From NCBI RefSeq assembly GCF_004328665.1, contig NZ_CP019770.1:2728001-2792000 (forward strand): a stretch of DNA of 64,000 nucleotides. The letters are read 5' to 3'. The notes beneath the pieces were generated by a model. That model was not told where the DNA came from and made no database searches. It worked only from the letters and a program-made list of their open reading frames with translations. Positions 1-64,000 of the stretch are shown here, one piece after another (positions within the stretch are counted from its first letter, which is position 1; each line of letters starts with the position of its first letter). The position numbers and the translations under genes are program-made. The DNA comes from Pseudoalteromonas sp. DL-6 (GTDB lineage: Bacteria; Pseudomonadota; Gammaproteobacteria; Enterobacterales; Alteromonadaceae).

Positions 1-204
1 TGCGTGTAGGGCTTCAATTAACAGCTGGCTGGCTTTGTCTATATCTTTAAATAATTTAAAGTCGAGTAAAGTGGCCGCACTATTATTTAATTCATCAGCA
101 TGGCAGACGTTACGCGTGGCATAAATTTGCTTAATAACAGGGTGTAGATGACTTGGTAGGTGAGAGTCGTCAACGGGTTCTCGCGCGATGATCATTTTTT
201 TCAT
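1..204 (-). CDS. recJ: RecJ single-strand-specific 5'-3' exonuclease (N-terminal fragment)
   Basis: The first 68 codons of a minus-strand gene are present; the rest lies beyond the left edge. The translation starts MKKMIIAREPVDDSHLPSHL and continues with an ILKQIYATR-like segment (VIKQIYATRN), an arrangement like the start of E. coli RecJ, before the DHH catalytic domain. RecJ degrades single-stranded DNA 5' to 3' in RecF-pathway recombination and mismatch repair. The position downstream of dsbC and xerD matches the conserved xerD-dsbC-recJ order, which is the main support for the call. The first ATG (202-204) is taken as the start; a second in-frame ATG lies three codons on. Confidence 0.82.
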   Translation of the reverse strand, partial: MKKMIIAREPVDDSHLPSHLHPVIKQIYATRNVCHADELNNSAATLLDFKLFKDIDKASQLLIEALHA

Positions 205-243
205 GCTGGTTTTTAACTTATGATGTTCATAACAAAAAGACAA

Positions 244-268
244 AAAAAGGCCATAAAGGCCTTTTTAA
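244..268 (-). terminator. Rho-independent terminator after dsbC
   Basis: A GGCC..GGCC hairpin with A-run and T-run flanks (AAAAAGGCC, 5-nt loop, GGCCTTTTTTT on the minus strand) lies just beyond the dsbC stop. It would separate dsbC from recJ transcription. The symmetry means it could work on either strand. Confidence 0.75.
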
Positions 269-288
269 ACAGTTACTCAGGTTTTTAA

Positions 289-1017
289 TTAACCTGCTTT
301 GTTGGCCTCAAGCGCAGCGCTTAATGCGGCTGCTGGTTGGTAGCCTGGGATCATGGTGCCATCTTCTAAAATAATAGCCGGTGTACCACTAATACCAAAA
401 CTTTGGCCTAATTGGTAATGCTCTGCTACAGGGGCGCTACAGCCTTTTACAATTTGTGTATCTGCACCCGATTTAGCTTCAGTAAGTGCTCCTTGCTGAT
501 CTTTAGCACACCATACATTCATTAAATCAGCATAACCTGACCCTTGTAGGCCACCGCGTGGAAACGCTAGGTATTTAACCGTAATGCCCGATTCAAGTAG
601 GTCATCAAGCTCACGGTGTAATTTACGACAGTAACCACAGCTAATATCGGTAAACACGGTAATGCTGTGTTTTTCTTCTGGCGCTTTATACACGATCATT
701 GAATCTTCGTATTCTTTTAACCCTGATTGGCGCACACCGTTAAGTGCTTGCTCGGTCAAATTACTACGGTTGTTTAAATCGATTAGTGTACCTTGCATTA
801 AAAATTGACCGTCTGGGCTTGCATATAGTACCCCTTTATTAGTGATCAATTCTTTTAAGCCTGCAACTGGGCTTGGGTTAATTTGTTTAACAGTTACCCC
901 TAGCGCGGCAAATTTTGTCACGATAGGATCTGTAGCATCCGGAGTGACTACAACGCTATTAGCAAAAGCGCTCAAACTAGTGCACAACATGGCACCTGCT
1001 AACATTAATTTTTTCAT
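289..1017 (-). CDS. dsbC: DsbC periplasmic disulfide isomerase
   Basis: The 242-residue protein has a Sec signal peptide (cleavage near SAFA-N, residue 19), an N-terminal dimerisation region and a C-terminal thioredoxin fold. The active-site CGYC is at residues 127-130, the cis-proline loop GTPA near 211-214, and a second structural cysteine pair at C170/C193. DsbC reshuffles wrong disulfides in periplasmic proteins and is kept reduced by DsbD. Length and motifs are standard for DsbC rather than DsbG. It lies between xerD and recJ, as in enterobacteria and vibrios; a hairpin terminator follows. Confidence 0.95.
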   Translation of the reverse strand: MKKLMLAGAMLCTSLSAFANSVVVTPDATDPIVTKFAALGVTVKQINPSPVAGLKELITNKGVLYASPDGQFLMQGTLIDLNNRSNLTEQALNGVRQSGLKEYEDSMIVYKAPEEKHSITVFTDISCGYCRKLHRELDDLLESGITVKYLAFPRGGLQGSGYADLMNVWCAKDQQGALTEAKSGADTQIVKGCSAPVAEHYQLGQSFGISGTPAIILEDGTMIPGYQPAAALSAALEANKAG

Positions 1018-1089
1018 AACGGGTTCTCTATCCTAAAAATACTTATCTTATCGTGTCTATATGACCGGCTTAGTGACAAAAAAATTCGC

Positions 1090-2016
1090 TTAAGCACGAG
1101 GATGATGCTCAGCATGCACCGATTTTAATCGCTCATTCGCTACATGCGTATAAATTTGGGTAGTTGATAGGTCGCTGTGGCCAAGCATCATCTGCACCAC
1201 ACGCAAGTCAGCCCCATGATTTAATAAATGCGTTGCAAATGCATGTCGCAAGGTATGGGGTGATAACGGCGACTCAACGGATGCCAAAATAGCATAGTGT
1301 TTAATCCGATGCCAAAAAGTTTGTCGTGTCATGCCTACCCCTCGTTTAGAAGGAAATACAAAATCAGTGGCGTGTTTTATCATTTGCGCGCGCCCGAGCT
1401 TTAAAAACTGCTCGAGCCAATACATAGCTTCTTCACCTAAAGGCACTAGCCGCTCTTTGTTTCCTTTACCTTTTACAAACACCACAGCTTGGCGCAAATT
1501 TATTTGCTCCATTCTCAGCCCCACCAACTCAGTTACCCGCAAGCCCGTTGCATACAAGAGCTCTAGCATGGCTTTGTCGCGCAGACCCATTGGTTCTTCT
1601 GTATTGGGGGCACTTAATAGCGCCTCTACTTCAGCCTCAGAAAGCGTTTTTGGTAACGACTGCCCCGCTTTAGGCTGAGCAATATTGACCATAGGTGAGT
1701 CACTAATTATTTTTTCACGCACAAAGTACTGATAAAAACGTTTTAATGCACTAATGCTGCGCGCAGTACTGCGTGGCTTTAGCCCTAAATCAACACGGTG
1801 CGCTAAGTAACTTTCAACGTCGAGGCTGGTTACCGTCATTAAGTTTTCGCCTTTTAAAAATTGGCAAAACTTATCTAAGTCACTGCGATAAGCGCTCAGT
1901 GTGTTTTCACTTACACCTTGCTCTAAATAGAGGCTATCAAGAAAGGTTTCTAAAAAGTCGCTATTGCTGCTTAGCTCAGTATTTTGTTCAGGTAAATCGT
2001 CAGATAGCGTTGTCAC
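1090..2016 (-). CDS. xerD: XerD site-specific tyrosine recombinase
   Basis: This 308-residue tyrosine recombinase works with XerC at dif to resolve chromosome dimers, activated by FtsK. The SAM-like core-binding domain covers about residues 20-110 and the catalytic domain 120-305. All catalytic residues are visible: R160 (TGLRVTE), K184, H254 and R257 (HTLRHAFATH), H280 (LGHSDLS) and nucleophile Y289 (IYTH). The start is GTG (2014-2016). The N-terminus is about 10 residues longer than E. coli XerD. Assignment to XerD rather than XerC rests on the fldB/dsbC/recJ neighbourhood and overall resemblance. Confidence 0.93.
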   Translation of the reverse strand: MTTLSDDLPEQNTELSSNSDFLETFLDSLYLEQGVSENTLSAYRSDLDKFCQFLKGENLMTVTSLDVESYLAHRVDLGLKPRSTARSISALKRFYQYFVREKIISDSPMVNIAQPKAGQSLPKTLSEAEVEALLSAPNTEEPMGLRDKAMLELLYATGLRVTELVGLRMEQINLRQAVVFVKGKGNKERLVPLGEEAMYWLEQFLKLGRAQMIKHATDFVFPSKRGVGMTRQTFWHRIKHYAILASVESPLSPHTLRHAFATHLLNHGADLRVVQMMLGHSDLSTTQIYTHVANERLKSVHAEHHPRA

Positions 2017-2121
2017 GTTGTGATCTCATGTTGGTAATACCACGGGAGAAGGTATCAATTAAAAATACCTTACGGTAAACTTGAGCCTATCATAACAGGC
2101 AATTACACAGTGATAAATACG

Positions 2122-2643
2122 ATGCAGATTGGTTTATTTTTTGGTTCTACTACCTGCTATACCGAAATGGCGGCAGAAAAAATACGCGACATTATAGGCG
2201 CCGACATTGTCAGCTTACATAATATTAAAGACGAGCCGCTTAAAAACGCTGAGCAATATGACTTTATCATTTTTGGTATTTCTACGTGGGACTTTGGCGA
2301 AATTCAAGAAGATTGGGAATCAAAGTGGGACGACATAAAAGACGTTGACCTAAATGGTAAAACCATTGCCTTATTTGGCATGGGCGATCAGCAAGGGTAT
2401 GGCCAATGGTTTCAAGACGCATTAGGTATGCTTCATGATGAAATAAATGCCCAAGCCATTACTCAACTTGGCTTTTGGCCTAACGACAGTAATTACGAAT
2501 TTGAAGCCTCTAAAGCCCTTACCGAAGACGGTAAACAATTTGTTGGTTTAGCATTAGACGAAGATAGTCAGTACGAGCTAAGCGACGAGCGCATTGCCAC
2601 CTGGGTAGAACAGGTGATGACAGAGTACGCTGAAACCCTATAA
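2122..2643 (+). CDS. fldB: Flavodoxin 2 (FldB)
   Basis: A long-chain flavodoxin carrying one FMN as a low-potential electron carrier. The N-terminal phosphate-binding loop reads [14 protein letters not shown], and the [13 protein letters not shown] and GMGDQ..YGQWF..ALG segments that enclose the flavin are present. The resemblance to E. coli FldB is close along the whole length. The ATG at 2122 gives the expected N-terminus (MQIGLFFGS); an in-frame GTG at 2110 would add four residues and looks less likely. It is divergent from xerD, as in E. coli. Confidence 0.93.
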
Positions 2644-2660
2644 CTATTTAGTATACAAAC

Positions 2661-2683
2661 AGCGCTGCCATGCAGCGCTTTTT
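2661..2683 (+). terminator. Rho-independent terminator after fldB
   Basis: AGCGCTG, loop CCATG, CAGCGCT followed by TTTT, 17 bases after the fldB stop codon. Confidence 0.8.
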
Positions 2684-2692
2684 AATCCTTAA

Positions 2693-3151
2693 CTATTCTA
2701 CTTTTAACCAGTATTGGTTACGGTAAAAAAAGCCCACATAACCGCGCACTTCAAGTTTTTCGCCATTTTGCTGCGGTGTTAAACGCACGCTGTAGGTTTT
2801 ACCGTTATTTGGGTCGAGTATTTCACCGTCTTCCCAACGACCATCTCCGGCATACGTTACATTTTCAATAATGGTCATACCCAACATAGGCTGATTCTTT
2901 TTATCACCATCACACTCGCTGCAAAGTGCATCTTGCTTATTTTTATTGAGTATTGTTTCAATTTTGCCAGTCAGTACGCCATCTTGTTCAGTAATGCGTA
3001 CGTACGACTTTGCTTCTTTGGTGTCTTCATTAATGGTTTTCCAAAGCCCAACCGGTGTGGGGTTAGCTAATAACTTAAATGAGGCAAAAATACTGCCGAC
3101 CAAAAATCCCATCAACAGCGAGTTAGCTCTTTTTTTATTCAATAAATTCAT
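2693..3151 (-). CDS. DUF2147 family exported protein
   Basis: A 152-residue protein with an N-terminal hydrophobic segment (about residues 10-28) that may be a signal peptide or anchor. The mature part opens PVGLWKTINEDT and continues with an SYVRI..DGVLTGKI pattern, a CSECDGDKKNQPMLGM segment with two cysteines, and W/Y-rich strands ending at a QYWLKVE C-terminus. This is the layout of the DUF2147 family, small beta-rich periplasmic proteins of unproven function. It is convergent with fldB. Confidence 0.75.
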   Translation of the reverse strand: MNLLNKKRANSLLMGFLVGSIFASFKLLANPTPVGLWKTINEDTKEAKSYVRITEQDGVLTGKIETILNKNKQDALCSECDGDKKNQPMLGMTIIENVTYAGDGRWEDGEILDPNNGKTYSVRLTPQQNGEKLEVRGYVGFFYRNQYWLKVE

Positions 3152-3232
3152 TGCGTTACTATATTAGCGATTAATTAAGCCATAGTAACAATAAACAACC
3201 AGATGCAAAACTGTTTAAACACCCAGAACGCG

Positions 3233-3931
3233 CTACATTTTTAAATAAAATTCGCGGCATAACGCCTGATACTGTGAGGTATAGCTATTATCATCGGCTC
3301 TTATACATAACTGAGTTGTGCTTACTTCGCTTTGCTCATAGCTAAAGGTCATTAAGCTGCGAGTAAAAGATTTATGCGCCGTTGCTTGTACTTGGCAATG
3401 CGCGTTTAAATACAGCCCTTGCTGCTGCGCCAGGGTTATGAATAACTGCGCCTCTTCACTAGGCAAAATTAAATTAAAACGTGCTTGCTTATGCGTTAAG
3501 CGTTTAAACGCAGCAATCAGTTCTGCAAAGCTTAAACCATCGGTATGGCGAGCGGCATTTCGCGCTGCATTATCACTTTTTAAACTGTGATTAAAATAAG
3601 GTGGATTAGATATAACGCAATCAAATTTAGTCTCAGCCGCAAACTGCTGAACGCACTGGTGATAAATATTAATGTCTGGCCAAGGGCTTTGCTGGCAGTT
3701 TTGTAAAGCTTGCTGGTAGGCGGCTTCATCAACCTCAACTGCGCTCACTTTTAAATGTGGCGCTCGTTGCTTACACATTAACGCCAGTAACCCCGTGCCT
3801 GTGCCAATATCTAATAACGAACTTGCACCGTTTAAATCAGCCCATGCCCCGAGTAAAATACCATCGGTAGAGACCTTCATGGCGCACTGGTCGTGCTCAA
3901 CCTTAAATTGTTTAAATGCAAAACCAGACAT
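3233..3931 (-). CDS. trmN: tRNA1(Val) A37 N6-methyltransferase TrmN6
   Basis: This 232-residue class I SAM-dependent methyltransferase of the YfiC/TrmN6 family methylates A37 of valine tRNA. It opens with the FKQFKVEHDQCAMKVSTDGILLGAW segment typical of the family (positions 4-28), followed by the SAM-binding DIGTGTGLLAL motif and the N6-adenine methylase tetrapeptide NPPY (in ISNPPYFNHS, near residue 109). It is divergent from srmB, the same arrangement as yfiC-srmB in E. coli, with a short shared promoter region. Confidence 0.9.
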   Translation of the reverse strand: MSGFAFKQFKVEHDQCAMKVSTDGILLGAWADLNGASSLLDIGTGTGLLALMCKQRAPHLKVSAVEVDEAAYQQALQNCQQSPWPDINIYHQCVQQFAAETKFDCVISNPPYFNHSLKSDNAARNAARHTDGLSFAELIAAFKRLTHKQARFNLILPSEEAQLFITLAQQQGLYLNAHCQVQATAHKSFTRSLMTFSYEQSEVSTTQLCIRADDNSYTSQYQALCREFYLKM

Positions 3932-4007
3932 TTTTTCACCTTTTCATTCACCAAGTAGGTTTAAGTGCGTATAATTAACGGCAATTGTCCCCTATTTTTG
4001 ACACTCT

Positions 4008-5234
4008 ATGCAATTTTCTGAATTTGATCTTGATGATAAGCTACTTAATGCTATTAATAAAATGGGTTTTGAAACCCCCACTAGCATTCAACAACAAGCC
4101 ATTCCTGAGGCGTTGCAAGGGCGCGATATTTTAGCGTCTGCACCAACAGGTACGGGTAAAACGGCGGCATTTTTAATTCCAGCAATTCAATATTTAATGG
4201 ATTTCCCGCGTCGTGATCCGGGCTTTGCACGGGTATTAATTATGACCCCAACTCGCGAGCTTGCTTATCAAATTCATGAACAATGTGAGTTACTTGCAAA
4301 GCAAACCCACTTAAAAATTGGGGTGGTTACCGGTGGTATAAACTACGGTACACATAAAGAAATTTTTGAAAATAATAACGACATTTTAATCGCCACACCT
4401 GGGCGTTTAATGGAGTATTTGGAAACCGAAAACTTCCACGCAGAAAACGTAGAAATGCTCATTCTTGATGAAGCAGACCGCATGCTCGACATGGGTTTTC
4501 GTAAAGAAATGCTGCGTATTTGTGATGAAGCTAAAAATCGCCGTCAGTGCTTTTTATTCTCAGCTACTCTTGAAGGTGACAGCGTAGAATTATTTGCAGA
4601 GCGTATTTTAAACGACCCTGCTCTACTTGAAGCCGAATCATCACGCAAAGAAAAAGCTAAAATACACCAATGGGTTCATTTAGCCGACGATTACCATCAT
4701 AAACTTGAGCTATTAGTTAACACCTTAAATGGCCCTGATGTTAGTAAAGCGATTGTGTTTGTAAAAACCCGTGAGCGTCTTGAAACCCTTATTGGTGAAC
4801 TAACCAATAACGGCGTTAAAGCTGCGTGGCTACGTGGTGAAATGCCACAAGATAAACGCATGAAAGCGATGGAAAATTTCCACAGTGGCAAAACTCGCAT
4901 TTTGGTAGCTACTGATGTCGCCGCGCGTGGTATTGATGTAGCGGATATAAGCCATGTAATTAACTTTGATATGCCGCGCACTGCAGATGTTTACGTACAC
5001 CGTATTGGTCGTACGGGTCGTGCAGGTAAAAAAGGCATAGCGATTTCACTAATTGAAGCGCACGACATTGGTATTCTTTACAAAGTAGAACGTTACATAG
5101 AGCAGAAGCTAAAACGCCGTGTATTTAAAGGATTAGAGCCGAAGCATAAAGAAGCTAAGCCACCGGTTAAAAAGCGTAAAGATCCAGTAAAAATGAAAGC
5201 AAAGAAAAAAGCCAAGGTTAAAAAGAAAAAGTAA
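4008..5234 (+). CDS. srmB: DEAD-box RNA helicase SrmB
   Basis: A 408-residue ATP-dependent RNA helicase. The Q motif (TSIQQQAIP) is near residue 25, Walker A (APTGTGKT) at 45-52, DEAD at 154-157, SAT at 185-187 and HRIGRTGR around 328-335. The C-terminal tail is very rich in lysine (KKRKDPVKMKAKKKAKVKKKK-type), which fits RNA binding. SrmB acts early in 50S subunit assembly. The pairing with divergent trmN supports SrmB over other DEAD-box paralogues. Confidence 0.92.
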   Translation: MQFSEFDLDDKLLNAINKMGFETPTSIQQQAIPEALQGRDILASAPTGTGKTAAFLIPAIQYLMDFPRRDPGFARVLIMTPTRELAYQIHEQCELLAKQTHLKIGVVTGGINYGTHKEIFENNNDILIATPGRLMEYLETENFHAENVEMLILDEADRMLDMGFRKEMLRICDEAKNRRQCFLFSATLEGDSVELFAERILNDPALLEAESSRKEKAKIHQWVHLADDYHHKLELLVNTLNGPDVSKAIVFVKTRERLETLIGELTNNGVKAAWLRGEMPQDKRMKAMENFHSGKTRILVATDVAARGIDVADISHVINFDMPRTADVYVHRIGRTGRAGKKGIAISLIEAHDIGILYKVERYIEQKLKRRVFKGLEPKHKEAKPPVKKRKDPVKMKAKKKAKVKKKK

Positions 5235-5260
5235 CCTTTGTTTTCTAACTTGTTTAATTT

Positions 5261-5283
5261 AGCCGACGTCTGTCGGCTTTTTT
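5261..5283 (+). terminator. Rho-independent terminator after srmB
   Basis: AGCCGA, loop CGTCTG, TCGGCT followed by a run of T, 26 bases beyond the srmB stop. Confidence 0.85.
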
Positions 5284-5439
5284 ATGACTTATATTAATTT
5301 TATTAAAACAGTGAGTAAGCAATTCAAAGTAATATGTAAAAACTACTTAGCTGAATAACCATTTAACAAAATAACCAATAATTTCAATTGGTTAAATTTG
5401 GAATGAAACTTGTAACCCCTAACAGTATATGAGTATTAA

Positions 5440-5465
5440 AACGCCGAGTAACGGCGTTGCTTTTT
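5440..5465 (+). terminator. Terminator-like hairpin in the leader of the BON gene
   Basis: AACGCCG, loop AGTAA, CGGCGTT, then GC and TTTTT lies only about 23 bases before the BON gene start. It could be an attenuator, or end a short untranslated RNA from the 5284-5440 gap, which otherwise holds no gene I can see. Confidence 0.55.
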
Positions 5466-5488
5466 AGTAACACACTAAGGATATAGTT

Positions 5489-5809
5489 ATGAGTCGCATT
5501 AAATTTACTGTCGGTTTTATTTCGTTTTGTTGTTTATTTTTATTAGCCTCTGCTTTTAACGTCAGTGCAGCAACGCATTTAGCAGTAGTGAGTAGTGTGG
5601 CCACACAACCTAATTTACAACAATCTATTACTCATGAGTTACGTACTAATCCAAATTTAGAATTAGAAAATTTAAACGTACGCGTTAATAACGGTGACGT
5701 TGAACTCAAAGGCGAAGCTAAAAACGGTTTTGAACGTGCTCTTGCACAAAAGTTTTTAGAAAATATGGATGGGGTTAAACGCATTAAAAATAATATCGCT
5801 ATTATTTAA
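5489..5809 (+). CDS. Small secreted BON-domain protein
   Basis: A 106-residue protein with a Sec signal peptide (cleavage near VSAA-T, about residue 28) and a single BON-type module: SITHELRTNPNLELENLNVRV..GDVELKGEAKN..ERALAQKFLENMDGVKRIKNNI. BON domains occur in periplasmic and osmotic-shock proteins such as OsmY and are thought to bind membranes. A clear AAGGAT ribosome binding site lies at 5477. A fragment of the dispersed repeat begins at the stop codon, and a strong terminator follows. Confidence 0.8.
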   Translation: MSRIKFTVGFISFCCLFLLASAFNVSAATHLAVVSSVATQPNLQQSITHELRTNPNLELENLNVRVNNGDVELKGEAKNGFERALAQKFLENMDGVKRIKNNIAII

Positions 5810-5835
5810 GGTCTGTTGACCTTTGTGAATTAAAT
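5809..5835. repeat. Relic of the AGGGTCTGTTGACC repeat
   Basis: Only one end of the dispersed element remains: AGGTCTGTTGACCTTTGTG followed by AATTAAA, differing from full copies by few substitutions. It overlaps the stop codon of the BON gene, with a TA just before the end as in the full copies. Confidence 0.6.
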
Positions 5836-5845
5836 TTTTAGTAAG

Positions 5846-5878
5846 CGCAGCGTGTTGCTTAAACACGCTGCGTTTTTT
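5846..5878 (+). terminator. Rho-independent terminator after the BON gene
   Basis: CGCAGCGTGT, 7-nt loop, ACACGCTGCG followed by TTTTTT. Confidence 0.88.
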
Positions 5879-6033
5879 ATTGTGCAAAATAAATATCTGC
5901 ATAAAAATAAATTTAAATAATGGCTTACATAAAAGAGTGCAGCGCAGCAGGCAATGTAAAAACGCGCTGCAAGTGGGAAATTATTTCCCACTCAATTTAC
6001 TCAATCTAGTTTGATCTATTGTTGTCCTTGCTC

Positions 6034-6954
6034 TCACTTTTTAGCCGAGTGGTGGCTTATTTTTTCGCTTATCATGGCATCGAGCTTTTCACCGCCTTTA
6101 ATACCAAAATCAAGGGTACGAATTGGAAACGGAATACTTATATCTGCCGCATCGAGTGCTTGCTTTACTGCCACAACCCCTTTGTGACGCACCGTCATAA
6201 AATCGGGCTCGCCAGGGTATTTAATCCAAAACCATACCAGTAAGTTTATACTGCTATCACCAAAGCCTTCTGCGTACACCGCGGTCTCATTTTTACGGAT
6301 CACAAAGTCAAGTTGATTAATTTTATCGACGATAACTTCACTGGCTTTTTCTATATCGTCAGCGTAAGAAATACCTACTGGTACTTCTATTCTTCTGACC
6401 CCTAAAGTGCTGTAATTACGCAGTACATTTCTAAATAGTATTTTATTAGGAACCAGTATCAACTGCCCGTAAAAGCTCTCTATTAGTGTGTTACGTAAAT
6501 TTATTGAATGCACTGAACCAAATACGTTATCGGTCTCGATAACATCACCCGCTTTGAACGGTTTACGAATACCCATAGCAATACCCGCAATTAGGTTTTC
6601 GGTCATATCTTGAAAAGCAAAACCAATGGCGAGACCAACAATACCTGCACCCGCAAGCAATGACGTAACGGTACTTTTTAAACCCATAAAATCAAGGGCA
6701 ATAAAGACTCCTACACTCAAAACAATGACTTTAAAAATGGAGGCCATTAAGTCGGCAATTTGAGTAGAGTCGAGGGAACGACGCAATACTTTTTTCATTC
6801 CTTTGCCTGCAAGGCGGGCTATAAATGAAAATATAATCGCAATAATTACTGCAACGATAAAGTTTGGGATATGACTTATAACAACATCAAACCAGCCACC
6901 GAGCTTCTCTTCTATAAGTTTTTCGGCTTCTGTAATTGAGGGAATTGAGAGCAT
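6034..6954 (-). CDS. MscS family mechanosensitive channel
   Basis: A 306-residue inner-membrane protein with three N-terminal hydrophobic segments (roughly residues 25-50, 70-90 and 95-120) and the glycine/alanine-rich pore helix LLAGAGIVGLAIGFAFQDMTENLIAG. The cytoplasmic beta and alpha/beta domain follows (FKAGDVIETDN..GSVHSINLRNT, then LVPNK). This is the E. coli MscS size and layout, so it probably opens on hypo-osmotic shock. The C-terminus ends KISHHSAKK. A 7-bp inverted repeat (ACCTTAG/CTAAGGT, 6964-6991) lies directly upstream of the start. Confidence 0.88.
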   Translation of the reverse strand: MLSIPSITEAEKLIEEKLGGWFDVVISHIPNFIVAVIIAIIFSFIARLAGKGMKKVLRRSLDSTQIADLMASIFKVIVLSVGVFIALDFMGLKSTVTSLLAGAGIVGLAIGFAFQDMTENLIAGIAMGIRKPFKAGDVIETDNVFGSVHSINLRNTLIESFYGQLILVPNKILFRNVLRNYSTLGVRRIEVPVGISYADDIEKASEVIVDKINQLDFVIRKNETAVYAEGFGDSSINLLVWFWIKYPGEPDFMTVRHKGVVAVKQALDAADISIPFPIRTLDFGIKGGEKLDAMISEKISHHSAKK

Positions 6955-7008
6955 TTATCTTATACCTTAGTTTGGGTTAATAACCTAAGGTTTGCAAAAA
7001 TAGCGCCA

Positions 7009-7038
7009 AAATAAAAAGCGATGCAATGCATGGCTTAT
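7009..7038. repeat. 30-nt direct repeat, left copy
   Basis: AAATAAAAAGC, one variable base, then ATGCAATGCATGGCTTAT. The same 30 bases with a single mismatch recur at 8277-8306. The core is palindromic. On the minus strand it looks like a terminator with a T-run, although no minus-strand gene ends here. The two copies bracket the AT-rich gene at 7221-8150. Confidence 0.75.
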
Positions 7039-7220
7039 AACTACTTAATTAAAGAGAGCGTTAATTTATTCTTAAGGTTACTTACTACACTTTTGTATCA
7101 ATAGTTTTTAGTGTAAAAACCCACTTAAAGTATTTGCTATTATCATTAGTTATTTTACTTTCAACCCACAGCGAAAAATGATAGCGTGATATTACTCAAT
7201 ATAATAGGGATATTTTATTA

Positions 7221-8150
7221 ATGAAATATATAATTTTTTTTACTATGCAGTTATGCATTATGTTTTCAAGTAATTCACAAGCCTCTCAAACAACCGCTGC
7301 TAGTTGTGACTATTGTAGTGCGGAAGGCAAAAAAATAACGGCACTTGCAGCCTCATTCATAGATGGTCAAAAAATTTGGATTATAGATCAACAAGGCACA
7401 GACTTTATTCTCGATGAATATAAAGCTGTATATACTGGAAATGACCAAATGCTTCAGGTTGGTGATTTTACTGTTGAGCATGTTAGTACTCATAGTAAAA
7501 ATTCTACTTTATCGCGAATAGTTAGTAATACATTTACAGTTAATCAAGAAGCTCTTAGAAATATAGATAAAGAAATTAGCCATATAATCCTACCTCACGA
7601 TGATGAATTTCAAAGTGCTTTTGAAGTTTCGCTTTTCCCTCAATTATTTGCGGGAAAAATGAGCGATAGAATAATGAATGACCCAGAAATTAAAAGTCAG
7701 TTTGATATTATTGACTCTCAAAACCAAGAGTTAAAAGCCAATCTTTCAATATCAATACCATTTTTAAGTACATCATTAAATTTATCTAGTCAAATAACTG
7801 TCAGCTTTACTGATGGTACTACAGTAACAATGGGTGTTGAGTTAGTTACAACTAATGGCACTAATGTGAAAGCAAACTTAAAATTTGAGCAAGCTCGTGA
7901 TAAAGAAGGAAATATACTTCCTATTAAGTCATCAGGATTATCTCATTATAGGAGTGGAGTTATTCTTAATTCTGGCAATACAGGAAACATGGAGCATTTT
8001 GCTAGTTGGTTTGAAACACTACAGATTAGTGGTATAAAAGTTATAACCGTAAGAGGTGGTGGCGCTAACACTGGATCAATCAAAGATTGTACATACGTGG
8101 TAACAACTAATGCACAAGGAAAAAAGATAACAGAGCTTGTGTGTAGCTAA
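7221..8150 (+). CDS. Unknown secreted protein, AT-rich
   Basis: I do not recognise this 309-residue protein. It has a hydrophobic N-terminus ending in SNSQASQ, read as a signal peptide of about 22 residues, then a CxxC pair (SCDYCSAEGKKI), a strand-rich region with IWIIDQQGTDFIL and YKAVYTG, a middle part rich in Ser/Thr strands (about 170-215), and a C-terminus with two more cysteines (DCTYVV and a final VCS). Lines of this gene count near 25-30% G+C, against about 45% in yaaA next door, and it is bracketed by 30-nt direct repeats; both suggest a recent gain. No terminator of its own is seen apart from the shared hairpin at 8277. Confidence 0.7.
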   Translation: MKYIIFFTMQLCIMFSSNSQASQTTAASCDYCSAEGKKITALAASFIDGQKIWIIDQQGTDFILDEYKAVYTGNDQMLQVGDFTVEHVSTHSKNSTLSRIVSNTFTVNQEALRNIDKEISHIILPHDDEFQSAFEVSLFPQLFAGKMSDRIMNDPEIKSQFDIIDSQNQELKANLSISIPFLSTSLNLSSQITVSFTDGTTVTMGVELVTTNGTNVKANLKFEQARDKEGNILPIKSSGLSHYRSGVILNSGNTGNMEHFASWFETLQISGIKVITVRGGGANTGSIKDCTYVVTTNAQGKKITELVCS

Positions 8151-8276
8151 AATTGATATTATTTTACAAAAGTGCGTAATTGTAAATTTTTATAAATGGC
8201 AAATAAAGTCAACTCAGATAACAGGTGATGACTAACACTTAACTGCCAACGTTGTTACCTACCAACATAGGTTAAT

Positions 8277-8306
8277 AAATAAAAAGCCATGCAATGCATG
8301 GCTTAT
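8277..8306 (-). terminator. yaaA terminator; right copy of the 30-nt direct repeat
   Basis: AAGCCATGC, AAT, GCATGGCTT with a T-run on the minus strand, directly beyond the yaaA stop. It is the near-identical partner of 7009-7038 (one mismatch in 30). Confidence 0.75.
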
Positions 8307-8326
8307 TAAACACTTTAAACGATGTG

Positions 8327-9106
8327 TTAGCTTTGCTCTTCACGCAAAAATACCGGTTCAAGTTCTTTAGTGGTTGCCTCTGGGCAAAAGTAATAACCGG
8401 CTACGGTAAACTCTTTAAGCTGACTTAATTGCGTGACTTGGTTTTCGATAATGTAACGCGCCATCATGCCGCGCGCTTTTTTAGCGTAAAAGCTAATCAC
8501 TTTATATTGACCATTTTTACAGTCTTTAAAATGTGGGGTAATAATTTGTGCGTTAAGCGCTTTTTTATCTACCGCTTTAAAGTATTCGTTAGACGCTAAA
8601 TTAACTAAATATTGTGCATCTTGTGCCGCTAAAACGTCGTTAAGTTTATTAGCAATAATACTGCCCCAAAACTCATATAGGTTTTTACCACGGCTGTTTT
8701 CAAGCTTTGTACCCATTTCTAGGCGGTAGGCTTGCATTAAATCAAGTGGTTTTAATAATCCGTATAAACCCGAGAGTATACGTAAATGCTCTTGAGCATA
8801 ATCAAGTTGCTTAGCCGTTAGGGTGTCGGCATCTAAACCGCCATATACATCGCCGTTAAAGGCAAGCACCGCTTGTTTAGCATTACTCGTAGTAAACGGT
8901 TGCGCCCACTCACTAAAACGTGCTGCATTAAGGCCCGCGAGCTTATCGCTAATTTTCATTAAACTACCAATCTGCGCAGGAGTTAGTTCACGGCATACTT
9001 TCATGAGCGCTTCGCTGTGCTCAAGTAATTCAGGTTGAGTGAACTTATCTGTTGCGGGTGGCGTGTCGTAATCAAGATTCTTTGCTGGTGAAATAACAGT
9101 GATCAT
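8327..9106 (-). CDS. yaaA: YaaA peroxide stress protein
   Basis: A 259-residue member of the UPF0246/YaaA family. The signature start [17 protein letters not shown] is intact, followed by [39 protein letters not shown] (positions about 108-132) and the C-terminal [15 protein letters not shown] segment. In E. coli YaaA belongs to the OxyR regulon and limits free iron under peroxide stress; it also binds DNA. It faces talB divergently. Confidence 0.93.
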
Positions 9107-9247
9107 AGTTAGCTATTGACTTGTAAATTATTTAATGTCAATTTCAACATTAAATGAGACGAAAAGCACGTTTTGTTTAAAATTATCCTACCTAAAACTC
9201 AACCGTTACCGTTTTTTCATTGATAAGGACATAAGACCTATCAAGCA

Positions 9248-9276
9248 TTGTCACACTGTTGCAGTATAGCTATATT
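9248..9276 (+). promoter_or_regulatory. Likely sigma-70 promoter of talB
   Basis: A TTGTCA -35 box and a TATATT -10 box are separated by 17 bases, about 50 bases upstream of the talB start. This is a close match to consensus in the yaaA-talB divergent region. Confidence 0.6.
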
Positions 9277-9324
9277 AAGGTAGTTTAGATTTTCTTTTAA
9301 CTTGCTTGGAATGAGGAAAAGCAA

Positions 9325-10275
9325 ATGACTAGCGCTCTACAAAGGCTTAAACAACATTCTTCTATCGTGGCCGACACGGGCGATATAGAAGCCATAAAAA
9401 AACATCAACCTGAAGATGCGACTACCAATCCATCGCTGCTTTTAAAAGCGAGCGAGATTGAAGCTTACAAACCTTATCTAGATAAAGCATGGCAATACGC
9501 TAAAGAAACCGAGCAACAGCCTGCAAAACAACTAGAGCTGGCTTGTGATTATTTTGCAGTATTACTTGGTAAAGAAATTAGCGAAATTGTACCGGGTTAT
9601 ATTTCTACTGAAGTTGATGCACGTTTATCATTTGATACCCAAGCAACAATTAATAAAGCACACACGCTATTGAGCCTTTACGAAAAAGAAGGCGTAAGCA
9701 AAGACAAGATTTTAATTAAAGTAGCCTCTACTTGGGAAGGCATTAAAGCCGCAGAACAGTTAGAAAAAGAAGGCACTAAATGTAACTTAACGCTTTTATT
9801 TAGTGATGCTCAAGCTCGTGCCTGTGCTGATGCAAACGTATTTTTAATTTCGCCATTTGTTGGCAGAATTTTAGATTGGCACGTAGCAAACGGTATGGAA
9901 AAACCAACCGACCCGCTTCAAGACCCGGGTGTACAATCGGTGCGTAGTATTTTTGAGTTTTACAAACGTCACGATTACAAAACGGTTGTTATGGGCGCAA
10001 GCTTTCGTAACACCGGTGAAATTATTGCCCTTACAGGCTGCGATAAGCTAACAATTAGTCCTAATCTTTTAGAAGAGCTAGGTAATTTAGAAGACGCACA
10101 AGAGTACTTACTAGAGAGCGACATTGCTAAAGAGCCAAAACCAGAGCCACTTAGTGAAGCACAGTTCCGTTGGTTACATAACCAAGATGCTATGGCCACT
10201 GAGAAACTAGCTGAAGGTATTCGCTCATTTGCAGATGCGCAAGAGCAATTAGAAGCACGCTTTAAAGCGATGTAA
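9325..10275 (+). CDS. talB: Transaldolase
   Basis: A 316-residue class I transaldolase transferring dihydroxyacetone from sedoheptulose-7-phosphate to glyceraldehyde-3-phosphate in the non-oxidative pentose phosphate pathway. The Schiff-base lysine is K132 ([11 protein letters not shown]) and D17 is also conserved, at the same numbers as in E. coli TalB. TTNPSLL and the phosphate-binding region ([11 protein letters not shown], about 223-233) are present. AGGA precedes the ATG at good spacing. It appears to be monocistronic, with its own promoter and terminator. Confidence 0.96.
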
Positions 10276-10300
10276 CTAACAGCTGTTTAATGAGTTAAGA

Positions 10301-10327
10301 AACGTCGCTTTTAGCGGCGTTTTTTTA
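10301..10327 (+). terminator. Rho-independent terminator after talB
   Basis: ACGTCGC, TTTTA, GCGGCGT followed by a seven-T run. Confidence 0.85.
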
Positions 10328-10501
10328 TGTCTGCGATTTACTTTAAATACTCGACTTGTCCCCATTTACGTTCTTTTTGTATTGATCTTCATCAAAACAC
10401 CACCCATCAGTAACAGTTTCGTCACATTTATATTCTATTTTATTAATAGCTGTGGTATAGATACTGCCGAGGTTCAAAAAGTGGTCAATAGGAGATAATC
10501 A

Positions 10502-10690
10502 ATGGATAGCCTAAACGAAATAATAGAGATATTAGAAGGTTCTGATACATCGAAAAAAACCTCTCAAAAAAATAAAAAAAGAAAATGGCGTGAAATAGAA
10601 GCAATAAAAGATAAGCAACGTTTGCGCAAAGAACTACAGGAGCTCGACTATTTTGCTGATAGTATTGCTATTGATGAATTAGAGTTTTAA
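10502..10690 (+). CDS. DUF3545 family small protein
   Basis: A 62-residue charged protein. The conserved block KRKWREIEAIKDKQRL followed by RKELQELDYF and the acidic end IDELEF match the DUF3545 family, small proteins of unknown role in vibrios and alteromonads. GGAG lies eight bases upstream of the ATG. It stands alone between talB and ung, with its own terminator. Confidence 0.82.
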   Translation: MDSLNEIIEILEGSDTSKKTSQKNKKRKWREIEAIKDKQRLRKELQELDYFADSIAIDELEF

Positions 10691-10705
10691 TCAACAACAG
10701 CAACT

Positions 10706-10737
10706 AAAAAGGCTTTCATTTATGAAAGCCTTTTTTA
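10706..10737. terminator. Bidirectional terminator between the DUF3545 gene and ung
   Basis: AAAAAGGCTTTCAT, TT, ATGAAAGCCTTTTTT. It has A- and T-runs on both sides and sits between two convergent genes. Confidence 0.88.
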
Positions 10738-10749
10738 ATACCAATTACC

Positions 10750-11412
10750 CTATACTTGCCAATTAATGGGCTGTGCTCCTTGCGCTATTAACAGTTCATT
10801 GGTTTTTGAAAAGTGCTGACAGCCAAAAAAGCCGCGATGCGCAGAAAGCGGTGAAGGGTGCGGCCCAGACAATACATGATGGCGCTGGCGATCAATGCTT
10901 TTACCTTTTTTTTGTGCATGTGCGCCCCACAAAATAAACACCACTCCTTGGCAATGCTCATTTATATGAGTAATTACGTTATCGGTAAATTGTTCCCAAC
11001 CTAAATGTTTATGGGAATGGGCTTGCCCTTGCTCTACTGTTAGTACGGTATTAAGCAAAAACACACCTTGATCTGCCCAGCTTTGTAAATAGCCATGCTC
11101 TGGCGTAATAAAACCATTAATGTCCGTCACTAACTCTTTATAAATATTTTTAAGTGAAGGCGGGAGCTTTTTAACTTCAGGCAATACAGAAAAACACAAG
11201 CCATGCGCTTGCCCTTCTCCATGGTAAGGGTCTTGACCTAATATAACCACTTTGATATCGCTAAGTGGAGTTGCATCAAATGCGCTAAACACCTGTGGTT
11301 CTGGTGGATACACAGCAATACCGTTTGATCGTTTATTCGCAACATATTCAAGGGTTTGCTGCATATATGCTTGGCTAAGTTCGTGATTTAAAAAAGATGA
11401 CCAGTTGCTCAT
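10750..11412 (-). CDS. ung: Uracil-DNA glycosylase
   Basis: A 220-residue family 1 UDG removing uracil from DNA. The water-activating loop GQDPYHG (D61) and the leucine-loop motif [11 protein letters not shown] are intact, and the length is typical. The ATG overlaps the btuF stop (ATGA), so ung reads as the last, translationally coupled cistron of the cobalamin operon. That linkage is unusual for a DNA repair gene. An additional promoter inside btuF cannot be excluded. Confidence 0.96.
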
Positions 11413-12257
11413 AATTGACTCTTAATAAGTTCTCTAGATACCTCAATTTTGTCACACATTTGTGCTAACCCATCAAGCATTCTAGGGGAAAAACGATGTA
11501 ATAAATCCGCGTTAACGCTAATAAATTGCTCATATTTAACCGCCGGAATTTCAGGCCATTGCTGCCAATTAACTGTAGGTATTACCCGTTTTGACTTTTC
11601 ATCAGGAATAATAATAACTTGTGGCTTAGTCACTATCACGTTTTCAATGCTGATTTGTGGGTAATCTGTGTCGCTGTCAGCAAATACATTAGTTACTTGG
11701 CAGGTTTCGATTAACTGATTTATCCATGTATTTTTTGATACCGTCATCATAGGCTCTGGCCACAGCTGATAAAACCCAGTAAGCATGGTTTTATTATGCT
11801 GCGCGGCTTTAATTGCGTTGAGCTTAACTGTAAATGCCTCAGCTACTTTTTTACTTTGCTCAATATGACCGGTTAATTGACCTAGTTTTAGTATTTCTTT
11901 AGCTACGCCTTCAATAGAGCGTGGATTACTTAAATGCAATTCAATCCCTAGTCGCTTAATTTGTGCCAAATCTTCTGCCTGATTACCGCTTTTCCACGCA
12001 ATGACCATGTCAGGCTTGAGCATGAGTAACTTTTCGATAGAAATACCATTATAGCCGCCGATACGCTCAATTTTAGTCGCTTCTTGTGGGTAATCTGCGT
12101 AATCCAGCGTGCCCACTATTAGATCACCCGCCCCAATGGCATATAAATTTTCGACTATGTGTGGTGCCAAAGCCACAATACGAAGCGGCTTGTCGGCTAA
12201 GGCTTGAGGTACATAAACAGCAAACAATAACAGCCCAAGAATAATGCGTTTTAACAT
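11409..12257 (-). CDS. btuF: BtuF cobalamin-binding periplasmic protein
   Basis: A 282-residue class III substrate-binding protein with a signal peptide (cleavage near PQALA-D, about 21). The mature protein opens [21 protein letters not shown], followed by [22 protein letters not shown], the usual BtuF/FecB-type fold with a long connecting helix. It should pass vitamin B12 from the periplasm to BtuCD. The start overlaps the cobO stop (TAATG). It belongs with btuC and btuD in the same operon. Confidence 0.9.
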
Positions 12258-12856
12258 TAGTAATCAAAGCCTTTTAGTGCTTTTACGCCCGACTCAAACG
12301 CATGCTTTACATTACGCACTTCACTTACGGTATCGGCCAGCTCAATTAAGGTACGGTGCGCAGCACGGCCAGTAATAATTACCGATTGCATTACAGGTCG
12401 GTTGTTAATTGCAGCAACCACTTCCTCAAGGTCGATATAGCCATAGGTCACCATATAGGTGAGCTCATCGAGTAATACCACATCGATACTGCTGTCGCTT
12501 AGCATCCGCTTTGAATCTTGCCATGTTGCTTGTGCTGCCGCAGTATCGGCCTCTTTATTTTGCGTATCCCAAGTAAAACCTGTGTTCATAACAGCAAATT
12601 CGACCCCTGCACCTTGCAGTAAATTACGTTCACCACATTCCCACGTACCTTTAATAAACTGACACACGGCCGCCTTTTTACCGTGACCAACACAACGTGC
12701 AACCACACCAAAACCAGAGGTTGATTTACCTTTGCCATTACCAGTAATAACCTGAAAAATGCCTTTTTCTTGCTGTGCCGCTGCTACTCGAGCATCAACT
12801 TGTTCTTTTACTTTTTGCTGGCGCTGTTGGTGCTTGTCGTTTGTTGATTCAGTCAT
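12257..12856 (-). CDS. cobO: Cob(I)yrinic acid a,c-diamide adenosyltransferase
   Basis: A CobA/CobO/BtuR-type adenosyltransferase of 199 residues making adenosylcobalamin from reduced corrinoids and ATP. The P-loop [12 protein letters not shown] and the later [12 protein letters not shown] and [17 protein letters not shown] blocks are diagnostic. The ATG at 12856 (MTESTNDK) is preferred because AAGGA lies seven bases upstream; the open frame extends 12 codons further. The start overlaps the end of cobQ by a few bases. Confidence 0.93.
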
Positions 12857-14330
12857 TGTTATGTCCTTGGTAAATTTTAATAATTTGTTCAATGTTTAAA
12901 TGTGTTTGGCACATTTTAGCGAGGCGTTCTAGCTGGCGCTCGCGATGCTCATTGATGCTGATACCACTAATTTCACTGTCTGGTTTTAGCCACTTTAATA
13001 GCAGCTCTGTAGCGGCTGCGTTGTCAAATAAGCCATGTAAATAAGTACCAGCAATAGCATTATCATCACTAATAAAACCATCAGTTTCAAAGCCATTTGG
13101 GTGTTTATTAAAGCGAATAAGTGGTTTGTTGAGCGCTTGACCTTTACTGATCCCAGCATGTATTTCGTAACCGTGACAAGCAACCTGCTGCTGGTTTAAA
13201 TTAAGTATTGCATTTACTTGGCTTAGCACTTTTTGCTCACCTAAAATGGTATCAAAATCACTAAGCGCTAACCCAGCTATTTGCCCTAATGATGATTCCA
13301 CCGCATTAGGGTCACAAATCGTATTACCTAGCATTTGCATACCGCCGCAAATACCCAGTACTTTGCCACCATAACGTAAGTGGCGTTTAATTTGCTGATC
13401 CCAGCCTTCATTTTTTAAAAATACCAAATCACTAAGTACATTTTTACTGCCAGGCATAATGATTAAGTCAACGGATGGAATCGCTTGAGTATGACGCACA
13501 TAGTTTATATTTATATTTGGGTGCAATCGCAGTGCATCAAAATCAGTGTGGTTACTAATATGAGGCACCAGGAGTACCGCAATATTAATGCTGGCTTCGG
13601 TCACATTATTATCTATGGCAACGGCATCTTCGGCATCAAGTGCTAAATCGTGTAGGTAGGGTAACACCCCTAACACAGGTTTACCTGTGTACTCTTCAAG
13701 CCAATCTAACCCGCCTTGTAATAGGCTAATGTCACCACGAAAACGATTAATAACAAAGCCTTTTACCCGTGCTTGCTCTGACTCGCTTAATAGCGCCAAA
13801 GTTCCTACTAGGTGAGCAAACACACCCCCTTTATCAATATCGGCAATAATAATAACCGGACAATCGACCTTTTCGGCGTAGCCCATATTGGCAATATCGT
13901 TTGCCCTTAGGTTAATTTCAGCTGGGCTACCAGCCCCTTCAACCAGCAATAAATCAAAGCGTTTAGCTAAACGATTATGCGAGGTTAATACCGCATCCAT
14001 AGCCACTTTTTTATAGTCATGGTAAGAGTCGGCTTCCATATTGCTAATAACTTTGCCATGAATAATTACTTGTGCGCCGGTATCACTATTGGGTTTGAGT
14101 AATATGGGATTGAAGTCTATTTCAGGTGCTACTTTTGCTGCAACGGCTTGTAATGCTTGGGCTCTACCAATTTCACCACCATCATGCGTTACGGCACTAT
14201 TAAGCGCCATATTTTGTGGCTTAAACGGCGCAACATTAACACCTTGATTGGCAAACACTCTGCAAAGCGCTGCAACCAAGGTACTTTTACCCGCATCGGA
14301 AGTAGTGCCTTGTACCATTAATGTTTTCAT
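12849..14330 (-). CDS. cobQ: Cobyric acid synthase
   Basis: A 493-residue glutamine-dependent amidotransferase amidating four carboxyls of adenosylcobyrinic acid a,c-diamide. The N-terminal dethiobiotin-synthetase-like ATPase opens [19 protein letters not shown], and [12 protein letters not shown] is typical of CobQ. The C-terminal glutaminase has the nucleophile cysteine in [10 protein letters not shown] and a GTYLHGLFD histidine segment. Its place inside a B12 import operon, with no other corrin-ring genes here, suggests salvage of incomplete corrinoids. Its start overlaps the btuC stop (TAATG). Confidence 0.94.
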
Positions 14331-15340
14331 TATTTACCCACCAGCTGGCGCTTACGAAAATACAATATACTTAAGAAAAATAGACTGCCGATAGCCGCCG
14401 TGATCACCCCGATTGGCAGCTCTTGGTTGCTTAATAGTGAACGAGCAAGCACATCGACCCATACCATAAATATGCCCCCGACTAATCCGGTCATTAATAA
14501 CCCAACACGACTACCTTGAGAGATAAAAAAGCGTACTATGTGTGGCACCATCAAGCCAACAAAACCAATTCCACCACAGTTAGCAACCAATACGGCCGTG
14601 ATCAGTGAGCTTAAAATAAGCATTAAAATTCTAAAGCGATGCACCCTAACACCAAGCGTTGTCGCGCTTTCATCGCCTAACAACATCGCATTAAGCTGTC
14701 GCCTAAAACCCAACATGACTATTGTACATACTATAATGACTAAGGCAGGTAACAGCAGCGACTGCCACTGTGCTTTAGCAAAACTACCTAAAGTCCAAAA
14801 TAAAATAGCCGCGACTGCTTGTGGATCGCTCCAATAAAGTAACAAACTAGTAAAAGCACTAAATAAAAATGATAAGGCCACCCCTGCCAATAACATCGAC
14901 TCAACTTGAGCGTTGCGCTGGCTACCTGCAATTAAAATTAATAACCCCATCGCCACTAAACTGCCGGTTAATGCCGCCCCAGATAGTGCAATACCCGCCC
15001 CAGCTCCTACCAAGGACATTAATATAACCACCCCTAATGAAGCACCAGACGAAATACCAAATAAATAAGGATCAGCTAAGGGATTACGGGTAACCGTTTG
15101 TAGTATTAAACCTGCAATCGCTAAGCCACTACCGGCTAAAAAAGCCAACAAAGTACGTGGCATTCTTAATTCAATAATAATACGGCTGGTAAATGAAGCC
15201 TCGTTTGAAAAGGTTAAGCTTTGGTATACATCTGCGAGCGACGTAGGTACCGCACCAAAACTTAGTGCGATAAATAAACTCAATAGTGCGCATAATAGCG
15301 CAGCGATTAATGCAACGGCGTGGTTAGAAAAGGCCGTCAT
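14330..15340 (-). CDS. btuC: BtuC cobalamin ABC transporter permease
   Basis: A FecCD-family permease of about 336 residues with around ten hydrophobic segments. Family landmarks include [41 protein letters not shown] and [13 protein letters not shown]. It forms the membrane channel of BtuCD. The start at 15340 (MTAFSNH) is preferred because GGA lies about ten bases upstream; an ATG at 15355 inside the btuD end is possible. The gene begins one base after the btuD stop. Confidence 0.88.
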
Positions 15341-15341
15341 A

Positions 15342-16154
15342 TTATTGGTATCCATAATAATAAGTAATATGAGGAATAGCCTCACCTTTGATTGTTGCTT
15401 GAGGGTGAGTGCTCACTTGAGCACAAACACCAAACACCTCATCCAGCATCTGCTCGGTGACCACTTTATTTGGCTTACCTGCATCAACAATCTCTCCGTT
15501 TTTAATAACCACTAACTCATCGCACATAGCTGCGGCTAAATTTAAGTCATGAAATGACGCGAACACCGTAATACCTAAAGATTTAGCCAGCTCCATAAGT
15601 TGAATTTGATATTTCACATCAAGGTGACTGGTCGGTTCATCCATAATAAGAAGTTGTGGTTGCTGCACAATAGCGCGGGCAATAAAAGCACGTTGCTTTT
15701 CACCGCCAGATAACGAATCAAATAATTGAGTACTATGAGATTCAAGTCCCACATGGCTAATAGCCTGAGCTATTTTTTGTTTATCTGCTTGGGTGGTCGA
15801 ACTGAATAGCGTTTTATGTGGCGTAAGCCCAAGAGCCACAACATCGAATAACGAGAGGTTAAATTGCGACGGTGTTTCTTGTAGCACAACAGCAACCTGC
15901 TTAGCGTAGTCTTCGCTTTTTAGTTGCCAAATATCGGTATTATTAAATTTAACCTCGCCTGCTGATGGCTGATTAAATCGATATAAGCAACGCAGTAAAC
16001 TCGATTTTCCCGCACCATTAGGACCAATTAAGCCAACAAACTTGCCACGCTCAATACTCACATTAATATGCTTAAGGATTAAGGTATTACCCACTCGCCA
16101 AGAGACATTATTTACGGTTAAAAGCGCTGTTTGTTTAGAGGTTTGAGTGTGCAA
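15342..16154 (-). CDS. btuD: BtuD cobalamin ABC transporter ATPase
   Basis: A 270-residue FecE/BtuD-type ATPase. Walker A GPNGAGKSS is near residue 43, the signature LSGGEKQR near 143, Walker B LLIMDEPTSHLD near 164 and the switch histidine in FASFHDLNLAA. It drives B12 import with BtuC. It is the first gene after the riboswitch. The start is TTG (16152-16154), supported by AGGA nine bases upstream; an 8-bp inverted repeat covers this start codon. Confidence 0.92.
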   Translation of the reverse strand: MHTQTSKQTALLTVNNVSWRVGNTLILKHINVSIERGKFVGLIGPNGAGKSSLLRCLYRFNQPSAGEVKFNNTDIWQLKSEDYAKQVAVVLQETPSQFNLSLFDVVALGLTPHKTLFSSTTQADKQKIAQAISHVGLESHSTQLFDSLSGGEKQRAFIARAIVQQPQLLIMDEPTSHLDVKYQIQLMELAKSLGITVFASFHDLNLAAAMCDELVVIKNGEIVDAGKPNKVVTEQMLDEVFGVCAQVSTHPQATIKGEAIPHITYYYGYQ

Positions 16155-16187
16155 AAAATTATCCTAGGCAGGAAAAACCCACACTCA
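16144..16187 (-). promoter_or_regulatory. Inverted repeat covering the btuD start (riboswitch expression platform?)
   Basis: TGAGTGTG at 16180-16187 (minus-strand reading) pairs perfectly with CACACTCA at 16144-16151, immediately after the TTG start. The hairpin would hold the AGGA ribosome binding site and the start codon in its loop. A second small hairpin (AGTAC, TTGTG, GTACT) lies just upstream. Translational control by the riboswitch is an inference. Confidence 0.5.
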
Positions 16188-16237
16188 GTACCACAAGTAC
16201 TAAAAAGAAAATGAGTTAACCCGCTCGTTATATGAAG

Positions 16238-16340
16238 TTTTAAGGCACTTGTATCTGACTTACAGTAAAACTGATCACAGTTACGGGAATAGTTGAGGAG
16301 TTTCACCTCATTCCAAATGCTTGGCTATTATGCGCAGATA
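16238..16340 (-). ncRNA. Cobalamin riboswitch
   Basis: Read on the minus strand, the leader has the conserved order of the AdoCbl riboswitch core: GGAATGAGGTGAAACTCCTC (the GGTGAAA..TCC block), then ATTCCCGTAACTGTG (like CCCGCAACTGT), a short variable stem (ATCAGTTTTACTG) and the B12 box AAGTCAGATACAAGTGCC (consensus AGTCAGGAGACCTGCC). GAGG/CCTC and GGAAT/ATTCC pairs fit the P3 region. It sits between the porin terminator and btuD. The outer limits, including P1, are approximate. Confidence 0.85.
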
Positions 16341-16361
16341 AGTAAATAATTTAAAGCAAAA

Positions 16362-16388
16362 AAAACCGCACTCAACTGAGTGCGGTTA
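16362..16388 (-). terminator. Rho-independent terminator after the porin gene
   Basis: AACCGCACTCAG, TTGAGTGCGGTT with an eight-base T-run on the minus strand. It insulates the riboswitch operon from porin transcription and leaves about 20-40 bases for the operon's own promoter. Confidence 0.88.
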
Positions 16389-16415
16389 AAAGGGAGTGTT
16401 TTAACTAAGTATTAG

Positions 16416-17345
16416 TTAAAACTTATATTCCATACCTAAACCTAGGTAATCTTGGTCAACGTTGTTGTCCATATCAAAACTTGAGTAAAAGCCAAACACT
16501 TTAAGGTTTTTGTTTAGCTTATGATCAACACCCACTGTTACAGCGCTTTTATCATCGCTGTCATCAAAGTCCATTGCTTGGTATTGAACTTTAAAAGTGT
16601 TACTACCCATTAGGTAAGCTGCATTCACTAAATAGCCATCAGCTTCTGCGCTGCCGTCTAATTTTTCTTGTGTTTGGTACATAGCGCCAAGTCTAAAATC
16701 TTCAATTTTACCTTGTACTGTTGCACGTACTACATCGTAGCCGTTCACTTCGCTGTCAGCAGCAATAGCAGCATATACTGCGCTCTTTTTAAGGCCTGAA
16801 TCACCATAAGTTAACGCCACTGAGTAACCATTTTTAGCATCTACATCGTCTTCTGCAATAAATGACGCTAATACTTTAAAGCCTTCATAGCTGTTTGAAG
16901 CGTAAGATACTGAGTTACCTAAACGGTTTTCACCTTTAAAGATATTTTTAATATCACCTTCAAGGTCGCTAAATAAGTCTACTTTACCTTGCGCCTGCTT
17001 TAGCGCTGTATCGTTACGGCCTATTACTACCTGACCAAATGAACCTTTAAAACCTACATATTGATTACGTGCTGAAATATTATCTTTATCGCCTTTTGAG
17101 TCAGCATCCGACACATCAACCTGAAATTCAAACTTATAAACAGCTTCTAAACCGTCTGAAATTTTTTCAGACCCTTTAAGTCCGAAACGAGATGCATTAC
17201 TTTTAATTTCAGTAAACGACCCTTCACCATCGTCAGATGATTGAACGGTTACATTCGCTTTACCGTAAATGTCTACTTCTGCAAGCGCATTAAAAGATAA
17301 ACCACTAAGTAAGGCTAAGCACAAGCTCGATTTTACAAATTTCAT
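16416..17345 (-). CDS. Gram-negative porin
   Basis: A 309-residue outer-membrane porin. It has a signal peptide (cleavage near FNALA-E, residue 22) and the mature start EVDIYGKANVTVQ typical of OmpU/OmpC-like trimeric porins. SRFGLKGSEKISDGLEAVYKFEF is near residue 50, NQYVGFKGSFGQVVIGRNDT near 92, and the C-terminal phenylalanine (GMEYKF) is the BAM recognition signal. Substrate cannot be told from sequence. It is monocistronic, with a strong terminator; expression is probably high. Confidence 0.92.
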   Translation of the reverse strand: MKFVKSSLCLALLSGLSFNALAEVDIYGKANVTVQSSDDGEGSFTEIKSNASRFGLKGSEKISDGLEAVYKFEFQVDVSDADSKGDKDNISARNQYVGFKGSFGQVVIGRNDTALKQAQGKVDLFSDLEGDIKNIFKGENRLGNSVSYASNSYEGFKVLASFIAEDDVDAKNGYSVALTYGDSGLKKSAVYAAIAADSEVNGYDVVRATVQGKIEDFRLGAMYQTQEKLDGSAEADGYLVNAAYLMGSNTFKVQYQAMDFDDSDDKSAVTVGVDHKLNKNLKVFGFYSSFDMDNNVDQDYLGLGMEYKF

Positions 17346-17510
17346 GTTATTTCCTCGATAATCACAATAGGCTAATTTTTAAAACAGCAGCAGTGTGTCA
17401 CCACTAAATGACAAAAATATTACAAACGACATATTTTTGTCTTTTTAAGTTAATAAAACTGCATTAATTATGAAATCAAAATAACATGTAACTAAAATAC
17501 GGCCTGATCA

Positions 17511-18380
17511 CTACTTACTTTGTTTCAATAAACTGGGTGTCATTTGCGACAACAAATTAACTAAGGTTTCAATTAACTCTTTCTGCTCGTTATCTCTATG
17601 ATAGGCAACAAATACATCTCTTGAGGTATTTTCTACCCCTTTAACATGAAAAAGTTCGCCTTTTTCCAAATGATCTTTAACTAATACTTGTGGAATAAAC
17701 GCACTACCACCGCATTGCAGTATTAAATCAAGCGCTATACGACCAGTGCTAGTTCTAAAATAAGGCGGCGTTTTACCAGTAAACTGACGCGCATGCCAAA
17801 GAGAAAACGTGGTTCCCCAATCAACATACACATATTGATTATCAAAGAAGTTATCGCCTGTTGCGGTGTCGTAACCACTCACCGGAATAATAGGTAGTTC
17901 ACAAATTCGTTCAACCACGAGTTCATCCACTTTTGGCGGATCAAATAAAATGGCGAGATCAAGGGTGCGTTCTAGTAGTAATCGAGTACTCTCTTGTTGC
18001 GCTTTCACTTCTGCCACCAGCGATACACCAGGCATAGCCGATACAATATTTGTAATACCAAACTGTAAAAAAGCATCCCAAATATTAGGAGTCCCTGCTA
18101 AGCTTATTTGCTTATGCATATTATCTGCAAGTGCAACATCCACTTTGGCTCTTTGCATACCGGTAATAATCATTTGCGCATGCGGTAATAAGCGCTCACC
18201 AGGGGCCGTTAGTTGTATATTATTACGCTGGCGAATAAATAAATTTACGCCTAATCCCTGCTCTAATTGACGAATTCGAAAACTCACCGCAGACTGCGTT
18301 ATGTATAGGTTTTCTGCCGCTTTACCAAAATGGCGAGTACGCACCACTTCGACAAATGTTTTTAATAAATCTATGTCCAA
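17511..18380 (-). CDS. hdfR: LysR-family regulator HdfR
   Basis: A 289-residue LysR-type regulator. The helix-turn-helix spans about residues 1-60 (LLKTFVEVVRTRHFGKAAENLYITQSAVSFRIRQLE), with an effector-binding domain after it. The HTH is very like E. coli HdfR, which represses flhDC, and the divergent maoP neighbour confirms the assignment by synteny. The start is TTG (18378-18380), with GAGGA at 18388-18392 on the minus strand. Its target genes here are unknown. Confidence 0.85.
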   Translation of the reverse strand: MDIDLLKTFVEVVRTRHFGKAAENLYITQSAVSFRIRQLEQGLGVNLFIRQRNNIQLTAPGERLLPHAQMIITGMQRAKVDVALADNMHKQISLAGTPNIWDAFLQFGITNIVSAMPGVSLVAEVKAQQESTRLLLERTLDLAILFDPPKVDELVVERICELPIIPVSGYDTATGDNFFDNQYVYVDWGTTFSLWHARQFTGKTPPYFRTSTGRIALDLILQCGGSAFIPQVLVKDHLEKGELFHVKGVENTSRDVFVAYHRDNEQKELIETLVNLLSQMTPSLLKQSK

Positions 18381-18381
18381 T

Positions 18382-18402
18382 TTTTTATCCTCACGATAAA
18401 AA
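18382..18402. promoter_or_regulatory. Palindrome in the hdfR-maoP intergenic region
   Basis: TTTTTATC, CTCAC, GATAAAAA is an 8-bp perfect inverted repeat that overlaps the hdfR ribosome binding site. It could be an HdfR operator or a counterpart of the maoS site known upstream of E. coli maoP. Neither is shown by the sequence alone. Confidence 0.4.
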
Positions 18403-18469
18403 TTTTTTGTTTAAAAAAATAGCAATTATGTCCCATACTCCAGCTAATAATTGGTATGAGGGTACAGCT

Positions 18470-18844
18470 ATGAGCAATGATATTTCACTACTTCGTCAAG
18501 CATTTGTTAGTCAACGTCAGTTTTATGATGATCAAAACTTTCCACGCGGATTTAGCCGCAGCGGACATTTTACCCTGTTAGAGGCAAGTATTTTAGAACA
18601 GCACGGTGTTGTTTTAAAAAGTCTGTATAACAAAACAATTGAGCCACAAAACGAATATCAGCAACAATTTGTAAATGCGGTCAGTGGCATAATTGAGCCA
18701 AGTAACCCAATTGAGCGAGCATGGGTTAAATACTTAAAGTTAACAACCTGCAAAACAAAATTTCATACATTATTTGGTCGCTCAAAAATTTCAGGGCCAA
18801 CACCAATCAGCCAAGATTATTATTCTGAGGCTGACAATTTATAA
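18470..18844 (+). CDS. maoP: MaoP (YifE, DUF413) macrodomain protein
   Basis: A 124-residue protein matching the DUF413/YifE family: RQFYDDQNFPRGFSRSGHFTLLEASILEQHG in the N-terminal half, EPSNPIERAWVKYLKL in the middle and KFHTLFGRSK before an acidic tail. E. coli MaoP, acting with the maoS site, organises the Ori macrodomain. The ATG at 18470 has GAGG about ten bases upstream and gives the family length; an earlier start in the same frame would run into the hdfR region. Confidence 0.88.
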   Translation: MSNDISLLRQAFVSQRQFYDDQNFPRGFSRSGHFTLLEASILEQHGVVLKSLYNKTIEPQNEYQQQFVNAVSGIIEPSNPIERAWVKYLKLTTCKTKFHTLFGRSKISGPTPISQDYYSEADNL

Positions 18845-18931
18845 GTCATTACAATAGTTGCTTTTTGGCGTTTTAGCAGTTACAACTTGTATAAGCAAAC
18901 ACTTTTGCAAAATTTTAAACAGGGCTGTTAC

Positions 18932-20164
18932 GTGACGCACAGAATACTTATTGTTGAAGACACACCCGCAATTGCGCGAGTGCAAAAGCATATCGCGCAA
19001 AAAGCGGGCTACGAGGTTGATATCGCTCAGTCGCTGGCTGAGACTAAAGAGCTAATAAGTGAGCACGCTTACTTTTGCGCGGTCGTTGACTTTATATTGC
19101 CTGATGCCCCGCGAGGGGAAGCGGTTCCCTGCACGGTTGCAGCAGATATCCCCACCATAGTTATGACGGGCAATATTGATAAACAAACTCGCGACACCGT
19201 CGAAAAATACCCTATTATTGATTACATTATCAAAGGCAATAAACAAGCTTATGAATATTTAGAAAAGCAACTTTACCGCCTACCTCGCAATAAACAGGTA
19301 AAAGTACTGGTTGTTGATGATTCAGCGTCAACACGCCAATACATATGTAGTTTATTAACACGTCATAAATACCAAGTATTACAAGCAGCCGATGGCATAG
19401 AGGCGCTCAAAGAGCTTGAAAATACGCCAGATATTGCTGTAATTATTACCGATAAAGAAATGCCTAACATGGGCGGTGTTGAGCTGTGCAATGAAATTAG
19501 GCGGATTTACACTAATGACGAAAAAGCTATTATTGGAATTTCAGGTGCTACGTCGTCTAATTTATCTGCCTTATTTCTAAAAAATGGGGCAAATGATTAT
19601 TTGTATAAACCTTTTAATAGTGAAGAGTTTTACTGCCGGTTAAGCCAAAACGTCGATATGCTAGAACACATAGCCACCATAAAGCGACAAGCCAATACCG
19701 ACTATTTAACTAAACTTCCTAATCGTCGTTACTTTTTCGAAGAGGCTAATAAGTCGTTAAAGCAGTTAAAAAAGGCAGAAACACCAGCCATGCTAGCGAT
19801 GCTTGATATTGATCATTTTAAAGCGATTAACGATACCTATGGCCATGATGCCGGCGATGAAGTGCTAAAAGGGCTTGCGGTGTGTTTTAATAAGTATTTT
19901 GAAAACCAATTGGTTGCCCGTTTAGGCGGAGAAGAATTTGCGGTATTTTTTACTGAATTGACCGAACAAGAAGCACTAAAACGACTCGAAAGTTTCAGAC
20001 TTTTTATTGAGCTTAACAGCCATGAATTTAGCCAAGCACAAATCAAGTTTACGCTGTCGATAGGCTTCAGCCATAGTGAAACCTATCAAATTGACGAGTT
20101 ATTAAAACAAGCCGACTTAAAGCTCTACAAAGCCAAAGAGTCGGGTCGTAATAAAGTGGTTTAG
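18932..20164 (+). CDS. Double-receiver response regulator with GGDEF diguanylate cyclase domain
   Basis: A 411-residue protein with three domains: receiver 1 (about 1-120, RILIVEDTPA, phosphoacceptor region VVDFILPD, IIKGN), receiver 2 (about 124-245, VLVVDDSAST, ITDKEMPNMGG, YLYKPF) and GGDEF (about 255-411). The cyclase has the active GGEEF motif (ARLGGEEFAVFF) and DIDHFKAINDTYGHDAGD, so it should make cyclic-di-GMP. The inhibitory I-site RxxD before GGEEF is absent (FENQ). The start is GTG with AGGG upstream. No partner kinase is adjacent. Confidence 0.88.
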   Translation: MTHRILIVEDTPAIARVQKHIAQKAGYEVDIAQSLAETKELISEHAYFCAVVDFILPDAPRGEAVPCTVAADIPTIVMTGNIDKQTRDTVEKYPIIDYIIKGNKQAYEYLEKQLYRLPRNKQVKVLVVDDSASTRQYICSLLTRHKYQVLQAADGIEALKELENTPDIAVIITDKEMPNMGGVELCNEIRRIYTNDEKAIIGISGATSSNLSALFLKNGANDYLYKPFNSEEFYCRLSQNVDMLEHIATIKRQANTDYLTKLPNRRYFFEEANKSLKQLKKAETPAMLAMLDIDHFKAINDTYGHDAGDEVLKGLAVCFNKYFENQLVARLGGEEFAVFFTELTEQEALKRLESFRLFIELNSHEFSQAQIKFTLSIGFSHSETYQIDELLKQADLKLYKAKESGRNKVV

Positions 20165-20167
20165 TTT

Positions 20168-21088
20168 CTAAACCACTCCGGAGGCAACAATCGCCGCTTT
20201 TCTGCGTTTACGCGACTGATGGTATGAATCCCAACTAAAAATAGCCAATGCACTCCAAATACACGCAAAGGTAATTACCCGTTCAGCATCAAACACTTCA
20301 CCATAAAACACCACTGCTAAAATAAACATTAAGCTAGGGCCTATGTACTGAAAAAACCCAAGCGTTGTGTATTGCAATCGCTTAGCCGCGCCAGTAAAAC
20401 ATAGCAATGGCAGCGTAGTCACTATGCCCGCACTCACTAACAATGCATTAGTTAGCCAATCATTCGCTGGTAAATTAGAGGTTTCGGTCGGCACCATTAA
20501 CCACCAATAGGTCAGTGCCACTGGTAATAATATTAATGCCTCGATTAAAATCCCAGGCAAAGCATCAACCTGTAGCTTTTTACGTAATAAGCCATATAAC
20601 GCGAAAGATGTCGCTAACGAAAAAGCCACAACTGGAAATGAGCCAAAGCTAATTAGCTGTAACAACACGCCCGTAAAAGCTAAGGCAACAGCAGCACCTT
20701 GCAACTTACGTAACCGCTCGTTTAAAAACACCATGCCAAGCAGTACGTTTAACAAAGGATTAATATAGTAGCCTAAACTGGCATCTAGCATGTGGTTGTT
20801 ATTAATGGCCCATATAAACAACCCCCAGTTAAATCCCAGTAAGGTAGAGGTAACAACTAACATTAAAATAAGTTTAGGTTGGATTAAAATGCGTTTAATT
20901 TTATCCCAGTAGCTCAGCACACTCACTACCACAATAAGAAACACCACTGACCAAATAACACGGTGCATTAAAATTTCAAATGCTGACACATGTTGGATCA
21001 TCTTAAAATAAATAGGTGCTAGGCCCCACATAAAAAAAGCGAGGCAGGCAAAAATGGCGCCCTTTCGCTGCTCGGTATCAATCGACAT
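20168..21088 (-). CDS. rarD: RarD, EamA-family transporter
   Basis: A protein of about 306 residues with ten hydrophobic segments of the drug/metabolite transporter superfamily. RarD-type features include GAIFACLAFFMWGLAPIYFK near the N-terminus, LMHRVIWS, NWGLFIWAINNNHMLDASLGYYINPLLNVLLG (about 90-121) and LQYIGPSLMF-like C-terminal text (FFQYIGPSLMFILAV). E. coli RarD is linked to chloramphenicol resistance but its substrate is not settled. ATG 21088 is preferred over an upstream GTG. The order with yigI and recQ is conserved. Confidence 0.88.
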   Translation of the reverse strand: MSIDTEQRKGAIFACLAFFMWGLAPIYFKMIQHVSAFEILMHRVIWSVVFLIVVVSVLSYWDKIKRILIQPKLILMLVVTSTLLGFNWGLFIWAINNNHMLDASLGYYINPLLNVLLGMVFLNERLRKLQGAAVALAFTGVLLQLISFGSFPVVAFSLATSFALYGLLRKKLQVDALPGILIEALILLPVALTYWWLMVPTETSNLPANDWLTNALLVSAGIVTTLPLLCFTGAAKRLQYTTLGFFQYIGPSLMFILAVVFYGEVFDAERVITFACIWSALAIFSWDSYHQSRKRRKAAIVASGVV

Positions 21089-21139
21089 AGTAACCACTTG
21101 GTGATTTAAAAGGCCGTAAGTTTAACCCCCTCTCACTTT

Positions 21140-21595
21140 TTAGCCAACTAAATACGTGCCCGTTCCAAAAGCAATTTGTACTGACTGCTCGTTGTGCAAC
21201 TCCATTCGGCACACGCATACTTTATTTCCTGAGCGAATCAGTTTAGCACTAGCAATAAACACCTCGCCTTTACCTGGGCGTAAATAGTCGGTGCGTAAAT
21301 CTATGGTCCCCAGTGTGGCTAGCTTTTTATGTACACTGGGTAAATCTGCATCGTCTAGTTTTCCTATAACGCTGGCGGCAGCAAGCATTCCACCCACATT
21401 ATCAAGTACTGCCGAAATAACCCCGCCATGGAGAATTTTTTGCGCGGGGTTGCCTATTAACACATCTTGCCAAGGAAAGGAGATTTTAGCTTGTTCAGTA
21501 CTAAGCGACTCCACCGCTATTTTTAAAAACTGGTTAAAAGGCATATTATTTACAAACAACGCCCCAACTTGTTCAATCAACATTTCTTTATTCAT
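21140..21595 (-). CDS. yigI: YigI hotdog-fold acyl-CoA thioesterase
   Basis: A 151-residue PaaI/YigI-type thioesterase. The hotdog core includes NPAQKILHGGVISAVLDNVGGMLA (about 48-71), with the HGG motif and the acidic D66-region residue expected in the active site, then TIDLRTDYLRPG. It hydrolyses acyl-CoAs, probably medium to long chain as reported for YigI. It is co-oriented with rarD, 51 bases apart, and divergent from recQ. Confidence 0.83.
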   Translation of the reverse strand: MNKEMLIEQVGALFVNNMPFNQFLKIAVESLSTEQAKISFPWQDVLIGNPAQKILHGGVISAVLDNVGGMLAAASVIGKLDDADLPSVHKKLATLGTIDLRTDYLRPGKGEVFIASAKLIRSGNKVCVCRMELHNEQSVQIAFGTGTYLVG

Positions 21596-21738
21596 TATTA
21601 TTCTCTATGTTTTAAGGTGGTACGATGAGTAAAGCACAACTTTAAGCTGTTGTAACCTCCTCGATTATCATTACCTATGTTTACACCAAGTAATGAAAGC
21701 TAAAGACATCCTGACAAAAAACCACTAAAATAGCGCCG

Positions 21739-23562
21739 ATGAATACACTAACTCCCTCTCCCAATACGCTGGTGCGTAAACCCGAAACTGTACTCAAACA
21801 AGTGTTTGGTTACAGTGAATTTCGCGACGGTCAAAGTGCAGTAATTGATGCTGCAATTAATGGCCAAGACTCGTTAGTATTATTGCCTACCGGTGGTGGC
21901 AAATCGGTTTGTTACCAAATACCCGCACTAGTATTAGAGGGGGTAACCATTGTTATCTCTCCGCTCATTTCTTTAATGCAAGATCAAGTAACTCAGTTAC
22001 AAGCTCTAGGCGTCAAAGCCGCTTACATAAATAACAGCTTAGCACGTGAAGAACAGCAGCTAGTCTATCAGCAGTTGCATCAGGGGCTTATAAAATTACT
22101 CTATGTTGCCCCTGAGAAAGTGCTGCAAAGAGAATTTTTAGAGCGGTTATCGCATTTAAATGTCAGCTTGTTTGCTATTGATGAGGCGCATTGTGTTTCT
22201 CATTGGGGTCATGACTTTAGACCACATTATTTTCGTTTAAATGAGCTTAAACAACGCTTTGCAAATGTGCCGATGATGGCACTCACTGCCACCGCTGATA
22301 AAGCCACTCGCTTTGATATTGTTGAGCAACTAAAGCTGCAGCAGCCTTATATTCACACTGGCAGCTTTGACCGCCCTAATATTCGTTACACCATAGAAGA
22401 AAAATTTAAACCTATGGTGCAATTACTGCGTTATTTAAAAGAGCAAAAAAATCAAAGCGGTATTATTTATTGCACCAGCCGCAAGCGGGTTGATGACATT
22501 GCTGAAAAACTTGCCGATGCAGGTCTCAATGCCGCGGCTTATCATGCGGGAATGAGTAACGAACAGCGTCAATTTGTGCAAACCGGGTTTGCTCGTGACG
22601 ATATTCAAATTGTGGTTGCCACTGTTGCCTTTGGAATGGGAATTAACAAGCCTAACGTGCGTTTTGTACTGCATTACGACATTCCAAAAAGTATTGAAGC
22701 GTATTATCAAGAAACAGGTCGCGCTGGGCGTGATGGACTGGCTGCAGAAGCCATTATGTATTTTGACCCCGCAGATATAGGCCGGGTTAGACGCTTTTTT
22801 GAAGATATTGACGATGAGCAACGCCGTCGAGTAGAAGAACAACGTTTTAATGCCATGGCCAGTTTTGCCGAAGCGCAGACCTGCAGACGTCAAATATTAT
22901 TAAACTACTTTAGTGAATACCAACGAGAGCCGTGCGGTAACTGTGATATTTGCTTAAATCCACCAAAAAGCTTTGATGGCACACTGGTTGCCCAACAAGC
23001 ACTTTCGTGTGTCTATCGTGCACAGCAACGATTTGGTTTAGGTTACATCGTAGAGTTATTGCGCGGCGCTAATACCAGTCGCATTCGTGATAACAACCAC
23101 CATGAACTCAGCACCTATGGCATAGGTAAAGATAAAAGCAGTGAGTTTTGGCTGAGTATTTTACGCCAACTTATTCACCAGGGGCTATTAAGCCAAGATA
23201 TAACTCAGGGCGCATCATTACGGCTTACTGAAGCCGCACGCGCTATTTTAAAGGGTGAGTATGCGCTGCAACTGGCTGAACCACGCCTACAAGCTAAGCA
23301 CGTTTATCAGGATAAATTAGCGCAGTTTAATTACGATAAAAAACTATTCGCTCGCCTGCGTGCATTACGTAAAGAATTAGCCGATGCCGATGACGTGCCT
23401 CCTTATGTGGTATTTAACGATAAAACACTGGCCGAAATGGCGCAGCTTATGCCTACAAACGACAGTGAGTTTTTAAAAGTGTCGGGAGTTGGTTTTACTA
23501 AATTAAACAAATATGGCGGTGAGTTTTTAACCGCAATTCGACATTATCTAGCAACGCAATAA
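21739..23562 (+). CDS. recQ: RecQ ATP-dependent DNA helicase
   Basis: A 607-residue superfamily 2 helicase unwinding DNA 3' to 5' in RecF-pathway recombination. Walker A (LLPTGGGKSV) is at about 48-57, DEAHC near 150, and QETGRAGRDGL (motif VI) near 320. The RQC zinc site has cysteines in CRRQILLNYFSEYQREPCGNCDICL (about 375-399). An HRDC domain ends the protein (PYVVFNDKTLAEMAQLMP). Full length and intact. Confidence 0.95.
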   Translation: MNTLTPSPNTLVRKPETVLKQVFGYSEFRDGQSAVIDAAINGQDSLVLLPTGGGKSVCYQIPALVLEGVTIVISPLISLMQDQVTQLQALGVKAAYINNSLAREEQQLVYQQLHQGLIKLLYVAPEKVLQREFLERLSHLNVSLFAIDEAHCVSHWGHDFRPHYFRLNELKQRFANVPMMALTATADKATRFDIVEQLKLQQPYIHTGSFDRPNIRYTIEEKFKPMVQLLRYLKEQKNQSGIIYCTSRKRVDDIAEKLADAGLNAAAYHAGMSNEQRQFVQTGFARDDIQIVVATVAFGMGINKPNVRFVLHYDIPKSIEAYYQETGRAGRDGLAAEAIMYFDPADIGRVRRFFEDIDDEQRRRVEEQRFNAMASFAEAQTCRRQILLNYFSEYQREPCGNCDICLNPPKSFDGTLVAQQALSCVYRAQQRFGLGYIVELLRGANTSRIRDNNHHELSTYGIGKDKSSEFWLSILRQLIHQGLLSQDITQGASLRLTEAARAILKGEYALQLAEPRLQAKHVYQDKLAQFNYDKKLFARLRALRKELADADDVPPYVVFNDKTLAEMAQLMPTNDSEFLKVSGVGFTKLNKYGGEFLTAIRHYLATQ

Positions 23563-23569
23563 GCCCCTT

Positions 23570-23854
23570 ATGACCGAACTTGAATACGATCACACACATC
23601 AATGTATTATTGTTAAACCAACAGAGCTGCCGCACGATGAAGACTTTGAATTGTGGGGAACGTTTTTTTTGCACAGCGATGAAATTAGCATTAGTGAATT
23701 TGCGGCTGGGGCTGATCGTCATCAACTGCGTTTTAACTATGCTAACCACACGTTTAATTTAAATTTTGAACATTACAGTCAAAGTGTATGGATTAACGGC
23801 GAAGGGCAAGATGCTGACAACCTATTGGCAGCGTTAACATTTTATTTAAGCTAA
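23570..23854 (+). CDS. Small protein, probably DUF3630 family
   Basis: A 94-residue acidic cytoplasmic protein beginning seven bases after the recQ stop, so probably cotranscribed with it. Visible features are an N-terminal IIVKPTELPHDEDFELW segment and a C-terminal FNLNFEHYSQSVWINGEGQDA segment. The pattern resembles the DUF3630 family found next to recQ in vibrios and alteromonads; the function is unknown. GTTTTTTTTGC at about 23660 is a run of eight T's that is prone to slippage. Confidence 0.68.
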   Translation: MTELEYDHTHQCIIVKPTELPHDEDFELWGTFFLHSDEISISEFAAGADRHQLRFNYANHTFNLNFEHYSQSVWINGEGQDADNLLAALTFYLS

Positions 23855-23994
23855 GACCAACACCTATTTACCGCTAATACCTTATAATCGCTATAAAAAA
23901 TAAACTAAATTGGCACTTTTACTTACATATTAATAACAATGATGTAAGCTAAGAGTAAGTGTTTTATTTTGCAAAATAGCGCTAAAGAGGGTCA

Positions 23995-25713
23995 ATGCTA
24001 AATAGAAAATGGATTGCACGTAGTTGTTTTAGCCTTTCTATTTCGAGTATGTTTATGCTCAGCGTTTGCGCGCAAGAAACGCCACTAGCCCAAAGCTGCC
24101 CAAATGACGACTCATCACAAACTCATGAAATTAATTTGCGTCGCCAAATCGAGTCTCAAACCCCACCGCTTACAACAAATAGTAACGCTAAAATTGCCTC
24201 AATTAATCTTAAACAACTTAATGTTTTTAATACCGAACTTGAAGCTGAAAACAACGCACTATTTCGCTTTGCTAACCGTGCACATATACAAACTGAGCCT
24301 GAGGTTATTAAAAGCATTTTATTGTTTAAAGCGGGTGATACTTTTAATCAAAAAACGCTAGCGGAATCTGAGCGGCTACTGCGTAAACAAAACTATTTAT
24401 ATGACGCACAAATCATTGCCAACGAAAACTGCGATGGCGATGTTGATGTAACCGTGGTGACTCGCGATTTATGGACTTTATTACCAGAGCTTAGCTTTAG
24501 CCGCAGTGGCGGCGAAAATAAATCAAGTATTGGCTTTCGCGAGTCGAACTTATTTGGGTGGGGTAAACGACTATCGTTTGCCCGCAAAACCGACAGTGAT
24601 CGTAATGGCTATTTATTTGTTTACGATGATCCAAATATCCTATCAAGTCGCTACAGAGGGCGTTTAGAGTATGCTGACAATAGTGACGGCAAGAGTCACT
24701 TAATTGAGCTAACTTACCCGTTTTACGCTATTGATACACCTTATAGTTATGGTGCCCTGAGTTACTCGACCCAGCGAGAAGAAGCCCTCTACCTTAGGGG
24801 CGAAAAATTTAGTGAGTTTGAACAAACCTCCGATCTAAATCAGGTGTTTTTTGGTCACTCTAAAGCCCTTAGTCATAATTGGACACAGCGTTTAAGCCTT
24901 GGTTATATTGATGAGCAACAAACATTTAAAAGCATAGATGAAACCACAGTGCCGCTAGCTGAAAATAGGCAACTTAGTTACCCTTATGTAAGCGGCCATT
25001 GGTTTGAAGATAACTTTATAAAAGTGCGTAACTTTGACAGTATTTATCGTACCGAGGATTTAAATTTAGGTTGGAATATCAAAGCTACGTTGGGTTACTC
25101 TGATGAATCGATTAGTAATGACGATAGCCGCGCTATTTACTCGTTTAACTTTAACAAGGCACATTTTAGTGGCGATAATACGCTGTGGCGCTTTCACGCT
25201 GATATTCAAGGTTATTGGAATAAAGAACAAAAACAGCTTGAAAACTTAATCACCACCAGCCAAATTCAATATTATTTAAATACCAGTATTGATCAGTCTT
25301 GGTATGTAAAAGCCAGGCTACAATACGCAAAAAATCTCACCAATGATAAACAGCTTACCCTAGGGGGAGAAACCGGTTTACGCGGTTACCCTATGGAGTT
25401 TCAACATGGGGATCGTAGTTTTTTAGTCAGCTTAGAAAAGCGCTACTATTGGGAATATGATTTACTACAGCTATTTAAAGTGGGTGGTGCAGCCTTTGTA
25501 GATGTAGGCCGCGCATGGTATAACAACGACTCGAATACCCTGTATCAAGTTGAAAATACCCCTGTGCTTAAAAATGTGGGTTTAGGTTTACGCCTTGCGC
25601 CAAGTCGCGCCAATGCAGGTACCATGATCCACCTTGATATTGCTGCGCCACTAAATAAATACAACGATGTTGACTCGGTACAGTGGCTACTGAGCGTCAA
25701 AAATTCTTTTTAA
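23995..25713 (+). CDS. Omp85/BamA-like outer-membrane protein
   Basis: A 572-residue protein with a signal peptide (cleavage near SVCAQ, about 26), a POTRA-like segment at about 75-160 (TEPEVIKSILLFKAGDTFNQKTLAESERLLRKQNYLYDAQI, then DVDVTVVTRDLWTL), and a C-terminal beta barrel with LRGYP (near 460), LVSLEKRYYW and a terminal phenylalanine (LLSVKNSF). RGYP-type motifs mark Omp85 barrels. It has fewer POTRA domains than BamA and is not TamA by layout. It may insert or export a surface protein or lipid; the substrate is unknown. Confidence 0.78.
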   Translation: MLNRKWIARSCFSLSISSMFMLSVCAQETPLAQSCPNDDSSQTHEINLRRQIESQTPPLTTNSNAKIASINLKQLNVFNTELEAENNALFRFANRAHIQTEPEVIKSILLFKAGDTFNQKTLAESERLLRKQNYLYDAQIIANENCDGDVDVTVVTRDLWTLLPELSFSRSGGENKSSIGFRESNLFGWGKRLSFARKTDSDRNGYLFVYDDPNILSSRYRGRLEYADNSDGKSHLIELTYPFYAIDTPYSYGALSYSTQREEALYLRGEKFSEFEQTSDLNQVFFGHSKALSHNWTQRLSLGYIDEQQTFKSIDETTVPLAENRQLSYPYVSGHWFEDNFIKVRNFDSIYRTEDLNLGWNIKATLGYSDESISNDDSRAIYSFNFNKAHFSGDNTLWRFHADIQGYWNKEQKQLENLITTSQIQYYLNTSIDQSWYVKARLQYAKNLTNDKQLTLGGETGLRGYPMEFQHGDRSFLVSLEKRYYWEYDLLQLFKVGGAAFVDVGRAWYNNDSNTLYQVENTPVLKNVGLGLRLAPSRANAGTMIHLDIAAPLNKYNDVDSVQWLLSVKNSF

Positions 25714-25777
25714 ATCACTACTGCGCACAAAGCTAAAACGTTAAACTGTGCGCCTATCATTATTGTGAGAATACGTT

Positions 25778-26350
25778 TTGGAATTAATCACTGTTTTAGA
25801 GCTTGTGGGCACACAATATAAATTAATCGTAACCATTATTGCCCTTTTAAGCTTTCCGTTGCTGTTAAAGCTAACTAAAAAATTACTCGAAAAAGCCATT
25901 CGAGGTAAAATCGATTTACACCGAAAATACCGTGCAGAGTTACTATTAAAAATAATACTCGCCTTTGTGATGCTGTGTTTAGTATTAGTTTTTTGGGGAA
26001 TAGAACTGCGTGGTTTACTGGTATTAGGCTCTTCTTTATTTGCCATGCTAGGCGTTGCACTCTTTGCGGCGTGGTCATTGCTGAGTAACTTAACCGCGTT
26101 TTTACTGATGTTTATTCAAAATGACTGCCGTGTAGGTTATTGGGTGAGAATTGTGGATGGAGCTAACGCCATTGAAGGGCGTATTATTGAAATGGGGCTG
26201 ATGAATGTCTTACTCGAACACGTTGATGGCCACAGAGTGATTTACCCTAATAACTTATTTGTTACCCGCCCCGTGTTAGTACTCAATACAGAGCCAAAAC
26301 CAACAAAAGCACCTAAAATCAAACGCATTATTGGCCCTAAAAAATCATAA
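25778..26350 (+). CDS. Minimal MscS-like membrane protein
   Basis: A 190-residue protein with two or three hydrophobic segments (about 12-30, 50-70 and 72-105) followed by one small beta domain (DCRVGYWVRIVDGANAIEGRIIEMGLMNVLLEHVDGHRVIYPNNLFVTRPV). The pore helix and the beta domain resemble the MscS core, but the usual C-terminal alpha/beta domain is missing. The start is TTG with a weak GAGA site. It follows the Omp85-like gene by 64 bases and may be cotranscribed with it. Confidence 0.72.
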   Translation: MELITVLELVGTQYKLIVTIIALLSFPLLLKLTKKLLEKAIRGKIDLHRKYRAELLLKIILAFVMLCLVLVFWGIELRGLLVLGSSLFAMLGVALFAAWSLLSNLTAFLLMFIQNDCRVGYWVRIVDGANAIEGRIIEMGLMNVLLEHVDGHRVIYPNNLFVTRPVLVLNTEPKPTKAPKIKRIIGPKKS

Positions 26351-26361
26351 ATTTAGCATAA

Positions 26362-26394
26362 AAAAAGCCGTTTTATTAACTAAAACGGCTTTTT
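26362..26394. terminator. Bidirectional terminator between convergent genes
   Basis: AAAAAGCCGTTTTA, TTAAC, TAAAACGGCTTTTT, with A- and T-runs on both sides. Confidence 0.87.
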
Positions 26395-26410
26395 AGTAGC
26401 TGTTAATAGG

Positions 26411-27469
26411 TTAGTTATTTAGCTCAGCTGTTTTCAGCTCATCGTCTAAATCGCTTATTTCACCAATAAAACTTTCAAGCTGTTGCTCTACCAAACTATT
26501 TGAGTGGGCAAAGTAAGCAATATGAAATACGGCATCGCCTTCATTTACTAGTGGCATGGTTTGCTGACCAATAATAATACCGCTACGTGGGGCAAGCAGT
26601 TCAAGCTCAGAGTCGCCAAGCGGGCTACTTATATAAGCAAGCACTTGGCCTTTCATTACTCTTTCACCTAACGATACTTGCGCTCTTACTATGCCATCAA
26701 CCTCAGCTCGCACCCAACTTGTTGAACCTGCAATAACTGGCTCAGGTAGCTTTTTAGGACGCTTACCACGCATCATTTTTAAATGACGCATAACATAATC
26801 AACTCCTTGAACCCCTGCTGCAATTGCAATCGGGTCAAAGCGCAACGCCTCACCGGCTTCGTAGGTAATAACGGGTATACCCAAATTGGCCGCTTCACTA
26901 CGCAGCGAGCCATTGCGTAACGACGCGTTAATTACTGCTGGTGTGCCAAAGGCTTTAGCCATTTGCGCTGTTGCTTCATCGGCTAAATTAGCGCGTATTT
27001 GCGGTAAGTTAGTACGGTGAATCGCACCCGTATGCAAATCTATAATATGCGTACAGTGCACAGCGACTTGGTTAAAAAACATATACGCCATGCGACCCGC
27101 TAACGAGCCACGCTCAGACCCAGGAAAACTTCGGTTCATATCGCGGCGATCAGGCAAGTAACGCGACTTATGAATAAAACCAAACACATTCACAATCGGC
27201 ACTGCGATAAGGGTTCCACGTAGCTGGCTAGGGTCGATTTTAGCCAGTAATTGGCGCACCACTTCAACACCATTTAGCTCATCACCATGTATTGCGGCGC
27301 AAACCATCAAGACAGGGCCTTCCATTACACCATTGACCACTTCAATAGGGATATTAAGCGGAGAATGGGTATAAAGCTTTGCAGCTTCCAGCGCCAGTGT
27401 TTTTCGCTCACCTACGCCAATACTTTCACCTAATAAGGTAAAAGGACGGTTAATTTTAACCTTTGCCAC
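26411..27469 (-). CDS. Succinylglutamate desuccinylase/aspartoacylase-family zinc hydrolase
   Basis: A 352-residue M14-like deacylase. The zinc ligands are in the [12 protein letters not shown] motif (HxxE, about 60-71) and in [16 protein letters not shown] (about 143-158). A C-terminal beta-rich domain ([30 protein letters not shown]) resembles a biotinyl/barrel-sandwich fold. The start is GTG (27467-27469) with AGGAA upstream, overlapping the rimK end by 14 bases. The tight link to rimK suggests action on glutamate tails or another acylated amino acid; the substrate is unproven. Confidence 0.85.
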
Positions 27470-28361
27470 GTGTTGCTGTTCCTTTCACTGAGGCCGTTTT
27501 TTCGATGAAATCAATCACCATACCCGCTATATCTTTACCTGTTGCCACTTCAATTCCCTCAAGGCCTGGCGATGAGTTTACTTCCATAACCAAAGGACCA
27601 CGAGATGAGCGAAGTAAGTCAACGCCAGCAACGTTTAAGCCCATTGCTTTTGCCGCTGCAACTGCTGTTTTACGCTCTTCTGGAGTAATACGCACCAGTG
27701 TAGCACTACCACCACGGTGAAGATTAGAGCGGAACTCGCCTTCTTGCGCTTGGCGTTTCATCGCAGCAATTACTTTATCACCCAATACAAAACAACGAAT
27801 GTCTGCACCGCCTGCTTCTTTAATGTACTCTTGCACCATGATATTGGCTTTTAAACCCATGAATGCCTCAATAACACTTTCAGCTGCTTTACGTGTTTCG
27901 GCCAATACCACACCAATACCTTGAGTACCTTCAAGTAGCTTAATAACAACCGGTGCGCCGCCTACCATTTCTAATAAATCTTTTACGTCATCTGGCTTGC
28001 TGGCAAAGCCTGTAACCGGCATACCCACACCTTTACGTGATAGTAACTGCAAAGAACGTAATTTATCGCGAGAGCGAGAAATAGCCACAGATTCATTAAC
28101 AGGGAACACCCCCATCATTTCAAATTGGCGTAATACAGCACAACCATAAAATGTAACCGATGCACCAATACGTGGCACGATAGCATCGAAATCTTTTAGG
28201 TTTTCACCACGATAATGAATTTCAGGTTGTTCTGAGTTTATGTTCATGTAAGAGCGTAACGCATCAATTACTTTCACTTCATGTCCGCGCGCCTCAGCAG
28301 CTTCGATTAGACGACGCGTTGAATATAATTTTTTGTTACGAGATAAAATACCAATTTTCAT
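27456..28361 (-). CDS. rimK: RimK ribosomal protein S6 glutamate ligase
   Basis: A protein of about 301 residues with an ATP-grasp fold that adds glutamate residues to the C-terminus of ribosomal protein S6. The start [33 protein letters not shown] (ATP-binding loop, about 139-153), [27 protein letters not shown] and the metal-binding [23 protein letters not shown] are all typical. Two consecutive ATGs exist; the second (28361) is used. It lies between the rimB-like gene and the zinc hydrolase gene. Confidence 0.94.
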
Positions 28362-28425
28362 CATTAAAGCCTTAACTAAATGATGTTAAGCATGACGTTA
28401 ACACTTAACGCTGCTCAACGAATTC

Positions 28426-28848
28426 TTATAATAAATGTGATAAAGCCGGATCAACGACTATACGATTTTCCATTGCTGTGCGCCCTAACAACATTCTAAA
28501 CTTCATTGACGCACGACTTGTTAATGTTATTTCTATTGGCCAGCTATATTCGCCTGCATGTAATGTGGTCTCAATAAAATAACGTAATTCTCTCTGGCCA
28601 CTAGAGCTGGTGACGTACTTCATCTTTTTAACTTTGGCATTGCAGGTAATTTGCGTTTGCTCGTCTTCTTGCAATGGTTGGGCTGTAAATTTAACCCATT
28701 TTTCGCCATCTACTTCGTACTCTTCAATATTAATTGCATGAATACAGGAAGTACGCGCACCAGTATCTATTTTTGCTTTAATTTGCTCGATGCCTAGCTC
28801 GGGTAAACTTAACCACTCACGCCAACCAACTGTTATTTTTGTCGTCAT
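28426..28848 (-). CDS. rimB: RimB-like/COG4067 retropepsin-like protease
   Basis: A 140-residue protein of the COG4067 group, often labelled ATP-dependent zinc protease although the visible catalytic motif is retropepsin-like: IKAKIDTGARTSCIHA (about 23-38), with a later hydrophobic MLLGRTAM segment closing the fold. In Pseudomonas, proteins of this type are encoded with RimK and modulate its activity. It starts the operon 61 bases before rimK. The symbol is by analogy. Confidence 0.72.
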   Translation of the reverse strand: MTTKITVGWREWLSLPELGIEQIKAKIDTGARTSCIHAINIEEYEVDGEKWVKFTAQPLQEDEQTQITCNAKVKKMKYVTSSSGQRELRYFIETTLHAGEYSWPIEITLTSRASMKFRMLLGRTAMENRIVVDPALSHLL

Positions 28849-29122
28849 AAATGTGCCCTTAGTAAAAAAAGTGTTTTATACGCTACAGCCAACAAAATAC
28901 CAACAAAATAAATTCATCTACTCGATAAGCCGATTTGATTGACCTTTTAAGTTAACTCGTTTAACAATGCACCTTAGCGGGTGCACTTAACCATAGGCTA
29001 AAAAACAATTTTTTGTTGCTTAACTCAATTTAACATACGAAAAGTAAAGCTAAATTTTATTTACTTAATTAAATACATTACAGTCAACTGTATTAAAAAT
29101 ATACCATTTATGAGAAATTATT

Positions 29123-30094
29123 ATGATTAACGGCTTACTTCATGCGCTTATTCTTGATGAACAAGGCGGTGCTCGCCCAATAGAAAACAGTAAACAATTA
29201 CGCCAATGGCAACCCACTGATGGAAAGCTGTGGGTGCATATGGACTACAGTCAAAAAGAAGCCGTTGACTGGTTAAAAAATTGCGGGCTGTTAAACGACT
29301 ACGAACTTGAATCACTGACCGCAGATGAAACACGCCCTCGTATTACTCCTACAACGAATGGCCATATGCTGTTTTTACGTGGAATTAATTTAAATCCAGC
29401 ACAAAGCCCTGAAGACATGGTGTCTATTCGCTTATTTATTAATAAAGATGTGGTGATCACTACCCGCAAGCGCCGATTATTATCAGTGCAAGATATTCTA
29501 ACCTCATTAAATAATAACGAGGGGCCAAGCAGTATTTCTGAACTGGTGTGTACATTAGCGCAGAAACTCACTTCACGTATGCAAACGGTAATAGATGAAC
29601 TAGATGAAAGCTTAGATGAGTTTGAAGAAGAAATTGATGAACCCAGTAAAAAGTTTGATAACCAGGGCTTGTCGCAACTTCGCCGTCAAACAATCGCGCT
29701 AAAACGGTACTTAAAACCACAAAAAGAAGCGTTAAGCAACATGGTTAATCATCATTACCCATGGCTTTTTGACGAAAATAAAGCCAAGCTAAATGAAACC
29801 ACCAACTTACTTATTCGCTATTTAGAAGAGCTCGATAGCTCAATAGAGCGCGCGCAAGTTATTCAACAAACCATTACTAACCAAGTGTCTGAGCAATTAA
29901 ATCAGCGTATGTATGTGATGTCGGTAGTGGCGGCTTTATTTTTACCGCTGGGATTTTTAACTGGATTATTAGGTGTCAACGTCGGCGGTATACCAGGGAC
30001 AGACAGCCCCTATGCATTCACTGCATTTGTCGTTTTTTTGGTTGTTTTGACTGGTGGCATTGGTATTTACTTTAAAAATAAAAAGTGGCTGTAA
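29123..30094 (+). CDS. zntB: ZntB zinc transporter (CorA family)
   Basis: A 323-residue CorA-superfamily transporter. A long N-terminal cytoplasmic region and coiled-coil helices (about 130-255) precede two C-terminal transmembrane helices (about 263-283 and 297-317). The loop after the first helix reads GLLGVNVGGIPG, the ZntB form of the GMN motif. It moves zinc across the inner membrane. It seems monocistronic, preceded by a 270-base gap in which I see no gene. Confidence 0.9.
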   Translation: MINGLLHALILDEQGGARPIENSKQLRQWQPTDGKLWVHMDYSQKEAVDWLKNCGLLNDYELESLTADETRPRITPTTNGHMLFLRGINLNPAQSPEDMVSIRLFINKDVVITTRKRRLLSVQDILTSLNNNEGPSSISELVCTLAQKLTSRMQTVIDELDESLDEFEEEIDEPSKKFDNQGLSQLRRQTIALKRYLKPQKEALSNMVNHHYPWLFDENKAKLNETTNLLIRYLEELDSSIERAQVIQQTITNQVSEQLNQRMYVMSVVAALFLPLGFLTGLLGVNVGGIPGTDSPYAFTAFVVFLVVLTGGIGIYFKNKKWL

Positions 30095-30119
30095 TTACAG
30101 CATAGCTCCAACAAGACAC

Positions 30120-30150
30120 AAAAAAGGCGAACATTATTGTTCGCCTTTTG
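30120..30150. terminator. Bidirectional terminator between zntB and rraB
   Basis: AAAAAAGGCGAACA, TTAT, TGTTCGCCTTTT between two convergent genes. Confidence 0.88.
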
Positions 30151-30162
30151 CATTAGACACCC

Positions 30163-30498
30163 TTACTCTTGAAAGTAAGTGCCCCAACCGTCGTATTCTA
30201 CATCACATTCAACCGCAAGCTGCGCAAGCTTATCAACGTCTTCCATTATAACGTCAACATCTAATTCGGCTTCAACAACAATGTCAAAGCTCCAAATTTT
30301 TTCGCCGTCTTCAAGCTCAAGTTCTGCTGGCTCTTCTACATCGTAACCTAGTTTAAACGCAGCAAGTGCAGCTTGTTCTAACTTAGTAAAGTCTTCACAT
30401 ACAAAGTGGTGTTCTACTTCATAAAGAATTTCCGGATCGGAACCATCTTCAAGTAATGAAGTTACGATGTCTTCACTTATTTCACGCCAGTTTTCCAT
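30163..30498 (-). CDS. rraB: RraB, regulator of RNase E
   Basis: An acidic 111-residue protein of the RraB (YjgD/DUF695-like) family, which in E. coli binds RNase E and inhibits RNA processing. Family hallmarks are EDIVTSLLEDGSDPEILYEVEHHFVCEDF (about 10-38) and a C-terminal ECDVEYDGWGTYF. Its start overlaps the plsC stop by one base, so the two genes are cotranscribed. Confidence 0.92.
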   Translation of the reverse strand: MENWREISEDIVTSLLEDGSDPEILYEVEHHFVCEDFTKLEQAALAAFKLGYDVEEPAELELEDGEKIWSFDIVVEAELDVDVIMEDVDKLAQLAVECDVEYDGWGTYFQE

Positions 30499-31211
30499 TA
30501 TTTCTCTCTCACTTGAGCATCTAATTCTGTTATTTTAGCAGCCATAATGCTGTGCACACTTTTAGCATGTTCACGGGCACTGATACTTTTATCAAGTGCT
30601 ATGGGGGCTAACATTTCGATGTAAATTGTACCATTATCCCAACGATTTAGTTTAATGGTTTTATCGGTTGTGTTCATACATACTGGCACAATAGGCACCT
30701 CTGCACTCATTGCCGTATGAAACGCACCGGTTTTAAAAGGGAGTAAACCTCGACCATAACTGCGCGTCCCCTCAGGGAACATCCACACCGATAAGCCTTT
30801 TTGTCTTATTTTAGCCGCTGCTTTAGAAATAGTGCCTGCCGCTTTTGAACGATTCGCTCTGTCGATTAAAATATTACCCGACAACCAATACAGCTGACCA
30901 AAAAATGGGATCCACTTCAGACTTTTTTTGCCAACACTCACACAGTTTTTTGGCACCATAGCTGGAACAGTAAATAAATCATAGCTATTTTGATGATTCG
31001 CTACATACACAGCGGGTCCCACCTTAAGCGCATCGGGATGATATTTTAGTTCTAATTTAACCCCAAGCATTTTAGCCATTGAGCCAAACCAACTTGCAAT
31101 AACATGCACATTATTAGGGTGAAATGGTCTAAATATTGATAATAACAAACCAAAAAAACAACTTAATAATATAAACAACAGCATTATTAAAATACGTATA
31201 ACAGCTAGCAA
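30498..31211 (-). CDS. plsC: 1-acyl-sn-glycerol-3-phosphate acyltransferase
   Basis: A 237-residue PlsC-type acyltransferase making phosphatidic acid from lysophosphatidic acid at the inner membrane. It has an N-terminal membrane anchor (about 1-25), the catalytic NHQNSYD (HX4D, near 71-77), the substrate loop MFPEGTRSYGRG and VPIVPVCM. It is cotranscribed with rraB. It is not next to parC in one operon, since a parC terminator intervenes. Confidence 0.93.
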   Translation of the reverse strand: MLAVIRILIMLLFILLSCFFGLLLSIFRPFHPNNVHVIASWFGSMAKMLGVKLELKYHPDALKVGPAVYVANHQNSYDLFTVPAMVPKNCVSVGKKSLKWIPFFGQLYWLSGNILIDRANRSKAAGTISKAAAKIRQKGLSVWMFPEGTRSYGRGLLPFKTGAFHTAMSAEVPIVPVCMNTTDKTIKLNRWDNGTIYIEMLAPIALDKSISAREHAKSVHSIMAAKITELDAQVREK

Positions 31212-31319
31212 GTGCGCCTCTCCAATATAACCACAATTATGTATTGCTTTATTATAACGTTATTTTATTGCGCAGACGAGAAAATAGCGCACAAGCGTGC
31301 GCTGAAATAAAACAGTCAT

Positions 31320-31350
31320 AAAAAAAACGGCTTACCTGAGTAAGCCGTTG
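31320..31350 (-). terminator. Rho-independent terminator after parC
   Basis: AACGGCTTAC, TCAG, GTAAGCCGTT with an eight-base T-run on the minus strand. Confidence 0.87.
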
Positions 31351-31378
31351 TCTAGTTTAGTCTAATTTTTCGAGTGTA

Positions 31379-33676
31379 TTAACTTTGCTCTGCGTCTGAG
31401 CTTGGCTCATCTACTTGCTGAGGTGTTAACTCTACAACGGCTTCATCAACGCGCTGCAAGCCACGAGGTAACTTATTGCCTCTTCGGCCTCGCTCACCAT
31501 GATAATGTTCAAGGTCACTCGGCTTAAGGGTTAATTTACGCTTACCTGCATGCAGCGTTACACTACTGCCTTGCGGTACAACGGCTAATACTTTTACAAA
31601 CTCTTCGCGGGCTTGCACTTTCGCACCCGGAATAGAAATAATTTTATTGCCTTTACCTTTACCAAGCTTAGGTAAGTCACGCAGTGGGAATAACAACATC
31701 CGTCCTTCATTGGAAATCGCCATACAGTAGTCAGTAGCCACGTCGTTAACGCGAATTGGCGAAAGTAATACCCCACCTTTTGGTACACTCACCAACGCTT
31801 TACCGTTTTTGTTTTTACTCACTAAATCTTTAAAGTCTGTAATAAAGCCATAACCAGCGTCGGAGGCCATTAACAACACTTGAGCGTCTTCACCCATAAC
31901 TACGTGCTCAAAGCTTGCGCCCGAGGTTAAGTTAAAGCGCCCTGTCATTGGCTCGCCTTGGCTTCGCGCTGAAGGGAGACTATGAGCATCAGTGGCAAAT
32001 GCACGGCCTGCTGAATCTAAAAATACCGCTGGTTGATTACTTTTACCTCGAGCAGATGCCCTATAGCCGTCACCAGCGCGATAACTTAATCCTTCTACAT
32101 CAAGGTCATGACCTTTACCAACCCGTGCCCAGCCTTTGTCTGATAACACCACGGTGACTGACTCTGATGGTATTAAATCTTTTTCGCTTAGTGCTTTAGC
32201 TTCTACACGCTCAATCACTGGCGAGCGGCGATCATCACCATACATTTCTGCGGCTTCTTGAATTTCTTTTTTCAATAAGGTCGACATGCGACGGTCTGAG
32301 CCCAGTGTTTGCTCTAATTTGTCACGCTCTTTCGCCAATTCATCTTGCTCACCACGAATTTTAAACTCTTCAAGTTTTGCTAAATGACGAAGTTTTAATT
32401 CTAAAATGGCTTCTGCTTGAATATCGGTTAAATCAAAGCGCTCCATTAATAAAGGTTTGGGCTTATCTTCAGAGCGGATGATTTCTATAACTTCATCAAT
32501 ATTTAAAAAGGCAGCCAGTAAACCTTCTAAAATATGTAATCGTGCCAGCACTTTATCAAGTCGATATTGCAAGCGACGACGTACCGTTTCGCGTCTAAAG
32601 GTTAACCACTCGGTTAAAATACTACGTAAATCTTTAACTTGTGGACGGCCATCTAAGCCGAGCATGTTTAAGTTTACGCGGTAATTTTTTTCAAGATCGG
32701 TAGTCGCAAATAAGTGCGCCATTAATGGCTCAGCTTTAATTCGGTTTGAACGCGGCACAATCACAATACGGGTCGGGTTTTCGTGATCAGACTCATCACG
32801 TAAATCGGCCACCATCGGCAACTTTTTAGCATTCATTTGCGCTGCAATTTGCTCAAGTACTTTTGCACCCGAACATTGATGCGGTAACGCAGTAATAACT
32901 ATATCGCCCTGCTCTTCACAATACACAGCGCGCATTTTAATTGAGCCACGACCGGTTTTATAAATTTTGTGAATATCAGCTTTTGGAGTAATTATTTCAG
33001 CATCAGTTGGATAATCAGGCGCATGCACTAAATCCAATAACTCTTCGAGTTCTGTTTTTGGTTTATCAAGTAATAAACAACAGGCACTGGCTACTTCACG
33101 CACATTATGCGGCGGTATATCGGTTGCCATACCTACCGCAATACCGGTGACACCATTAAGTAATATATGCGGTAAGCGCGATGGCAATACTAATGGTTCA
33201 TCCATGGTGCCGTCGAAGTTTGGCGTCCAATCAACAGTCCCTTGGCCTAACTCTTTAAGTAATACTTCAGAGAATTTAGATAAACGCGCTTCGGTATAAC
33301 GCATTGCCGCAAACGACTTCGGATCATCTGCAGCACCCCAGTTACCTTGACCATCAACCAAGGGGTAGCGATAAGAAAACGGCTGCGCCATAAGTACCAT
33401 AGCTTCATAACAGGCACTATCACCGTGAGGATGGTATTTACCTAATACGTCACCCACGGTACGGGCTGATTTTTTATACTTTGCATTCGCCGATAACCCC
33501 AATTCACTCATCGCATAAATAATACGACGCTGAACTGGTTTGAGGCCGTCACCAACGTGCGGTAAGGCACGATCCATGATCACGTACATTGAATAATTTA
33601 AATAAGCGTCTTCGGTAAAACGCCCCATTGTTTGCTGTTCAATTCCTTGCATTAGCAAGGTATCTGTATCACTCAT
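31379..33676 (-). CDS. parC: DNA topoisomerase IV subunit A
   Basis: A 765-residue type IIA topoisomerase subunit decatenating daughter chromosomes with ParE. The catalytic tyrosine is Y127 ([10 protein letters not shown]). The quinolone-determining stretch [12 protein letters not shown] keeps Ser and Glu at the positions equivalent to E. coli S80 and E84, the sensitive-type residues. A C-terminal beta-pinwheel (about 500-740) ends in an acidic tail. It follows the sorbosone-dehydrogenase-like gene by only 10 bases. Confidence 0.96.
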
Positions 33677-33686
33677 TAAAGCTTAC

Positions 33687-34781
33687 CTAGTTTTTCTTAT
33701 AGCTTACGCGGTAAATTACGTTTGCGTAATCATCGCTTACCAATAGACTGCCATCATTTAATTGTGCAAATGCAACAGGGCGTCCAAATGTTGTTTCGTC
33801 TTGCATAAAGCCGGTGATCAATGGCGTATAGTTAGTTACTTTGGCATTTTCTATGGTTGCCACAGCCACTTTATAACCGACCTTTTTAGAGCGATTCCAT
33901 GAACCATGCTCAGCAACAAATAACTGTTGTTTGTAGCTATCTGGGAACTGTTTGCCGGTATAAAAATGAATACCTAATGGCGCAACATGCGCCCCCAATG
34001 CCAATGCAGGTTGAGTGTAATCAGCAATATTTTTGCCTTCACCAAACTCAGGATCAACAATAACGCCACCATGCACGTATGGAAAACCAAAGTGCTCTTC
34101 TTCCTTAGTAATACGGTTTAGCTCATCGGGTGGAATATCATCCCCCATCATGTCGCGGCCGTTATCGCTAAACCATAGCATTTGCGTACTAGGATGAAAG
34201 TCAAAACCCACCGTATTACGTACACCTTTGGCTAAAGTCGTTATTTCTTTGGTATCGGTATTTAACGAAAAAATACGGCCAAAGCGAGCATCTTCCTCAC
34301 AAATATTACACGGTACGCCCACGGGAATTATCAGCTCGCCATTTGGTGCAAAGCGCAAAAACTTCCAACCATGGTGACGCTCTGAGGGTAAATCGCTATA
34401 AAACACTTCATACTCAGGATTTTTGAGGTGTTTATCGATATTTTTAAAACGAATAATACGGTGCACTTCACCGACATATAAGTCACCGCCTTTAATTGCT
34501 AATCCCGAGGGCATATTTAATCCCTCTGCAATCACTATTTTTTTATCTGCCACGCCATCGCTGTTATGGTCAATCAGTGCATATACATTACCCGCCTTAC
34601 GCGACCCTGCATACACTATACCTCTGCTTGATACTGCAATTTGCCGTGCATTTTCAACATCATCAGCAAATAAGCTGATTTCAAAACCCGGTGCAGCGGT
34701 CAGCTTGTCGAGTATATTTTTCGCCATCACTGGCGATGATATTAAGCCGAGTAACAACAGTGTGCTAAATAATTTATTCAT
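33687..34781 (-). CDS. Sorbosone dehydrogenase-like PQQ-type beta-propeller, secreted
   Basis: About 364 residues with a signal peptide (cleavage near PVMA-K, about 20) and a beta-propeller of the glucose/sorbosone dehydrogenase family: NARQIAVSSRGIVYAGSR, MPSGLAIKGGDLYVGEVHRI, RHHGWKFLRFAPNGELIIPVG, ARFGRIFSLNTDT, GVRNTVGFDFHP and VAEHGSWNRSKKVGY. The CNIC cysteine pair (about 167-170) is also seen. The substrate is unknown. ATG 34781 has AGGAGAGG upstream and is preferred over an earlier frame-compatible start. It sits between parE and parC. Confidence 0.82.
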   Translation of the reverse strand: MNKLFSTLLLLGLISSPVMAKNILDKLTAAPGFEISLFADDVENARQIAVSSRGIVYAGSRKAGNVYALIDHNSDGVADKKIVIAEGLNMPSGLAIKGGDLYVGEVHRIIRFKNIDKHLKNPEYEVFYSDLPSERHHGWKFLRFAPNGELIIPVGVPCNICEEDARFGRIFSLNTDTKEITTLAKGVRNTVGFDFHPSTQMLWFSDNGRDMMGDDIPPDELNRITKEEEHFGFPYVHGGVIVDPEFGEGKNIADYTQPALALGAHVAPLGIHFYTGKQFPDSYKQQLFVAEHGSWNRSKKVGYKVAVATIENAKVTNYTPLITGFMQDETTFGRPVAFAQLNDGSLLVSDDYANVIYRVSYKKN

Positions 34782-34812
34782 TTGCCTCTCCTGCTTTAAG
34801 CCCAAAGGCTTA

Positions 34813-36702
34813 TTAAACTTGTGCCTTGTTACCGTGATCTTCTAACCATTGACGGCGATCTGATGAACGCTTTTTGGCTAGTAGCATATCCATCATTTCC
34901 ATTGTTTGCTGCTCCTCATCAAGAGTGAGTTGCACTAAACGACGAGTATTAGGGTCCATGGTAGTTTCACGCAATTGTAGCGGGTTCATTTCACCCAAAC
35001 CTTTAAAGCGTTGTACGTTTACTTTGCCACGTTTTTTTTCTGCTTCTATGCGCGCTAAAATACCGGTTTTTTCATCTTCATCCAGCGCGTAGTAAACATC
35101 TTTACCAATATCAATTCTAAATAACGGTGGCATAGCAACATACACATGGCCAGTTTTAACTAATTGTGGGAAATGGCGTACAAATAAGGCACACAGTAAG
35201 GTGGCAATATGCAGTCCATCGGAGTCAGCATCCGCTAATATACATATTTTATTGTAACGTAGTCCCGACATATCGGTTGAGTCAGGGTCTATACCTAGCG
35301 CAACTGAAATATCGTGCACCTCTTGAGAGGCCAAAATTTGCCCTGATTCAACTTCCCAAGTATTTAAAATTTTACCTCTTAGCGGCATAATTGCTTGGAA
35401 CTCACGATCTCGTGCTTGCTTTGCCGAGCCGCCTGCTGAGTCACCCTCTACTAAAAATAATTCCGTGCGGTCATTATCCGCAGCGCTACAATCGGTAAGC
35501 TTACCCGGTAGTGCTGGGCCTGATGTTACTCGCTTACGTACTACTTTTTTAGCCGCACGTAAGCGTCGTTGCGCATTAGAAATACATAATTCAGAAAGTA
35601 GCTCTGCGGTGTCAGTGTGCTCATTTAGCCACAAACTAAAGGCATCTTTTACTACACCCGATACAAACGCAGCACATGAACGTGATGAGAGTTTTTCTTT
35701 GGTTTGGCCTGCAAATTGTGGGTCTTGCATTTTAACCGACAACACATAGCTACAACGCTCCCAAATATCGTCTGGGGTAAGCTTTACGCCACGTGGTAAT
35801 AAATTTCTAAACTCACAAAATTCACGCATCGCCTCTAAAAGTCCTTGGCGCAGGCCATTTACATGGGTGCCCCCTTGCGCGGTAGGAATTAAGTTTACAT
35901 AACTTTCGGCTATCGACTCACCACCTTCTGGCATCCATACTACCGCCCAATCAGCGCCTTCAATAGAGCTTGAAAACTCACCCACAAATGGGTCTTTAGG
36001 TAGTATTTCGTAACCTTTAACGGCTTCAATTAAGTAATCTTTTAAGCCTGTTTCATAAAACCATTCTTGGGTTTCTTTCGTTTGTTTATTTACAAACTTA
36101 ATACGCAAACCTGGGCATAAAACCGCTTTGGCTTTTAATAAGTGGTTAAGCTTAGTCAAAGAAAAATTAGCGGAGTCAAAATAGCTGGTATCTGGCCAAA
36201 AACGAACCGTAGTACCGGTGTTGCGTTTACCCACTGAGCCAATCACATTTAAATCTTCAACTTTATCGCCATGCTCAAAAGCCATTCTAAATTGCTGTGC
36301 ATCACGGCGAACCGTTACTTCCACGCGGGTAGATAGCGCATTAACAACCGAGATACCTACGCCATGCAAGCCACCAGAAAATTGATAGTTTTTGTTTGAA
36401 AACTTACCGCCAGCATGCAGCTTAGTAAATATTAACTCAACTCCTGGAATACCTTCTTCTGGGTGAATGTCAATTGGCATACCTCGGCCATCGTCACTCA
36501 CCTCAAGCGAATTATCTTCATGTAAAATGACATCAATGCGTGTTGCGTGCCCAGCCATTGCTTCATCAACACTGTTATCAATAACCTCTTGGCCTAAATG
36601 GTTTGGCCTTGTGGTATCTGTATACATGCCAGGGCGGCGTTTTACCGGCTCTAATCCATTAAGTACTTCAATGGCTTCGGCGTTATAATTTTGTTGAGTC
36701 AT
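34813..36702 (-). CDS. parE: DNA topoisomerase IV subunit B
   Basis: A 629-residue ATPase subunit of topoisomerase IV. GHKL ATPase motifs include EVIDNSVDEAMAGHA (about 39-53), DDGRGMPIDIHPEEG and GGLHGVGISVVNALS. The TOPRIM domain carries LFLVEGDSAGGSAKQARDR (about 413-431) and the DADSDGLH metal site. It pairs with ParC, from which one unrelated gene separates it. Confidence 0.96.
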   Translation of the reverse strand: MTQQNYNAEAIEVLNGLEPVKRRPGMYTDTTRPNHLGQEVIDNSVDEAMAGHATRIDVILHEDNSLEVSDDGRGMPIDIHPEEGIPGVELIFTKLHAGGKFSNKNYQFSGGLHGVGISVVNALSTRVEVTVRRDAQQFRMAFEHGDKVEDLNVIGSVGKRNTGTTVRFWPDTSYFDSANFSLTKLNHLLKAKAVLCPGLRIKFVNKQTKETQEWFYETGLKDYLIEAVKGYEILPKDPFVGEFSSSIEGADWAVVWMPEGGESIAESYVNLIPTAQGGTHVNGLRQGLLEAMREFCEFRNLLPRGVKLTPDDIWERCSYVLSVKMQDPQFAGQTKEKLSSRSCAAFVSGVVKDAFSLWLNEHTDTAELLSELCISNAQRRLRAAKKVVRKRVTSGPALPGKLTDCSAADNDRTELFLVEGDSAGGSAKQARDREFQAIMPLRGKILNTWEVESGQILASQEVHDISVALGIDPDSTDMSGLRYNKICILADADSDGLHIATLLCALFVRHFPQLVKTGHVYVAMPPLFRIDIGKDVYYALDEDEKTGILARIEAEKKRGKVNVQRFKGLGEMNPLQLRETTMDPNTRRLVQLTLDEEQQTMEMMDMLLAKKRSSDRRQWLEDHGNKAQV

Positions 36703-36722
36703 AGTTTTTATCTTTATATACG

Positions 36723-37286
36723 CTAATATCTGATTTTAAGAAAATCGACAATGCTTGAAAAAGCTCGCTCAAAGCCATTAAAGCTATGATCGCCGCCAAA
36801 TTCAATTAACTGTTTACATTGTGAGTAATACTTTATTGCGTGCTGAAAATTTAACACTTCATCCCCTGTTTGCTGTAATAAATACAACAGCTCAGGGTGT
36901 TTTAACTCTGTCACCGTTAATGCTTTTAACGCATCTATATGACGAGATTGTAATTGGTAATTATAATCTTGATACGGATTATAATTAGGCCCAAGTATAG
37001 GCTCTAATAGTGTATATGGGGCAACGGCAGGATTAATTACCACCGCAGGAATTTGATAACGCTGCGATAAATACGTGGCAAAAAAACCACCTAACGAGCT
37101 GCCCAATAATACGGTATTCGGTGTTAATAGTTGTTCAAGCGCTATAATAGCCTCTACAGGCTCATGATTTAAACGCGGCACACAATAATCAACATCATAG
37201 TGTGCCATAAGCTCACCAAAGCGCACAGCTTTATATGATTTTTCAGAGCTATTAAAACCGTGAATATAAATTACTCGTTTAACCAT
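36723..37286 (-). CDS. yqiA: YqiA alpha/beta-hydrolase esterase
   Basis: A 187-residue small esterase. It starts VKRVIYIHGFNSSEKSYKA, with the nucleophile elbow GSSLGGFFATYLS (about 61-73) and a GGDHSFNGF histidine segment near 164. YqiA from E. coli hydrolyses short acyl esters in vitro. The start overlaps the cpdA end by 16 bases, as in the conserved parE-yqiA-cpdA-yqiB-nudF cluster. Confidence 0.9.
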   Translation of the reverse strand: MVKRVIYIHGFNSSEKSYKAVRFGELMAHYDVDYCVPRLNHEPVEAIIALEQLLTPNTVLLGSSLGGFFATYLSQRYQIPAVVINPAVAPYTLLEPILGPNYNPYQDYNYQLQSRHIDALKALTVTELKHPELLYLLQQTGDEVLNFQHAIKYYSQCKQLIEFGGDHSFNGFERAFSSIVDFLKIRY

Positions 37287-38056
37287 ACCACGTCCGAGTG
37301 TATATGTAGCTGTTGTTGCTCAGCATTTAAATACAGCATTCGATAAGCTGCCCCTTTATTTTCTTGCTGCCAAGTCGCACTGTGTTTACTAAATTGCACG
37401 CAGCTGGCTGGGGTAGCGTAAACATTAAGCCCTCTAAACTGCTGTTGATAGTCATTATGGACATGCCCATGAAACAGCGCATCAACGCAGCCATTATTAA
37501 CTAATAAATTTAATAATTGCGGCCCATTTTCTAGCATGTGTTTGTCTAGGTAGCCATTAATAGGCAGTGGGTTGTGATGACAAAATGCAATATGACGATT
37601 GCTTGAGTTAACTAAGCACGCCATGATTTCATCTAAATGTGTGGCGCTGACCCACCCTGCAGGCGTTTCACCTTTAGAATTAATTAATATCAGTTCAATC
37701 CCTTGCGCCACTATATGTTTAGCGTGTTGTATTTGCCCGCCACTAATTAAATTAAGCTGTTCAATCTCATCATGGTTACCAGGCACCCAAAATACCGGGC
37801 AATCAACGTCACTATTATGAATAAGTTCTGCAAATAATAAATACGAATTAAAGCTGTGATCTTGCGTTAGGTCACCACCAAATATCAACGCATCCGGCTG
37901 CTGCTTTGCAATATCAGCTAATGCCTTAACAAAATGATCTGCTGTATTAACGCCAAAGTATTCAGCATTTTTATCACTAAAAAGGTGACAATCGGTTAGG
38001 TGTGCAATTCGAAGCCTAGTCTGTTCAAAATAATAAGTGTCATCAAACCAAGCCAT
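37271..38056 (-). CDS. cpdA: CpdA 3',5'-cyclic AMP phosphodiesterase
   Basis: A 261-residue class III metallophosphoesterase. Metal-site motifs appear in order: LTDCHLF (about 20-26), FGGDLTQDHS (about 59-68), WVPGNHDE (about 91-98), FCHHNPLPI and HGHVHNDY (about 195-202). It lowers cAMP and hence CRP activity. It overlaps yqiB by 14 bases and yqiA by 16, so translation is coupled. Confidence 0.93.
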   Translation of the reverse strand: MAWFDDTYYFEQTRLRIAHLTDCHLFSDKNAEYFGVNTADHFVKALADIAKQQPDALIFGGDLTQDHSFNSYLLFAELIHNSDVDCPVFWVPGNHDEIEQLNLISGGQIQHAKHIVAQGIELILINSKGETPAGWVSATHLDEIMACLVNSSNRHIAFCHHNPLPINGYLDKHMLENGPQLLNLLVNNGCVDALFHGHVHNDYQQQFRGLNVYATPASCVQFSKHSATWQQENKGAAYRMLYLNAEQQQLHIHSDVVWLNE

Positions 38057-38501
38057 TATTTACATCCCAATTCAGTGTTGATTGACCTCTTTCAACACAC
38101 GCTACTAACCAATCATACAAAAAAGCATTTAACTGATACTTTTCATCTTTTTGATGCATTTTAGGGTTAGGGTAACCATAAGAAGGCTTTATTCGTTGGT
38201 GGTAGTCATGATGAACAATTTCAGCCACCTTCGCATCATTGTACAAACGTACTGTTAAATACAGCGGAGCAATGCCAACGAGCATGCCATTTAACTGTTT
38301 AATAGATACATCGAGTGTGTACTTGGCACTATCATCTATATGGATTACAAATTCACTGTGGCCTAATTTAACTTCTCTTACATTACCAATCACTCGCTCA
38401 TGAGGCAGTAATTTTAAAAGGCGTACGTAATTATGCTCACAAAGCGTTAAATACTTTGGAAGACTTTGAATATATCGATTAGTGGTTAAAAGTGCTGTCA
38501 A
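38043..38501 (-). CDS. yqiB: YqiB, DUF1249 family protein
   Basis: A 152-residue DUF1249 protein of unknown function. Conserved text includes LPKYLTLCEHNYVRLLKLLP (about 14-33), VRLYNDAKVAEIVHHDYHQRIKPSYGYPNPKMHQKDEK and an LNAFLYDWL C-terminal helix. The best start is TTG at 38499-38501 with a weak GGCGG upstream. It lies between nudF and cpdA. Confidence 0.85.
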   Translation of the reverse strand: MTALLTTNRYIQSLPKYLTLCEHNYVRLLKLLPHERVIGNVREVKLGHSEFVIHIDDSAKYTLDVSIKQLNGMLVGIAPLYLTVRLYNDAKVAEIVHHDYHQRIKPSYGYPNPKMHQKDEKYQLNAFLYDWLVACVERGQSTLNWDVNNGLV

Positions 38502-38531
38502 AATACCGCCATTACTATTAAAAATTAAAAA

Positions 38532-39158
38532 CTATGCCCACTTTTTACGTATCTTATCGCGATTTAGCGCTAACCATTGCAAGCAAATTACGGTAGCGGC
38601 ATTATCAATTTCACCACTATTAAGTCGCTGCAGTGCTTCGTCTACGTGCATAATATGGGTTTTAATATCTTCACCTTCGGTTTCTAACCCAAAAATGCCG
38701 GTGCTCATTTGGCTTAAATCGGCATGAGCTAAATATAAAAACAAACGCTCTGTGGTTCCACCTGGGCTAGAAAGATAAGACAACATAAACTCAAGCTCGG
38801 TTAAATTAAGCCCGGCTTCTTCAAACGCTTCCTTTTTAACAACCGACTCGTAATTTTCGCTGCCATCAGTCATGCCCGCTATACATTCTAACAGCCACGG
38901 CGAGTGTTTGCTTTTAATTGCGCCAATGCGAATTTGTTCTATAAGCAATACTTGCTCAGTCACTGGATCATAAGGAAGTACCGCAACCGCATCGCCACGC
39001 TCTAAAATTTCTCGACGAATAACCTCAGACTCTCCACCAGCAAACAGAGCATGCTGAAATTGATAAAGGTTTATTTTAAAAAAACCGCTATACAGGTTTT
39101 CAATCGGTTTTAATCTCACATCATCATGGGTAAATTGAATACGACTTTTATTCGCCAT
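38532..39158 (-). CDS. nudF: NudF ADP-ribose pyrophosphatase
   Basis: A 208-residue Nudix hydrolase splitting ADP-ribose to AMP and ribose-5-phosphate. The Nudix box is seen as AGMTDGSENYESVVKKEAFEEAGL (about 93-116), with PGGTTERLFLYLA after it, the ADPRase hallmark. The start is ATG 39158. It is the first gene of the minus-strand cluster and divergent from tolC. Confidence 0.92.
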   Translation of the reverse strand: MANKSRIQFTHDDVRLKPIENLYSGFFKINLYQFQHALFAGGESEVIRREILERGDAVAVLPYDPVTEQVLLIEQIRIGAIKSKHSPWLLECIAGMTDGSENYESVVKKEAFEEAGLNLTELEFMLSYLSSPGGTTERLFLYLAHADLSQMSTGIFGLETEGEDIKTHIMHVDEALQRLNSGEIDNAATVICLQWLALNRDKIRKKWA

Positions 39159-39364
39159 GTTTTTCTATTTCCTTTTTGAAAGCGCCGATACATCAACGTC
39201 TTGATAGCCAGTCCCAGTAAAACGCTAAATTGAGCGAATGGGGTTTGTTGGGTATATATTCTGTTACACTTGAAAACGTTGTTTTACTAATTTTTTTTTT
39301 AGTTATGAAGTAAAACAGGTTAACATGCCTGTAGTACAAAAATTGTCTAAGGACCGAACATCAC

Positions 39365-40723
39365 ATGAAAAAGAACATCCTTGCAGCACTGGTTAGTTTA
39401 TCATGCGCATTGGGCTCAACCGTAGCCAATGCAGAAGATTTACTTCAAGTTTTTGAAATCGCAACAGCCAACGATCCTACCGTTTTAAAAGCAAAAGCCC
39501 AAGCCGATGCACAATCATACCAAAGCGATCGCGCTATGAGCGCACTATTACCGCAAATTGGTTTGACCATGAGTTACGATAAAAGCGACTCAAGCTCTTT
39601 TCAAAGCGTAGGCGATTTATCAAACCAAGTTAAAGTAGAAAGTGAAACCGATCAATTCAGACGCGGCATTAGTTTAAGCCAAACGTTATTTGATTTAGGC
39701 GCATGGAATTCATTAGGTATTGCCGACAAACAAGCACTTCAAGCAAGCGGCCAATACGACTTTGCCAAGCAAAACCTAATTGTGCGTGTTGCTGAGGGCT
39801 ATTTTAACGTACTTAGCGCTATTGATAACCTTGAATTTGTACAAGCTGAAAAACGTGCTATTGAGCGCCAACTTGAACAAACTAAACAGCGTTACGCTGT
39901 AGGTTTAACGGCTATTACCGATGTACATGAAGCACAAGCACAATTTGATAACTCAGTAGCGCAAGAGATCATTGCTAATAATGCGGTAGAAACAGCCCGT
40001 GAGCAGCTACGTGAGATCACCGGTAAGTACCACGCAAAACTAGATATGTTAAACACTAAAACATTTTCTACTGTTAAGCCAAGTACGCCTGCAACTGATT
40101 TAGTTAAAATAGCTAAAGACAAAAACTTAAATCTGCAAGTATCAAAAATAACGGTTGATATAGCTAAAGAACAAATTGAACTCGCAAAAGCAGGTCATTA
40201 CCCAAAACTAACGTTAAATGCTAGCTACGGCGACTCATTAACAGATAGTGAGTTAAATGGCGCTAGTTTTGACGACCAGCCTCGTTCAGATTCAAGCTCT
40301 ATTGGACTAAACTTTAGCGTCCCACTTTATTCAGGGGGTGCAACAGTTGCTGCAACTGATCAAGCACGTGCATTTTACGTTGCTGCAAGCCAAGATTTTG
40401 AAACCGATTATCGTGCAGTAACTCGCTCTGTCATTACTTCTTACAATCAAGTGGTATCTGACATTGCGACATTTAAAGCGCTTGAACAAGCTGTTATTTC
40501 AGCAGAAAGTGCATTAAAAGCCACTGAAGCGGGTTTTGAAGTAGGTACACGTACTATTGTTGATGTACTGATCAGTACGCAAAACTTGTACAATGCAAAG
40601 CGTAACCTTGCTGATGTACGTTATCGTTATGTTGTATCAACGCTTCGCTTAAAACAAGCAACAGGAACATTGAGCCGTGAAGATTTAGTGGGTATAAACC
40701 AAGGGTTAAATACCGTTAACTAA
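39365..40723 (+). CDS. tolC: TolC outer-membrane efflux channel
   Basis: A 452-residue outer-membrane factor for multidrug efflux and type I secretion. It has a signal peptide (cleavage near ANAE, about 24), two repeats of alpha-helical coiled-coil text (QTLFDLGAWNSLGIADKQALQ and FSVPLYSGGATVAATDQARA) and a C-terminal GTRTIVDVLISTQNLYNAKRNLADVRYRYV segment typical of TolC. The position next to nudF matches enterobacteria. A terminator follows before the repeat element. Confidence 0.94.
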   Translation: MKKNILAALVSLSCALGSTVANAEDLLQVFEIATANDPTVLKAKAQADAQSYQSDRAMSALLPQIGLTMSYDKSDSSSFQSVGDLSNQVKVESETDQFRRGISLSQTLFDLGAWNSLGIADKQALQASGQYDFAKQNLIVRVAEGYFNVLSAIDNLEFVQAEKRAIERQLEQTKQRYAVGLTAITDVHEAQAQFDNSVAQEIIANNAVETAREQLREITGKYHAKLDMLNTKTFSTVKPSTPATDLVKIAKDKNLNLQVSKITVDIAKEQIELAKAGHYPKLTLNASYGDSLTDSELNGASFDDQPRSDSSSIGLNFSVPLYSGGATVAATDQARAFYVAASQDFETDYRAVTRSVITSYNQVVSDIATFKALEQAVISAESALKATEAGFEVGTRTIVDVLISTQNLYNAKRNLADVRYRYVVSTLRLKQATGTLSREDLVGINQGLNTVN

Positions 40724-40751
40724 ACACACGACTTCATTATAAATAATCACT

Positions 40752-40777
40752 AAAGCCAGCTTTTTGCTGGCTTTTTG
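40752..40777 (+). terminator. Rho-independent terminator after tolC
   Basis: AAAGCCAGC, TTTTT, GCTGGCTTTTTG. It should stop tolC transcripts before the repeat element and the lpxL-like gene. Confidence 0.85.
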
Positions 40778-40803
40778 TATTTTTAAGCACATAGCGTTAA
40801 ACT

Positions 40804-41069
40804 AGGGTCTGTTGACCTTTCAAGGTTTAATTTGCAGCAGCCTGTTTGGTATTTAGGCAAGGCAAAGCTTATGTGGTGTGGTTATTCCCCATAAATAGGC
40901 GATAACGCAGCATCAATGCCAAACAGGCGCTGCCCGAAGGGTTCTGCCTAGGGGCGATTTACTCTTTGTTGCTCGGTTTTTACTTAGCCCACTAGGTTAC
41001 AAACCTCGCGCCGCTATTAAACCGCCCCTAGTTTGAACAAATATTAATCCGCAAAGGTCAACAGACCCT
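40804..41069 (+). mobile_element. MITE-like repeat element, copy 1 (266 bp)
   Basis: A non-coding element with 17-bp terminal inverted repeats AGGGTCTGTTGACCTTT and AAAGGTCAACAGACCCT. Internal inverted repeats GCAGCAGCCTGTTTGG/CCAAACAGGCGCTGC (40834-40933) and CTAGGGGCGATTTA/TAAACCGCCCCTAG (40948-41031) predict two long stem-loops. It fills most of the 373-base gap between tolC and the lpxL-like gene. It is about 93% identical to copy 2 by hand count (19 differences in 266). No open reading frame inside. Confidence 0.85.
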
Positions 41070-41097
41070 TGCCTTTTATTTTTAGAGAAAAATTTTT

Positions 41098-42021
41098 GTG
41101 GTTAACTCATCCCCTTTTAAAGCTTCTTTTTTAGGTCCTCGTTACTGGCTAACCTGGATTGGTGTTTTGTTTTTATATCTTATTTCATGGTTACCACAAA
41201 AACTACAATTAGCTATGGGTAAGCAGCTCGGACGCTTGGTTTATAAGTATATGAAACGCAGAAGGCACATTGCTGAGGTTAATATTAAGCACTGCTTTCC
41301 AACAATGAGCGAAGCCGAGCAACAACAGCTGGTACTTAAGAACATGGAAAATACTGGTATTGCAATGGTTGAAACCGGTATGGCTTGGTGGTGGCCACAG
41401 TGGCGGGTCAAAAAAGTATTGGGATCACTAAAAGGACTTGAACATTTTGAGCGCGTACAACAATCAGGAAAAGGCGTTTTATTACTTGTTCCACATATAC
41501 TTCACCTTGAAATGGCAAGCCGCGTAATGGGATTGAAGTGCCAAGGTATTGGTTTTTATCGCCCACATAATAACCCGCTTATGGAATATTTTACCACCAA
41601 TGGACGCCTTCGATCTAACGAGTACATGGTTGGTAAAAAAGATGTTAAAGGACTATTGAAAGCATTAAAAAATAAAAAAGTTTGTTATTACTTACCTGAT
41701 CAAGATTATGGCCGTAACCGTTGTGAATTTGTGCCTTTTTACGCAGTTCCCGACACAGCAACGACCACTGGCACACTGATGTTTGCGGGTAGTAAAAACT
41801 GCGAAACAATGAGCCTAATTACTCGTCGTGATGAGAAAGGCCAATATCATTTAGAAATCGTGCCTGAGCTTGAGCACTTTCCAAGCGGTGATGATAAAGC
41901 CGATGTAAGGCGTGTTAATAAGCGCATGGAACAATCAATAAATGCAGCCCCTGAACAGTATATGTGGCTACATAGACGTTTTAAAACGCGCCCCAATAAA
42001 GACGCCCCGTCTTTTTATTAA
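41098..42021 (+). CDS. lpxL: LpxL-type lipid A acyltransferase
   Basis: A 307-residue lipid A late acyltransferase adding a secondary acyl chain from acyl-ACP to Kdo2-lipid IVA at the inner membrane. It has an N-terminal anchor (WLTWIGVLFLYLISWLP), RRRHIAEVNIKHCFP (about 55-69), the catalytic HILHLE (HX4E, near 133-138) and YYLPDQDYG. The start is GTG at 41098 with a weak site. Only 28 bases separate it from the repeat element, so the promoter probably lies within that element. Whether it is LpxL or LpxP cannot be told. Confidence 0.88.
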   Translation: MVNSSPFKASFLGPRYWLTWIGVLFLYLISWLPQKLQLAMGKQLGRLVYKYMKRRRHIAEVNIKHCFPTMSEAEQQQLVLKNMENTGIAMVETGMAWWWPQWRVKKVLGSLKGLEHFERVQQSGKGVLLLVPHILHLEMASRVMGLKCQGIGFYRPHNNPLMEYFTTNGRLRSNEYMVGKKDVKGLLKALKNKKVCYYLPDQDYGRNRCEFVPFYAVPDTATTTGTLMFAGSKNCETMSLITRRDEKGQYHLEIVPELEHFPSGDDKADVRRVNKRMEQSINAAPEQYMWLHRRFKTRPNKDAPSFY

Positions 42022-42058
42022 AGATGGGTTATTAAAATAACAAAGATGAGTGACAGCC

Positions 42059-42631
42059 ATGTGGTTTTGGATTAGATACATACTTTTAGCCTTATTGTTA
42101 ATTGGTGCAGCCATTTACTTTTTACTAAATGGTACGTCGTCACTTAATTATCAACAAACCACTAACGCGGCAGCTGAAGGGTTGTCTCGTTTTTATGCGT
42201 CAATTCGCGATAAAATTAGCGTTAATAAAGATAACGAAAAATTTGTAATTGAACTTGAGAAACCCGATCTTAGTCTCGATAGAGCACTGAACCAACGCTC
42301 TTTTGTAGTAGAGCCTATGCCTTTGAATTGGAGTGGAGAAGTAGGGCCTCGTCGCTTTCAACGTGACTCAACCTTACGTACTGTACTAACTCAATATGCG
42401 AATAACGAAGGGGTTACTTTAATGTGGTACTTAGACAAAGATTACGTTGTTAAAGATCACTTTCGCATAGATAGCAGTTTTAACTCCGCTTTATACCGCG
42501 TTAGCCGCTCTATAAATGATGATTTTTCAAATGAGGTGTATGCGTTTTTCTGCCCTAAACAACGTGCAGCGGTCATTACCGAGCTACCGTCTGAATTTGT
42601 ACGTACAAACTGTTTAAAGCTAAGTAATTAA
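42059..42631 (+). CDS. Membrane-anchored protein with TcpQ-like C-terminus
   Basis: About 190 residues with one N-terminal transmembrane segment (WIRYILLALLLIGAAIYFLL), then a basic linker and a C-terminal segment (PLNWSGEVGPRRFQRDSTLRTVLTQYANNEGVTLMWYLDKDYVVKDHFRIDSSFNSALYRVSRSI) resembling TcpQ/PilL_N-type domains that act in pilus or secretin assembly. It lies 37 bases after the lpxL-like gene. ATG 42059 has GAG at good spacing. No pilus genes adjoin it, so its partner is unknown. Bracketed with lpxL by the two repeats. Confidence 0.62.
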   Translation: MWFWIRYILLALLLIGAAIYFLLNGTSSLNYQQTTNAAAEGLSRFYASIRDKISVNKDNEKFVIELEKPDLSLDRALNQRSFVVEPMPLNWSGEVGPRRFQRDSTLRTVLTQYANNEGVTLMWYLDKDYVVKDHFRIDSSFNSALYRVSRSINDDFSNEVYAFFCPKQRAAVITELPSEFVRTNCLKLSN

Positions 42632-42633
42632 CT

Positions 42634-42899
42634 AGGGTCTGTTGACCTTTCAAGGTTGAATTTGCAGCAGTCTGTTTGGTATTTAGGCAAGGCAGAGCCT
42701 ATGAAGTGTGGTTATTCCCCATAAATAGGCGATAACGTGGAATAAATGCCAAACAGGCGCTGCCCGAAGGGTTCTGCCTAGGGGCAATTAACTCTTTGTT
42801 GCTCGATTCTTACTTAGCCCACTAGGTTACAAACCTCGCGCCGCGATTAAATTGCCCCTAGTTTGAACAAATATCAATCCGCAAAGTTCAACAGACCCT
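42634..42899 (+). mobile_element. MITE-like repeat element, copy 2 (266 bp)
   Basis: The same length, terminal inverted repeats and internal palindromes as copy 1, in the same orientation. It starts four bases after the stop codon of the TcpQ-like gene and fills most of the 313-base gap before the glnE stop. One base of the right terminal repeat has changed (AAAGTTCAACAGACCCT). Confidence 0.85.
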
Positions 42900-42907
42900 T
42901 GGCTTTA

Positions 42908-42935
42908 TAGGCGCTCAATAATAATCGAGCGCCTA
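42908..42935 (-). terminator. Hairpin after glnE
   Basis: TAGGCGCTC, loop, GAGCGCCTA. It has a strong nine-base stem but no T-run, so it is a weak or Rho-assisted terminator candidate. Confidence 0.4.
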
Positions 42936-42944
42936 CGTATTTAT

Positions 42945-45743
42945 TCAATTTAATTCAAAAATAGCCTGCCATATCGACGTTACATTTTTAATATCTTCAC
43001 TAAAATCTTCACGTTTTACGCAGCGACCTTGCTGATCTAGGCTCAACACATGATAGCGTGAACGATAATCTATATAGGCTTTAATAAGTTGCTGTTTTTG
43101 TGTGTCTGTAATGCAACCAATTTTAGCCGCGTCCGTTAAAATTCTGACATTGTCAGAATTATCGCATAAATGGGTAAACTCATGAGCGTGCTTTAATACT
43201 AAGTATTGAGTCATAAACTCAATATCAGTCATCGCCCCCACGTCTTGTTTTAAATCAAACTGCTGCTCGTTGCCTTTGGCTAAATGACCACGCATTTTTT
43301 CGCGCATTTTAATTACGTCGGTTTTTAGCAGTTCAACATCACGTTTTTGACACAATATCTCGGCGCGAATTTGTGCAAAGCGCGTCACTAGTTCAGTTTG
43401 GCCTAAAATTAACCTCGCCCTTACTAAAGCTTGATGTTCCCACGTCCACGCTTGGGTTTGTTGATAATGATTAAAACTCTCTAAGTTAATCGCTAATAAC
43501 CCTGATGCGCCCTCTGGACGAAGGCGAGTGTCTAATTCATATAAAATACCTGAGGCTGTACGAGTATTAAATAAGTGCATTAACCGCTGCGCTAGCTTTA
43601 AATAAAACTGCCTTGAGTCAATTGCCTTGTCGCCGCTGGTATAGCTGGTACCGTCATGGTTATGGACAAAAACTAAATCGAGGTCAGAATCATAGCCCAC
43701 CTCAAAACCGCCGGTTTTTCCATACGCAATAACAGCAAAGCCTTTATGTTCATCGTCAGTATTAGGTGGCATGCCAAAACGTTTAACACAATGATACCAA
43801 GCAATATTAACAGCCTGATCAACTATTGCTTCTGCAAGTGCAGTTAAGTGATCGCTTACTTTCATCACATCAATAACACCAGTGGCATCTGCGGCGGCAA
43901 TCCGTAACTGATGGGTTTGTTTAAACTGACGTAATGCTTCCATTTGTTGTTCAAGATCGTCATGTTCAATACGTAAAAAATACTGTCTTATTTCATCTTT
44001 GTACGCTGTTAATGGGGTCGGTTTATATAGTACTGCAGGGTCAATAAGTTCATCGAGCAAAATGGGGTACAATGAAATATGCTCACCAATCCACTTGCTA
44101 TGGCAGCAGAGCAAAACTAACTGTTTTAACGTTCCAGGGTTTTCATACAACAGCTCTAAATATGCGGTTCGCGAAATAATTTTATTTAATATTTGGCATA
44201 CCGTTGTAAATGCACTGGCACTGGCATTAAAGTCGTTTAATTGTTTGAGCAATGCAGGCATTAATTTATCAAGAATATCGCGTCCACGATTACCCACTTT
44301 GGCTTTAGATAGCCGTTGTTTAAAGTCATTTAATGGTGTTTGCCACTCATCTCTGGGATCATTTAAAAAGCTAACATCGCCATGATCCCAAGTACTTATA
44401 AACGCGCCTTCACAGGTATCAAGTGGTTCGGTTTCTTCACCAATTACCTGAATAAACTCATTATGAATTTGCGCCATTACCTGCTCTATTTTCTCAATAG
44501 CTGAGCCAAAATCACCTTGGTTCAATAACACATTCAACCGTTGCTGATTTAGCTCATCATCAGGCAGAGTTTGTGTTTGCTGATCATTAAAAATTTGCAG
44601 GTATTGCTCTACCCTACGTAAATAAAGGTAGTTATTTTTAAGCCCGCTGGCCTCATGTTCATCAATCACTTGGCTAACTGTTAGCTGCTCTAATGCAGTT
44701 AATAAAGATTGTGTTTGTAAGTTAGCTTCTCTGCCGCCTCTGACCATTTGCAATGCTTGAACAATAAATTCAACTTCGCGAATGCCGCCACCGCCTAATT
44801 TAATATTATTAGTTAAGCGCTTACGACGCACTTCTTGGGCAATCATGAGTTTCATTTTTCTAAGCGATTCAATCACTGAAAAATCAATATAACGGCGATA
44901 TACAAAAGGCCTCAGCAAGGTATTAAACTCCTGCCAATAAATGTTAGGCGTGCCAATTAAGCGCCCTTTTAACATCGCGTAGCGCTCCCAATCACGTCCT
45001 TGCTCTTGGTAGTAATCTTCAATGGCATTAAAGCTCATCACCAACGGGCCACTTTCACCAAATGGGCGCAGGCGCATATCAACCCGAAATACTTGGCCAT
45101 CTACGGTGCATTGGTTCAGTGCTGTAATTAGCTTTTGAGCCACTTTAGTATAAAAAACAGATGCTTCGAGCGAGCGACGTCCCCCTTGGGTTTTAACGTT
45201 GCGGGGGTATGCAAAAATAAGGTCTATATCAGATGAGTAATTGAGTTCTTGCCCACCTAACTTCCCCATGCCTAGTACCATTAATGGTAAAGAATTTTTG
45301 TCTTCATCTAATGGTTCACCATTAGTTTTAGCAACATTTTTGTAGGCCCATTGGTTGGCACTATCTATAAGTTTATTAGCTAGTTCACTAATGTATTTAA
45401 TACTATCCGCGATTGAGTTTTCACAACACAAGTCTAAAAATGCGACTTTTAGCCAGTATTTTTCGCGATATTGGCGCAGTAATTGATGACATTGCTGCTC
45501 TTCTACTTCATTTATATTAAGCGTTGCAAAGGGATCTGAAATTTCTCTATTGTTAATTTCAACGTCGCATAGCAACCAAGATAACAGCGAAGGTTGAGAA
45601 CTTAAGCTGCGCCAAGCAAAATCACTTAACGCTAATAAACGCACGATTTGCTGCTGGATTTGTTGTTCGGGATACAGCGCGGCAAAACGCGTTTCACCCA
45701 GTTTTTGTAATTCAATAGGAAGCTGCGTGTCGTTACTCATCAA
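42945..45743 (-). CDS. glnE: GlnE bifunctional glutamine synthetase adenylyltransferase/deadenylylase
   Basis: A 932-residue enzyme adjusting glutamine synthetase activity to nitrogen supply, signalled by PII proteins. The N-terminal deadenylylase nucleotidyltransferase domain has YSSDIDLIFAYP (about 169-180) and the C-terminal adenylylase domain has YDSDLDLVFVHN (about 677-688); both keep the DxD metal site. GGGGIREVEFIVQALQMVRGG is conserved between them. Two ATGs start the frame. It is full length. Confidence 0.95.
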   Translation of the reverse strand: MMSNDTQLPIELQKLGETRFAALYPEQQIQQQIVRLLALSDFAWRSLSSQPSLLSWLLCDVEINNREISDPFATLNINEVEEQQCHQLLRQYREKYWLKVAFLDLCCENSIADSIKYISELANKLIDSANQWAYKNVAKTNGEPLDEDKNSLPLMVLGMGKLGGQELNYSSDIDLIFAYPRNVKTQGGRRSLEASVFYTKVAQKLITALNQCTVDGQVFRVDMRLRPFGESGPLVMSFNAIEDYYQEQGRDWERYAMLKGRLIGTPNIYWQEFNTLLRPFVYRRYIDFSVIESLRKMKLMIAQEVRRKRLTNNIKLGGGGIREVEFIVQALQMVRGGREANLQTQSLLTALEQLTVSQVIDEHEASGLKNNYLYLRRVEQYLQIFNDQQTQTLPDDELNQQRLNVLLNQGDFGSAIEKIEQVMAQIHNEFIQVIGEETEPLDTCEGAFISTWDHGDVSFLNDPRDEWQTPLNDFKQRLSKAKVGNRGRDILDKLMPALLKQLNDFNASASAFTTVCQILNKIISRTAYLELLYENPGTLKQLVLLCCHSKWIGEHISLYPILLDELIDPAVLYKPTPLTAYKDEIRQYFLRIEHDDLEQQMEALRQFKQTHQLRIAAADATGVIDVMKVSDHLTALAEAIVDQAVNIAWYHCVKRFGMPPNTDDEHKGFAVIAYGKTGGFEVGYDSDLDLVFVHNHDGTSYTSGDKAIDSRQFYLKLAQRLMHLFNTRTASGILYELDTRLRPEGASGLLAINLESFNHYQQTQAWTWEHQALVRARLILGQTELVTRFAQIRAEILCQKRDVELLKTDVIKMREKMRGHLAKGNEQQFDLKQDVGAMTDIEFMTQYLVLKHAHEFTHLCDNSDNVRILTDAAKIGCITDTQKQQLIKAYIDYRSRYHVLSLDQQGRCVKREDFSEDIKNVTSIWQAIFELN

Positions 45744-45818
45744 TACCCTCTTTTATCTCACCAATAACCATACTAGAATGGTTAAAAACCTATCAAGGTA
45801 AATCTATTTAGGAACACC

Positions 45819-46712
45819 ATGTCATACTTGTCATTATCTAACACTAGTTTAGTTGCGATTGCTATTAGTTTTGTGGTTATTTGTATCATTATCATTAGTT
45901 TAAGAATTGTTACTCAAATAAAAGCAAAACAAGCACTTAAAGAAGAATTAGCGCAACATGATAACTTTGCAATGGGGATTAGTTTTGCCTCTGAAATATC
46001 AGTAGTGATCGCCACGATGGCATTTTTGTTTGATGAAATAAGTATTAGCACGGCTCAATCAAATCCACTAAAAGTCATTTTATTAATTGTGCTGTTATTT
46101 TCGTTTATAAAAATGGGGCATTTAATCCATCGTAAATGGATATTACGCCGCTTTAATGAAGAAGCTGCCATATTAAAACAAAACGTTTGTGCGGCGCTGG
46201 TTGATTCAGGGATGCTGATTGCTAACTGTATTTTAGTACTGGGTTTGTATACGTGGACACACACTCAGGGCTTTAGTAATTTATTAATAGCCTCAGTAAG
46301 CTTTTTTGTTTTACAAGGCCTATTTGCCCTAGACAGTAAAATACGCGAAAACCGCTTTGCTAAAGCCAATCAAGGGGCTTCGTTGCAAAGTAACTTTGGT
46401 TTAGAAAATACCTCAATTGGTATTCGCTATGCGGGTAAGTCAATAGGCTTGGCACTTGCCGCGTATGCTGGTTTATCAAGTGCGGCGTTTCAAAACGGTA
46501 AAATGGTAGAAAACTTATTTACTTTGGTAATGCATTGCGGTGTGATGTGGCTATTACTATACTGTTTAACGTATATAATAAAAATTATCTCAATGCCAAA
46601 TATCGATACCGCACTTGAAGTCGATCATCAGGATAATATTGGCATTGCCTGTATTGAATTTGCTGTATTTTGTGCTATTGGTTACTTATTGATAAGTATG
46701 TTTTCAATTTAG
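45819..46712 (+). CDS. DUF350 family integral membrane protein
   Basis: A 297-residue protein with about eight hydrophobic segments arranged in repeated units, each starting with an amphipathic pattern: DNFAMGISFASEISVVIATMAF, ENTSIGIRYAGKSIGLALAAYAGL and DNIGIACIEFAVFCAIGYLL. This duplicated pattern resembles DUF350 (YjfL) proteins. Function unknown; a role in membrane or metal stress is only a guess from relatives. The next gene may be cotranscribed, 78 bases on. Confidence 0.68.
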   Translation: MSYLSLSNTSLVAIAISFVVICIIIISLRIVTQIKAKQALKEELAQHDNFAMGISFASEISVVIATMAFLFDEISISTAQSNPLKVILLIVLLFSFIKMGHLIHRKWILRRFNEEAAILKQNVCAALVDSGMLIANCILVLGLYTWTHTQGFSNLLIASVSFFVLQGLFALDSKIRENRFAKANQGASLQSNFGLENTSIGIRYAGKSIGLALAAYAGLSSAAFQNGKMVENLFTLVMHCGVMWLLLYCLTYIIKIISMPNIDTALEVDHQDNIGIACIEFAVFCAIGYLLISMFSI

Positions 46713-46790
46713 TACCAAACACGTTAAATTTAGCCGTTGCTAAACGTCCCTATTTAATTGTTTGGTAAAATTAACAGGGACTTTAGGCAT

Positions 46791-47264
46791 ATGGCAATTA
46801 AAACAGGAAGTTATCTATTAATTGATATAGATAACGAGTTCAGCCGATCATTTGTAAAACAGTATATTAATACCAATGATGCTGCTAAAAAAGACATTGT
46901 AATAGCCGGTGCGAATACGCAAAAGCTAGTTAAAATGATGTTTGATGAACTCGTTAAAGATTATTGCTATTGCGATATTGAGAACGAAATCAGTATTTCA
47001 GAGCTCGCCAGCTACCTCCACGAACACCACAATGTTCAAGGCGTGTTATTTAATCAAACAGATTATTTGCTCGCCGATGATAAACAACGCTTTATTTATA
47101 ATTCATTACATGAAAAACGCTATATTATCAGTCAAACCAATCATGGTTATGACATTAAGCCTATAAATGAAGAGTGTCATTCAAATCATTTGTCCTGTCA
47201 TACCGATATAGCTCAAACCGCACAAGCGCTAGCTGAGCTTGCTGCCCCTGAATCTGAAAAATAA
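46791..47264 (+). CDS. Hypothetical protein, Rossmann-like N-terminus
   Basis: A 157-residue protein I do not recognise. It begins with a hydrophobic strand and acidic turn (SYLLIDIDNEFSRSFVKQYI), then a second strand (KKDIVIAGANTQKLVKMMF) and helix-rich segments, a pattern that could be a truncated Rossmann fold. Later it has VQGVLFNQTDYLL and a histidine/cysteine-rich stretch near 130-140 (EECHSNHLSCHTD). ATG 46791 has AGGGA about 11 bases upstream; an earlier in-frame start adds 11 residues. It precedes rsmE. Confidence 0.6.
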   Translation: MAIKTGSYLLIDIDNEFSRSFVKQYINTNDAAKKDIVIAGANTQKLVKMMFDELVKDYCYCDIENEISISELASYLHEHHNVQGVLFNQTDYLLADDKQRFIYNSLHEKRYIISQTNHGYDIKPINEECHSNHLSCHTDIAQTAQALAELAAPESEK

Positions 47265-47334
47265 ATAATTGCACCCAAGCCTTTGCTTACTTACCATAGA
47301 GGGATATAACTTCTATGTAAAAAAGTGATTTGCC

Positions 47335-48069
47335 ATGCGAGTGCCTCATATTTATCAATCATCTGCGATTGCTGTTAATACCCCTTTAAGCCTTGACGAT
47401 GATGCTGCAGGGCACATAGGTCGAGTGTTGCGCATGAAAGTGGGCGAACAGGTTTCTATTTTTAACGGTGAAGGCGGAGAATTCCTCAGTGAAATTATTG
47501 AGGTAAGTAAAAAGAGCGTGGTTGTTATGCCGCTTGAATTTAACTCTCATGACGTTGAATCACCATTAAAAATTCATTTAGGCCAGTGCGTATCTCGTGG
47601 TGATAAAATGGACTTTACCATTCAAAAGTCGGTTGAATTAGGGATCACTGAAATCACCCCTATTTTTAGCCAGCGCTGTGGCGTAAAACTAAGTGGCGAC
47701 CGCTTAGAAAAAAAACACCAGCAATGGCAAAAAATAGCGATTGCCGCAGCAGAGCAATCTGGGCGCAACTTTGTGCCAACAGTACACTCTCCCGTTGATT
47801 TAAAAAGCTGGCTTGAACAGCAAACAGCTGCCATTAAATTAACTTTGCATCCTCGCGCCGAACACAGTATTAAAACCATTACCATTCCCGATGACGGCGT
47901 ACGCTTTTTAGTAGGGCCGGAAGGCGGATTTACTGACGATGAAATAGCGCAAACAAAACAACAAGCGTTTGTAGATATTCGCTTAGGCCCGCGCGTTCTT
48001 CGCACAGAAACAGCGGCATTAACCGTTTTAAGCGCACTACAATTACAATTTGGCGATTTAGCTAATTGA
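47335..48069 (+). CDS. rsmE: RsmE 16S rRNA m3U1498 methyltransferase
   Basis: A 244-residue SPOUT methyltransferase. The N-terminal PUA-like domain (MRVPHIYQSSAIAV...) is followed by the knot with QKSVELGITEITPIFSQRCGVK (about 98-119), AAEQSGRNFVPTVH, FLVGPEGGFTDDEI (about 196-209) and LGPRVLRTETAALTVLSALQ. It is first of the conserved rsmE-gshB-yqgE-ruvX cluster. Confidence 0.94.
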   Translation: MRVPHIYQSSAIAVNTPLSLDDDAAGHIGRVLRMKVGEQVSIFNGEGGEFLSEIIEVSKKSVVVMPLEFNSHDVESPLKIHLGQCVSRGDKMDFTIQKSVELGITEITPIFSQRCGVKLSGDRLEKKHQQWQKIAIAAAEQSGRNFVPTVHSPVDLKSWLEQQTAAIKLTLHPRAEHSIKTITIPDDGVRFLVGPEGGFTDDEIAQTKQQAFVDIRLGPRVLRTETAALTVLSALQLQFGDLAN

Positions 48070-48135
48070 AATAACTAAAAGCACCCACATATCAAGGTTA
48101 CAGTTGTAAAAAACACATAAATTAAGGCACAGCGC

Positions 48136-49086
48136 ATGGCAATTAAGTTAGGTATTATTTCAGATCCTATTAGTGGGTTTAACATTAAAAAAGACACCGG
48201 TTTTGCAATGATGCTGCAAGCGCAAACCCGTGGCTACGAAATTTACTATATGGAAATGGATGATTTATCGCTGCGTAAAGGTAATGCCTACGCCACAGCG
48301 GCCAAAGCACAGGTTTTTGATAACACAGAAAAATGGTATCAGCTTGAAGAAAAAACCAGTATTGCGTTGGCTGATTTAGACGTTATTTTAATGCGTAAAG
48401 ATCCGCCTTTTGATACTGAATATATCTACGCAACCTATATTTTAGAACGTGCAGAGCAAGCCGGTACTTTAGTTATTAATAAGCCGCAGAGCTTGCGCGA
48501 CGCCAATGAAAAATTATTTACAGCTTGGTTTAGTGAGCACACACCTGATACATTAGTTACGCGCAGCCAAAAGCAAATCCGTGAATTTTTAGCCGAGCAT
48601 AAAGATATTATTTTAAAACCACTGGATGGCATGGGCGGTGCTTCTATTTTTAGAGTGAAAGCAGATGATGCCAATATTGGCGTAATATGCGAAACCTTAA
48701 CCGAGCATGGCAGTCGCTTTGCTATGGCGCAAAATTACATTGAAGAGATCACTCAAGGTGACAAGCGCGTATTGGTTGTTGATGGTGAAGTTATTCCTTA
48801 TTGCTTAGCGCGTATCCCACAAAACGGCGAAACGCGCGGTAACTTAGCCGCCGGCGGACGTGGTGAAGCACGGCCAATTAGTGAGTCAGATCTTAAAATT
48901 GCTCAAGCAGTTGCCCCTACATTGAAAGAAAAAGGCTTAATATTTGTTGGTTTAGATATTATTGGCGATAAGTTAACTGAAATTAACGTAACAGCCCCAA
49001 CCTGTGTTAAAGAAATTGAGGCCGCTTACGATATTTCTATTACTGGCATTTTATTTGACGCTATAGAGAGAAAACTTAGTAAATAA
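48136..49086 (+). CDS. gshB: Glutathione synthase
   Basis: A 316-residue ATP-grasp ligase joining gamma-glutamylcysteine and glycine. The start IKLGIISDPISGFNIKKDTGFAMMLQA, MRKDPPFDTEYIYATYILERAE (about 85-106), KPLDGMGGASIFR (about 160-172) and NLAAGGRGEARPIS are diagnostic, as is the C-terminal NVTAPTCVKEIE. It lies 66 bases after rsmE. Confidence 0.95.
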   Translation: MAIKLGIISDPISGFNIKKDTGFAMMLQAQTRGYEIYYMEMDDLSLRKGNAYATAAKAQVFDNTEKWYQLEEKTSIALADLDVILMRKDPPFDTEYIYATYILERAEQAGTLVINKPQSLRDANEKLFTAWFSEHTPDTLVTRSQKQIREFLAEHKDIILKPLDGMGGASIFRVKADDANIGVICETLTEHGSRFAMAQNYIEEITQGDKRVLVVDGEVIPYCLARIPQNGETRGNLAAGGRGEARPISESDLKIAQAVAPTLKEKGLIFVGLDIIGDKLTEINVTAPTCVKEIEAAYDISITGILFDAIERKLSK

Positions 49087-49214
49087 TATTAAAGCCATAC
49101 CAAACTTTGAGCGGTGGCGCTTCTATAATCACCGCTTAAAGTTGAATAAATTTTTAGTGTTAAAACATGGGACTATGCCATACTCAAGATTCAATAACTA
49201 AAAGGGTAAAAATT

Positions 49215-49772
49215 ATGCAGTCATTAGAAAATCACTTTTTAATCGCAATGCCATCAATGCAAGACCCTTTTTTTAAACGTGCTGTCACTTATATTTGTGA
49301 ACACAATGAAGAAGGCGCTATGGGACTTGTTATCAATCAACCGATTGATGTTACCGTAGGTGAATTACTCGATAAGATTGATATTGACAACGATAAGTCT
49401 CAACATGCTGCGCAAGTGACAGTGTATGCTGGTGGGCCAGTTAAAACTGATCGTGGTTTTGTGCTACATTCACCAAAACCTGGGTACTCGGCAAGCCAAA
49501 AGCTGAGCAGTGATATTATGATCACCACCTCAAAAGATGTGTTAGCCACGTTAACTACCGCCCAAGCACCCGAACAATTTATAATTACCTTAGGTTACTC
49601 TGGTTGGGAGCAAGGCCAATTAGAGCAAGAACTACTTGATAATAGTTGGCTAATTATAAAAGCCGACCCTAAAATAATTTTTGATACTCCCGTAGAAAAA
49701 CGCTGGGAAATGGCAGTTTCTATGCTTGGTTTTGATATTGGCCAACTAAGCCCAGAAGCTGGACATGCTTAG
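49215..49772 (+). CDS. yqgE: YqgE/AlgH family protein
   Basis: A 185-residue UPF0301 protein. LENHFLIAMPSMQDPFFKRAVTYICEHNEEGAMGLVINQP, VYAGGPVKTDRGFVLHS, LGYSGWEQGQLEQELLDNSW and the terminal AGHA are typical of the family; relatives influence alginate production in Pseudomonas, but the molecular role is unclear. ATG 49215 (AAGGG upstream) is chosen over a frame extension of 16 residues. The TAG stop is completed by the first base of the repeat element. Confidence 0.9.
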   Translation: MQSLENHFLIAMPSMQDPFFKRAVTYICEHNEEGAMGLVINQPIDVTVGELLDKIDIDNDKSQHAAQVTVYAGGPVKTDRGFVLHSPKPGYSASQKLSSDIMITTSKDVLATLTTAQAPEQFIITLGYSGWEQGQLEQELLDNSWLIIKADPKIIFDTPVEKRWEMAVSMLGFDIGQLSPEAGHA

Positions 49773-49871
49773 GGTCTGTTGACCTTTGCGGATTAAAATT
49801 TGTTCAAACTAGGGGCGGTTTAATCGCGGCGCGAAGTTTGTAACCTAGTGGGCTAAGTAAAAACAGACCCT
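49771..49871 (-). mobile_element. Deleted copy of the MITE-like repeat (101 bp)
   Basis: Copy 3 begins AGGGTCTGTTGACCTTTGCGGATTAA, then the CTAGGGGCGGTTTAATCGCGG palindrome arm, and jumps from the TAAGTAAAAA point to the outer ACAGACCCT, losing about 165 internal bases. It is flanked by TA on both sides. It lies between yqgE and ruvX and is probably transcribed through. Confidence 0.78.
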
Positions 49872-49890
49872 AATAACATAAAAGATAAAC

Positions 49891-50340
49891 ATGACTAAAA
49901 AAACTCTAAAACCGCAGGGTGAACGCACTGTAATGGGATTTGACTTTGGTACTAAGAGTATTGGTATTGCAATTGGTCAAGAATTGACAGGCAGCGCCAC
50001 CAGCTTAAAAGCGGTGAAAGCTCAAGATGGCATCCCTAATTGGGATGACATTGCTGTGCAGGTAAAAGAGTGGCAACCTGATTTAATGGTGGTTGGCCTA
50101 CCGCTTAATATGGATGGCACCTCACAAGAGGTTACATTTAAGGCTAAGAAGTTCGCCAACCGTTTGCATAACCATTACGGTATTGCGGTTCATACTCAAG
50201 ATGAGCGCCTCACGACCGCTGATGCTAAAGCACGATTGTTTGAACGTGGCGGTTATAAAAACTTAGGTAAAGGCAACGTAGATAATATGTCTGCGGTGAT
50301 CATTTTAGAGAGTTTTTTTGAAGCCAGTTATGGTGAATAA
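49891..50340 (+). CDS. ruvX: RuvX/YqgF Holliday-junction resolvase-like nuclease
   Basis: A 149-residue RNase H-fold protein. Motifs are [17 protein letters not shown] (about 14-30), [15 protein letters not shown] (about 70-84) and [14 protein letters not shown] (about 108-121). YqgF acts in 16S rRNA 5' processing and is an essential gene in E. coli. It normally follows yqgE directly; here the repeat element stands between them. A terminator follows. Confidence 0.93.
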
Positions 50341-50351
50341 ATTGATTTAAC

Positions 50352-50379
50352 AAAAAAAGCGCCTTGGGCGCTTTTTTTT
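50352..50379 (+). terminator. Rho-independent terminator after ruvX
   Basis: AAAAAAAGCGCC, TTGG, GCGCTTTTTTTT, strong stem with an eight-base T-run. Confidence 0.88.
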
Positions 50380-50394
50380 ATGCGTGGATTTACA

Positions 50395-50550
50395 CTAGGG
50401 GCAATTTAATCGCTGAGCGAGCTTTGCAGCCTAGTGGGCTCGATAACTGCTCCTGCTTTATTCTACTGGCTTACATCCAGTAAGAATAAGTAAAAACCGA
50501 GCAAAGCTTGCGCCCTGCTCACGCACCTTTACTACATCCATGTAGGCAAA
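50395..50550 (-). repeat. Degraded, rearranged copy of the repeat element
   Basis: CTAGGGGCAATTTAATCGC and CCTAGTGGGCT come from the same arm as in the full copies, and AAAACCGAGCAAAGCTT through CATGTAGG matches the 47-nt segment found only in copy 4. About 45 other bases are inserted between them. Both terminal inverted repeats are gone. It fills the gap between ruvX and pilU. Confidence 0.65.
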
Positions 50551-50553
50551 AAA

Positions 50554-51690
50554 TTAGGTCATATTACCTTTATCATCAAGGCCATCAATGGTTACACCTT
50601 GTAAAAAGCCTGCTCCCTGCTGCTCGTTATTACGCAGTTTTATCATTAAGCGTAAATCATTTGGTGAGTCTGCATGATGCAGTGCATCGGCATAGTTAAT
50701 CCGTTGCTGTCTATATAGCTCAAATAAAGCTTGGTCGAAGGTCTGCATGCCCACTTCAGTTGATTTGGCCATAGTCTCTTTAATGCCACCAATATTGCCG
50801 TTTTTAATCAGCTCACTCACCATTGGCGTATTCAATAACACCTCAATAGCTGCAACGCGCCCTTCACCGTCAGAGGTCGGGATCAGCTGCTGGGCAATAA
50901 TAGCGCGTAAGTTTAATGCTAAGTCATATTTAAGCTTGTCGTGCTTTTCTTTTGGCACTAAGTGCATAATACGGTCAATCGCTTGGTTAGCATTATTAGC
51001 GTGCAAAGTGGCAACACATAAGTGACCAGTTTCGGCAAAGCTTAACGCATATTCCATGGTTTCTTGCGAACGAATCTCACCAATTAAAATAACATCTGGC
51101 GCTTGGCGTAAAGAGCTTTTTAGTGCTGACTCAAAGCTTTCTGTATCTAAGCCCACTTCACGTTGGGTAATAATACTTTTTTGGTGCTCATGCACAAATT
51201 CGATTGGATCTTCTATGGTTAGAATATGCCCGCGCTGATGGCGATTTCTATAACCAACCAGTGCCGCCAGTGATGTTGATTTACCGGTTCCCGTACCACC
51301 TACAAATAATACCAGGCCTCGCTTTGACATAATGACATCGGTTAGTGCCGAGGGTAACCCCAGCTCTTTTACATCGGGTATTTTGGTCACAATCCGGCGA
51401 ATAACCATCCCCGCTCTATCACGTTGCCAAAATGCCGAAATACGAAAGCGCCCTTCGCTGGTCGCAATCGCAAAGTTACACTCTTTAGTGTTATGAAACT
51501 CAGCTTTTTGTTTTTCACTCATTGCCGACTCAACCAACGCCAGCGCTTGCTCATCGGTTAGTTTGTCATCATTAAGAGGGGTGAGCTCGCCATTAATTTT
51601 GGCGCTAATAGGCAGCTGGCTTGATACAAATAGATCAGAGCCTTTTTTGTCGATCATTATTTGTAAAAAATGATTCAAAGATAAAGTCAT
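50554..51690 (-). CDS. pilU: PilU twitching-motility ATPase
   Basis: A 378-residue PilT-family ATPase. Walker A GGTGTGKSTSL is near 131-141, then ILTIEDPIEFVHEHQKSIITQREVG, LRQAPDVILIGEIRSQETMEYALSFAETGHL and a longer C-terminus than PilT (LMIKLRNNEQQGAG). PilU assists PilT in retracting type IV pili. It follows pilT by nine bases in a pilTU operon. Confidence 0.93.
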   Translation of the reverse strand: MTLSLNHFLQIMIDKKGSDLFVSSQLPISAKINGELTPLNDDKLTDEQALALVESAMSEKQKAEFHNTKECNFAIATSEGRFRISAFWQRDRAGMVIRRIVTKIPDVKELGLPSALTDVIMSKRGLVLFVGGTGTGKSTSLAALVGYRNRHQRGHILTIEDPIEFVHEHQKSIITQREVGLDTESFESALKSSLRQAPDVILIGEIRSQETMEYALSFAETGHLCVATLHANNANQAIDRIMHLVPKEKHDKLKYDLALNLRAIIAQQLIPTSDGEGRVAAIEVLLNTPMVSELIKNGNIGGIKETMAKSTEVGMQTFDQALFELYRQQRINYADALHHADSPNDLRLMIKLRNNEQQGAGFLQGVTIDGLDDKGNMT

Positions 51691-51699
51691 AATAATTCC

Positions 51700-52740
51700 T
51701 TAAGCGCTAAACTGCGTCTTATCTTGCGCTTTTGCATGCGCCGCAATATGAGTGATGATGCCACGGTTAACAAGGTTTGTTAAACATTGATCCATAGTTT
51801 GCATGCCCTGCGACGCACCGGTTTGAATTGATGAGTACATTTGAGCAATTTTATCTTCACGAATTAAGTTACGAATAGCAGGCGTTGCCAACATGATTTC
51901 GTGTGCAGCCACTCGCCCTCCACCGACCTTCTTGATCAGTGTTTGTGAGATAACCGCACGCAATGATTCTGAGAGCATAGAGCGGATCATGTCTTTTTCT
52001 TCACCTGGGAATACGTCAATGATACGGTCAATGGTTTTAGGTGCCGAGGTGGTATGCAAAGTGCCAAACACTAAGTGACCAGTTTCAGCGGCAGTCATAG
52101 CAAGGCGAATAGTTTCTAAATCTCGTAATTCACCGACCAAAATAACATCGGGATCTTCACGCAACGCACTTCGCAGGGCGTTAGAAAAACTATGTGTATC
52201 GCGGTGAACTTCACGCTGGTTAATTAAGCTGAGTTTATTGTCGTGCACAAATTCGATAGGATCTTCAATGGTCAGTACATGATGATGTTTAGTTTGATTT
52301 ATATAATCAACCATGGCTGCAAGTGTAGTCGACTTACCTGAACCCGTAGGACCCGTGACTAATACCAGACCTCGTGGATTATCTGAAATTTGTTTGAATA
52401 TTTCCGGCGCGCCCAAATCTTCAAGTGTCAGTACGTCACTAGGTATGGTACGGAATACGGCAGCAGGACCACGATTAGAGTTAAAGGCATTTACACGAAA
52501 ACGTGCTAAATTAGGGACTTCAAAAGAAAAATCCACTTCGAGATTTTGCTCATAGTCCTTACGCTGGTTATCGTTCATAATGTCATAAACCAGACTGCTG
52601 ACTTCTTTATCTCCAAGTGCTGGTATATTAATACGTCGCACATCACCATCAACACGTATCATAGGTGACACCCCTGATGATAAGTGCAAATCTGATGCTT
52701 TATGTTGCACACTAAATGCCAATAATTCGGTGATATCCAT
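51700..52740 (-). CDS. pilT: PilT type IV pilus retraction ATPase
   Basis: A 346-residue hexameric ATPase powering pilus retraction. Walker A GPTGSGKST is at 130-138, then LTIEDPIEFVH, LREDPDVILVGELRDLETIRLAMTAAETGHL and the PilT hallmark AIRNLIRE (about 286-293). Its start codon lies 29 bases from the divergent yggS start, leaving almost no intergenic promoter space. Confidence 0.95.
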   Translation of the reverse strand: MDITELLAFSVQHKASDLHLSSGVSPMIRVDGDVRRINIPALGDKEVSSLVYDIMNDNQRKDYEQNLEVDFSFEVPNLARFRVNAFNSNRGPAAVFRTIPSDVLTLEDLGAPEIFKQISDNPRGLVLVTGPTGSGKSTTLAAMVDYINQTKHHHVLTIEDPIEFVHDNKLSLINQREVHRDTHSFSNALRSALREDPDVILVGELRDLETIRLAMTAAETGHLVFGTLHTTSAPKTIDRIIDVFPGEEKDMIRSMLSESLRAVISQTLIKKVGGGRVAAHEIMLATPAIRNLIREDKIAQMYSSIQTGASQGMQTMDQCLTNLVNRGIITHIAAHAKAQDKTQFSA

Positions 52741-52769
52741 TTATGACTCCACAACTAACTGATAAATAT

Positions 52770-53456
52770 ATGGTTACAATAGCAGAACGACTCACATCCG
52801 CCTACGCTAGAATTGCAGAGGCAGCGCAAAATGCGCAGCGTAACAGTAACGACATTACGTTACTTGCAGTATCTAAAACCAAACCCGTCTCTGATATTAT
52901 GGCAGCTTATGAGCAAGGGCAACGCCAATTTGGTGAATCTTATGTTCAAGAAGCTGTAGATAAAATAGCGCAACTAGGCACATTTAGCGATATTGTTTGG
53001 CATTTCATTGGCCCCATTCAGTCAAATAAGAGCGCCTTAGTGGCTAACCACTTTGACTGGGTGCAAAGTGTTGATAGGCTCAAAATAGCAAAACGCTTAA
53101 ATGCTCAGCGTCCACAGGAACTACCCGCACTTAATGTGCTAATACAAGTTAATATTAGCGCAGAAGAAGCAAAGTCGGGCTGTGCAGTAGAAGAAATTGA
53201 CCAATTAGCACAATTTATAAGTCAATGCTCGCAATTAAAACTGCGCGGACTAATGGCTATTCCTGCAAAAAGTGACGATGAAAACACGCAAACTCAATAT
53301 TTTGAGCAATTACAAACTTGCTTTGATAAACTACAGACCCAATATCCTCATATAGATACGTTGTCGATGGGGATGAGTAACGATGTAGAAGCTGCCATAG
53401 CGGCAGGTTCAACCATGGTGAGGATCGGCACAGATATTTTTGGAACACGAACTTAA
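52770..53456 (+). CDS. yggS: YggS/PLPBP pyridoxal phosphate homeostasis protein
   Basis: A 228-residue PLP-binding TIM-barrel protein. K36 (LLAVSKTKP) holds PLP, at the same number as in E. coli YggS. GQRQFGESYVQEAVDKI, WHFIGPIQSNKS and LSMGMSNDVEAAIAAGSTMVRIGTDIFG are typical. ATG 52770 is chosen because it reproduces the family N-terminus; an earlier ATG at 52743 would nearly abut pilT. It leads yggS-proC-yggT. Confidence 0.92.
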   Translation: MVTIAERLTSAYARIAEAAQNAQRNSNDITLLAVSKTKPVSDIMAAYEQGQRQFGESYVQEAVDKIAQLGTFSDIVWHFIGPIQSNKSALVANHFDWVQSVDRLKIAKRLNAQRPQELPALNVLIQVNISAEEAKSGCAVEEIDQLAQFISQCSQLKLRGLMAIPAKSDDENTQTQYFEQLQTCFDKLQTQYPHIDTLSMGMSNDVEAAIAAGSTMVRIGTDIFGTRT

Positions 53457-53473
53457 AAGGTGATAACAGACAT

Positions 53474-54295
53474 ATGTCAGATAAAAAAATCGCATTTATA
53501 GGCACAGGTAATATGAGCTACGCCATCATTGGTGGCATGGTAAAAAACGGCTTTAACGCAAACAATATTATTGCGACTAACCGCAACCAAGAAAAACTAG
53601 CTAAGGTAGCCGCGGATTTCAAAGTGCAAACCACCAGTGACAATAACGAAGCTATGCGCGATGCAGATGTCATTGTTCTGTCTGTTAAACCACAAATGAT
53701 GGGCGACTTATGCCAATCATTTCAAGATTCAGGCATCGACTTTAGTGATAAATTATTTATCTCAGTTGCTGCGGGCCTAACCGTTAAACGCTTACGTGAA
53801 ATGCTTGGCCAAGATGTGAAAATGGTGCGTTGTATGCCAAATACACCGTCGTTACTTGGCCGTGGCGTATCGGGCTTGTATGGCGCTGGCGAAACGCAAA
53901 GCGAACATGAATTTGTACAACAAGTATTTGAGTGTACCGGCATTGTAGTATGGGTAGAGCAAGAGTCACAAATAAATGACGTGATTGCTGTTACCGGCTC
54001 TTCGCCAGCTTACTTTTTCTTATTTATGGAAGCGATTGAAGAAAAAGCGAAAGCATTGGGCTTTAATGATGAAGACGCGCGTCGCTTAGTACAGCAAACA
54101 GCGCTAGGCGCAGCTGAAATGGCACTTAGCCAACCAGATATTAGCATTTCGCAACTGCGCGCCAATGTAACCTCAAAAGGCGGTACCACGCATGCAGCTG
54201 TTGAGCATTTAAAAGCGCAAGGTTTAACCCAAACTGTGGGTGATGCAATGGATGCGTGTATTGCGCGTGCAGTGCAAATGGAACAAGAACTTTAA
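53474..54295 (+). CDS. proC: Pyrroline-5-carboxylate reductase
   Basis: A 273-residue NAD(P)H-dependent reductase completing proline synthesis. The dinucleotide-binding FIGTGNMSYAIIGG (about 8-21) and the C-terminal signature VTSKGGTTHAAVEHL (about 232-246) are intact, and VRCMPNTPSLLGRGVSGLY is typical. It lies 17 bases after yggS, with AAAGGTG upstream. Confidence 0.95.
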   Translation: MSDKKIAFIGTGNMSYAIIGGMVKNGFNANNIIATNRNQEKLAKVAADFKVQTTSDNNEAMRDADVIVLSVKPQMMGDLCQSFQDSGIDFSDKLFISVAAGLTVKRLREMLGQDVKMVRCMPNTPSLLGRGVSGLYGAGETQSEHEFVQQVFECTGIVVWVEQESQINDVIAVTGSSPAYFFLFMEAIEEKAKALGFNDEDARRLVQQTALGAAEMALSQPDISISQLRANVTSKGGTTHAAVEHLKAQGLTQTVGDAMDACIARAVQMEQEL

Positions 54296-54321
54296 AACCA
54301 TTTTTTATTGAAGGTTATACT

Positions 54322-54855
54322 ATGAATGCCATGCAATTTTTAATTAGCACCTTGTTTGATCTATTTTTAATGGTGGTACTACTGCGTTTTTGGCTACAGT
54401 GGGCAAAAGCCGACTTTTACAACCCGATGAGCCAATTTGTGGTCAAAGCCACTTCGTTTGCAGTTAATCCACTGCGAAAAATCATTCCAGGGCTGGGCGG
54501 GCTTGATTTAGCCTCTTTGTTACTGGCATTTATAGTAGCGGCTGCAAAAATAAGTACATTAATGTGGCTTATTTATAGCTCTTGGGCTATTCAACCTGTA
54601 CTTATACAGGCGCTAATAACTGTTTTAAAAGAAGGTTTAAATTTAGTCTTTTGGGTGTTAATCATCCGCGCTATTTTAAGCTGGGTAAGCCAAGGCTATA
54701 ACCCAATTGAAGCGGTATTCCATCAGCTAACTGAGCCAATGTTAAAGCCAATCCGTAAAATTTTACCGCCATTGGGGGGATTAGATTTATCGGTATTGGT
54801 ACTGATTATCGGCATTCAGTTTTTACAAATGCTGCTAATGGACCTTTTAGCTTAA
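54322..54855 (+). CDS. yggT: YggT family membrane protein
   Basis: A 177-residue inner-membrane protein with two YGGT modules, each a hydrophobic helix plus the NP..PLRKIIPGLGGLDLASLLL pattern (about 50-75) and its repeat EPMLKPIRKILPPLGGLDLSVLVL (about 137-160). Relatives are linked to osmotic tolerance and cell-envelope function. AAGG precedes ATG 54322 at good spacing. A terminator follows. Confidence 0.88.
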   Translation: MNAMQFLISTLFDLFLMVVLLRFWLQWAKADFYNPMSQFVVKATSFAVNPLRKIIPGLGGLDLASLLLAFIVAAAKISTLMWLIYSSWAIQPVLIQALITVLKEGLNLVFWVLIIRAILSWVSQGYNPIEAVFHQLTEPMLKPIRKILPPLGGLDLSVLVLIIGIQFLQMLLMDLLA

Positions 54856-54867
54856 GCATAACGTAAT

Positions 54868-54894
54868 ATAAAAGAGGCCTAGCGCCTCTTTTTT
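54868..54894 (+). terminator. Rho-independent terminator after yggT
   Basis: AAAGAGGC, CTAGC, GCCTCTTTTTT, closing the yggS-proC-yggT transcript. Confidence 0.83.
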
Positions 54895-54913
54895 ATATAT
54901 TCAGGAGTTAACC

Positions 54914-55357
54914 ATGCAACGTTTAATCAAGTTTTGTTTTATTGCTTGTCTCGCTTTAGCATTTAATGCACACAGCGCTCAAGAACAAGGCGCCCAATAC
55001 AAAGAACTAGGCCCTTGGCAAGTTCATTACATAGCCTTTCCATCAACGTTTATTCAACCACAAATAGCTAAAGCCTATGACCTTGAGCGTAGTGGCTATA
55101 AAGGCATTGTTAATATTTCAATATTAAAAAATAATGCAGATAAAGCCGCTCAAAAAGCAACATTACAAGGTACCGCTAAAAACTTATTAGGTAACAAGCA
55201 AACCCTTAACTTTAAAGAAGTCGTTGAAGGCGATTCAATTTATTACCTAGCACAAGTAGATTACACCAACGAAGAGATTTTACGTTTTGAAATTGAAATC
55301 CAACAAGGTAATCAGTTTCAAACATTAAAGTTTAAGCAAAAATTTTACGTAGATTAA
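54914..55357 (+). CDS. DUF4426 exported protein
   Basis: A 147-residue protein with a signal peptide (cleavage near HSA-Q, about 22). The mature part runs [43 protein letters not shown], the DUF4426 pattern, and ends in [11 protein letters not shown]. Probably periplasmic; function unknown. It is next to rdgB in vibrios and alteromonads too, only two bases before rdgB here. Confidence 0.82.
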
Positions 55358-55359
55358 AT

Positions 55360-55959
55360 ATGACCAACACCTTAGTTCTTGCAACCGGCAACCCCGGAAA
55401 AGTGAATGAGCTGGCTAACATGCTCAGCTCACTTAATATTAATGTTGTACCGCAAAGCGACTTTAATGTCAGTGACGTAGACGAAACAGGCACCACGTTT
55501 GTAGAAAACGCGATAATTAAAGCGCGTCATGCGGCTAAAATTACCGGACTGCCTGCTATTGCAGATGATTCAGGCTTAGAAGTTGATGGCCTGAATGGCG
55601 CACCCGGTGTTTACTCTGCTCGTTTTGCAGGAAATAGCGCAAGCGATCAAGATAATATCGATAAATTACTGGCTGATTTAGGCAACAACCCTAATCGCAG
55701 CGCTCGCTTTTGGTGTGTGTTGGTACTAATGCGTCATGCCGACGACCCTACTCCACTTATTTGCAGTGCTAGCTGGGAGGGCGAAATTACCCTTAGCCAA
55801 CACGGTAAAGGTGGCTTTGGTTACGATCCTATCTTTTTTGTACCATCAGAAAATTGTACCAGTGCAGAGCTTACAAAAGAGCAGAAGAATGCACTAAGTC
55901 ACCGTGGGCAAGCACTTAATAAATTACTACAAGAGTTACAACACAAAGGCGGCCTGTGA
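55360..55959 (+). CDS. rdgB: RdgB XTP/dITP pyrophosphatase
   Basis: A 199-residue HAM1-family house-cleaning enzyme removing dITP, XTP and ITP. The N-terminal [12 protein letters not shown] (about 6-17), [24 protein letters not shown] (about 68-91) and [14 protein letters not shown] (about 148-161) are intact. It overlaps hemW by four bases, as in E. coli. Confidence 0.95.
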
Positions 55960-57092
55960 ACCTTCCTCCACTGAGTTTATATGTGCACGTGCCTTGGTGC
56001 GTGCAAAAATGCCCTTACTGCGACTTTAATAGCCACGGGCAAAAAGGTGACATCCCTGAAGCTGAATATGTACAGCACTTAATTGACGATTTAAAAGCTG
56101 ATTTACACTTAGTACAAGGGCGAAAAATTCACAGCATTTTTATTGGCGGCGGCACGCCAAGCCTATTAACCGGCGCGGCATACACCCGTTTACTCAATGA
56201 AGTAGATAGCCTCATAGGCCTAGCCGATAACTGTGAAATAACCCTTGAAGCAAACCCCGGCACAGTCGAAACTGGCCGTTTTAAAGATTATGTAAAAGCA
56301 GGGATTAACCGTATCTCTATTGGCGTGCAAAGCATGCAAAATGATAAGTTAAAAGCCTTAGGCCGAATTCATGGTGCCGATGAGGCCTGTTATGCAGCAC
56401 AACAAGCTAGTGAAGCAGGGTTGAATAGCTTTAACCTTGATTTAATGCATGGCTTACCAGGGCAATCCCTCAATGACGCACTAAGTGATTTAAAACAAAT
56501 TATTGCCCTGAGCCCACCACATATTTCTTGGTATCAGCTCACCATTGAGCCTAATACGCAATTTGCTTCAAAACCGCCCACGTTGCCACAAGATGAAACC
56601 TTATGGGATATTCAAGAACAAGGCCAAGCATTATTAGCACAAGCAGGCTATCAGCAATACGAAATATCAGGATATGCAAAACCGGGCTTTCAATGCCAAC
56701 ATAACTTGAATTATTGGCGGTTTGGCGATTATCTTGGTATTGGCTGTGGCGCCCATGGTAAGGTTACTGATTCGAAAACGGGGGTGATAACACGCACTGA
56801 AAAGGTTAAACACCCACGGGGCTACATGGACATTATTAAGCCCTACTTATACAAAAGCTGGCAAGTAGAACAAGACGACTTAGCGTTTGAGTTTTTTATG
56901 AATCGCTTTCGTTTAACAGAGCCATGTCCGATTGAAGACTACAGTGCACTGACTAATCAGCCATTACAAAGCCAACAAGCGGCTTTAAATAAAGCTATTA
57001 ACACAGGTTTATTAATAGAAAAAGACGGCCATTGGCAAGTAAGCCTTAAAGGCCATCGCTTTTTAAATGACCTGCTAGAATTGTTCGTATAA
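55956..57092 (+). CDS. hemW: HemW radical SAM heme chaperone
   Basis: A 378-residue radical SAM protein binding heme and delivering it to apo-enzymes; formerly labelled anaerobic coproporphyrinogen oxidase. The cluster cysteines are C15, C19 and C22 ([13 protein letters not shown]), without the additional residues of true HemN. GGGTPSLL is near 67-74 and the C-terminal HemN-type domain (about 300-370) is present. Confidence 0.93.
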
Positions 57093-57176
57093 CGCTTTTG
57101 GCGTTATGCGCATGTAAAGTAAATACATGAAAAATTAAAATACCCTAATGGGTTTCTAACAACAAAAGGGAAACGA

Positions 57177-59009
57177 ATGCGTAAACTTACTCTAATTGCT
57201 GCCACGGTAAGCGTGGCACTGCTTGCAGGTTGCCAACAAGCAACACAACAATCAACGCCTGCACCTGCGGTTCAAGCTCAACCTGTACAAAGTGAAATTG
57301 ATAAAGCGAATGCTTTTTTTGAAGACACTTTTGATCGTGATGTAATGAGCAGCCCAGTTTATCAAACCTACATGGGCATCAAAAAAGATTACGATAAATG
57401 GGATGACAACAGCGAAGAAAAAGCGCTTAAAGACTTGGCACAAACTAAAGCCGATTTGGTCACGCTCAACAGCATTGACCGTGCGCAATTAGATGCAGCT
57501 ACTCAAGTAAGTTATGATTTAAAAAAACAAGATTTAGAAGCTAGCATTGCTGATTTTAAATGGCGTTACCATAACTACCCAGTAAACCAAATGTTTGGTA
57601 CGCACTCTATGGTGCCGGCTTTTTTAATTAACCAGCATCAAATTAGCAACGTAAAAGAAGCAAACGATTATATTGCTCGTTTAAATGGCGTGCCGGGTGT
57701 ATTTGATCAACTTATTACCGGCTTAGAAATTCGCGCCGATAAAAACATCATCGCGCCTAAATTTGTATTTCCACACGTGATTGATTCAAGCAAAAACATC
57801 ATTAAAGGTGCGCCGTTTGAACAAGGTGAAGATTCTACGCTATTAGCTGACTTTAAACGTAAAGTAAATGCATTAGAAATCGACCAAGCTGAAAAAGATG
57901 CACTTATTAGTAAAGCGACTGATGCATTAAAAACAGCAGTTAAACCTGCTTACTCTAAGTTAATTAACTACATTGCACAGCTAGAAAAGCGTGCTGATGA
58001 CCGTGACGGTGCTTGGAAATTCCCTGATGGCGAAGCGTTTTACAATAACGCGCTTAAACGCACTACCACGACAGACCTTACAGCAAAAGAAATTCATGCC
58101 ATTGGCCTTGCCGAAGTGTCACGTATTCATGATGAAATGCGTGCCATCAAAGATAAAGTTGGCTTTGAGGGTGACTTAAACGCCTTTATGCAGTTTATGA
58201 AAACCGACAAGCAATTTTACCTTGCTAATACTGAAGCGGGTAAAGCGCAGTACCTAAGTGAAGCTAAAGGCTTAATTGATAACATGAAAACACGCTTAGA
58301 TGAGCTGTTTATTGTAAAGCCAAAAGCCGACATGATAGTAAAACGTGTTGAAGCTTTCCGTGAAAAAGCGGCGGGTAAAGCGTTTTATCAACAACCTGCG
58401 CCAGATGGTTCACGCCCAGGTATTTACTACGCCAACCTCTATGACATGGAAGCAATGCCAACTTACCAAATGGAAGCTCTCGCTTATCATGAGGGTATTC
58501 CGGGTCATCACATGCAAATTGCTATTTCACAAGAATTAGAAGGCGTGCCTAAGTTCCGTAAGTTTGGTGGTTACACAGCCTACATTGAAGGTTGGGGTTT
58601 ATACTCAGAGTTACTACCAAAAGAAATGGGCCTTTACGAAGACCCGTATTCAGATTTTGGTCGTTTAGCTATGGAGTTATGGCGCGCCTGTCGTCTAGTG
58701 GTTGATACCGGTATTCACGCAATGAAGTGGACTCGCCAAGAAGGTATTGATTACTACGTTAACAATACTCCTAACGCCACTTCTGACGGTGTGAAAATGG
58801 TTGAACGTCATATTGTAATGCCATCACAAGCAACGGCTTACAAAGTGGGTATGCTGAAAATTTTAGAACTACGTGAAGCAGCTAAAAAGCAGCTTGGCGA
58901 CAAGTTTGATATTCGTCAGTTCCACGACGTAGTGCTTAAAAATGGCCCTGTACCATTGAACGTACTAGAAAACTTTGTTGATGAGTGGGTTGCTAGCAAA
59001 CAAGCTTAA
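57177..59009 (+). CDS. DUF885 family lipoprotein, likely zinc metallopeptidase
   Basis: A 610-residue protein with a lipobox LLAGC (C19), so probably membrane-anchored. The DUF885 zinc site is AYHEGIPGHHMQIA (HExxH-like, about 440-453), followed by YIEGWGLYSELLPKEMGLYEDPYSDFGRLAMELWRACRLVVDTGIH. Such proteins are probable carboxypeptidase-like enzymes; the substrate is unknown. A Gln/Ala/Pro-rich linker follows the lipid cysteine. It lies 84 bases after hemW. Confidence 0.86.
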   Translation: MRKLTLIAATVSVALLAGCQQATQQSTPAPAVQAQPVQSEIDKANAFFEDTFDRDVMSSPVYQTYMGIKKDYDKWDDNSEEKALKDLAQTKADLVTLNSIDRAQLDAATQVSYDLKKQDLEASIADFKWRYHNYPVNQMFGTHSMVPAFLINQHQISNVKEANDYIARLNGVPGVFDQLITGLEIRADKNIIAPKFVFPHVIDSSKNIIKGAPFEQGEDSTLLADFKRKVNALEIDQAEKDALISKATDALKTAVKPAYSKLINYIAQLEKRADDRDGAWKFPDGEAFYNNALKRTTTTDLTAKEIHAIGLAEVSRIHDEMRAIKDKVGFEGDLNAFMQFMKTDKQFYLANTEAGKAQYLSEAKGLIDNMKTRLDELFIVKPKADMIVKRVEAFREKAAGKAFYQQPAPDGSRPGIYYANLYDMEAMPTYQMEALAYHEGIPGHHMQIAISQELEGVPKFRKFGGYTAYIEGWGLYSELLPKEMGLYEDPYSDFGRLAMELWRACRLVVDTGIHAMKWTRQEGIDYYVNNTPNATSDGVKMVERHIVMPSQATAYKVGMLKILELREAAKKQLGDKFDIRQFHDVVLKNGPVPLNVLENFVDEWVASKQA

Positions 59010-59033
59010 TTTTTAAGTATTTACTTAAAGGTA

Positions 59034-59060
59034 TAAAAGGTCGCAATTGCGGCCTTTTGT
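59034..59060 (+). terminator. Rho-independent terminator after the DUF885 gene
   Basis: AAAAGGTCGCAA, TTGCGGCCTTTTG; a perfect-ended stem with T-run 25 bases beyond the stop. Confidence 0.8.
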
Positions 59061-59113
59061 TTTATAAAGCAAAAAATTAAGCTAGGATAAAGTAGGTATT
59101 CAAGGAGAACAGA

Positions 59114-59773
59114 ATGGATCTAAGCATACAGCTACTCAATGCGCGTATTAAACAACAACAGTTTGATGAGCTTGATAACGACTTTAAAAAGCTCACTGAC
59201 GCACAACAAGTGATGCAGCTTAATTACCTGTTTGAGAGCGCGTTACGCATGAGTATTAAATACGATTTTATGCAAAACATTGCCGTGCGAATTTTAGCGA
59301 GCAATACGCCACCAGCGCTGTTTATTGAACAGCTAACCAGTTTAGATGCATTGAGCTTTTTTACCCCTGCGCTTAAATTAAATAAAGGCTTTATCAGTAC
59401 AGATAAGCACGGCAATAACGTGTTGCATAATGTGTTTAAGCACGCAGCGCCGAGCCAATTGCCTTTTAACTATGTTCGCTCGTTAATGTTATTTGAATCG
59501 AATGAAGAGTTACTGCATGCATTGGCGCAAACCAATCAGCACGGGCTGACTCCGGTGGCCAATTATATCGCTTATGCACATAAGCCCAACATACCGGTAA
59601 AACATGAGTTTTCTGCCTTACTGGCATTAATGGAAATAGAACAAAAACAAAATCCTACGGCAAAATTACAATTGCTTGAGGCATTAAAAAATAACCCCCC
59701 AAGCGACATAACCTTGCTGCTAAGCGCCGCTTATTTACAGCGCTCTACTGAGCAAATAGCGGCACTAGTCTGA
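59114..59773 (+). CDS. Hypothetical protein with ankyrin-like segments
   Basis: A 219-residue, mostly alpha-helical cytoplasmic protein I cannot assign to a family. Two stretches look like ankyrin-repeat turns: STDKHGNNVLHNVFKH (about 95-110) and QTNQHGLTPVANYIAYAH (about 139-156). No signal peptide or membrane segment. AAGGAG lies at good spacing before the ATG. Its end overlaps the convergent SIMPL gene by nine bases. Confidence 0.68.
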   Translation: MDLSIQLLNARIKQQQFDELDNDFKKLTDAQQVMQLNYLFESALRMSIKYDFMQNIAVRILASNTPPALFIEQLTSLDALSFFTPALKLNKGFISTDKHGNNVLHNVFKHAAPSQLPFNYVRSLMLFESNEELLHALAQTNQHGLTPVANYIAYAHKPNIPVKHEFSALLALMEIEQKQNPTAKLQLLEALKNNPPSDITLLLSAAYLQRSTEQIAALV

Positions 59774-60481
59774 TAAGTAATATTCTACGCTGGTAACCAC
59801 GCGAACATTTTTAATTTGCGGTGTGTTTGAATCCCGATCGCTAATGCTAAATTGCCCCTGGCGTGCGGTTTTAATTTTACCTAATAGGGAGTTTGAATCT
59901 TTCGCGAATTTATTTGCTACTTCACGGGCTTTTTCTGTGGCCTCTTGTACCATGGCAGGTTTTATATCGTTAAGCCCAGTAAATAGATATTCGATACGGG
60001 TTTGATAGTTATCTTGCACTATGGCTATATTTTGCTTAGCTAACTGGCTCACTTTACTCAGTGCGTTTTTAACTTTATCAGGGGCATTAGAGTACACAAT
60101 AATATTTGAGCTAATAACATACCTAAATTTTTGGTTGTCGTTCGCGTATTCACGCGCTTGCTTATCAATAATAGATTGAGTGCCTGTCGATATTTCTTCA
60201 TCGTCAAAGCCATGTAACTTTAAAAAGGCAATTACGGCATCGTTTTTTTGCTCAACTCGCTCAACTAGCTGCTCAAGGTTGTTATCGGCATCATTAAACT
60301 GCAGCGGCCAAATAACAGTATCAGCGACCACTTCACGCTCTGCTAAACCTTTTACCTGAACTGTACGCTCCATACCTTTAATATCAAGCGCGGCTCCTTT
60401 TATAATAAAGCCCAATGCAATTAAGCCGATGCTTAAACAAACTGCTGCCATAACAACGGTTACATTCGATATTTTATTCAC
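59765..60481 (-). CDS. SIMPL domain (DUF541) exported protein
   Basis: A 238-residue protein with an N-terminal hydrophobic segment (about 8-28; signal or anchor) and a SIMPL domain: RTVQVKGLAEREVVADTVIWPLQF, ATEKAREVANKFAKDSNSLLGKIKTARQGQFSI and a VTSVEYYLSD end. Periplasmic SIMPL proteins have been tied to oxidative stress and membrane organisation. The start is GTG with AGGAG seven bases upstream. Only 16 bases separate it from the repeat element, so its promoter probably lies in the element. Confidence 0.82.
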   Translation of the reverse strand: MNKISNVTVVMAAVCLSIGLIALGFIIKGAALDIKGMERTVQVKGLAEREVVADTVIWPLQFNDADNNLEQLVERVEQKNDAVIAFLKLHGFDDEEISTGTQSIIDKQAREYANDNQKFRYVISSNIIVYSNAPDKVKNALSKVSQLAKQNIAIVQDNYQTRIEYLFTGLNDIKPAMVQEATEKAREVANKFAKDSNSLLGKIKTARQGQFSISDRDSNTPQIKNVRVVTSVEYYLSD

Positions 60482-60497
60482 TTCACTCTCCTTGATT

Positions 60498-60809
60498 AGG
60501 GTCTGTTGACCTTTGCGGATTAAAACTTGTTCAAACTAGGGGCGATTTAATCGCGGCGCGAGGTTTGTAACCTATGGGCTAAGTAAAAACCGAGCAAAGC
60601 TTCCGCGTCCTGCTCACGCCCCTTACCTACATCCATGTAGGCAACAAAGAGTAAATCGCCCCTAGGCAGAACCCTTCGGGCAGCGCCTGTTTGGCATTTA
60701 TGCTGCGTTATCGCCTATTTATGGGGAATAACCACACCACATAGGCTCTGCCTTGCCTAAATACCAAACAGACTGCTGCAAGTTTAACCTTGAAAGGTCA
60801 ACAGACCCT
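60498..60809 (-). mobile_element. MITE-like repeat element, copy 4 (312 bp)
   Basis: The longest copy, in the opposite orientation to copies 1 and 2. Both 17-bp ends are intact and TA lies on each side. It carries an extra 47-nt segment (60595-60641, including palindrome CTACATCCATGTAG) missing from copies 1 and 2 and present in the relic at 50395. It occupies most of the 426-base gap between the SIMPL gene and the Pat-like gene. Confidence 0.85.
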
Positions 60810-60907
60810 AATATCAATAATAAGCATGTTCACGCTCGAAAAAACACATTAAACAGGTTACATTGAGGCAGTACAGAACGCAAAACTTAATCAGCCAAGG
60901 AAACGCA

Positions 60908-63574
60908 ATGAGTCTAAAACGTATTAGCCAGTTTTTTAACCCAAGCTCTGTCGCTGTTATTGGGGCATCAAACACCGCCACTCGTGCAGGTAATGTGGTT
61001 ATGCGAAACTTACTTCAAGGTGGCTTTAAAGGGCCAATTATGCCCGTTACACCCAATCATACAGCGGTGCATGGCGTGCTGGCTTATCCTAGTATTGAAG
61101 CCTTACCTAAAGTGCCTGATTTAGCGGTTATCTGTACCAATAAAAACACCTTAATGAAAATTATTGAGCAACTAGGAACGCTTGGCTGTCATAGCGCCAT
61201 TATTATTGCGGATGGCTTAACTACAGTTCAAAAACAGGCACTTAAAGAGAGCGCGGCGAAGCATAAAGTTACCCTACTTGGCTCAAATTGCTTGGGGTTA
61301 CTTATTCCGCATATAGGCTTAAACGCGAGTTTTTCGCACACCGTTGCCACGCCAGGTAAACTGGCTTTTGTGTCGCAATCAGCGGCTGTTTGTTCAACGA
61401 TTCTTGATTGGGCTAAAAATAAAGAAATTGGCTTTTCATACTTTGTATCTATGGGGGATTGTTTAGATATTGAGTTTGACGAAATACTCGACTTTTTAGG
61501 CCGTGATGCTAAAACCAAAGCTATCTTACTGTACATCGATAATATTAATGATATTCGCAGCTTTATTTCTGCGGCTCGTGCAGCCGCATTTTCTAAACCG
61601 GTTATTGCTATTAAAACCGGCAGAACCAGTGCAGGGGCTCTCGCTGCTGAAATACATACTGGCGGAAAACAAAGCTCCGATGCAGTATATGATGCCATGT
61701 TTCAACGCGCGGGGATGCTAAGAGTAAACGACTTACGTGAGCTTTTTGCCGCCACTCAAACCTTGGCCATGCATCCTAAGTTGCTGCAAGTAGAGCAACT
61801 TACCATATTAACCAATGGTGGCGGCCCTGGAGTAATGGCGGTTGATGAACTCATTCAAAGCTCTGGAAAACTGGCTCAGCTCAGTGATGAAACTCGCGAA
61901 GCACTCAATAAAGTGATCCCGCATTCAGACACTGCAGCCAATCCGGTTGATATATTTGGTGATTCGGCGCCAGTGCGTTACAAGCATGCGTTGGAAATAT
62001 TACTAAATGCTAAAGAAGTTAAAAACTTACTGATCATCCACACTCCATCGGCATTGGCCCCAAGTGAAAGTTACGCTCAGGTTATTGTTGAGGCGCTAAA
62101 TAAATTACCGAAAATGGCACGCCCCTATGTGATTACTAACTTTATGGGCGAAGATGCCGCCTTCGCAGCCAGACGCATCTGCGCTAATAATGCCATCCCT
62201 ACCTACCGCACCCCAGAAGGTGCGGTAGGTGCCTTTATGCACCTAGTAAGCTACCGTCGTAACCAAAAGCATTTAACTCAAACACCAGAATCAAATACTG
62301 ACGATGCCACTATTAATAAAGCGGCAGCGAAAGCGACTATAAAAGAGTTTTTAGCTGATGAGCAGCATTACTTATCGACCCATCAGGCGAGTCATATTTT
62401 AAGTAGTTACGGCATTGACTGTATTCAAACTGAAGTTGCCTACACTCCAACTGAGGCCAAAGAACAAGCAATAGAGCTAGGTTTTCCGGTGGCATTAAAG
62501 CTGATGAGTCCCAGTATTCCCTCTAAGTCTGAAGTCGGGGGTGTCGTACTAAACCTCAATGATGCGCAAGAGGTAGAACAAACCGCATTTGCCATGCTGT
62601 TAAGAATAAAAAACACCTACCCTGATGCCATTATAGATGGTTTTTCATTACAAAAAATGGCACCTCGAGCAGGCGCCAACGAGCTGCGTATAGCCATTAA
62701 AACCGAGCCTAATTTTGGCCCAGTTATTTTATTAGGTGAAGCTGGTACAGGGCTTGAATATGCACAGGCTGCAGTCGCTTTGCCACCATTGAATATGAAC
62801 CTAGCTAAATACTTAATTGCCGCTGCCCATGATAAAGGCGTGCTTAAAGATCGCGTGCTACCTGAAAAAGTTGATAAATATCGTTTGTGTTCACTACTAA
62901 CCCGAATTTCTCAATTAGTGGTTGATCAACCGGATATTACCTCATTAGAGCTTAATCCTATTTTAGCTAGTAATGGCCAGTTTTTAGTACTTGATGCCAC
63001 CATGAACTTGAGCCAATATCAAATTCAGGCACACCGAAAACGTTTATCTATTCGCCCTTACCCTATTGAGCTGGTTGAAACGGTTACCCTAAAAAATGAC
63101 ACCTTAGCAACGCTCAGACCAATTAAACCTGAAGATGAGCAAGCACATCAAGCGTTTGATCAGTCATTAACCAAAGAAGATAGGTATAAGCGCTTTTTTG
63201 GTGAGTTACCTCAGTTTAACCACGATCAACTCGCTAAAATGACACAAATTGATTACGACCGCGAAATGGCGTTTATTGTTACCCAAACACAAGACGAGCA
63301 ACAACAGACATTAGGGGTTTCGCGAGTGATTATGGATCCTGATAACTTACAAGCAGAGTTTGCTATTGTAGTACGTTCTGATTGCCAAGGGCTTGGGTTA
63401 GGCCGTATTTTAATGAATGCAGCAATTTCTCATTGTAAGCGCCAAGGGGTAAAAACCGTTGAGGGGATCACCCTCCCTGAAAACACCGGCATGATTGAGC
63501 TAGCTCGTAAACTCGGGTTTAAAATTAGTCGTGATTTTGAAGAAGGCAGTATCAACATGCTGCTCACATTGTAA
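60908..63574 (+). CDS. pat: Pat-type GNAT protein lysine acetyltransferase
   Basis: An 888-residue fusion of an acyl-CoA synthetase (NDP-forming)-like region and a GNAT domain, as in E. coli PatZ/YfiQ, which acetylates Acs and other metabolic enzymes. Order: CoA-binding FNPSSVAVIGASNTATRAGNVVMRN (about 10-34), CoA-ligase domain with SAAVCSTILDWA and ILTNGGGPGVMAVDE, ATP-grasp part (ALKLMSPSIPSKSEVGGV), and GNAT at about 745-888 (RSDCQGLGLGRILMNAAISH, the acetyl-CoA pyrophosphate loop). ATG 60908 has AAGGAAA upstream. Confidence 0.9.
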   Translation: MSLKRISQFFNPSSVAVIGASNTATRAGNVVMRNLLQGGFKGPIMPVTPNHTAVHGVLAYPSIEALPKVPDLAVICTNKNTLMKIIEQLGTLGCHSAIIIADGLTTVQKQALKESAAKHKVTLLGSNCLGLLIPHIGLNASFSHTVATPGKLAFVSQSAAVCSTILDWAKNKEIGFSYFVSMGDCLDIEFDEILDFLGRDAKTKAILLYIDNINDIRSFISAARAAAFSKPVIAIKTGRTSAGALAAEIHTGGKQSSDAVYDAMFQRAGMLRVNDLRELFAATQTLAMHPKLLQVEQLTILTNGGGPGVMAVDELIQSSGKLAQLSDETREALNKVIPHSDTAANPVDIFGDSAPVRYKHALEILLNAKEVKNLLIIHTPSALAPSESYAQVIVEALNKLPKMARPYVITNFMGEDAAFAARRICANNAIPTYRTPEGAVGAFMHLVSYRRNQKHLTQTPESNTDDATINKAAAKATIKEFLADEQHYLSTHQASHILSSYGIDCIQTEVAYTPTEAKEQAIELGFPVALKLMSPSIPSKSEVGGVVLNLNDAQEVEQTAFAMLLRIKNTYPDAIIDGFSLQKMAPRAGANELRIAIKTEPNFGPVILLGEAGTGLEYAQAAVALPPLNMNLAKYLIAAAHDKGVLKDRVLPEKVDKYRLCSLLTRISQLVVDQPDITSLELNPILASNGQFLVLDATMNLSQYQIQAHRKRLSIRPYPIELVETVTLKNDTLATLRPIKPEDEQAHQAFDQSLTKEDRYKRFFGELPQFNHDQLAKMTQIDYDREMAFIVTQTQDEQQQTLGVSRVIMDPDNLQAEFAIVVRSDCQGLGLGRILMNAAISHCKRQGVKTVEGITLPENTGMIELARKLGFKISRDFEEGSINMLLTL

Positions 63575-63582
63575 TAATTATT

Positions 63583-64000
63583 ATGCAAAAACTCAGACAA
63601 ACCATTAATCAAGTATTTGAAGCGTCAGGAAAGTACCAACGGGCCGGTCATTTTTTAGATGCCCTACTAATCACTATTATTATGATAAATGTAGTGGCCA
63701 TCGTACTCGAATCAGTTCACAGCATTGCTACCGCATACTATAACGAGTTTTTGATGTTAGAACTGGTATCGGTTGCCATATTTAGTGCTGAATACCTCAT
63801 ACGTGCTTGGACCTGTGTAGATAGAGTAAAGTATGCCTCTATGAATTGCTCCAATACGCAAAAGCGGATCCGCTATATTTTTTCACCACTAGCTATCATC
63901 GATTTAATCGCCATTTTGCCAAGCTTGTTAATGTTTTTCTTTGCTTTAGACTTACGTTTTTTACGCGTACTACGTTTATTACGCGTATTTAAACTGACTC
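63583..64000 (+). CDS. Voltage-gated ion channel (N-terminal part, cut by window end)
   Basis: The first 139 residues of an ion-channel protein: a hydrophobic S1 (FLDALLITIIMINVVAIVLES), an S2 region (VSVAIFSAEYLIRAW), S3 (LAIIDLIAILPSLLMFFFAL) and an S4 with regularly spaced arginines (LRFLRVLRLLRVFKL). This is the layout of a voltage-sensing domain of the KCh/NaChBac type; the pore lies past the edge, so ion selectivity is unknown. It starts only 8 bases after the pat stop and may be cotranscribed. Confidence 0.8.
   Translation, partial: MQKLRQTINQVFEASGKYQRAGHFLDALLITIIMINVVAIVLESVHSIATAYYNEFLMLELVSVAIFSAEYLIRAWTCVDRVKYASMNCSNTQKRIRYIFSPLAIIDLIAILPSLLMFFFALDLRFLRVLRLLRVFKLT

Follow-up and report, generated by a model that had tools for sequence, protein, structure and literature searches.

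In the usual view, MITEs derive from insertion sequences (IS) by deletion and are themselves passive. Correia elements of Neisseria and ERIC sequences of enterobacteria are, like the MITE described here, small palindromic intergenic repeats. Copy numbers for ERIC are given in PMC10969869. The IS427 group of the IS5 family has lengths of 832–865 bp and a 2-bp duplication in all but one of the members tabulated in PMC3281130, and ISPsp10 duplicates TA (PMC4133298). ISSod6 ends in GGGTCTGTTGATCTTT on both sides. The repeats analyzed here are a MITE, though an anciently structured one, and they most likely borrow the transposase of a known kind of IS.

The window is the whole 64,000 nt stretch of Pseudoalteromonas sp. 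DL-6 that was analyzed. With ≤3 mismatches allowed, it contains the 16-bp end 8 times, where shuffled sequence would give 0.30, and the repeat family with shared ends that the sequence-only reading had described is real. The unit is GGGTCTG...CAGACCC, flanked left and right by TA, and the window has three copies of full length together with a 99-bp derivative. Copy 1 (positions 40805–41068, plus strand) is 264 bp from GGG to CCC, with TA at 40803–40804 and a decayed TA (TT) at 41069–41070. Its terminal inverted repeats are at 40805–40820 (left, plus strand, helix 1) and 41053–41068 (right, minus strand); conserved hairpin 1 (40834–40933) and hairpin 2 (40941–41038), both on the plus strand, correspond to columns 30–130 and 138–237 of alignment A1. 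Copy 2 (42635–42898, plus strand) is also 264 bp and has TA on the left and TT on the right. It differs from copy 1 by about 7% (19 of 264 positions, as derived from the alignment score), in agreement with the view that the family is not entirely recent. Copy 3 (49772–49870, minus strand) is the 99-bp internally deleted derivative, which retains one half and a short right end, has TA on both sides and lies approximately 20 bp upstream of an ATG at 49891. Copy 4 (60499–60808, minus strand) is 310 bp with TA on both sides, and the alignment delimits in it an optional 47-bp hairpin module (60594–60640, unstranded) whose presence or absence is also seen at an orthologous filled site elsewhere in comparison with a close relative, G020. 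Phage records contain no match to copy 4. There are two relics, as had been noted: one at 5809–5835 (plus strand) is a single decayed end, and one at 50395–50550 (unstranded) is reduced to hairpin 2, in which both optional modules are present. G020 carries an orthologous relic of the latter, shortened differently. The sequence-only reading had located these elements and given their TA and TT flanks correctly, with one base too many at each end of copies 1, 2 and 4; the surplus base is part of the TA where this is intact.

The genome-wide search for the end sequence that had been recommended gives 46 ends at ≤1 mismatch (1 with the pattern reversed as a control). BLAST with copy 4 gives 27 matches in the whole genome, 20 of them full length (261–361 bp), with TA on both sides in nine, on one side in seven and on neither in four. 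The longest open run has a median of 25–41 codons depending on the frame and a maximum of 81 among 31 relatives, which bears out the absence of coding capacity. The elements are thus short, multi-copy and bounded by terminal inverted repeats, and they lack coding capacity, i.e., they have the properties of a MITE. A 13-base piece of the MITE end occurs in one unrelated paper.

Comparison of filled and empty sites, which had been proposed as a check on the TA duplication, shows six of eight comparable sites to be empty in G020; four have a single TA, and two deviate at the dinucleotide (one CA, one TTAA). The site of copy 1 is empty in G020 and also in six other relatives, where it has one TA; that of copy 3 is empty in G020 with one TA; that of copy 4 is empty there with CA where TA is expected; and that of copy 2 is filled in G020 as well. 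Among 53 aligned element rows, a few of them degenerate or orthologous, TA is on both sides in 28, a pyrimidine precedes the left TA in 33/35 and a purine follows the right TA in 36/40. Since the empty sites mostly have a single TA, the repeats are mobile elements that insert at TA, preferably within YTAR. Ends, flanks and empty sites agree with the earlier description of the element as non-autonomous and TA-targeting.

The transposase had been attributed to the Tc1/mariner/IS630 type, and a MITE of the IS630/Tc1-mariner superfamily is the first alternative to be weighed. Members of that superfamily typically duplicate TA, and PF13358 (IS630) matches occur in 23 of the 60 genomes examined. The DL-6 genome itself, however, has no PF13358 match, and 30 IS630 loci, a part of the matches listed from the 60 genomes, display no convincing GGGTCTGTTGAYCTTT-like end pair. 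The search for an IS with the same ends did succeed, but the elements found belong to the IS5 family (ISSod6 type) and not to IS630. IS5-family elements that agree with the MITE in both ends and YTAR sites speak against the IS630 attribution, which we consider highly improbable.

The ISSod6-type elements are about 880 bp and have the ends of the MITE with TA on both sides. NCBIfam NF033580 and Pfam PF13340/PF01609 place their transposase in the IS5 family. MITE-like ends form 13 pairs in 30 IS5 loci and, in a second set, 21 pairs in 34 loci. All 21 of the latter have TA on both sides, with a pyrimidine before the left TA in 19/21 and a purine after the right TA in 20/21; the target duplication of the IS is in this case deduced from flanks and not from empty sites. 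Many IS and the MITE also have a common asymmetry past the 16-mer (CGAG/GCTG in ISSod6, CAAG/GCGG in copy 1). At three loci in two relatives the MITE adjoins such an IS with one TA in common, and transposase and MITE are both present in G032, G103, G314 and the HL-AS2 record.

MITE and IS thus have ends and target site (YTAR, TA) in common, but the helper transposase is not found in the same genome: the ISSod6-type transposase has 0 matches in DL-6, and PF13340 has none in the MITE-rich relatives G002, G005, G020, G048 and G050. Co-occurrence at the genome level is not significant, with the element in 14/32 genomes with the transposase and 123/362 without it (Fisher p 0.33; the element and transposase lists were matched by eye). 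A search for an IS with exact GGGTCTGTTGACCTTT on both ends found none, and no IS-sized end pair is present among 80 named-genome loci. The body of about 264 nt is not recognized in the IS examined, and fold model R1 (see below) has no match in the ISSod6 locus or in the first 50 kb of its megaplasmid. PF01609 genes of the DL-6 genome, i.e., five decayed fragments (C1, 2.56–2.59 Mb) and two 473-codon copies, were considered as helper and rejected: tblastn finds them dissimilar to the IS5 transposase, and they lack a pair of matching ends.

Secondary structure modeling of the element body (about 264 nt) predicts a branched fold that is conserved across genera. Its terminal stem consists of the paired ends; there are also a subterminal stem and two long hairpins, in whose internal loops some positions are invariant. 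Model R1 matches 137 of 394 genomes and 40 of 114 genera in the order of the host; copy 1, itself among the input sequences of R1, scores 297 bits. Two-sided changes are present in 51 of 83 predicted pairs and, by another pair count, in 42 of 88. Cells with two-sided changes number 253, against 78.0 in shuffled and 39–85 in slid controls, and of the 20 column pairs with the strongest covariation 18 lie within the fold. No Rfam 15 family matches the copies in window positions 40000–62000 at E up to 1 or, with the limit set at 0.1, the elements from six relatives.

Such a fold could be a by-product, in which templated repair copies changes between the arms of inverted repeats in the absence of selection. 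The stems are inverted repeats, and templated repair between arms is known for quasi-palindromes. Unpaired interior columns are overall less conserved than paired columns (0.60 vs 0.68; 31/101 unpaired vs 61/134 paired at ≥93% conservation), which also fits this explanation, as does the lack of a clear strand preference, whether judged from G-U versus A-C pairs or from fold energy: the RNAalifold consensus energies are -79.3 and, for the minus strand, the lower -82.1, while single sequences, against the consensus energy, fold better as the plus strand in 41/52 and 25/31. Against it, length is maintained at 262–265 nt among the best R1 matches listed, and 17 unpaired interior positions are invariant across seven lineages. 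Changes within a genome are mostly one-sided (47 vs 10 two-sided) whereas two-sided changes exceed one-sided changes in 19 of 21 lineage pairs, a contrast partly expected from divergence alone. A by-product is considered unlikely, and we infer that what keeps the fold is a benefit to the element, in the form of a transcript or of single-stranded DNA.

A benefit to the host is less probable still. Hosts might have co-opted the element and retained it for use as a terminator or as a hairpin that stabilizes mRNA, and the majority of copies are intergenic, several of them right at the end of an ORF. The orientation of flanking ORFs is inconsistent, however, at +/+ 7, -/- 6, -/+ 5 and +/- 3 for 21 copies (those with no spanning ORF, from mechanically called ORFs, the orientation of four fragments being rough), and occupancy varies between close relatives, as the empty sites in G020 illustrate.

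The explanation as a whole, a MITE with its own conserved fold moved in trans by ISSod6-type IS5 transposases, is given a probability of about 0.8. In the proposed mechanism an ISSod6-type transposase (IS5; consistent with the IS427 group in size and in its 2-bp duplication) would act in trans on the MITE by binding its ends of about 16–20 bp, and insertion at TA inside YTAR would duplicate the TA. Judging from sequence, the transposase that acted in this genome was presumably of the ISSod6 type; being absent from it now, the helper would have to come and go between genomes. The MITE body forms a separate lineage with its own branched fold, which may help the element, e.g., by keeping its two ends together.

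Since the fold was retained while genera diverged, the element seems to have evolved in its own right. A conserved fold is unusual for DNA regarded as passive, and the hosts are mostly marine bacteria of many genera. Only tentatively, and with more doubt than confidence, can it be suggested that these repeats represent an apparently undescribed large class: a mobile structured non-coding element of about 264 nt in at least 40 genera, parasitic on ISSod6-type transposases and dependent on its fold, as transcript or single-stranded DNA, for spread or regulation. The role of a folded non-coding body in a transposon becomes a testable question. With the covariance model, many intergenic repeats of Vibrio, Shewanella, Pseudoalteromonas and their relatives can be annotated, and these repeats are now linked to a likely helper family.

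The element was not recognized in the mainly open literature on Pseudoalteromonas and Vibrio MITEs and on structured RNA of these orders. Correia and ERIC elements differ from the MITE in sequence, length and host, a distinction drawn from their descriptions. ISSod6, on the Shewanella oneidensis MR-1 megaplasmid (NC_004349), resembles the MITE in its GGGTCTGTTGATCTTT ends and in TA on both sides within a TTA/TAA context; unlike the MITE, it has a transposase gene, and its locus has no R1 match. The IS with MITE ends are similar to the IS427 group in size (approximately 832–886 bp) and in TA, but that group often has two overlapping ORFs where the intact IS found here have one, and the putative group assignment is by size and duplication. 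The main text of PMC11109978, which describes MRSC motifs (mobile/repeat sequence candidates), makes no mention of Vibrio, Shewanella or Pseudoalteromonas. MRSC such as MRSC-65-2 are, like the MITE, multi-copy covarying structured motifs, some of them near a transposase gene; MRSC-65-2, however, is a single long stem found in diverse phyla, whereas the MITE is a branched 264-nt fold between IS ends.

The 16-bp end of the element has eight matches in the window at up to three mismatches, compared with 0.30 expected by chance. Three elements are full length (copy 1, 40805–41068; copy 2, 42635–42898; copy 4, 60499–60808), and one of the eight matches is an end of copy 3 (49772–49870), a 99-bp element with an internal deletion. 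A decayed single end is found at 5809, and the second hairpin occurs alone at 50395–50550. The TA flanks described in the sequence-only reading are borne out, and the divergence between copies 1 and 2, put there at about 7%, is 19 of 264 positions as derived from the alignment score.

The DL-6 genome is 3.9 Mb in two contigs (C1 and C2). The genome-wide search for the end that had been proposed as a check shows 46 ends at one mismatch or fewer, 24 forward and 22 reverse. With copy 4 as the BLAST query there are 27 matches, 20 of them full length: 13 are 261–267 bp, six are 310–313 bp and one is 361 bp. The longer forms contain one or two hairpin modules of approximately 47–49 bp. TA is present on both sides of nine of the 20, on one side of seven and on neither side of four. 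A filled site common to DL-6 (locus L061, C1:1802988–1803298) and its relative G020 (L160:12093–12356) has a 47-bp hairpin module only in DL-6; the aligned remainder is identical. The module breakpoints coincide with a TTGC repeat, which suggests slippage deletion or gene conversion. Two other elements, one in DL-6 (L024, C2:389032–389078, with TA on both sides) and one in genome G050 (L045), are 47 bp in length and consist of just the two ends. These may represent the minimal mobile unit.

Secondary structure is conserved in the body of the element. Alignment A1 (MAFFT, not structure-fitted) contains 21 of the 31 then-available elements of 261–265 bp and displays a fold of 88 pairs, 42 of which show two-sided changes that keep the pairing. 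Of the cells counted, 95.5% are paired and 134 are two-sided versus 31.7 in shuffles; slid controls are only 35.5–42.6% paired. Alignment A3 has 31 elements from more genera, 22 of them from the 29 loci L225–L253 and nine from the earlier set, and its fold shows two-sided change in 51 of 83 pairs. The A1 fold transferred by hand to A3, with helix 11 misplaced and 50% paired, has 91.8% of cells paired and 253 two-sided cells, versus 78.0 in shuffled and 39–85 in slid controls. In a background-corrected covariation test of 68 elements (39 used earlier and 29 full-length elements from named-genome loci; effective number 16.6), fold pairs, which are 0.25% of all column pairs, account for 18 of the top 20 column pairs and 27 of the top 40. 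The test is not independent, because the fold comes from A3, which is itself a subset, and because the model was used to find most of the elements.

A comparison of seven lineages shows the same type of change. In 19 of 21 comparisons (58–67% identity), 17–23 of 73 interior pairs are altered on both sides; 13–20 two-sided changes kept pairing, and one-sided changes are fewer (4–14). In the two closer comparisons (83% and 87%), one-sided changes outnumber two-sided ones. When 13 copies from the DL-6 genome are compared with their consensus, pair changes are one-sided in 47 cases and two-sided in 10, and 71 of 139 substitutions lie in paired columns (176 of 266 columns). Individual copies decay, while spreading lineages keep the fold. 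Templated repair between the arms is a possible means of maintaining the pairing; we read the retention of the fold as selection on source copies. Unpaired interior columns are less conserved overall than paired ones (0.60 vs 0.68 in the seven-lineage comparison), so sequence-specific loops in general are not favored; columns conserved at 93% or more number 31 of 101 unpaired interior versus 61 of 134 paired. Despite this, almost no variation is seen in runs such as ACAAGGC and CTTTGTT.

The covariance model of the full element built from A1 (R1) matches at E 1e-5 in at least 137 of 394 genomes and at least 40 of 114 genera of the order; these are lower bounds because five candidates were scored per genome. 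The best matches listed are 262–265 nt, and longer (about 310 and 360) and shorter forms occur. A deeper search of 15 genomes shows 6 to 121 matches per genome. Elements tend to match on both strands, as do the four window elements with eight matches, so element counts are about half of the match counts. Among the matches listed, the 18-bp TA-plus-end string is present in Vibrio, Grimontia, Enterovibrio, Photobacterium, Psychromonas, Oceanisphaera, Shewanella, Colwellia, Thalassotalea, Algicola, Ferrimonas and Alkalimonas, and also in Pseudomonas sp. G34 and a Methylophaga MAG. Of 80 loci with the exact string among these matches (L254–L333), 59 have an R1 match at E 1e-10; the other 21, including Pseudomonas sp. 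G34, have none at this threshold and are possibly solo ends or short derivatives.

Filled and empty sites, another proposed check, were aligned between DL-6 and G020, whose DNA is 94–97% identical in the regions compared. Eight elements had both flanks located in the G020 stretches taken; two sites are filled and six empty, with a single TA at four of the six and CA and TTAA at the others. The sites of copies 1, 3 and 4 are empty in G020, and copy 2 is present in both genomes. Six more relatives lack copy 1 as well; the site reads CTAT in G010 and CTAG in the other five, the latter from a comparison of 12 loci of which seven yielded no row. A decayed TA is thus the best reading of the TT to the right of copy 1. 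For copy 2 and the relics, the relatives compared showed no clean empty site. Among 53 element rows from DL-6 and other genomes, a few of them degenerate and a few orthologous, 28 have TA on both sides; a pyrimidine precedes the left TA in 33 of 35, and a purine follows the right TA in 36 of 40.

The sequence-only reading suggested a Tc1/mariner/IS630-like helper, which the searches do not support. PF13358 (IS630) is found in 23 of the 60 genomes sampled for it but has no match in DL-6, and 30 IS630 loci fetched from that sample contain no convincing matching end pair. IS630 was set aside for these reasons. In the suggested search for an IS with like ends, PF13340 (IS5 family) matches in 16 of 98 genomes, DL-6 not among them. 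The ends at these loci include GGGGCTGTTGATCTTT and GGGCGTGTTGATCTTT, and most are flanked on both sides by TA. The transposase of genome G032 as query matches in 24 of 108 genomes of the genus, with 13 end pairs among 30 fetched loci, several from one and the same genome. Across the order, 32 of 394 genomes match the ISSod6 transposase at E 1e-40; 30 loci from these matches plus four plasmid loci show 21 end pairs. All 21 have TA on both sides, with YTA in 19 and TAR in 20. The end-pair pattern tolerated two mismatches, which selects ends for likeness to the query but leaves the flanks unselected. In ISSod6 (NC_004349, a Shewanella oneidensis megaplasmid), each end is GGGTCTGTTGATCTTT, and TTA/TAA lies outside. 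Outside the 16-mer, many IS and MITEs, although not all, are CRAG-like at one end and GCNG-like at the other. The transposase belongs to the IS5 family (NCBIfam NF033580, 258 bits, cut-off 110; Pfam agrees). The ISSod6-type IS is compared here with the IS427 group through published descriptions of that group: one table lists elements of 832–865 bp whose duplications are 2 bp, except for one of 4 bp (PMC3281130), and ISPsp10, a member of the group, duplicated TA (PMC4133298).

PF13340, G032 and ISSod6 queries all show zero ISSod6-type transposase matches in DL-6. In the order sample the element occurs in 14 of the 32 transposase-bearing genomes versus 123 of the 362 that lack the transposase (p 0.33; genome lists paired by eye), and the megaplasmid with ISSod6 has none in its first 50 kb. 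If the ISSod6-type helper is correct, the MITEs outlast the IS or travel without it. Nine genomes of genus g58 (family f27) have ISSod6-type transposase matches and are absent from the element-match list, in contrast to MITE-rich Pseudoalteromonas genomes without a transposase match. A segment of approximately 22 kb in DL-6 (C1:2563928–2586052) has five DDE_Tnp_1 matches, most partial or stop-broken, and probably represents a degraded mobile island.

At L194:1146–2291 and L221:1246–2347 in G032 and at L200:1404–2554 in G103, a MITE-type element and an IS lie end to end, separated by one TA; the L221 element is short and diverged (79 bits). Two MITEs abut in the same manner at L031:1501–1938, sharing one TA. 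It is as if element ends were favored targets, and the adjacency may be explained by ends finishing CCC-TA, which make good YTAR targets.

With ORFs called mechanically, joining the flanks leaves a long ORF across the site for three of 24 elements, each approximately 110 bp or less from an ORF end; the remaining 21 are situated between ORFs. Relative to the element, the flanking ORFs of these 21 are oriented +/+ 7, -/- 6, -/+ 5 and +/- 3, and with these mixed counts no orientation stands out. One copy in G091 (L054) adjoins a repeated tRNA gene array with seven tRNA matches.

No Rfam family matches the element in a covariance-model search, and no description of it was found among the papers listed in the literature searches. 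Structured mobile repeats are already a recognized category: PMC11109978 lists 250 mobile or repeat sequence candidates. MRSC-65-2, as described there, is a single long stem, whereas the present element has a branched fold and is bounded by IS ends.
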